From a virus: a DNA stretch of 21,548 bases. This document shows positions 1-21,548 of the stretch, piece by piece. Each line of letters starts with the position of its first letter. Within the stretch, counting starts at the first letter, position 1. Location of the stretch: IMG/VR virus record IMGVR_UViG_3300029448_000223, positions 9,943-31,490 of that record. The stretch is one strand, 5' to 3'. The position numbers and the translations under genes were made by a program. A model generated the notes under the pieces. The model was not told the DNA's origin, did no database searches, and worked only from the letters and a program-made list of their open reading frames with translations.

Positions 1-317
1 TTACAAGAAAAGATAGACCTATAAGTACATATATAAACACATTAGATAAATGTGTATTACAAGAGATTTTAAATGATTTCAGGTCACCTGTAAAAAGGTA
101 TGAGGGTGAATTTTACAAAAATGATAGTGATGAAACACCATTATATTTTTACAATAAATTGTGGATTAATTTTGGCACAACAATTTTACAAGAACCAGTT
201 TCTGCGATTATAGATGAAATGGAGTATAATGTAAAACAAAATTTATATAGAATTGTAATGCACCTTCCAAATGCTGATGATGACCAAGCAGCATTTAGTT
301 TATATGAAATTGACTAA
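1..317 (+). CDS. 3' end of an unidentified protein (partial)
   Basis: An open frame enters from the left edge (first full codon at base 3) and ends with TAA at 315-317, giving about 104 C-terminal residues. The visible part is mixed alpha/beta-like, fairly acidic towards the end (ADDDQAAFSLYEID) and has no transmembrane segment or motif I recognise. It lies on the same strand as everything else. It is separated from the next gene by 39 bases that hold a palindrome, a T-run and a TAnnTTTG promoter element, so it probably ends a transcription unit. I cannot assign a function. Confidence 0.6.
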   Translation, partial: TRKDRPISTYINTLDKCVLQEILNDFRSPVKRYEGEFYKNDSDETPLYFYNKLWINFGTTILQEPVSAIIDEMEYNVKQNLYRIVMHLPNADDDQAAFSLYEID

Positions 318-323
318 ATATTT

Positions 324-345
324 TTTTCAATTGAAAATTTTTTTT
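324..345 (+). terminator. Weak AT-rich terminator and/or operator palindrome
   Basis: TTTTCAATTGAAAA at 324-337 is a perfect 14-base palindrome, followed directly by eight T (338-345). Read as RNA it gives a 5-bp stem (UUUUC/GAAAA) with an AAUU loop and a U-tract, a weak intrinsic terminator for the gene ending at 317. The same palindrome lies just upstream of the -7 element at 345-352, so it could also be an operator, for example for the small HTH protein encoded at 618-830. The sequence alone cannot separate these readings. Confidence 0.4.
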
Positions 346-352
346 ATATTTG
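345..352 (+). promoter_or_regulatory. Bacteroidota-type -7 element, leaderless
   Basis: TATATTTG matches TAnnTTTG at all fixed positions. Its last G (352) is followed by four bases and then the ATG at 357, so the predicted transcription start falls on or next to the start codon. No TTG lies at the usual -33 distance; the nearest (331-333) leaves a gap of only 11 bases. Confidence 0.55.
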
Positions 353-356
353 ATTT

Positions 357-614
357 ATGTTATTGAAGAATATTTTAGAGGGTTGGGGAAATTGGACATT
401 AAATCAATTCAAAATACTTGATCCTAATATTGTTCAAATGTCAAAGATGAGATTGCTCATTTGTGATATTTGTGATATTAGAAGTGGTCATATATGCAAC
501 CCAACAAAACAAGGGGTAAATGTTAAAACTAAAGAAATAAAAAACGGTTGTGGTTGTGCAATACCACCTAAGACACTTTCCCCATCTTCTAAATGTCCTT
601 TAGATAAATGGTAA
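357..614 (+). CDS. Small Cys-rich putative zinc-binding protein
   Basis: This 85-aa protein has six cysteines: C36, C39 (CDIC), C47, C65, C67 (GCGC) and C80. The C-terminal part reads GCGCAIPPKTLSPSSKCPLDKW-like, i.e. a GCGC pair followed by a CPLxKW ending. This matches a small, uncharacterised Cys-rich family I recognise from phages of Bacteroidota; the spacing suggests one zinc ribbon or knuckle. Residues 1-30 carry no cysteines. It is the first gene behind the promoter at 345-352 and is read together with the HTH gene that starts 3 bases after its stop. A nine-base tandem repeat (TGTGATATT twice) encodes CDICDI. Metal binding is inferred from the cysteines; the biological role is unknown. 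Confidence 0.75.
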   Translation: MLLKNILEGWGNWTLNQFKILDPNIVQMSKMRLLICDICDIRSGHICNPTKQGVNVKTKEIKNGCGCAIPPKTLSPSSKCPLDKW

Positions 615-617
615 AAT

Positions 618-830
618 ATGGTAAATATAAACACGAATCTCTATAAATTTAAACATGAATTTAGAGATGAATTAGACCGCTTAGGTCTTAAAAAGAAAGA
701 TGTAGCAGAAAAGTTAGAAATGACTATGCCTACACTTAATTCAAAAATTGAAAAACCTTTTACACTTACAATAAAAGATGTTCAAAATTTGAAAGAATTA
801 GAATTTAAATTAGAAACAATAAATATTTAA
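618..830 (+). CDS. Small XRE/Cro-like helix-turn-helix protein
   Basis: This 70-aa protein is almost entirely one helix-turn-helix domain. The first helix lies around residues 9-22, the HTH core is LKKKDVAEKLEMTMPTLNSKI (about 24-44), and a supporting helix follows around 52-62. The pattern 'VAEKLEMTMPTLNSKI' is typical of phage Cro/XRE regulators. It is likely a DNA-binding regulator of the early block. Its stop overlaps the next start by one base (TAATG at 828-832), which suggests translational coupling to the annealing protein gene. A perfect 14-base palindrome at 324-337, upstream of this transcription unit, is a candidate operator, but that link is inference. Confidence 0.7.
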   Translation: MVNINTNLYKFKHEFRDELDRLGLKKKDVAEKLEMTMPTLNSKIEKPFTLTIKDVQNLKELEFKLETINI

Positions 831-1291
831 TGGAATCAATAAAGATTAAAGGTAAGGACTATATACAAGTCCACGAAAGAGTTGCTGAATTAAGGAGAAA
901 TCCTTTATACAAAACTCTTACTATTGAAACTGAAATAGTCGAAAAAAACTATTCAGAACTCACAGGTGATATTGTTAAAAACGATAAAGTTGTTGGTAAA
1001 AAAACAACAAAAGTTTTAGATGCAATTATCATCAAGTGTGTGATTCGTAACAAAGATGGAAATGTTGTTTCATCAGGTTATGCACAAGAAGAAAAAGCTA
1101 CTGGTTTTGTAAACGAAACAAGTTTTGTTGAAAATTGCGAAACATCAGCAGTTGGTCGTGCTTTAGGTTTTCTTGGAATTGGAATTAAAGATTCTATTGC
1201 AAGTGCAGATGAACTTGTTGTTGCTATTAGCAAACAAAAGAAATCTACAACTCAAAATAAAAAAAAAGTTGAACATATAAATCAAATATAA
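830..1291 (+). CDS. Putative single-strand annealing protein (Rad52/ERF-like)
   Basis: 153 aa. The N-terminus has GKDYIQVHERVAELRRNPLY, followed by beta-rich segments (residues 30-90) and the signature ENCETSAVGRALGFLGIGI (101-119), then a Ser/Lys-rich tail. The 'ENCETSAVGRALG...GI' block marks a phage family usually placed near Rad52/ERF single-strand annealing proteins. Such proteins coat ssDNA and pair complementary strands in phage recombination. Context supports this: an SSB-like gene follows after one base and an exonuclease lies just beyond, the classic trio. The family resemblance is from memory of the motif and has not been searched. An alternative is an ssDNA-binding accessory protein without annealing activity. 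Confidence 0.6.
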   Translation: MESIKIKGKDYIQVHERVAELRRNPLYKTLTIETEIVEKNYSELTGDIVKNDKVVGKKTTKVLDAIIIKCVIRNKDGNVVSSGYAQEEKATGFVNETSFVENCETSAVGRALGFLGIGIKDSIASADELVVAISKQKKSTTQNKKKVEHINQI

Positions 1292-1292
1292 T

Positions 1293-1592
1293 ATGGCAAA
1301 TAAAGCTATTTACATAAAAGGAATAAGCATATTCAAACCACATCAAAATGCACCTGACTTTGTAAAAGGTCAAGGATTTATAACACCAAAGGTGTTGGTG
1401 AATTTTGTAAAGGAGAATCCAAACATTTTAACGAGTGAATATGATGGTAACAAACAAATACCTATTCAATTAACCCAAAATGATGATGGTGGACTATCGT
1501 TAAAATTTAACGACTTTGTACCTAATAAAAAGGAAGTCAAAACAGAATCTATACCTGTGAGAGCAGAGCAAGATGATGACTTACCATTCTAA
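1293..1592 (+). CDS. SSB-like single-stranded DNA-binding protein
   Basis: 99 aa. Residues 3-75 are predicted to be beta-rich (IYIKGISIF, GFITPKVLVNFV, IPIQLTQNDDGGLSLKF), compatible with a small OB-fold. The C-terminus ends DDDLPF, nearly identical to the DDDIPF acidic tip through which bacterial SSB recruits partner proteins. The protein is shorter than cellular SSB and its core is not clearly SSB-like by eye, so the assignment rests on the tail and on the context between an annealing protein and an exonuclease. A strong intrinsic terminator begins 3 bases after the stop, so this gene ends a transcript segment. Confidence 0.65.
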   Translation: MANKAIYIKGISIFKPHQNAPDFVKGQGFITPKVLVNFVKENPNILTSEYDGNKQIPIQLTQNDDGGLSLKFNDFVPNKKEVKTESIPVRAEQDDDLPF

Positions 1593-1595
1593 CTT

Positions 1596-1621
1596 AAAGG
1601 GGGTTAATCACCCCCTTTTTT
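1596..1621 (+). terminator. Intrinsic terminator after the SSB-like gene
   Basis: AAAGGGGG (1596-1603), loop TTAATCA, and CCCCCTTT with a T-run to 1621 form a GC-rich hairpin followed by seven T. It lies inside the early block, between the SSB-like gene and the exonuclease genes. No clear TAnnTTTG element follows it. It may therefore act as a partial terminator that reduces downstream expression. Confidence 0.85.
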
Positions 1622-1632
1622 AATACAATATT

Positions 1633-1752
1633 ATGAATGAACATATATTATACAATAATGTAATTGCAAATCTTACAAAGCAATTAGAAGAAAAAGAAAA
1701 AGAAATAAAAGAACTTAAAAATGAAAATAGAAAACTTAGAAGTAAAAAATGA
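1633..1752 (+). CDS. 39-aa coiled-coil micro-protein
   Basis: ATG at 1633 opens a 39-codon frame ending TGA at 1750-1752. Residues 12-37 (IANLTKQLEEKEKEIKELKN and the following ENRKLRSKK) have leucine/isoleucine at heptad positions and dense Lys/Glu, i.e. one coiled-coil helix. It starts 11 bases after the terminator hairpin and its last 32 bases overlap the start of the exonuclease gene in another frame, so translation of the two may be coupled. No family is recognised. It could be a small dimerisation or adaptor peptide, or a leader peptide that helps ribosomes enter the exonuclease gene. Confidence 0.5.
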   Translation: MNEHILYNNVIANLTKQLEEKEKEIKELKNENRKLRSKK

Positions 1753-2515
1753 TAGTATTGAGGAGTACCACTCAAAAGATTCAATTTCAGCAAGTAGTTT
1801 GAAATACATAGCTGAGAAATCAGTTTGGCACTATCTAAATCGCAAACCCATTAAGACAACTAAATTTATGACAAGGGGTAATGCCGTACACACAATTTGT
1901 TATGAGGGAATTGAAGCGTTTAAAAAAGAATATTATGTTCTTCCAAAACTTGATCTAAGAAAAAAAGATGACAAAGAATTAAAAGCAATGTTAATTGAAA
2001 AGAATAAAGGAAAGGTGGCTTTAGATGAAGATGAGGATAATATTATACGAGGAATCCATAAGAACTTTAATAGCAACGACAAGGTTAAAAAATGGACAAA
2101 AGGTAAAATTGAAGTTTCTCATTATGGAACTTATCAAGGCATACCAGTTAGAGTTAGACCTGATTGTATGGGTGATGATTGGATTAGTGATATAAAAACT
2201 TGTCAAGATAGTTCACCTGAAAAGTTTATATATGACATAAAATCAAGAAACTATCATATACAAGCTTGGTTCTACTGCTTTATGTTGGGCATTGATCCAT
2301 CAAGATTTAGATTTATAGCTTGTGAAACAAATCACCCATTTGGTGTTGAGGTCTATAAATTAGATGATGTTTTTATTGAGAACGCAGAAATCGATTTTAA
2401 AAGGGCATTTACCTTTTGGAAACTTTATATAGAAAAGGGTATTCAAACTGGTTATCAATCACAAGATTTTGATGATGATGGTACAATTATTTTAAAAGGT
2501 TGGAAAAAAAGATAA
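1721..2515 (+). CDS. RecE/Cas4-like PD-(D/E)XK exonuclease
   Basis: 264 aa. The motifs of the RecB-family nuclease fold are visible in order: GNAVH with H57; D148 in RVRPDCMGDD; the DIK core (D157, K159); and QAWFY (Q181, Y185), the Q-x3-Y helix typical of RecE/Cas4-type exonucleases. The N-terminus (SISASSLKYIAEKSVWHYL) resembles the phage 'exodeoxyribonuclease VIII-like' family. It likely resects dsDNA ends to give single strands for the annealing protein encoded at 830-1291, with the SSB-like protein protecting them. The start lies within the preceding micro-gene, and its 3' end is followed after 17 bases by the DnaA-IV/VRR-NUC gene. Confidence 0.8.
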   Translation: MKIENLEVKNDSIEEYHSKDSISASSLKYIAEKSVWHYLNRKPIKTTKFMTRGNAVHTICYEGIEAFKKEYYVLPKLDLRKKDDKELKAMLIEKNKGKVALDEDEDNIIRGIHKNFNSNDKVKKWTKGKIEVSHYGTYQGIPVRVRPDCMGDDWISDIKTCQDSSPEKFIYDIKSRNYHIQAWFYCFMLGIDPSRFRFIACETNHPFGVEVYKLDDVFIENAEIDFKRAFTFWKLYIEKGIQTGYQSQDFDDDGTIILKGWKKR

Positions 2516-2532
2516 AATATAAAAATTACAAA

Positions 2533-3207
2533 ATGAAAGATTTAAAGACAATAAAAGGTATAGTAAATGAATACTTTGAGATTAACATATCTAATAAATC
2601 AAGGCAAAGAGAATATGTTGATGCAAGGGGCATTTATTATAATTTATCTCGTGAATTAATACCTGGTGCAACATTTGAAAAGATAGGAAAGTCGGTAAAT
2701 TTAAATCACGCTACGGTGGTTAATGGAATGAAACAATTCAATTTCTTACTTGAATATGATAAACCAACCCAAAATAATTACTTAACTTTAAAGGGTATAT
2801 GTTTAAAAAATATAGATAAATTGGCAAATCCATTTGAAAAATATTTAAGTAAAGAGGATAAGTTGCAACATAGTGTGATTGAATATGTAGGGTTTAATTA
2901 CCCTGATGTTTACATTATACATTGTGCTAACGAGGGAAAAAGAAGTCCTTTTGAAAGATTTAAGTTTAAATATTTAGGTGGCAAGGCAGGCGTTCCTGAT
3001 ATTTTAATATTTAGAGCAGGTGGTAATGGTAGATATGGTCTTGCCATTGAATTAAAAGTTGGATATAATAAGCCAACTGATAATCAAAAAAAAGCATTAG
3101 AAAAATTGAGAAAAGAAAACTGGGAGTGTCATTGGACAAATGACTACGATAAAACTATTGAAATTATAGAACAATATTTATCCAAACCCAACGATGCAGA
3201 AATATAA
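2533..3207 (+). CDS. DnaA domain IV-like / VRR-NUC nuclease fusion
   Basis: 224 aa from the ATG at 2533; an upstream in-frame TTG at 2500 would overlap the previous gene and is less likely. Residues 1-76 resemble DnaA domain IV, the origin-binding HTH: KSRQREYVDARGIYYNLSRE (22-41) followed by FEKIGKSVNLNHATV (48-62), where NHATV stands in for the DHTTV-type recognition signature. No AAA+ ATPase domain is present. Residues about 105-215 form a VRR-NUC nuclease: GVPD (153-156), ELK (173-175) and Q185, matching the G-x-PD...E-x-K...Q pattern of Holliday-junction/flap nucleases. A short linker joins the two. It could bind phage DNA sequence-specifically and nick or resolve structures there. The combined role is inference. 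Its end overlaps the next gene by 14 bases. Confidence 0.75.
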   Translation: MKDLKTIKGIVNEYFEINISNKSRQREYVDARGIYYNLSRELIPGATFEKIGKSVNLNHATVVNGMKQFNFLLEYDKPTQNNYLTLKGICLKNIDKLANPFEKYLSKEDKLQHSVIEYVGFNYPDVYIIHCANEGKRSPFERFKFKYLGGKAGVPDILIFRAGGNGRYGLAIELKVGYNKPTDNQKKALEKLRKENWECHWTNDYDKTIEIIEQYLSKPNDAEI

Positions 3208-3445
3208 GATGGTTTATTGGTCAGAATCTAAACAAAGAATTCGATATACAGTAGTTCATAATTTTGAGGACTTTGAGAATTATGATTATATCGGTGCCTT
3301 AACAAAAGTTGAGTTTGATTTATTAATTGAAGCATTATTTATTAAGTTTCAAGATGAAGAAATTTCATTTGAAGATGTTCAATTGATGTATGATCGATTA
3401 AGAAAGTTTTGTAATGAAATAAAAAACATTACCGAAAACCTATAA
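3194..3445 (+). CDS. Hypothetical protein, 83 aa
   Basis: Starts inside the last codons of the DnaA-IV/VRR-NUC gene (14-base overlap), so the two are probably translated together. Residues 1-27 are basic and polar with several aromatics (MVYWSESKQRIRYTVVHNFEDFENY). Residues 38-80 look like two amphipathic, acidic helices. There is no zinc motif, signal peptide or transmembrane segment. I do not recognise the family. Position in the replication block suggests an accessory protein of replication or recombination, but that is only context. Confidence 0.6.
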   Translation: MQKYKMVYWSESKQRIRYTVVHNFEDFENYDYIGALTKVEFDLLIEALFIKFQDEEISFEDVQLMYDRLRKFCNEIKNITENL

Positions 3446-3452
3446 ACATTAA

Positions 3453-4136
3453 ATGAAAAAAAGCTATTATGCCATCATACCTGCATTTGTCAGATATGAC
3501 CAAACACTAACCCCTAATGCCAAATTATTGTATGGCGAAATTACTGCCCTATGTAATGAAAAAGGTTTTTGTTTTGCAAGAAATAAATATTTTGCTGACC
3601 TATATGGTGTGAAAACAAGATCAATTACTGATTGGATTGCACAATTAAAAACTGCAGGATATATAAAACTTAAAATGACTTATAAAGAAAATTCAAAAGA
3701 AATAGAGAGCCGAGAAATATACATCACAAATTTTCGTGAGGTAGTGAAAAAAAATACACCCCCTATGGAAAATATTCACCAGGATAATATATATAATAAT
3801 ATAAATAATAATACATTAGAATATAAAGAAAAGAAATATTCAGATATGGTTTTAAAATCATTTCAACCTATTTGTGAGTTATTTCCAATTCAAACACAAC
3901 CAAAAACACAAGCAGATAAAAACACTTGGCTTGATTGTATCGATAAACTTGAAAGGTTAGATGGATATTCACCAAGAAAAGTTTATTACATAGTTCAAAA
4001 AGTTAGATTAGATGATTTTTGGAAAAACAATTTTTTAACCATTTTAAAATTAAGAAAGAAAAACAAAGATGGTTTGAAGTACATCAACCTATTCGAAGCC
4101 AAGTTTGGTAAGAATTTAAAACAAATGAATATATGA
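3453..4136 (+). CDS. Winged-helix replication initiator-like protein
   Basis: 227 aa. Residues 5-75 (YYAIIPAFVRYDQTLTPNAK followed by LLYGEITALCNEKGFCFARN and KYFADLYGVKTRSITDWI) are the helix-turn-helix domain common at the N-terminus of phage initiator/DnaD-like proteins. A polar, Asn-rich linker (about 105-125) is followed by a mostly helical C-terminal part (about 130-225). Such proteins bind the phage origin and help load the helicase, here probably the primase-helicase encoded at 4750-6423. The linker is encoded by a 30-base A/T-only stretch, reminiscent of phages whose origin lies inside the initiator gene. The stop overlaps the next start (ATGA at 4133-4136). Other HTH roles cannot be excluded. 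Confidence 0.65.
   Translation: MKKSYYAIIPAFVRYDQTLTPNAKLLYGEITALCNEKGFCFARNKYFADLYGVKTRSITDWIAQLKTAGYIKLKMTYKENSKEIESREIYITNFREVVKKNTPPMENIHQDNIYNNINNNTLEYKEKKYSDMVLKSFQPICELFPIQTQPKTQADKNTWLDCIDKLERLDGYSPRKVYYIVQKVRLDDFWKNNFLTILKLRKKNKDGLKYINLFEAKFGKNLKQMNI
3770..3842 (+). other. Candidate replication origin / DNA-unwinding element
   Basis: Within the initiator-like gene, 3784-3813 contains only A and T. It is flanked by two copies of AAATATTCA (3770-3778 and 3834-3842) in the same orientation. An AT-only tract with flanking repeats inside an initiator gene recalls origins of lambda-like phages. The whole genome is AT-rich and only two short repeats are present, so this is a weak candidate. 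Confidence 0.2.
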
Positions 4137-4438
4137 GTAAAAAGAATAAACATCAAATAAGAAAAGAACAACCTGTTTTTTCAGGAGTTCTAAAATACTT
4201 TCCTAAAGCTATTAAATATGTTTCTAAAGTAAGCTACATTGGAAATGAACAACACAATCCAGGAACACCACTTCATTGGGATAGAGAAAAATCAAAAGAT
4301 GAATTAGATGCTTGTGTAAGACATCTTATAGATCATACAGAAGAACCAATAGATGATGATGGACTTTTACATCTTGGTAAAGCTGCTTGGAGAACACTTG
4401 GTGCATTGGAGAAATTTTTAGAACAAGAAGATGAATAA
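4133..4438 (+). CDS. dATP/dGTP diphosphohydrolase-like protein (DUF5664/MazZ-type)
   Basis: 101 aa. The sequence carries the hallmarks of the small phage family called dATP/dGTP diphosphohydrolase N-terminal domain: KYFPKAIKYVSKVSYIGN (21-38), H41-NPG, LHWDREKSKDELDA (47-60), HLIDH (64-68), a DDDG stretch (74-77) and H80-LGKAAWR. Several His/Asp/Glu residues are placed for metal binding on a helical bundle. Relatives hydrolyse purine dNTPs to dNMP and pyrophosphate; the best-known one, MazZ, supplies the 2-aminoadenine pathway. No PurZ-like gene is present in this window, so DNA modification cannot be concluded. It overlaps its neighbours by 4 and 8 bases, in line with nucleotide metabolism inside the replication operon. 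Confidence 0.7.
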   Translation: MSKKNKHQIRKEQPVFSGVLKYFPKAIKYVSKVSYIGNEQHNPGTPLHWDREKSKDELDACVRHLIDHTEEPIDDDGLLHLGKAAWRTLGALEKFLEQEDE

Positions 4439-4760
4439 ATCACTTGTAAAAGAATTAAAAGTAAAAGCTGAATCTACTGCTGAAAAATTCTCCATTAGTA
4501 AAAGAGAAGGAAACTTTAACAATGAAATATTTAAGGTACTTGAAATAATTCCAATGTCCGATCATACTGCAACTGTTATAATGAAAAAAAATACTGGTAA
4601 AAAAGCTGCATTCTTTTTTTATTATCTCAATCGTGGAATGTCAAAGGGTTGGCATTATTTTGTACCAACTGATTCGCATATTTTAGGTATGCAATCATTT
4701 AATTTTTATAAATTAGAAGTTGAAAGGAATAATTATAAAGAAAACTTTAATGAAAGATAA
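4431..4760 (+). CDS. Hypothetical protein, 109 aa, in the replication operon
   Basis: The protein has a basic N-terminal helix (residues 2-25) and then beta-rich, aromatic-rich segments: IFKVLEIIPMSDHTATVIMK (33-52) and AFFFYYLNRGMSKGWHYFVP (60-79), ending in a short charged helix. There is no transmembrane segment of convincing length and no catalytic motif that I recognise. It overlaps the gene before by 8 bases and the primase-helicase by 11, so it is embedded in the replication operon and probably co-expressed with it. Its compact beta-rich pattern would fit a small DNA- or nucleotide-binding domain; this is a guess. Confidence 0.6.
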   Translation: MNKSLVKELKVKAESTAEKFSISKREGNFNNEIFKVLEIIPMSDHTATVIMKKNTGKKAAFFFYYLNRGMSKGWHYFVPTDSHILGMQSFNFYKLEVERNNYKENFNER

Positions 4761-6423
4761 ATTTTTAGAATTTGGAATTGACATTGGTTTTAAAACTGGT
4801 GAGTTCCACACTACTTGTCCAAAGTGCAGTAGTACAAGAAAAAAGAAAACCGAAAGGTGCTTATCCATAAATGAACCAAAAGGTTTATTCAACTGTCATC
4901 ATTGTGGATATAGTGGTAATGTAAATCTTCAACAAAAGAAAGATTATGTAAGACCAATAGAGGTAAATGCTGATTTATCAGAGAAAACTTTAAAGTGGTT
5001 TGCTAAAAGAGGTATATCCGAAACCACAATAGTAAATTGGAAAATTACTGAATCTACAGAGTATTTTCCACAAGTCAAAAAGGAAAGAATAGCAATCAAC
5101 TTTAATTACTATCGTGAAAAACAATTAATAAATATCAAATATCGTGATGGTCAAAAGAATTTTAAGCTATTTAAAGATGCTGAATTAATCTTTTATGGTC
5201 TTGACAATATCAAAGAAATGGAAAAGATTTACATTGTTGAGGGCGAAATAGATGCTTTGTCTTTACACGAAGCAGGTCTTTATAGTGTTTGTTCAGTTCC
5301 TAATGGTGCATCTAAAGGATCACAACGATTAGAGTATCTTGATAATTGTTGGGAATACTTTGTAGATAAAACCGAGATTATATTATGCACAGATAACGAC
5401 CAAGCAGGATTATCACTTCGAGGTGAACTTGCAAGAAGATTTGGACAAGGTAGATGTAAGTATGTAGAATTTGGCGATTATAAAGATGCTAACGACATAT
5501 TAATCAACAAAGGTGCAAGTGAACTTCGAGAAGTTGTTAGTAAAGCAAAGAACTTTCCGATTGAAGGTGTACTAAATATTAACGATATTTGGGATAGTGT
5601 TTTAAACTTTAATGAGAATGGAATCAAGAATTATAATGTGCGATTGGGAAACTCTAATGAGTATTATAACATTAGCTTCGGAGAATGGACTGTATGCACA
5701 GGGATTCCCAATGCAGGAAAGTCCGATGTCATCGACCAAATATGTGTTAATCTTGCATTACAAGAAGATTTTCGAGTAGCAATGTTTTCACCTGAAAGCT
5801 ACCCTTATGAATCGCATATTAAAAGGTTAGCGAATAAGGTAAATGAGAAAGAATGTACCACCCAAGATTTAAACAATACAAAAGATTTTATTGAGGAACA
5901 CTTTTTCTTTGTTCGAATAGACATCGAAAACTTAACCCTAAAAGGCATTTTAGATGCTTTTAAGCAACTTGTATTCCAAAAAGGTGTAAATATATGTGTG
6001 ATTGATCCATATAATATGTTAGACCATTCTGCTCAACGAGATTTCACTTATGTTGGAAAACTACTATCTGAGATTACACAGTTCTGCCAACAAACAAACA
6101 CCCATTTGTTTTTAGTAGCACACCCAAGAAAGATGGAAAGTGTTGATGGAAAATATAGAGTCCCCAACCCCTATGATATTTCTCAATCAAGCGACTTTTT
6201 TAACAAGGCATATAACTGTATTACTGTTTATCGTAATCTTGGACAAAAAACTATTTACGGAAGTGATAGTGTACAAGTATATGTTCAAAAGGTTAAGAGA
6301 AAAGAAAATGGCAAACAAGGCGATTTTATGGTTGCACCTGACTTTCAAAATGGGGGTGTTTATAAAGAAATAGATAAGGACATTCAAAGGTTTGAAGTAA
6401 TAAAAGATAATATACCTTTTTAA
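4750..6423 (+). CDS. TOPRIM primase-helicase (T7 gp4 / Twinkle-like)
   Basis: 557 aa from the ATG at 4750; an in-frame TTG at 4720 lies inside the previous gene and is not preferred. An N-terminal zinc ribbon has C23, C26, C49 and C52 (CPKC...CHHC). The TOPRIM catalytic parts follow: YIVEGEIDAL (E164, D168) and CTDNDQAG (D215, D217). The C-terminal RecA-fold helicase has GIPNAGKS (318-325, Walker A), E349 in FSPES (catalytic Glu position), CVIDPYN (D419, Walker B) and FLVAHPRK (H458). It should unwind the fork 5'-3' and synthesise primers. This is the bifunctional layout of T7 gp4, so no separate DnaG-type primase is needed. No DNA polymerase gene is in the window. Confidence 0.93.
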   Translation: MKDKFLEFGIDIGFKTGEFHTTCPKCSSTRKKKTERCLSINEPKGLFNCHHCGYSGNVNLQQKKDYVRPIEVNADLSEKTLKWFAKRGISETTIVNWKITESTEYFPQVKKERIAINFNYYREKQLINIKYRDGQKNFKLFKDAELIFYGLDNIKEMEKIYIVEGEIDALSLHEAGLYSVCSVPNGASKGSQRLEYLDNCWEYFVDKTEIILCTDNDQAGLSLRGELARRFGQGRCKYVEFGDYKDANDILINKGASELREVVSKAKNFPIEGVLNINDIWDSVLNFNENGIKNYNVRLGNSNEYYNISFGEWTVCTGIPNAGKSDVIDQICVNLALQEDFRVAMFSPESYPYESHIKRLANKVNEKECTTQDLNNTKDFIEEHFFFVRIDIENLTLKGILDAFKQLVFQKGVNICVIDPYNMLDHSAQRDFTYVGKLLSEITQFCQQTNTHLFLVAHPRKMESVDGKYRVPNPYDISQSSDFFNKAYNCITVYRNLGQKTIYGSDSVQVYVQKVKRKENGKQGDFMVAPDFQNGGVYKEIDKDIQRFEVIKDNIPF

Positions 6424-6433
6424 AAAAAAAATT

Positions 6434-7588
6434 ATGAAACAAAAAATAAATATTGCAAAAATAAAATCAAATAAAAATAATCCAAGATTTATAAACGACT
6501 CTAAATTTAAAAGGTTAGTAAAATCTATTGAGGAGTTTCCTGAAATGTTAGAAAAACGACCAATAGTGGTAGATGAAAATTTTATTGTTCTTGGTGGTAA
6601 TATGCGATTAAAAGCGTGTAAAAAAGCAGGACTTAAAGAAATTTGGATTGACCAAGTTCTTGATTGGAGTGAAGAAAAGAAAAATGAATTTATAATAAAA
6701 GATAATTCAGGTTTTGGTGAGTGGGATTGGGATATATTATTAAACGAATGGGAAGCAAAAGATTTATATGATTGGGGATTAGATATTCCTGAAATACCTC
6801 TTGAAGATATAGAAGCTGAAGAAGATAATTATGAGGAGCCTGAAGAACTACAAGTTGATGTTGTTTTAGGCGATTTAATAGAAATAGGCGAACATAGGCT
6901 TTTATGTGGAGATAGTACTGATGTAACACAGGTAGAAAAACTAATGAATGGTAAGAAAGCTGATATGGTGTTTACAGACCCACCTTATGGAGTAAATTAT
7001 CAATCCAATATGAGAACTAAATCACAAAAATTTGATGTGTTGGAAAATGACAATGTTTTTATAACTGAATGGATAAATAATTTACCATTATTTTCAAAAG
7101 GATTTGTATTTGTTTGGACAAGTTGGAAAGTCTTAAAACAATGGATTGAATTTTGCGAACATATAGGAGAACTTTCTAATTTAATTATTTGGAATAAAGG
7201 AGGAGGTGGAATTGGAGATTTAAAAAAAACATTTTCTACTGATTTTGAAGTTGCATTAGTTTATCATAGGGGGGCAGAAATAAAAGGTAAAAGACTTGGT
7301 AGTGTTTGGAGCATTGGTAAAGATGGGAGTACAAAATATTTACACCCAACACAAAAACCAATTGAATTAGCTGCAATGGCGATTGAAAATGTTTCAACAA
7401 TAAACAATTTAGTTTTAGATTTATTTCTTGGTTCTGGCTCAACAATGGTAGCAGCACACCAATTAAAGCGTAAATGCTATGGAATGGAACTTGACCCTAA
7501 ATATTGTCAAGTAATAATTGACAGAATGCAAAAACTTGACCCTGACCTTGAAATAAAAATTAATAATAAAGTATATTTAAAAAACTAA
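6434..7588 (+). CDS. ParB-like domain / DNA methyltransferase fusion
   Basis: 384 aa. Residues 1-120 form a ParB/sulfiredoxin-like domain: KSNKNNPRFI, then VVDENFIVLGGNMRLKACKK (45-64) with the GGNMR loop in the place of the ParB GxxR motif. Residues 140-384 are an N6-adenine/N4-cytosine methyltransferase: GDSTDV (159-164), motif IV DPPYG (182-186), HPTQKP (304-309) and SAM-binding motif I LDLFLGSGST (328-337) followed by the acidic ELDP. Motif IV precedes motif I, the order of beta-type enzymes. This fusion is common in phages and prophages and probably methylates phage DNA, for example against host restriction. The specificity cannot be read. It starts 11 bases after the helicase gene and ends the early block. 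No restriction partner is next to it. Confidence 0.9.
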   Translation: MKQKINIAKIKSNKNNPRFINDSKFKRLVKSIEEFPEMLEKRPIVVDENFIVLGGNMRLKACKKAGLKEIWIDQVLDWSEEKKNEFIIKDNSGFGEWDWDILLNEWEAKDLYDWGLDIPEIPLEDIEAEEDNYEEPEELQVDVVLGDLIEIGEHRLLCGDSTDVTQVEKLMNGKKADMVFTDPPYGVNYQSNMRTKSQKFDVLENDNVFITEWINNLPLFSKGFVFVWTSWKVLKQWIEFCEHIGELSNLIIWNKGGGGIGDLKKTFSTDFEVALVYHRGAEIKGKRLGSVWSIGKDGSTKYLHPTQKPIELAAMAIENVSTINNLVLDLFLGSGSTMVAAHQLKRKCYGMELDPKYCQVIIDRMQKLDPDLEIKINNKVYLKN

Positions 7589-7644
7589 ATTCGTTCTTTA
7601 TATTTAGCTTATTAGTCAAATCCTATTAAGCACACTTTCTAAAT

Positions 7645-7672
7645 AACGAGGTTTTGTTAGTTTCCTCGTTTT
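7645..7672 (+). terminator. Hairpin after the methyltransferase gene (weak terminator)
   Basis: AACGAGG (7645-7651) pairs with CCTCGTT (7664-7670) around a 12-base loop and is followed by TTTT. The U-tract is short, so termination may be partial. The loop contains the TTG at 7654-7656 that serves as -33 element of the next promoter, so terminator and promoter share the same DNA. Confidence 0.6.
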
Positions 7673-7682
7673 AATACCTTTG
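7654..7682 (+). promoter_or_regulatory. Promoter TTG-N18-TACCTTTG, leaderless
   Basis: TTG at 7654-7656, an 18-base spacer and TACCTTTG at 7675-7682 fit the Bacteroidota housekeeping promoter (TTTG at -33, TAnnTTTG at -7). This is the best complete promoter in the window. The final G is followed by four bases and the ATG at 7687, which predicts a leaderless transcript. Confidence 0.75.
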
Positions 7683-7686
7683 TAAT

Positions 7687-7860
7687 ATGTTTGATGTTAA
7701 CATATCGGTTATGAGGGGTTTTGGGATAGGTTTTAACTACTCTAATGAAGATATTGAGGGATTGGAATATATAGCCGATGATCTACGACACACCATACAA
7801 ATTATCTTTTTCTTTGTAATAATCAACATAAATTACTATACTCCTAACGAAGAAGAATAA
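7687..7860 (+). CDS. 57-aa hypothetical protein with its own promoter
   Basis: ATG at 7687, TAA at 7858-7860. The N-terminal half is glycine- and aromatic-containing (MRGFGIGFNYS), the middle is acidic (NEDIEGLEYIADDLRH), and residues 37-49 (IQIIFFFVIININ) form a short hydrophobic stretch followed by an acidic tail (NEEE). The stretch is too short for a sure transmembrane helix but could attach to a membrane. The case for a real gene is the exact promoter just upstream with a four-base gap to the ATG, together with an isolated position between the early operon and the winged-helix gene. No family is recognised. A single-gene unit with its own promoter suggests a regulatory, anti-host or anti-defence peptide, but that is speculation. 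Confidence 0.6.
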   Translation: MFDVNISVMRGFGIGFNYSNEDIEGLEYIADDLRHTIQIIFFFVIININYYTPNEEE

Positions 7861-7890
7861 ATTTTTCTCATTGATTATCAATTAGTTAGC

Positions 7891-7959
7891 AATTATTTAC
7901 TAATTATTTACATATAATATTTTTTATATTGTAAAATATTCTTTATATTGCAGTATAAT
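7891..7959 (+). promoter_or_regulatory. AT-rich control region with tandem repeats before the winged-helix gene
   Basis: In the 130-base gap 7861-7990, AATTATTTAC occurs twice with an 11-base period (7891-7900, 7902-7911), and TTTATATTG occurs twice with a 19-base period (7923-7931, 7942-7950). A TATAAT lies at 7954-7959. No exact TAnnTTTG is present, so the promoter is uncertain. Repeats spaced about one helical turn apart are plausible binding sites for a dimeric regulator, possibly the product of the next gene. Confidence 0.35.
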
Positions 7960-7990
7960 TAAAAACTAATAATAACTAAAAAAAATTAAA

Positions 7991-8317
7991 ATGAAAAAAA
8001 TAAAAGTAACAAAATTAGAAAAACAAGTATTAGAAACATTAGCATCTAAAATGTACGCTGAATTAGGATTTTCAGATGTAAACTTTGAAGATCTTCAAGA
8101 AGAAACAAAACTTAAAAAATCAACCTTAACAGGTGTTTTAGTTTCATTAAGCAACAAAGGTTATGTTTTTACCGATGAAGAATACAAAGATTCATCAGAT
8201 AACATTATATTTTATTTAGGTGATGATATGCAAGGATTAGTAGAAGATTGGGTTACAGAATCTAAATCAATTTTTAACGAATCTATGTGGCTTCAAAAAG
8301 TAGAATTAGTTAGTTAA
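7991..8317 (+). CDS. Winged-helix (MarR-like) regulator
   Basis: 108 aa. Residues 5-20 form a first helix (VTKLEKQVLETLASKM). NFEDLQEETKLKKSTLTGVL (32-51) is the helix-turn-helix, and LVSLSNKGYVFTDEEY with the following strand is the wing. The C-terminal part (70-108) is acidic and helical. The pattern is that of MarR/ArsR-type winged helices, known as dimeric DNA-binding regulators. It stands alone between the early block and the packaging genes, with an AT-rich leader holding tandem repeats upstream and a terminator downstream. It may therefore control the switch to late transcription or its own expression. Start chosen at the ATG preceded by an A-rich leader typical of Bacteroidota. Confidence 0.7.
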   Translation: MKKIKVTKLEKQVLETLASKMYAELGFSDVNFEDLQEETKLKKSTLTGVLVSLSNKGYVFTDEEYKDSSDNIIFYLGDDMQGLVEDWVTESKSIFNESMWLQKVELVS

Positions 8318-8343
8318 TAACCTTAAATCATTGTTTTAAAATT

Positions 8344-8370
8344 AACCCACTTTAATCGGTGGGTTTTTTT
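8344..8370 (+). terminator. Intrinsic terminator before the packaging genes
   Basis: AACCCAC (8344-8350) pairs with GTGGGTT (8359-8365) around an 8-base loop, and a run of seven T (8364-8370) follows. It ends the winged-helix transcript. Only three bases separate it from the promoter element at 8374-8381. Confidence 0.85.
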
Positions 8371-8373
8371 ATG

Positions 8374-8381
8374 TATTTTTG
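8374..8381 (+). promoter_or_regulatory. -7 element for the late block, leaderless at a GTG
   Basis: TATTTTTG at 8374-8381 fits TAnnTTTG exactly. Four bases later GTG (8386) opens the terminase small subunit frame. No TTG is seen at the -33 distance, which lies in the terminator hairpin. The element decides the start of TerS: any start further upstream would lie at or above the promoter. Confidence 0.6.
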
Positions 8382-8385
8382 TTAT

Positions 8386-8829
8386 GTGAAAACCAACAAA
8401 AAGCAACATACTAAAAAAGCAATTCTTGAAGCATTAGAAAAATCTTTGGGAGTTGTTACAACTGCTTGTAAGAAAGTGAGTATCAATAGAAGTACCTTTT
8501 ACAAGTATCTAAAAGAAGATGAGGAGTTTGCAAAGCAAGTAAAAGATATTGAGAACATAGCACTTGATTTTGCTGAATCACAACTACACAAACAAATAAG
8601 TGAGGGCAATACTACTGCAACAATATTCCTTTTAAAGACAAAAGGTAAATCTCGTGGTTATGTCGAAAGAAGCGAGATAGTACACGACAATCAAATTAAA
8701 TCAACCATTATAGAATGGACACCACCAAGAAAGTTAAGCAAAAATGTAATAGACAATTCTACGACCTTATCCGATCAAACAAAAGATTCAAAATCCACCA
8801 AGGAGGCACACGAAGCGGAAAAACTGTAG
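8386..8829 (+). CDS. terS: Terminase small subunit
   Basis: 147 aa from GTG 8386. Residues 6-45 contain a homeodomain-like HTH (KKAILEALEKSLGVVTTACK, then SINRSTFYKYLKEDEEF) typical of phage small terminases that recognise the packaging site. A helical segment (50-95, ALDFAESQLHKQISEGNTTA...) fits the oligomerisation core and ends with KTKGKSRGYVER. The tail (110-147) is polar and Ser/Lys-rich. Upstream in-frame starts (GTG 8359 inside the terminator, ATG 8371 before the -7 element) would lie outside the predicted mRNA. The last 115 bases overlap the large subunit gene in another frame. TerS binds the concatemer and hands it to TerL. Confidence 0.85.
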   Translation: MKTNKKQHTKKAILEALEKSLGVVTTACKKVSINRSTFYKYLKEDEEFAKQVKDIENIALDFAESQLHKQISEGNTTATIFLLKTKGKSRGYVERSEIVHDNQIKSTIIEWTPPRKLSKNVIDNSTTLSDQTKDSKSTKEAHEAEKL

Positions 8830-9899
8830 CCGTTTGTCAATACCTGGTTTATTTACTTACATCATCAGAGAAACCTTTGACTATCTCTATTGTTCGTAAA
8901 ACATTACCTGCATTGCGTGGAAGTGTTATGCGTGATATAATGATAGTGCTACAAGAAACAGGTATCTACTATTCAGGTGTGCATAATAAAGCTGATAACA
9001 CTTTTAAATATAATAACCACCTAATCGAGTTTCTTTCAGTAGATGAACCCCAAAAGATTCGTGGCCGTAAAAGAAACATTGCATTTCTTAATGAGGGAAA
9101 TGAACTTACAATAGAAGATTTTAGACAAATCAATATGAGAACTACCGATATGGTTATTGTTGATTTTAACCCATCAGATCCTGTCCATTGGTTATATAGC
9201 GACTTAATACCAAGAGATGATTGCGATACTTGGATAACTACTTACAAAGACAATAACTTTTTATCTGATGAGCTTATACACGAGATTGAAAGAATGAAAG
9301 AGCGTGATCCTGATTACTGGAGAGTATATGGAGAAGGATTACAAGCAATCTTTAGTGCAAGACAAATATTTAACAACTGGACTTTTATTGATTATAAAGA
9401 TTTTCCTGAATTTGATTTAGAGGTAGAAGGGATTGTAGGAATTGATTATGGTTATAGCAATGATCCAACTGCTTGTGTTCTTGTCTTTAAAAAGCACGAT
9501 AGGGTTTACTTGCACGAGATACTTTACCAAAAGGGTTTAACTAATAGCGACATTGTAGATATACTAAAAGCTAAAGGGTATGGCGAGGTAATTACTTACG
9601 CTGATTCTGCTGAACCCAAATCTATTGAGGAGATGAGAAGATTAGGACTATATATAAAACCTGCGACTAAAGGGCAAGGAAGTATTAATGCAGGAATATC
9701 AAAACTAAAAGAGTTTGACATTTATGTTAGTAATGAATCCAAGAATATTTTAAGAGAATATCAGAGTTATTATTGGCAAGAATTAAAAGATGGAACTATA
9801 ATAAATAAGCCACAAGACAAAGAAAATCACCTTATGGATTCTATTCGTTATGCCGTATATTCTTCCTTTGGAAAGAAAGAAAACTTTTTTGTAATTTAA
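8715..9899 (+). CDS. terL: Terminase large subunit
   Basis: 394 aa, ATPase plus nuclease motor of DNA packaging. GGTRSGKT (30-37) is the Walker A loop; IAFLNE (122-127) is Walker B with catalytic E127; IVDFNPSDP (148-156) is probably the coupling region. The RNase H-like nuclease domain has D244 (GIDYGYSND), D297 (YADSAEP) and D375 (HLMDSIRYA) as the metal-binding acidic triad. The sequence is of the PBSX/Terminase_3 type, consistent in length. The P-loop is encoded at about 8802-8825, which is still inside the TerS frame, so the long overlap is real and not a start-prediction error. A promoter at 9904 separates it from the portal gene. Confidence 0.95.
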   Translation: MDTTKKVKQKCNRQFYDLIRSNKRFKIHQGGTRSGKTVAVCQYLVYLLTSSEKPLTISIVRKTLPALRGSVMRDIMIVLQETGIYYSGVHNKADNTFKYNNHLIEFLSVDEPQKIRGRKRNIAFLNEGNELTIEDFRQINMRTTDMVIVDFNPSDPVHWLYSDLIPRDDCDTWITTYKDNNFLSDELIHEIERMKERDPDYWRVYGEGLQAIFSARQIFNNWTFIDYKDFPEFDLEVEGIVGIDYGYSNDPTACVLVFKKHDRVYLHEILYQKGLTNSDIVDILKAKGYGEVITYADSAEPKSIEEMRRLGLYIKPATKGQGSINAGISKLKEFDIYVSNESKNILREYQSYYWQELKDGTIINKPQDKENHLMDSIRYAVYSSFGKKENFFVI

Positions 9900-9903
9900 T
9901 TAG

Positions 9904-9911
9904 TATTTTTG
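9904..9911 (+). promoter_or_regulatory. -7 element before the portal gene
   Basis: TATTTTTG matches TAnnTTTG exactly, in the 30-base gap after TerL. The ATG follows 18 bases later, so a leader of about 14 bases is expected, unlike the leaderless sites. A TTG at 9889-9891 is too close (12-base gap) to be a standard -33 element. Confidence 0.45.
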
Positions 9912-9929
9912 TAAAATAAAAGTTATTCG

Positions 9930-11834
9930 ATGGCGTCAATATTATCAAGAGTTAGAAATTTGATTTCTAAAAACTTTCAGCAAACAAGTCAAGAGTTCAA
10001 CAGAGCAATCTACAATTATTTAGGAAACACTATAATTTGGAATCCTGAAAACGATAATACTTACATTGAAAAAGGTTATCAATACAATACAACTATTTAT
10101 TCAATAGTAAACTTAATTGCTAAAACGGCAGCTACTATTCCTTTTCAAGTATATGAGATTAAAAACGAGAATGAGTTAAAGAGATACAAAGCAATGACAA
10201 GTGGTGTTGCTAATGGTTCAGCATTACACAAAGCAGAGGTGTTAAGAAAACACGCTCTTGAAGAAGTGGCAGATACTGAATTGCACGATTTACTTTCAAG
10301 ACCAAATCCATCACAATCTTATAATGCTTGGATTCAAGAGATTATAGCTTTTGGTAAACTAACTGGTAATCGTTACATATATGGTTTAAAACCTGAAACA
10401 GGTGCTAATCAAGGTAAATTCAAAGAATTATATGTTTTACCAAGTCAAAAGGTTGAAATAAATAGTGGTGGGATATTTGAGCCAGTTAAATCATACTCAT
10501 TAGAGTATAATGGTCAATATAAGATGGAAGCTGAAGATATTTGCCACATTAAAGATTTTAACCCTTACTATGATGGTACTGGAAGTCATTTATACGGAAT
10601 GTCTCCACTTAAAGCAGGTTTAAGATCATTAGACACTAACAATGAAGCAATAACAACTGGTGCAAAGTATTTACAGAACCAAACTGCAAGAGGTGTGCTT
10701 ATGAGTGATGAGGGAGATATTAACGAAGTACAAGCACAACAACTAAAAGAAAAGTTTAGACAAAACTATTCAGGTTCTAATAATGCAGGAGATATTGTAA
10801 TAACACCAAAGAAACTTTCTTGGATTAACTTTGGAATGTCTGCATCTGATTTATCTCTTATAGAACAATACAATGCAAGTATCAAAGACTTATGCAATAT
10901 TTATTCTGTACCTGCAGTTTTATTAAACAATACAGAATCTTCTACATACAACAATGTAATTGAAGCTAAAAAGACATTGTATCAAAATGCAGTAATCCCT
11001 GAACTAAACAAAATCAAAGATGAGTTAAACAGATGGTTAGTACCTGCTTATGGTGAAAAACTATACATTGACTTTGATTATACAAGTATTTCTGAAATGC
11101 AAGAGGAGATGGATAAGGTTGTAAGTCAAATGAGCCAATCTTGGTGGCTTACTCCTAATGAGAAAAGACAAGCGATGAGTTATGGTGTTGAAGCTGACAA
11201 TGAAAAACTTAACGATTACTATATTCCTGCGAATCTTATGCCATTACAAGATGAAGTGATTGTTGATGATTTTAAAAGTGTTAAAGTAAATTATGATGAA
11301 TTACTTGATGTTAAAAGAGAAATAAGACAAGATGTTTTTACAACTGCATCACAAGCAACACAAAGAGCAGAACAACTTGGTTGTTCGGGTATTCATTCAC
11401 ACGATGAAAATGGCAATGCTATTTATATGCCGTGTGCTTCACACGATGATTATATAGCGATTATTGGACAAGATGTTAAAGATGATAAACAAGAGATAAT
11501 TCAAAAACAAGATTCTTACACTAATTATCCACAAGGTGCAACTAACAATGCTAAAAGAATGTTAGAATGGAGAGAAAAATATGGTCGTGATGTTGTCAAG
11601 GGTGGTACAAAAGTTGGTTGGAAACGAGCAAATCAACTTGCTAATAGAGAACCAATATCACTTGATACTGTAAAAAGAATCAATAGCTTTTTAGCAAGAC
11701 ACGAGGATAATGCAAAAATATCTGAGGATTATAGAAACGAACCTTATAAAGACAAAGGGTATGTTGCTTATAATCTTTGGGGTGGTAAAGCGATGATTTC
11801 TTGGGCAAAAAGGATTTCTCAAAATGCTGACTAA
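9930..11834 (+). CDS. HK97-type portal protein with C-terminal extension
   Basis: 634 aa; typical HK97-family portals are about 400-450. Residues 1-450 match the portal: YSIVNLIAKTAATIPFQVYE (about 51-70), LLSRPNPSQSYNAWIQ, YVLPSQKVEI, IKDFNPYYDGTG, GMSPLKAG, and YNASIKDLCNIYSVPAVLLN. It forms the dodecameric ring for DNA entry and tail attachment. Residues about 470-510 are an added module with GCSGIHSHDENG...YMPC, and about 531-634 are a second module (YPQGATNNAKRMLEWREKYG...GWKRANQLANRE...WGGKAMISWAKRI). Both resemble segments found at the ends of structural proteins in marine phages; their role is not known. The stop overlaps the next gene by 11 bases. Confidence 0.92.
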   Translation: MASILSRVRNLISKNFQQTSQEFNRAIYNYLGNTIIWNPENDNTYIEKGYQYNTTIYSIVNLIAKTAATIPFQVYEIKNENELKRYKAMTSGVANGSALHKAEVLRKHALEEVADTELHDLLSRPNPSQSYNAWIQEIIAFGKLTGNRYIYGLKPETGANQGKFKELYVLPSQKVEINSGGIFEPVKSYSLEYNGQYKMEAEDICHIKDFNPYYDGTGSHLYGMSPLKAGLRSLDTNNEAITTGAKYLQNQTARGVLMSDEGDINEVQAQQLKEKFRQNYSGSNNAGDIVITPKKLSWINFGMSASDLSLIEQYNASIKDLCNIYSVPAVLLNNTESSTYNNVIEAKKTLYQNAVIPELNKIKDELNRWLVPAYGEKLYIDFDYTSISEMQEEMDKVVSQMSQSWWLTPNEKRQAMSYGVEADNEKLNDYYIPANLMPLQDEVIVDDFKSVKVNYDELLDVKREIRQDVFTTASQATQRAEQLGCSGIHSHDENGNAIYMPCASHDDYIAIIGQDVKDDKQEIIQKQDSYTNYPQGATNNAKRMLEWREKYGRDVVKGGTKVGWKRANQLANREPISLDTVKRINSFLARHEDNAKISEDYRNEPYKDKGYVAYNLWGGKAMISWAKRISQNAD

Positions 11835-12699
11835 AAAATTCAAAAAAAACTATCATAAGGATTGGTTAAATCAATTAGATATTGAGGAAACCAAACAAGA
11901 TAAAAAATGGACAAAATATCTTGTTGGTCAAAGCAATAATATAATTGATGAATTTCTTAAATCCAATAAACAAATTCCAAACTTAGATTTTAAATTTAAA
12001 CAAAGCGATATTACAAAACTTTATGTAGAGCTTTATCAAGAGGTGGGTAATAAGTTTGCCAAGTGGTATTCGTTAAACTTTGAAAAATACATTACTAAAA
12101 ACACTCATCTCGATTATCAAGAGATATGGAATGAGAAGTTTGCTTATATAGGAAGTCAAGTATCAGGTGCAAGAGTTGTTAGTGTTAGTGGTAATCGTAA
12201 GAAAGAATTTGTTAGAGTTCTAAAAACATATATGTCAGATCCTGACTTTCAATCAATGAATGAGGTACAAGCAGGAAGAATATTGCGAAAGAAGTTTAAA
12301 AATATGTCGGTTAATAATGCAAAACGAATTGTAAGAACCGAAAGTGTTAATGCTGCTAACTATGCTACTAATCAAAGTGCTACTGATATTTTTGGTAAAG
12401 AGAATCTACAAAAAGAGTGGATAGCTACTTTTGATAGTAGAACAAGAATAGATCATATAGAAGCCAATGGACAAGTAGTTGATATGGATAAAAACTTTTT
12501 AGTTGGGGGTGAAGAATTAAGTTATCCAGGTGATAGTAGAGGAAGTGCTGCCAATGTCATTAATTGTAGGTGTACCAATGCACCTTTTCCAAAAGAACTT
12601 GAAGAAAATTATAGTTCAGGTGGTGTTATAGAAAATGTTATAGCAGTAGGAACTATTGCAGTTGTTAGTGATTCGCTACAAGAAAATGAAAACAATTAA
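11824..12699 (+). CDS. Mu F-like / SPP1 gp7-like head morphogenesis protein
   Basis: 291 aa. The N-terminal two thirds are helical. The family signature spans about residues 160-255: NNAKRIVRTESVNAANYATN (the RTE-x4-A block), EWIATFDSRTRIDHIEANGQ, a hydrophobic YPGDSRGSAANVINCRCT ending with the CRC motif typical of 'Mu protein F-like' minor head proteins. These proteins sit inside or at the portal vertex and assist head assembly or DNA ejection. It directly follows the portal with overlapping ends, as in many siphophages. The last 40 residues are a low-complexity tail. The leaderless promoter for the protease lies just after its stop. Confidence 0.85.
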   Translation: MLTKKFKKNYHKDWLNQLDIEETKQDKKWTKYLVGQSNNIIDEFLKSNKQIPNLDFKFKQSDITKLYVELYQEVGNKFAKWYSLNFEKYITKNTHLDYQEIWNEKFAYIGSQVSGARVVSVSGNRKKEFVRVLKTYMSDPDFQSMNEVQAGRILRKKFKNMSVNNAKRIVRTESVNAANYATNQSATDIFGKENLQKEWIATFDSRTRIDHIEANGQVVDMDKNFLVGGEELSYPGDSRGSAANVINCRCTNAPFPKELEENYSSGGVIENVIAVGTIAVVSDSLQENENN

Positions 12700-12705
12700 A
12701 ATTAA

Positions 12706-12713
12706 TATCTTTG
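12706..12713 (+). promoter_or_regulatory. -7 element for protease and capsid genes, leaderless
   Basis: TATCTTTG fits TAnnTTTG exactly; four bases (TAAA) separate it from the ATG at 12718. It lies in an 18-base gap inside the head operon. It would provide extra transcription of the protease and of the major capsid gene. No TTG is visible at -33. Confidence 0.6.
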
Positions 12714-12717
12714 TAAA

Positions 12718-13419
12718 ATGGAAAATATAATATATAAGTCAAGCCCAATCGGTGAATTAATTGATGCCGATGAAAAGTCAGGAATCGTAAAAGGTTATGG
12801 TTCAGTATTTAATAATGTTGATAGCGATGGTGATATAATAACACCAGGTGCATATACAAAAACGATTATGGAGAATGGAAATCGTGTTAAGTATTTATAT
12901 CAACACAATATGGATCAACCATTAGGTAAAATGGTAAACCTATATGAAGATGATAAAGGATTAATGTTTGAAGCGAAGATTCCTAAAACACAACTTGGTT
13001 CTGATGTATTAGAACTTATGAAAGCAGGGGTAATTACCGAAAATAGTGTTGGTATATTACCACTTCAGAAAGAAGCAGGAATTGGTGATAACTATAATAG
13101 AAAACTTACAGAGGTAAAACTTTATGAGATTTCTGCCGTTACACTTGCTGCAAATGATGAAGCGATGATATTAGATGTAAAGGGGAATGTAGATAAGGAG
13201 AAAGTATTGAAAAGATTTGATAAACTTGTGAAGTTAATTCGCAAGGGTAACATTTCTGACAATATGGGTTATGCTATTGAAGCAGAACTCATCAAGCTAA
13301 AATCAATTTTTAACGATAGTGCCACTCTGCCAACAGATATTGATGTTACAGAGCCGACAGAGATTAAATCAGACAATAGCGAAATCTATAAATATTTGTT
13401 TAATAAATTAAATTCGTAA
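12718..13419 (+). CDS. HK97-type prohead protease (S78 family)
   Basis: 233 aa. Beta-rich N-terminal domain: GIVKGYGSVFNNVDSDGDII (22-41), a known start of the herpesvirus-like serine protease fold. Candidate catalytic residues are H63 (LYQHN), S110 (ITENSVGI) and an acidic residue near E137 (VKLYEISAVTLAAN). The C-terminal part (150-233) is helical and charged, probably a scaffold-interacting or self-cleaved tail. It digests the delta domain of the capsid protein and itself during prohead maturation. Gene order (Mu F-like, protease, capsid) is the usual one, and the capsid gene starts 3 bases after its stop. Confidence 0.92.
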   Translation: MENIIYKSSPIGELIDADEKSGIVKGYGSVFNNVDSDGDIITPGAYTKTIMENGNRVKYLYQHNMDQPLGKMVNLYEDDKGLMFEAKIPKTQLGSDVLELMKAGVITENSVGILPLQKEAGIGDNYNRKLTEVKLYEISAVTLAANDEAMILDVKGNVDKEKVLKRFDKLVKLIRKGNISDNMGYAIEAELIKLKSIFNDSATLPTDIDVTEPTEIKSDNSEIYKYLFNKLNS

Positions 13420-13422
13420 AAA

Positions 13423-14628
13423 ATGAACGATGAAATCAAAAAAGAATTAGACCAAATCGGAGATTTAGTTGATTCTAAAATTGAAAAAGCGTTTCATAAT
13501 GCACAAGATAATGCAAAAGGTGAGATTGATGAATCACTTAAAAATGAAATTTCAAACCTATCTAATGAATATCTTGCAAAAAATGATGAAATGCAAAAAA
13601 GAATGGATACTATCGAAATGGCAGCTAAAAAAAATGCTATCGAAAGTAAGCCAGTAAACTTTAAAGGTGCTTTAAAAGAAGCTATCGAAGGTGGTGCTAT
13701 TGAAGGTCTTAAAAAAGGACAATCAAGAGCTGCTTCATTCGAAGTAAAAGCTGATATGACAACTGGTGCAGATTATACTGGTGAAGTTATCGCAGCAACA
13801 AGAGTACCTGGTATAAAGTATGACCCAAGTAATGCAGTTCACGTTAGATCTATCGTACCTGTTGGGACTACAAGTTCTGATACAATAAGATATATCAAAG
13901 AATCTGCTTATACACAAGGTGCTGCTGCTACGGCAGAAGGTAATGCACTTGGACAAACTGACTTTAACTTAACTGCTTCTACTGCTAATGTAGAGTTGAT
14001 TGGTACTTATCTAAGATTATCAAAGCAAATGCTTGATGATACAGAGCAATTAACTTCTTACATCTCGGCAAGAGTGCCAAGCAAGTTAATGGCAGTTGAA
14101 GATGACCAATTATTAGGTGGAAATGGTGTTGCACCAAATTTAGAAGGATTGAGAAATTCTGCTACTGCTTGGAGTAATGCTAATTCAGGATTTGCTGCAG
14201 GTGTTATTGCAAACCCACAAAACATTGATGTATTAATTACGGCACTAAACCAAGTTGCTAAATTTAACTATACTTCAGATGGGATTTTAATGCACCCAAC
14301 AGACTTTCACAAGATTCTTGCACTTAAAGATGGTGATAGTAGATACTTAAAAGATCAAGTTTATCAAGGACTACAACCAACATTTATGGGAGTACCATTT
14401 AGACTTTCAACTGCAATGGCAGAAGGAGAGTTTATCGCAGGATCATTCTCACAAGCTGCACAAATTTGGCAGAGAGAAAATGTAAGTGTTGAGTTCTTTG
14501 AGCAAGATTCTGACAATGTTCAAAAGAACTTTGTAACAGTAAGAGTTCAAGAAAGACTTGCAATGACTACTTACTTACCAAATGCACTATGTAGAGGATC
14601 ATTCGCTACAGTAATTGCAGCTCTATAA
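13423..14628 (+). CDS. HK97-fold major capsid protein
   Basis: 401 aa. Residues 1-70 are a charged, heptad-like helix (DEIKKELDQIGDLVDSKIEK and on), the delta or scaffold domain that the protease removes. The mature capsid begins around residue 100. The body has typical HK97 features: VHVRSIVPVGTTSSDTIRYI (145-164), a long beta/alpha region with LIGTYLRLSKQMLDD, SYISARVPSKLMAVEDDQLL, and DGILMHPTDFHKILALKD. It ends with ENVSVEFFEQDSDN and FVTVRVQERLAM. The unit forms hexamers and pentamers of the icosahedral shell. A strong terminator follows 21 bases after the stop. Confidence 0.95.
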   Translation: MNDEIKKELDQIGDLVDSKIEKAFHNAQDNAKGEIDESLKNEISNLSNEYLAKNDEMQKRMDTIEMAAKKNAIESKPVNFKGALKEAIEGGAIEGLKKGQSRAASFEVKADMTTGADYTGEVIAATRVPGIKYDPSNAVHVRSIVPVGTTSSDTIRYIKESAYTQGAAATAEGNALGQTDFNLTASTANVELIGTYLRLSKQMLDDTEQLTSYISARVPSKLMAVEDDQLLGGNGVAPNLEGLRNSATAWSNANSGFAAGVIANPQNIDVLITALNQVAKFNYTSDGILMHPTDFHKILALKDGDSRYLKDQVYQGLQPTFMGVPFRLSTAMAEGEFIAGSFSQAAQIWQRENVSVEFFEQDSDNVQKNFVTVRVQERLAMTTYLPNALCRGSFATVIAAL

Positions 14629-14649
14629 TCAATTAGAGTTTATATAATT

Positions 14650-14674
14650 AAAGGGGCTTTATGCCCCTTTTTTT
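14650..14674 (+). terminator. Strong intrinsic terminator after the capsid gene
   Basis: AAAGGGGC (14650-14657), loop TTTAT, GCCCCTTT (14663-14670) and T to 14674 form an 8-bp, GC-rich hairpin with a seven-T tract. It ends the packaging and head transcript at its most abundant product. The next gene is 99 bases further, behind an AT-rich stretch. Confidence 0.9.
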
Positions 14675-14726
14675 ACGACCTTATGTCAAATTATCATTAA
14701 AGAATATTAAATAATGTAAAAAATAT

Positions 14727-14757
14727 TTGTATATAATAAATATATTGTTTTACTTTG
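14727..14757 (+). promoter_or_regulatory. Probable promoter for the small membrane protein genes
   Basis: TTG at 14727-14729, a 20-base spacer and TTACTTTG at 14750-14757 resemble the Bacteroidota promoter with one mismatch in the -7 element. The start codon at 14773 is 15 bases further. The rest of the gap 14675-14772 is AT-rich and shows nothing else. Confidence 0.4.
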
Positions 14758-14772
14758 TTAAAAATTAGTATT

Positions 14773-14877
14773 ATGAAAAAAATTCTAACAACAATAGAAA
14801 AACTGCAAACACCTATCATTGTACTTGCAATGGTTTATTTTGCATCACACTTTTTAATTTGTTTAATAACTCATTAA
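14773..14877 (+). CDS. 34-aa single-span membrane peptide
   Basis: ATG 14773 to TAA 14875-14877. A short, polar, lysine-containing N-terminus (MKKILTTIEKLQ) is followed by one hydrophobic segment, TPIIVLAMVYFASHFLICLI (13-32), long enough to cross the membrane. Its stop overlaps the next start as TAATG, so the two are translationally coupled. No family is recognised. Position just after the capsid terminator, in a small separate unit, suggests an accessory (moron-like) function such as membrane-based exclusion of other phages; this is inference only. Confidence 0.55.
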   Translation: MKKILTTIEKLQTPIIVLAMVYFASHFLICLITH

Positions 14878-15032
14878 TGAAAATAATATATAAAGCAACA
14901 CAACAAGATTTAAATATGCCAGTAGATGAGCAACTGCAAAAAAGAATACTAAAATATTTGTTTTGGGGATTGGGTATGTTTTTATTTTGGTCAATTATGT
15001 TTGTGAACTTTTTATTTTGGTTATTTAGATAA
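14877..15032 (+). CDS. 51-aa small membrane protein
   Basis: Starts within the previous stop (TAATG) and ends in TAATG with the next gene. Residues 1-24 are polar (MKIIYKATQQDLNMPVDEQL) and residues 26-50 form a very aromatic hydrophobic helix (YLFWGLGMFLFWSIMFVNFL). The chain ends FWLFR. This is a one-span protein with a probable cytoplasmic N-terminal part. No family is recognised. Together with the preceding peptide it may form a two-component membrane unit. Confidence 0.55.
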   Translation: MKIIYKATQQDLNMPVDEQLQKRILKYLFWGLGMFLFWSIMFVNFLFWLFR

Positions 15033-15196
15033 TGGCACAAAATAAAAAAATAGCACCAAAAATTATGAAGATAATATCTTCAAATTGGGATATTAAAGAT
15101 GTAACTCAAGAAGATTATTTTAAAGTTTTAGGTTTAGTTTATAATATAGAGGAAACAGTTGAAAATAGTAAAAAAGATAAATTTTTTGTTAATTAG
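15032..15196 (+). CDS. 54-aa hypothetical protein
   Basis: ATG 15032 overlaps the previous stop (TAATG) and the frame ends TAG at 15194-15196, just before a terminator. The N-terminus is basic (MAQNKKIAPKIMKII), the middle has WDIKDVTQEDYFKVLGLVYN and the tail is charged (EETVENSKKDKFFVN). It looks soluble and helical. The pattern 'DVTQEDYFKVLGLVYNI' suggests a small protein-binding helix pair, but I recognise no family. Co-translation with two membrane peptides suggests a shared task. Confidence 0.5.
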   Translation: MAQNKKIAPKIMKIISSNWDIKDVTQEDYFKVLGLVYNIEETVENSKKDKFFVN

Positions 15197-15221
15197 TTTT
15201 TTTTCATATTAATTGAGTGTT

Positions 15222-15254
15222 AAGTGGTTAATTTCGGTTAGCCACTTTTTTTTT
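15222..15254 (+). terminator. Strong intrinsic terminator with UUCG-type loop
   Basis: AAGTGGTTAA (15222-15231) pairs with TTAGCCACTT (15238-15247), including one G-T wobble, around TTTCGG, which can close to a UUCG tetraloop. A run of nine T (15246-15254) follows. It ends the unit of three small genes. Its last T is the first base of the TAACTTTA element that precedes the nuclease gene. Confidence 0.9.
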
Positions 15255-15261
15255 AACTTTA
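15254..15261 (+). promoter_or_regulatory. -7-like element for the nuclease gene
   Basis: TAACTTTA differs from TAnnTTTG only in the last base. The GTG start codon lies five bases later (15267), nearly the same distance as at the exact leaderless sites. The terminator hairpin occupies the spacer and -33 region. Confidence 0.4.
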
Positions 15262-15266
15262 CATTC

Positions 15267-15629
15267 GTGGATAACAATGCACGAGGTTGTTTTGCAGAAT
15301 ATCAATTTGGTATTGAGTGCCTTAAAAGAGGTATAGTTGTATCCTACCCATTATTAGATGCTTGTGTTTATGATTGTATCGCTGATACTGGTGAAGATAT
15401 ATTTCGCATTCAAATTAAATCTACTGCAAAAGACATTCAAGAAAACAGACATACAGTTCAAGCAAATTGGCACACAAGCTATTCAACCGATGATGTAGAT
15501 TACTTTGCAGTTTATGTTTCAATTTTTGAAGGTTTTTTTATATTTAAGAATAATGGACAACAACAATCCATACGAGTAAGTCTTACAAATGAAAATTCAA
15601 AATTTTTTAATAACTTTGGCTTTAAATAG
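15267..15629 (+). CDS. PD-(D/E)XK endonuclease (homing / HJ-resolvase-like)
   Basis: 120 aa from GTG 15267; the frame is open further up to a TTG at 15213, but that part is the terminator hairpin. Visible core motifs are E11 (GCFAEYQFGIECLKRG), D36 in LDACVYDCIAD, and Q49-I-K51 (FRIQIKST), followed by DVDYFAVYV (77-85). The order E...D...Q-x-K matches the small PD-(D/E)XK family that includes the cyanobacterial intron enzyme I-Ssp6803I and resolvase-like proteins. It probably cuts dsDNA, with dimer action expected. It sits alone between its own promoter-like element and a terminator within the head module, like a free-standing homing endonuclease or an anti-competitor nuclease. Target unknown. 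Confidence 0.75.
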   Translation: MDNNARGCFAEYQFGIECLKRGIVVSYPLLDACVYDCIADTGEDIFRIQIKSTAKDIQENRHTVQANWHTSYSTDDVDYFAVYVSIFEGFFIFKNNGQQQSIRVSLTNENSKFFNNFGFK

Positions 15630-15657
15630 TTTTTTCTTTCTTTATTCTTTTTCAATC

Positions 15658-15691
15658 AAATGCACTGTAAACTTTATGGTGCATTTTTTTT
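15658..15691 (+). terminator. Intrinsic terminator after the nuclease gene
   Basis: AAATGCAC (15658-15665) pairs with GTGCATTT (15679-15686), and inner bases can pair further. Eight T (15684-15691) follow. The promoter element TATTTTTG starts two bases later. Confidence 0.85.
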
Positions 15692-15692
15692 G

Positions 15693-15700
15693 TATTTTTG
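15693..15700 (+). promoter_or_regulatory. -7 element for the neck operon
   Basis: TATTTTTG fits TAnnTTTG exactly and follows the terminator T-run directly. The ATG at 15716 is 15 bases further, which leaves a short leader. No TTG is present at the -33 distance, which lies in the hairpin. It likely drives the neck, lysis and following genes. Confidence 0.5.
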
Positions 15701-15715
15701 TTTTAAATAATAATT

Positions 15716-15829
15716 ATGTTAATAGATATATTAGAGTTTTTTAGGATCAACATTAACGAATCTAAAAAGACAAAAGAAACAAAAGAACTTAAACAAGCAT
15801 ATAAGCGTAAAACAAAAAAATTTAAGTAA
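15716..15829 (+). CDS. 37-aa basic micro-protein
   Basis: ATG 15716 to TAA 15827-15829, with the stop overlapping the start of the connector gene (TAATG). The N-terminus is hydrophobic (MLIDILEFFRININ), and the rest is very basic (residues 17-37, KKTKETKELKQAYKRKTKKF). It may bind nucleic acid or serve as a leader peptide whose translation starts the connector gene by termination-reinitiation. No family is recognised. Confidence 0.5.
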   Translation: MLIDILEFFRININESKKTKETKELKQAYKRKTKKFK

Positions 15830-16374
15830 TGAAATATTATAGTAATCCACTTAATCGTTTTCATACACAAATGAAAATAACTGCTACAACTGGTTCAGAG
15901 ATAATCAATACGGCAACGGCTAAATCTTATTTAAGAGTTGATACAAGTGCTGATGATACTTTAATTGGACAAATGATTACACAAGCAAGGATTATTATTG
16001 AAAATTATATTACAAAAGACATAGCTGCTAAAACAAGAAAATTGTATTTAGCAAGTGTTGATGAAAGGTTTGTTTTACCTTTTTCACCCATAGCTTCAAT
16101 TCAATCAATAACTGTCGATGGAACTGCAACAACTGCATACACAGAATATGGTCTTGATGATACAATTGTTGAATTAGAAAGTTTACCATCGGAAGAAGTA
16201 ATTGTTAGCTATACGACAAGTGGTTTAAATGATAGTTTTTTAATTCAAGCCAACTTACAACTTGTTTCTACTTTGTATGATAATAGAGCTGATTTTGTAA
16301 TTGGTAATACTGTTAATGAAATCCCAACAAGTGTAAAGGAGTTATTAAGTTCGTATAAAACGATGTTTATATAA
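15829..16374 (+). CDS. Head-tail connector, gp6-like adaptor
   Basis: 181 aa. The gp6/gp15-type adaptor pattern is clear: TATAKSYLRVDTSADDTLIG (28-47), followed by MITQARIIIENYITKDIAAK, a beta-rich block (YLASVDERFVLPFSPIASIQ and SITVDGTA), VIVSYTTSG, and a helical end with IQANLQLVSTLYDNRADF. These adaptors form a ring below the portal. The first 20 residues precede the normal start of the domain; an internal ATG at residue 15 (MKITATTG) is a possible alternative start. The gene is coupled to both neighbours by TAATG overlaps. Confidence 0.85.
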   Translation: MKYYSNPLNRFHTQMKITATTGSEIINTATAKSYLRVDTSADDTLIGQMITQARIIIENYITKDIAAKTRKLYLASVDERFVLPFSPIASIQSITVDGTATTAYTEYGLDDTIVELESLPSEEVIVSYTTSGLNDSFLIQANLQLVSTLYDNRADFVIGNTVNEIPTSVKELLSSYKTMFI

Positions 16375-16700
16375 TGAATTCAGGAAAATTAGATACAAGA
16401 GTTTTGATTAAAAGACAATCTAAAACTGCTGATGGGTTTGGGGGGTTTTCATCTACTCTTGCAACACAAACAACGATTTGGGCGATGGTCAATTATACAG
16501 GTGGGGATATTGCAACGAAGAATGGTAAAAGAGATAGAAATCTTGTGATTGAATTAACTGTAAGGAAAAAAACTGCTGATGATATTGCAACTACAGATCT
16601 ATTAGAAATTGAAAATGAAAGTGGACAATTTCAAATAAACAATATGTTTAATAGCAATTACAAGTATTACACAACGATAACGGCAACAAAAAGGGAGTAA
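16374..16700 (+). CDS. Head closure protein (SPP1 gp16 / HK97 gp7-like)
   Basis: 108 aa, almost all beta-strand. It opens with GKLDTRVLIKRQSKTADGFG (4-23), the typical beginning of phage head-tail joining proteins, followed by TTIWAMVNYTGG and RNLVIELTVRKKT, and ends in a strand-rich part (QFQINNMFNSNYKYYTTITA). Such stoppers close the adaptor ring after packaging and bind the tail. It lies in the standard position after the adaptor gene, with one-base TAATG overlaps on both sides. Confidence 0.85.
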   Translation: MNSGKLDTRVLIKRQSKTADGFGGFSSTLATQTTIWAMVNYTGGDIATKNGKRDRNLVIELTVRKKTADDIATTDLLEIENESGQFQINNMFNSNYKYYTTITATKRE

Positions 16701-17047
16701 TGGATATAAAAATTAATAAATCTGATCTTCGTAAAGTAAATAAGTTGTTTGATAATCTTCAAAGTATTTCTGAAAGAGAAGCTAATTTGATTATTGACAA
16801 AAATGGTTTAAAGATTGTCAGAGAAATAAAACAACCACCTATTCCAGTTGATACAGGTAATTTAAGAAACAATGTAGTTTATAATGCAAATGAAAAAGCA
16901 ATCGAATCAAAAGCACCTTATTCAGGATTTCTTGAATTTGGTACAAGATTTCAAAAATCACAACCTTATTTCTTTAGTAAAATTAATACAGGTCTTAAAA
17001 GATTATCTTTAGATTTAAACAATGCAATTAAAAGAGCAATAAGATGA
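16700..17047 (+). CDS. HK97 gp10-like tail completion protein
   Basis: 115 aa. Helical N-terminus (LRKVNKLFDNLQSISEREAN), then the family core: PPIPVDTGNLRNNVVYNANE (46-65), SKAPYSGFLEFGTRFQKSQP (70-89), and a C-terminal helix. 'PVDTGxLRxxV' and 'APYxxxxEFGT' are diagnostic of the HK97 gp10 family at the head-tail joint. This family occurs in phages with siphovirus- or myovirus-type long tails. Overlaps the next gene by 4 bases (ATGA). Confidence 0.88.
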   Translation: MDIKINKSDLRKVNKLFDNLQSISEREANLIIDKNGLKIVREIKQPPIPVDTGNLRNNVVYNANEKAIESKAPYSGFLEFGTRFQKSQPYFFSKINTGLKRLSLDLNNAIKRAIR

Positions 17048-17481
17048 AAGAGCCAATAAGATTTATAAGACAAAAAATATTTACACTCTTAAATGGGAAT
17101 GTAAGTTATGGAGGTGCAAATGTACCTGTATATAATCGTGTGCCATCAACTCAAAGTGAACCTTACATAATTGTTTATTCAGCAGACACAACACAAACAA
17201 ATCAAAATCAAAGCGATTTTATAGTAGAATGTATTACAAGAATAGAAGTTGTTACTTCTTTCTTTTCAGATGATGGTGGAGAATTACAAGTAAATGACAT
17301 CGTAGAATCTATTTTAGAGCTAATTAAGACATCTACAACAGATTTCTTTGATATTACTTCAAACAATTTTAATGTATTCACAAGCAACATAAATGGAGTT
17401 GCTTATAGCGAGGAGAATGATGATGAAAAAACTTATTACAGAGCAATTATTGACATTGCAAACAGAGTTCAACAAAATTAA
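17044..17481 (+). CDS. Tail terminator protein (DUF3168-like)
   Basis: 145 aa. The helical N-terminus FIRQKIFTLLNGNVSYGG is followed by VPVYNRVPSTQSEPYIIVYS (27-46), a block typical of DUF3168/gpU-like tail terminators, then ECITRIEVVTSF (beta), VNDIVESILELIKT (helix) and a strand with RAIIDIANRV. Tail terminators form a hexameric ring that stops tube growth and joins the tail to the head. It completes the four-gene neck set. Normally the major tail protein gene follows, but here the next gene is a peptidase. Confidence 0.82.
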   Translation: MKEPIRFIRQKIFTLLNGNVSYGGANVPVYNRVPSTQSEPYIIVYSADTTQTNQNQSDFIVECITRIEVVTSFFSDDGGELQVNDIVESILELIKTSTTDFFDITSNNFNVFTSNINGVAYSEENDDEKTYYRAIIDIANRVQQN

Positions 17482-17486
17482 TAATT

Positions 17487-17987
17487 ATGGCAAAATCTAA
17501 AAAAGAAAACTTTAGTACAAATATATCTTGGAAAGAAGCATTTGGTTCTGCAACTGCTAAAAAATTAAAAATCAAAAACACACCTAACGAAGAACAATTA
17601 GCGAATATGAAAATATTGGCAGAAGAACTCTTTGAACCATTAAGAGAAAAAGTAGGGGAACCAATTATAGTAAATAGTTTTTTTAGATCAGAAGAATTAA
17701 ATAATGCTATTTCAGGTGCTGCTGCAACATCACAACATATAGAAGGTTGTGCGATAGATTTAGATGCTACTGGAATAACTAATTGTGAATTATTTTATAT
17801 AATAAAAAATGAAATGGATTTTGATAAACTTATATGGGAATTAGGAGATAACGATAACCCTGCTTGGATTCACATTTCTTATGTAAAAGGAAATAACCGA
17901 AAGTTAGTGTACCAAGCAAAAAGAAAACCTGGTAAAGGATATTCTACATATACTCATTTTGATTTAGATATTGATTACGATGCTTAA
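17487..17987 (+). CDS. Endolysin-like M15 peptidase
   Basis: 166 aa, no signal peptide. VNSFFRSEELNNAISGAAAT (62-81) and SQHIEGCAIDLD (82-93) contain the zinc-binding H84 and D91; WIHISYV (127-133) has the third ligand H129, and E118 (LIWELG) is the likely catalytic acid. This is the layout of the Peptidase_M15_3 group, which cuts peptide bonds in peptidoglycan stems. The residues before 60 (NTPNEEQLANMKILAEELFE) match the usual N-terminal helix. The holin-like gene overlaps its 3' end by 8 bases, forming a lysis cassette. An alternative is a tail-associated peptidoglycan hydrolase, but the holin neighbour favours lysis. Confidence 0.9.
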   Translation: MAKSKKENFSTNISWKEAFGSATAKKLKIKNTPNEEQLANMKILAEELFEPLREKVGEPIIVNSFFRSEELNNAISGAAATSQHIEGCAIDLDATGITNCELFYIIKNEMDFDKLIWELGDNDNPAWIHISYVKGNNRKLVYQAKRKPGKGYSTYTHFDLDIDYDA

Positions 17988-18354
17988 ACTTCTTAAAAAA
18001 CTTTTAGGGTTTAAATCAAATGATAATATTGGTGGACTTGGTCTTGAAATAAGAGAACTCATAAAAGGGAAAGAGATTGATCCACAAACATTAATTGAAT
18101 TACAAGCACAAATAAACGAGCAAGAAGCAAAGCATAGAACAATCTTTGTTGCAGGTTGGAGACCATTTATAGGTTGGGTTTGTGGTTTTGCACTTGCATA
18201 TAATTTTGTTTTAAGAGATTTACTTGTTTGGTATGTTGGGGTTGAATCAGCACCACCTGCCCTGCAAATGGAACATTTAATGACAGTTTTAATTGGTATG
18301 TTAGGTTTAGGTGGTATGAGAACTTTTGAAAAATTTAACAACAAATCAAACTAA
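17980..18354 (+). CDS. Holin-like membrane protein (3TM type)
   Basis: 124 aa from ATG 17980; an in-frame TTG at 17971 is not preferred. Residues 1-55 form a charged cytoplasmic part with a long helix (PQTLIELQAQINEQEAKHRT). AGWRPFIGWVCGFALAYNFV (58-77) starts the first membrane segment, and MTVLIGMLGLGGMRTFEKF (101-119) holds the last. 'GWRPFIGWVCG' and 'LLGLGGxRTxEK' are signatures of phage holins of the 3TM superfamily. It would form pores that release or activate the endolysin encoded just upstream. The stop overlaps the next start (TAATG). Confidence 0.88.
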   Translation: MLKLLKKLLGFKSNDNIGGLGLEIRELIKGKEIDPQTLIELQAQINEQEAKHRTIFVAGWRPFIGWVCGFALAYNFVLRDLLVWYVGVESAPPALQMEHLMTVLIGMLGLGGMRTFEKFNNKSN

Positions 18355-18497
18355 TGGAATATTTATATAAAGTGATTTTAATTTTGTCTATTATTTGTTT
18401 TTTCTTTTTATTAATAAGTCCATCATTAAATTATCTTTTGTTAAAAACCATTTGTCTTTTGTTTGTTTTGAAGTTTTGTTTTGATCTTGTAAAGTAA
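18354..18497 (+). CDS. 47-aa Cys-containing two-span membrane protein
   Basis: ATG 18354 shares its A with the holin stop (TAATG) and ends with TAATG into the next gene. Nearly the whole chain is hydrophobic: LYKVILILSIICFFFLLISP (4-23) and LNYLLLKTICLLFVLKFCFD (25-44), with three cysteines and a short helix-breaking SPS in between. Its position right after the holin suggests a lysis accessory role (antiholin, or a membrane disruptor acting on the envelope). No lipobox or spanin-like coiled coil is visible. Family not recognised. Confidence 0.55.
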   Translation: MEYLYKVILILSIICFFFLLISPSLNYLLLKTICLLFVLKFCFDLVK

Positions 18498-18628
18498 TGG
18501 CACGAAAAGTATTTGTTTCTTATATTGAAAAGCCAAAGAAAAAAAGACCAGGAAGGCATAGTAAAAATGCTTCAAGAAGTCAAACTGGGTACAAAAAAAA
18601 ATATAGAGGTCAAGGTCGAAAGCATTAA
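18497..18628 (+). CDS. 43-aa strongly basic micro-protein
   Basis: ATG 18497 overlaps the previous stop. The sequence is rich in Lys/Arg and Gly: KPKKKRPGRHSKNASRSQTG (12-31), then YKKKYRGQGRKH. 'KKRPGRHSKNASRSQ...YKKxYRGQGR' matches a tiny basic protein that I recall from marine phages between lysis and structural genes. Charge and composition resemble protamine-like or ribosomal-protein-like tails, so nucleic acid binding inside the head or on mRNA is plausible. Function unknown. Confidence 0.6.
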   Translation: MARKVFVSYIEKPKKKRPGRHSKNASRSQTGYKKKYRGQGRKH

Positions 18629-18640
18629 TTTATAATTTGT

Positions 18641-18648
18641 TATTTTTG
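18641..18648 (+). promoter_or_regulatory. -7 element before the small virion-like protein gene
   Basis: TATTTTTG fits TAnnTTTG exactly, in the 36-base gap 18629-18664. The ATG at 18665 is 16 bases further, so a short leader is expected. The next TTG upstream (18637-18639) is too close for -33. No hairpin precedes it. Confidence 0.45.
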
Positions 18649-18664
18649 TATAAAATATTAGATT

Positions 18665-18937
18665 ATGTCAAACGATTTATTTTATTCAGGTAATTATCAA
18701 AAAGCAGCTTTTGGAGAGTTTGGTTTAAGAATTATTGCTTCAGGGGGAACTTCAACAGTTGGAGAGAAATACAATGCAATACAAGCATTGGAAGATTCAA
18801 CAATCACTTGTACAAATGCAGCTACAGGTGGTGATACATCAATATCAAGTTTAGAATTAAGTGCAGGATTAATTATATATGGAACATTTCATACTATTAG
18901 TTGTGCATCAGGTAAAGTAATTGCATATATAGAGTAG
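18665..18937 (+). CDS. 90-aa putative virion/decoration protein
   Basis: The protein has a polar N-terminus (FYSGNYQKAAFGEFGLRIIA), then an alternating small-residue region: YNAIQALEDSTITCTNAATG (37-56), ISSLELSAGLIIYGTFHTIS (60-79), ASGKVIAYIE at the end. The end pattern 'L(S)AG..IYG.F..I...SGKVIAY' is familiar from small beta-rich proteins near tail-fiber genes in marine phages; they are probably part of the virion, for example a spike or decoration subunit. No enzyme motif. It has its own promoter element and begins the fiber region. Confidence 0.6.
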   Translation: MSNDLFYSGNYQKAAFGEFGLRIIASGGTSTVGEKYNAIQALEDSTITCTNAATGGDTSISSLELSAGLIIYGTFHTISCASGKVIAYIE

Positions 18938-18938
18938 T

Positions 18939-19070
18939 ATGTTAGGACTTGGAATGAGTTTAGCGAAAATAGGCAACAAGGTTGCTACTGCTATAAGTAA
19001 ATTGAGACAATATTGGAATAAGAATCAACAAAATTGGGAAAATGTTAATAAAAATTGGGAATCATTATAA
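18939..19070 (+). CDS. 43-aa protein with tryptophan heptads
   Basis: ATG 18939 (one base after the previous stop) to TAA 19068-19070. A glycine-containing amphipathic N-terminus (MLGLGMSLAKIGNKVATAIS) is followed by a repeat with tryptophans at 26, 33 and 40: YWNKNQQ, NWENVNK, NWESL. The seven-residue spacing puts the three Trp on one face of a helix. It could be a small helical linker or trimeric plug of the fiber, or a membrane-interfacial peptide. Family not recognised. Confidence 0.5.
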   Translation: MLGLGMSLAKIGNKVATAISKLRQYWNKNQQNWENVNKNWESL

Positions 19071-19080
19071 ATAAAATAAT

Positions 19081-19935
19081 ATGGCAAGTTTAACAGGTAA
19101 TAAAATAAAAGATACTTATACATCGTTAATTAAAGTTGGCGATAATGGGGCAATAGATGCTTCAGCACAAGCATTAACAGATGGGGCAGGTAACTCGGTT
19201 GGTTTGACTTTAACATCAGGTGGTGTAATTGTTTCAACTGCAAAAGGTACTTTAGTTGGTACTTCTTCAACTGGTGAAGTAAGTTCGACAATGATTGCCG
19301 ACAATGCCGTTACTGCTACACAATTTAACATTAGTGGAAATGGTACAAGTGGACAATTAGTGCAATCTGATGGTGACGGATCATTTAGTTATGTTGCAGC
19401 TTCAAGTGGAGATATTACTGGTGTTACGGCAGGAGATGGAATTAGTGGTGGGGGTACGAGTGGTACGGTAATGATAACTTTAGCGACTACTGCAGCAGGA
19501 GATGGTCTTTCTTATTCATCAGGAGTTTTAGCAGTAGGTGTTGATGATTCAACAATAGAATTAAATAGTGATGCAGTAAGAGTAAAAGATTTAGGGATTA
19601 CAAGTGCTAAAATAGCCGCAGATGCCGTAGGATATGCAAAATTAGGTGCAGAGTTTACTACTGCTGCAGCATTAAGTGGAACATCTGTAGATTGGGCAAC
19701 TGCTACAACATTTACAAAAACATTAGGAAGCAATACAACATTAACATTTGCAAATGTATCAACTGGAATGCAAATCAATTTAGTTATAAGTGGTAATTAC
19801 ACTTTAACTTTACCAACAAGTGTAAAAGAACTTACAAATGCTTCTACTTATGATGGAAGTGGGGAAAATTTAATAAGTATAGTTTCTACAAATGGAAACA
19901 CAGAACAATTCGCAACAATAAATAAAGTAGCATAA
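19081..19935 (+). CDS. Tail fiber-like protein
   Basis: 284 aa, very rich in Ser, Thr, Gly and Ala with almost no Cys or Trp, as in elongated beta-structured fibers. Segments include SSTMIADNAVTATQFNISGN (68-87), GQLVQSDGDGSFSYVA, GDITGVTAGDGISGGGTSGT (109-128) and a beta-helix-like C-terminal part (SNTTLTFANVSTGMQINLVI). The 'ITGVTAGDGISGGG' and 'SSxxIADxAVT' units are frequent in fiber shafts of marine phages. The first 25 residues probably attach to the tail. A role in host binding is inferred from composition and from the fiber-assembly-like gene that follows after one base. Confidence 0.75.
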   Translation: MASLTGNKIKDTYTSLIKVGDNGAIDASAQALTDGAGNSVGLTLTSGGVIVSTAKGTLVGTSSTGEVSSTMIADNAVTATQFNISGNGTSGQLVQSDGDGSFSYVAASSGDITGVTAGDGISGGGTSGTVMITLATTAAGDGLSYSSGVLAVGVDDSTIELNSDAVRVKDLGITSAKIAADAVGYAKLGAEFTTAAALSGTSVDWATATTFTKTLGSNTTLTFANVSTGMQINLVISGNYTLTLPTSVKELTNASTYDGSGENLISIVSTNGNTEQFATINKVA

Positions 19936-19936
19936 T

Positions 19937-20416
19937 ATGAAAGCAGTAAATAACGCAGGTGTAATAACATTTTATCAATCATTACCTAACTCATTTAGAT
20001 CATCAACAGGACTGCATTTAAACGTAAAAGAGTGGAGTGAAGATGAAATGGAAGAAAATGGGCTTTTTAATGTAATCATAGATGATAGCTATGATTCAAG
20101 GGTTCACGATTTAGGTGAGATATATTGGGATACAGAAGCAACTTGTTTCAGAAAAGACATATCTAATAAAACATTTAGTAAATCATTAAGCGAATTAAAA
20201 GAGCAATCAATAAGCAACTTTAAAGCACAAATAGGAAATGAACTTTCAAAAACTGATTGGTATATTATTAGAAAAGTAGATAATGGAACAGAAGTGCCAC
20301 AAGAGATAGCTGATGCAAGAGAAGATTTAAGAGAATTATCAAATACAGTAGAAACTGAAATCAATTCTTTAAGTGCAAAAGGTGCAGTTATTACATTTGA
20401 TTTCCCAACAATTTAA
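19937..20416 (+). CDS. Tail fiber assembly-like protein
   Basis: 159 aa. The N-terminal part (1-70) is beta-rich (AGVITFYQSLPNSFRS) and includes NGLFNVIIDDSYDSRVHDLG. The C-terminal half is a helical, Glu/Lys-rich domain with ELSKTDWYIIRKVDNGTEVP (103-122) and QEIADAREDLRELS. 'L(S/x)KTDWY.IR....G..VP.E....R..LR' is the pattern of fiber-assembly chaperones and of short virion proteins with the same domain. Located directly after the fiber gene, it may help fold or trimerise the fiber or be a fiber-tip component. Confidence 0.65.
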   Translation: MKAVNNAGVITFYQSLPNSFRSSTGLHLNVKEWSEDEMEENGLFNVIIDDSYDSRVHDLGEIYWDTEATCFRKDISNKTFSKSLSELKEQSISNFKAQIGNELSKTDWYIIRKVDNGTEVPQEIADAREDLRELSNTVETEINSLSAKGAVITFDFPTI

Positions 20417-20419
20417 TAA

Positions 20420-21548
20420 ATGGGTTTAAATAAAAGATTAATTGGTGCAGGAGCTACTGCAAGTGGTGCATTAACACCAAGTGAAAACTTTAAGGTAATT
20501 ACTTATACAGGTAATGGCGGAACTCAATCTATTACAGGCGTAGGATTTGCTCCTGATTTTGTTTGGATAAAACGAAGAAATTTGTCAAGAGACCACGCAG
20601 CTTTTGACACAACAAGAGGTGCAGGAAATTATTTAACTCCAAATACAACTGGTCAGCAATATTTTCATAGTACTCTTTTAAATGCTTTTGGTACAGATGG
20701 TTTTACTGTCGGTAGTGCAGCAACAGTAAATGCAAATGGTGATACGTATGTAGCTTGGTGTTGGAAAGCAAACGGAGGAACTACTGCATCAGGTTCAGGA
20801 ACAAATACTACAAGTGTTACAAATCAAGTTAATAGTGATGCAGGTTTTAGTATTACAACTTTTACTGGTTCTGCTTCAGCAGCAGGTAATTTTACACACG
20901 GATTAGGTGAAGTGCCTGATATGTATATTGTCAAAACAACAAGTTTTTCAGATAGTTGGTTTGTATGGCATAAAGATTTAACTAACACAACAGGTTATGC
21001 TTTAAGATTAAACACAAACGCAGCAGAACAGAATCTTACAGGTTTTTGGAATGATACTGCACCTACATCAACACTTATTAGTCTTGGAAATGGAGTATTA
21101 GTTAATAATGCAACTTATGTTGCTTATGCTTTTAAAAGTATTGATGGATTTTCATCTTTTGGCTCATACACAGGTAATGGTTCAGCAAATGGACCGATTG
21201 TAGAAACAGGATTTGAGCCTGCATTTTTGATGGTAAAGAGAACTGATAGTGGTTCAAGTGTATGGACTATTTACGACAACAAAAGAAATACAACTAATCC
21301 AAGAGATAAACTATTACACCCAAATTTAAGTAATGCAGAAGCAACTGCAAGTTCATATCAATTTAATTTTTTAAGTAATGGATTTCAACCTAATGGAACT
21401 TCTACAGATATAAATGCTTCAGGAGGAACATATATCTATATGGCATTTGCTGCAGACCCTGACACAGAAGCACCAACAGTAGCAAGAAGTTTTGCGGTAA
21501 AAACTTATACAGGTACAGGAAGCTCAAATAGTATTACTGGTTTAGGAT
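20420..21548 (+). CDS. Large repeat-containing virion/tail protein (partial, 5' end)
   Basis: ATG 20420; 376 codons are visible before the window ends, with no stop. After a short N-terminus (MGLNKRLIGAGATASGALTP) come tandem modules of about 100-120 residues that begin FKVITYTGNG (24), FSITTFTG (143), FSSFGSYTGNG (244) and FAVKTYTGTG (358). Each contains a 'GF.P.F..(I/V)KR' or 'G.VPD.YIVK' strand and closes with an 'ATYVAYAFK'-like strand. This type of domain is frequent in marine phage structural genes near the fibers. It is probably a beta-sandwich adhesin or tail appendage. The full length and C-terminus cannot be seen. Confidence 0.8.
   Translation, partial: MGLNKRLIGAGATASGALTPSENFKVITYTGNGGTQSITGVGFAPDFVWIKRRNLSRDHAAFDTTRGAGNYLTPNTTGQQYFHSTLLNAFGTDGFTVGSAATVNANGDTYVAWCWKANGGTTASGSGTNTTSVTNQVNSDAGFSITTFTGSASAAGNFTHGLGEVPDMYIVKTTSFSDSWFVWHKDLTNTTGYALRLNTNAAEQNLTGFWNDTAPTSTLISLGNGVLVNNATYVAYAFKSIDGFSSFGSYTGNGSANGPIVETGFEPAFLMVKRTDSGSSVWTIYDNKRNTTNPRDKLLHPNLSNAEATASSYQFNFLSNGFQPNGTSTDINASGGTYIYMAFAADPDTEAPTVARSFAVKTYTGTGSSNSITGLG
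20489..21548 (+). repeat. Four tandem protein modules inside the terminal gene
   Basis: Module starts fall near 20489, 20846, 21149 and 21491, i.e. 119, 101 and 114 residues apart. The conserved edge is a '(V/I/S)xx(Y/F)TG' strand followed by a glycine-rich turn. Sequence identity between copies is low at DNA level, so the duplications are old. The last copy is cut by the window end. Confidence 0.65.

Follow-up and report, generated by a model that had tools for sequence, protein, structure and literature searches.

Start codons behind a fixed promoter element

In the window, which is the whole 21,548-nucleotide stretch analysed here (positions 9,943 to 31,490 of the IMG/VR virus record IMGVR_UViG_3300029448_000223), several genes start a short and constant distance after a TAnnTTTG element, and this raises the question of whether their mRNAs carry the start codon right at the 5′ end. 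A preliminary description placed four such elements four bases before a start codon and a fifth, variant element (TAACTTTA at 15254) five bases before GTG 15267, and all these sites and gaps were found again (Table 1). It also regarded TAnnTTTG as frequent by chance and the spacing as the evidence. The counts bear this out: the window contains 35 sites on both strands, below the shuffle mean of 40.8, so there is no enrichment per se, and the signal is the element-to-start spacing, not the abundance of TAnnTTTG.

Table 1. Promoter elements, hairpins and genes of the window; "leaderless-type" and "leadered" are predicted classes, and the gap is the number of bases between element and start codon.
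Feature	Position	Strand	Remarks
-7 element TATATTTG	345-352	+	gap 4 to ATG 357
85-aa Cys-containing protein, leaderless-type	357..614	+	weak PHROG 13558
Hairpin, 7 pairs, 12-nt loop, short T tail	7645..7670	+	-8.2 kcal/mol, z -2.5
-7 element TACCTTTG	7675-7682	+	gap 4 to ATG 7687
57-aa protein gene, leaderless-type	7687..7860	+	no family match
Terminator hairpin and T-tract joined to TerS promoter	8344..8373	+	-12.3 kcal/mol, z -4.1
-7 element TATTTTTG	8374-8381	+	gap 4 to GTG 8386
Terminase small subunit (TerS)	8386..8829	+	PHROG 309, E 4.8e-11; alternative start ATG 8371
-7 element TATTTTTG of portal gene	9904..9911	+	gap 18
Portal protein, leadered	9930..11834	+	PF04860, E 4.4e-61
-7 element TATCTTTG	12706-12713	+	gap 4 to ATG 12718
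Prohead protease (Peptidase_S78), leaderless-type	12718..13419	+	PF04586, E 5.9e-30
Major capsid protein, next after protease	13423..14628	+	PHROG 10
Terminator hairpin and T-tract joined to 15254 promoter	15222..15253	+	-11.9 kcal/mol, z -5.2
Variant -7 element TAACTTTA	15254-15261	+	gap 5 to GTG 15267
PD-(D/E)XK endonuclease-like protein, GTG start, leaderless-type	15267..15629	+	PF11645, E 3.3e-13
Terminator hairpin and T-tract joined to leadered promoter	15658..15692	+	hairpin scan
-7 element TATTTTTG	15693..15700	+	gap 15 to ATG 15716 (37-codon ORF)
-7 element TATTTTTG	18641..18648	+	gap 16 to ATG 18665 (leadered)

G is nearly absent at the middle positions of the element (TAGHTTTG 1 and TAHGTTTG 10, versus TAHHTTTG 158, from 82 clade sources). 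Over the whole 31,490-base virus record, TAHHTTTG was present at gap 4 from 6 of 44 start positions, and six elements lay at gaps of 15–20 from the same positions, so that the leaderless type accounts for 6 of the 12 elements near starts. The 44 positions comprise 38 window starts, compiled by hand, and 6 in L082; starts 2534 and 14878 were listed one base off, with no element nearby. In 2,000 dinucleotide shuffles of the 45 nt upstream of each start, the mean at gap 4 was 0.044 and there were never more than two at any single gap. Two further gap-4 genes, the tape measure protein gene at L082:3069 and a gene at L082:8932, lie beyond the window. Codons 357, 7687 and 12718 are each the first possible start of their own frame.

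Two spacing classes in related phages

The spacing scan of related phages against a control, suggested in the preliminary description, gave a sharp peak at four bases. The clade yielded 257 distinct TAHHTTTG-to-start matches, which come from related records and are not independent of one another; 107 were at gaps of 2–6, including 95 at gap 4, with two at gap 3 and five at gap 5 as its neighbours, none was at gaps of 7–12, and 133 were at gaps of 13–24. This histogram covers 156 loci from 144 records, with duplicate sequences removed and genes called by a simple longest-ORF rule. By comparison, 29 permuted motifs gave 18 of 1,744 matches at gap 4 (four or fewer for any one motif), and ATGs without an open frame of 50 codons gave nine, in a flat spread, versus 95 for those that do.

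The vacant zone at gaps of 7–12 is claimed for TAHHTTTG in this clade only, because TAHHTTTA and other phage sets differ: the zone is occupied in a hattifnatt-like set (6/133) and in an Fpv-like set (3/25). TAHHTTTA at gaps of 10–11 (36 clade matches) was considered as an intermediate class and rejected once the origins had been traced: 17 matches belonged to a Met codon within the protease gene, six to an 84-aa ORF family and three to the Cys-containing gene, in which TTTA overlaps the true element, and the others were scattered. The largest TAHHTTTA family consists of relatives of the 57-aa gene, mostly at gap 14 or 20.

We therefore distinguish two discrete modes among these predicted promoters, leaderless and short-leader. 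The window also holds the leadered class, since exact elements precede the portal gene, the 37-codon ORF and ORF 18665; these three elements (9904, 15693 and 18641) had previously been overlooked. The portal element was at gaps of 17–24 in 103/103 records and never at gap 4, and ORF 18665 had an element at gaps of 16–18 in 22 of 36 records and none in the other 14. The idea that leaderless mRNAs are a general strategy of this phage holds in part, and does not extend to all of its genes: a second, short-leader mode exists, the portal gene and several others have their elements at gaps of 13–24, and neither the major capsid protein gene (45/45 loci scored) nor the terminase large subunit (TerL) gene has an element of its own.

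The leaderless-type genes differ in how strictly the spacing is kept. For the protease, the element was at gap 4 in 112 of 119 records and at gap 13 in the other seven, and an upstream in-frame stop precedes any possible start in all 66 distinct sequences. The 57-aa gene had gaps of 3–5 in 33 and of 13–16 in 28 of 61 records, with such a stop in 23 of 27 distinct sequences; where these two genes lack a gap of 3–5 they sit at 13–16, with no values in between. In the 13 records of the Cys-containing gene, the TTTG form was at gap 4 (1, this record only), 5 (2) or 6 (3) and the TTTA form at gap 5 (5) or 9 (1), one further element being weak; the stop was present in 10/10 distinct sequences. The PD-(D/E)XK gene had TAHHTTTA/G at gaps of 4–5 in 44 of 75 records and a weaker form at 4–5 in 18 more, and in six distinct sequences a TTTA element is followed at gap 6 by ACC or ACG, which are not start codons. 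Its upstream frame is closed by a stop before any start in 25 of 32 distinct sequences, the exception in the window being GTG 15267, which is not the first possible start (TTG 15213 lies upstream).

Promoter makeup and hairpins

A set of 44 leaderless promoters, non-redundant by sequence, gave the consensus TAHHTTTG-TAAT-ATG, with the A of ATG as the predicted +1 in 91%. No conserved TTTG column was found around -33 in these 44 promoters; this element is also weak in Flavobacterium johnsoniae (PMC6847099), and it is therefore not required for class membership. The sigma-70 region 2 domain (PF04542) was not found in the virus record. An A was present at -12 in 84% of leadered starts, 63% of operon-internal starts and 0% of leaderless starts, from which the A-rich signal at -14 to -11 is missing. 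This absence is forced, because the -7 element occupies the place of the signal, and it is compatible with leaderless mRNAs but no proof of them.

Several terminator T-tracts run directly into promoters. The hairpin at 7645..7670 lies just upstream of the promoter of the 57-aa gene, and the terminator at 8344..8373 includes ATG 8371, in frame with TerS. Terminator-like hairpins were found directly before 21 of 97 leaderless-type elements; in one control for this count the shuffles kept base composition only and thus expected too few, because T-runs are broken up, and a stricter terminator scan is the better control. A loose scan, with 881 sites that were mostly coding in the examples shown, was set aside in favour of the stricter one.

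Predicted leaderless mRNAs

In F. johnsoniae, transcription starts 4 or 5 nt past the -7 element (PMC6847099). Since this is the same element, leaderless mRNA is in all likelihood the best reading of the gap-4 genes, as had been proposed, although their 5′ ends are predictions; the clade peak at gap 4 and the published start distance both support it. TAnnTTTG would be the -7 element read by the primary sigma factor of the host, and RNA polymerase would start 4–5 nt past its last base, so that the first transcribed base would be the first of the start codon or lie within 1–2 nt of it; at gaps of 3, 5 and 6, the +1 may differ by 1 nt either way. The set predicted to be leaderless comprises the protease, TerS, 57-aa, Cys-containing 85-aa, PD-(D/E)XK (15267) and tape measure genes and L082:8932. 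These mRNAs would lack the A-rich signal found 11–14 nt before other starts of the phage, and ribosomes would begin on them by the leaderless route, whereas promoters of the second class, 13–24 nt before the start, would give a leader of about 9–20 nt, just enough to hold that signal. The element, its exact spacing, the conservation and the two discrete classes are observations, and the start-site distance comes from published work on Flavobacterium; we infer that the host polymerase uses the sites as in Flavobacterium and that translation follows the leaderless route. For genes within operons, read-through mRNA may be a further template of translation.

We tentatively suggest that the leaderless class might serve dosage, the first gene (in some cases with GTG) being made sparsely and the next gene in bulk, as could apply to the protease followed by the major capsid protein and to TerS followed by TerL. 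On that mRNA the following gene would have an ordinary upstream context. The T-tract of a preceding terminator would supply the new promoter with its AT-rich part, and transcription stop and restart would thereby make up one compact element.

The start of TerS and alternative explanations

TerS orthologues had TAHHTTTG at a gap of exactly 4 in 61 of 79 records, and the other 18 comprised one with TAHHTTTA at gap 3, 14 whose element is weaker (11 at gap 6, two at gap 7 and one at gap 17) and three with none. Among the TerS sequences with an element, six groups of less than 80% identity all had gap 4, with visibly different upstream DNA. When any codon was allowed at the gap position it was always a start (20 ATG and 19 GTG in 39 distinct sequences), and in 20 of the 39 a stop precedes any possible start upstream in frame. 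GTG 8386 is not the first in its frame (GTG 8359 and ATG 8371 lie upstream). In all 19 distinct GTG-type sequences, that of the window among them, an in-frame ATG stands five codons before the GTG, immediately ahead of the element. Because ATG 8371 precedes the element, GTG 8386 is a probable, not a certain, start of TerS in the window, and TerS is no firm evidence for GTG starts. TerS of this type may truly start at ATG 8371 on an mRNA reading through the terminator, with GTG a plain valine codon; if so, GTG-type TerS is not leaderless. We consider this rather unlikely, since ATG 8371 is upstream of the element and behind the terminator hairpin, the gap-4 codon is GTG in 19/19 sequences and never another valine codon, and the other 19 distinct sequences of the TAHHTTTG type have ATG at that position. 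The ATG before the element also occurs in a dead form, in which TAATTTTG yields ATG-TAA (3 distinct cases).

A role of the gap-4 element as a signal for translation or for a regulator in longer read-through mRNAs, in place of a promoter starting at the codon, is improbable. Such mRNAs may exist, as the promoters of the protease and of some TerS genes are located inside or shortly after a preceding gene of the same orientation, but the identical 8-mer occurs 13–24 nt before other genes, which is not expected of a translation signal, the bases of the element match the mapped Flavobacterium promoter (PMC6847099), and the hairpins before the elements imply that transcription should restart there. 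A start site at least 5 nt past the element, or a variable one, would often cut the AUG, and the true start would then be an ATG further along a leadered mRNA. The F. johnsoniae start sites at 4 or 5 nt (PMC6847099) and the gaps of 3, 5 and 6 would agree with this, but we regard it as very improbable: most promoters would have the A of ATG as +1, the 57-aa gene offers no other in-frame ATG within its first eight codons, and the protease and the 57-aa protein show conserved residues close to their first codon, in alignments (as for TerS) of translations that begin at the predicted start codons and are therefore uninformative on the upstream region. Chance has a negligible probability as the origin of the gap-4 spacing; AT-rich DNA often contains the motif, with fewer sites in the window than expected, but no peak appeared in shuffles, permuted motifs or non-gene ATGs, and this origin was rejected.

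Significance and comparison with known systems

It is an open question how Bacteroidota ribosomes choose a start codon when no Shine-Dalgarno pairing guides them, and the leaderless layout is rare in the Bacteroidota hosts mapped so far. The protease and TerS genes have kept the predicted leaderless type over wide divergence within this phage group. One genome with one promoter used in leaderless and short-leader arrangements offers natural paired test cases, and the spacing rule provides a simple promoter finder for uncultured Bacteroidota phages.

The virus very probably infects Bacteroidota. The best 60 TerL matches among 1,437 phage records were to Bacteroides/Phocaeicola phages and two faecal phage records (37–39% identity). 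For a host baseline, one scan of genome contigs gave two loci, neither from Bacteroidota, and no Bacteroidota record was among the 30 plasmid matches listed of 2,035; published TSS maps serve in its place. Primary-sigma promoters of F. johnsoniae, F. psychrophilum and Bacteroides thetaiotaomicron have the same TAnnTTTG -7 element at the expected distance from the start site, and an AT-rich stretch around -18 is common to the phage and Bacteroidota promoters (PMC6847099). According to published TSS maps, most host mRNAs are leadered: 87% of leaders exceed 10 nt in F. johnsoniae (PMC6847099), 5.5% of mRNAs are leaderless in F. psychrophilum (PMC9723704) and about 3.7% of leaders are shorter than 10 nt in B. 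thetaiotaomicron (PMC7366714). The leaderless-type share in the phages, half of the start-proximal elements of the virus record and 107/257 in the clade, can be compared with these values only roughly, because methods differ.

The phage lambda cI mRNA, named among leaderless mRNAs in one source (PMC9031893), has its start codon at the 5′ end, as predicted here. Unlike this repressor gene, the genes considered here include packaging and structural genes (TerS, protease and tape measure among others), with spacing conserved across relatives. Actinobacterial leaderless genes, as described in that source, also allow GTG starts, GUG having a higher efficiency in Mycobacterium smegmatis than in Escherichia coli (PMC9031893); they differ in phylum and promoter and do not belong to phages. 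A named phage with this arrangement is Flavobacterium phage 11b (AJ842011.2), which shares the hairpin and T-tract, TATCTTTG, the four bases and the ATG of TerS at 4930, with a second instance at 21116 (gap 5). Its TerS belongs to the hattifnatt-like group, unlike that of the window, and its protease start has no such element, unlike those of this clade. In its annotation, the phage 11b TerS begins with TTG 4858, ahead of the promoter, and is thus an example of the gene starts that the spacing rule flags for correction.

Spacing of the Promoter Element in the Virus Record and Its Relatives

The preliminary description held that four genes of the window begin exactly four nucleotides after the Bacteroidota -7 promoter element TAnnTTTG, with a fifth, weaker site before the gene at 15267, and both the positions and the spacing of these sites were exactly as described. 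The element was also thought to be common by chance, and the octamer is indeed not over-represented in the window (35 occurrences on both strands versus 40.8 expected). The window covers bases 9943–31490 of a virus record of 31,490 bases. In the remaining ~9.9 kb of this record (L082), two further genes have the element at this distance (gap 4), the tape measure protein gene (L082:3069) and a gene without assignment (L082:8932). Across 44 start positions in the record (38 hand-compiled window positions and six in L082; 2534 and 14878 are one base off, without an element nearby), six elements were found at gap 4 and six at gap 15–20. When the 45 nt upstream of each start were shuffled 2,000 times with preservation of dinucleotides, the mean at gap 4 was 0.044, and a count of three was never reached at any gap.

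Relatives were obtained by searching viral contigs with TerL (the best 80 of 243 loci) and with the protease (the best 80 of at least 488, 74 of them new loci). The resulting clade set comprised 156 loci, including the window and L082 (1.65 Mb, 144 records), and duplicate sequences were removed before counting. Distances from TAHHTTTG to an in-frame ATG or GTG (n = 257) fell at 2–6 nt in 107 cases, at 13–24 nt in 133 and beyond in 17, with no match among the 257 at 7–12 nt; the short class included 95 elements at gap 4, two at gap 3 and five at gap 5. The fixed spacing anticipated for related phages was therefore recovered as a peak at gap 4, with 95/257 versus 18/1,744 for the 29 other motifs obtained by permuting its six fixed letters, none of which exceeded four. 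For the 1,089 distinct TAHHTTTG sites on both strands, 95 were at gap 4 from ATGs opening at least 50 codons, and ATGs not opening 50 codons gave nine, inside a flat spread without a peak.

In a hattifnatt-like set of Flavobacterium phages (80 loci), 34/133 elements were at gap 4–5 (21 at gap 4) and six at 7–12; the control motifs gave 16/950 at gap 4 and up to seven for a single motif, so the peak is less outstanding there. The Fpv-like set (10 loci) had 3/25 at gap 4–5 and three at 10–12, and two Bacteroides phage loci had 1/8 at gap 5. The close promoter-to-start trait is thus not limited to the clade, and its strength varies between phage sets. Where TerS and protease genes were in view, the exact arrangement was absent from them in Fpv8, BT2, phi12:1, phi10:1, Arctus_1, 1/32, tooticki9-1 and hattifnatt9-1. 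In phage 1/32, gap 4 is seen at a hypothetical gene (11038), and P2559Y carries TATTTTTA before TerS at gap 3. In Flavobacterium phage 11b (AJ842011.2), the homologue of the hattifnatt9-1 TerS aligned from its first residue at 4930, an ATG preceded by a hairpin (weak in folding, z -1.3), a T-tract, TATCTTTG and then four nucleotides. The annotated TerS begins at TTG 4858, on the upstream side of the promoter, and is probably 24 codons too long (L253:1033–1105, a locus corresponding to AJ842011.2 4858–4930). A second 11b gene, at 21116, follows a T-tract and TATATTTG at gap 5.

Two Modes of Promoter Placement

Genes and terminator-like hairpins of the window, with gaps between element and start codon in the clade (one count per record with an assignable start)
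Feature	Window position	Gap (records)
Cys-containing gene	357	13 records: TTTG at 4 (1), 5 (2), 6 (3); TTTA at 5 (5), 9 (1); weak element (1)
57-aa gene	7687	3–5 in 33/61; 13–16 in 28
TerS	8386	4 in 61/79; TAHHTTTA at 3 in 1; none in 3; weaker element only in 14/79, at 6 (11), 7 (2), 17 (1)
Portal	9930	17–24 in 103/103
Protease	12718	4 in 112/119; 13 in 7
PD-(D/E)XK gene (PF11645)	15267–15629	4–5 with TAHHTTTA or TAHHTTTG in 44/75; weaker element at 4–5 in 18; 15 in 9; 22 in 1; none in 3
ORF 18665	18665	16–18 in 22/36; no element in 14
Weaker hairpin before a fourth promoter	7645–7670	
Terminator-like hairpin and T-tract directly before promoter	8344–8373	
Terminator-like hairpin and T-tract directly before promoter	15222–15253	
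Terminator-like hairpin and T-tract directly before promoter	15658–15692	

According to RNA-seq data reported for F. johnsoniae, the start site lies 4 or 5 nt past the element (T-12 to G-5), the consensus of which was revised to TAHHTTTG (PMC6847099); at gap 4, +1 therefore falls on the initial base of the start codon. The interpretation of the gap-4 genes as producing leaderless mRNAs is accordingly well supported as a prediction from sequence, the protease and the 57-aa gene being the strongest cases and the start of the window TerS less certain. The further suggestion of a general strategy did not hold as a rule for all genes, the portal being leadered in every record, and stands as one of two discrete modes. 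Protease and 57-aa genes outside gap 3–5 were all at 13–16. Among the TerS genes of the TerL-based first scan that have an element, gap 4 was common to six groups below 80% identity, even though their upstream DNA is apparently unrelated. No element was found upstream of TerL (79/79 loci) or the major capsid protein gene (45/45) in the first scan plus the window. If TerL is started at the first ATG listed for it, the beginning of TerL and the end of TerS share 115 bases (8715–8829). The protein encoded at window positions 6434–7588 fuses an N6/N4 DNA methylase domain to an N-terminal domain with a weak ParB-like match, under the Pfam cut-off.

Starts in F. johnsoniae are A-rich at -14 to -11, a feature associated with good translation (PMC6847099), and in the clade A was present at -12 in 84% of leadered and 63% of operon-internal starts. 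A requirement for this signal might explain why the clade has no TAHHTTTG between gap 6 and gap 13, as the leader would be either absent or at least about 9 nt, enough to contain it. Our own idea is that leaderless expression could act on dosage, a leaderless first gene being held low and the following gene high.

Identity of the Start Codons

Identity to the window proteins was 53–76% for TerS, 65–73% for the protease and 27–96% for the 57-aa protein, and residues near the first codon were conserved in the latter two and less so in TerS, in alignments built from translations starting at these very codons. An in-frame stop preceded any upstream start in 66/66 protease, 23/27 57-aa, 25/32 PD-(D/E)XK and 10/10 Cys-containing distinct leaderless-type sequences, but in only 20/39 for TerS. 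The other 19 TerS sequences, all GTG and including that of the window, carry an in-frame ATG immediately ahead of the element, five codons before the GTG; in the window this ATG (8371) sits behind the hairpin. When a start codon was not required, the TerS codon at gap 4 was GTG, with no other valine codon, in 19/19 of these sequences, the remaining ones all having ATG. GTG 8386 is tentatively favoured over the upstream ATG as the start.

Codon usage was counted in distinct sequences with an exact TTTG or TTTA element at gap 6 or less. The PD-(D/E)XK gene had 25 GTG and seven ATG among 32, with 19/25 of the GTG cases lacking an upstream in-frame start before a stop; TerS had 19 GTG, all with the upstream ATG, and 20 ATG. 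Only ATG was found in the leaderless-type protease (66), 57-aa (27) and Cys-containing (10) genes, as in the portal (42) and ORF 18665 (17), and GTG occurred in 1/49 leadered starts of a wider sample. In six distinct PD-(D/E)XK sequences, the codon at gap 6 from a TTTA element is ACC or ACG, so their start must be elsewhere.

Terminator-Like Hairpins Joined to Promoters

A hairpin and T-tract lay just upstream of 21/97 leaderless, 27/121 leadered (13–24) and 0/15 other promoters of the clade, with 0.15, 1.05 and 0.05, respectively, expected from base-composition shuffles. The corresponding values were 14/41, 9/43 and 1/41 in the hattifnatt-like set, and 0/3, 0/2 and 1/17 in the Fpv-like set. 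The clade had 289 terminator-like sites, 104 with TAHHTTTG or TAHHTTTA within 40 nt, and 80 of these 104 elements begin 7–10 nt past the first T of the tract. At distances of 6–14, the true motif versus five control motifs combined gave 88 versus 63 in the clade and 31 versus 16 in the hattifnatt-like set, with no excess in the Fpv-like set (4 versus 5). In the window and many relatives, the T-tract leads into the -7 element over a near-fixed distance, for leaderless and leadered promoters alike. At that spacing it spans about -20 to -14, where an AT-rich motif (-18) is found in promoters of F. johnsoniae (PMC6847099). One sequence may act as both terminator end and promoter part, in a compact stop-and-restart element.

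Relation to Known Systems

Among the matches listed by our literature search, which covered mainly non-subscription literature, none described phages of Bacteroidota with leaderless mRNAs or with a fixed spacing from promoter to start. A survey reporting leaderless genes in 1/37 Bacteroidetes/Chlorobi genomes considered, as described, Pribnow-like promoters only, and the present gap-4 class would have escaped it (PMC3160421). GUG is reported to be poor on leaderless mRNA in E. coli and better in M. smegmatis (PMC9031893). In hosts, leaders exceed 10 nt in 87% of F. johnsoniae transcripts with a probable promoter (PMC6847099), 5.5% of F. psychrophilum mRNAs are leaderless (PMC9723704) and about 3.7% in B. 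thetaiotaomicron have a leader below 10 nt (PMC7366714); the host shares derive from mapping of start sites and those of the phages from sequence, so they are only roughly comparable. Distant TerS variants (13 records, for example loci L078 and L079) have TACATTGA-like elements 6–7 nt before the ATG. These resemble the SM5 box TAnnTTGY reported for F. psychrophilum (PMC9723704), and another sigma factor is possibly involved.
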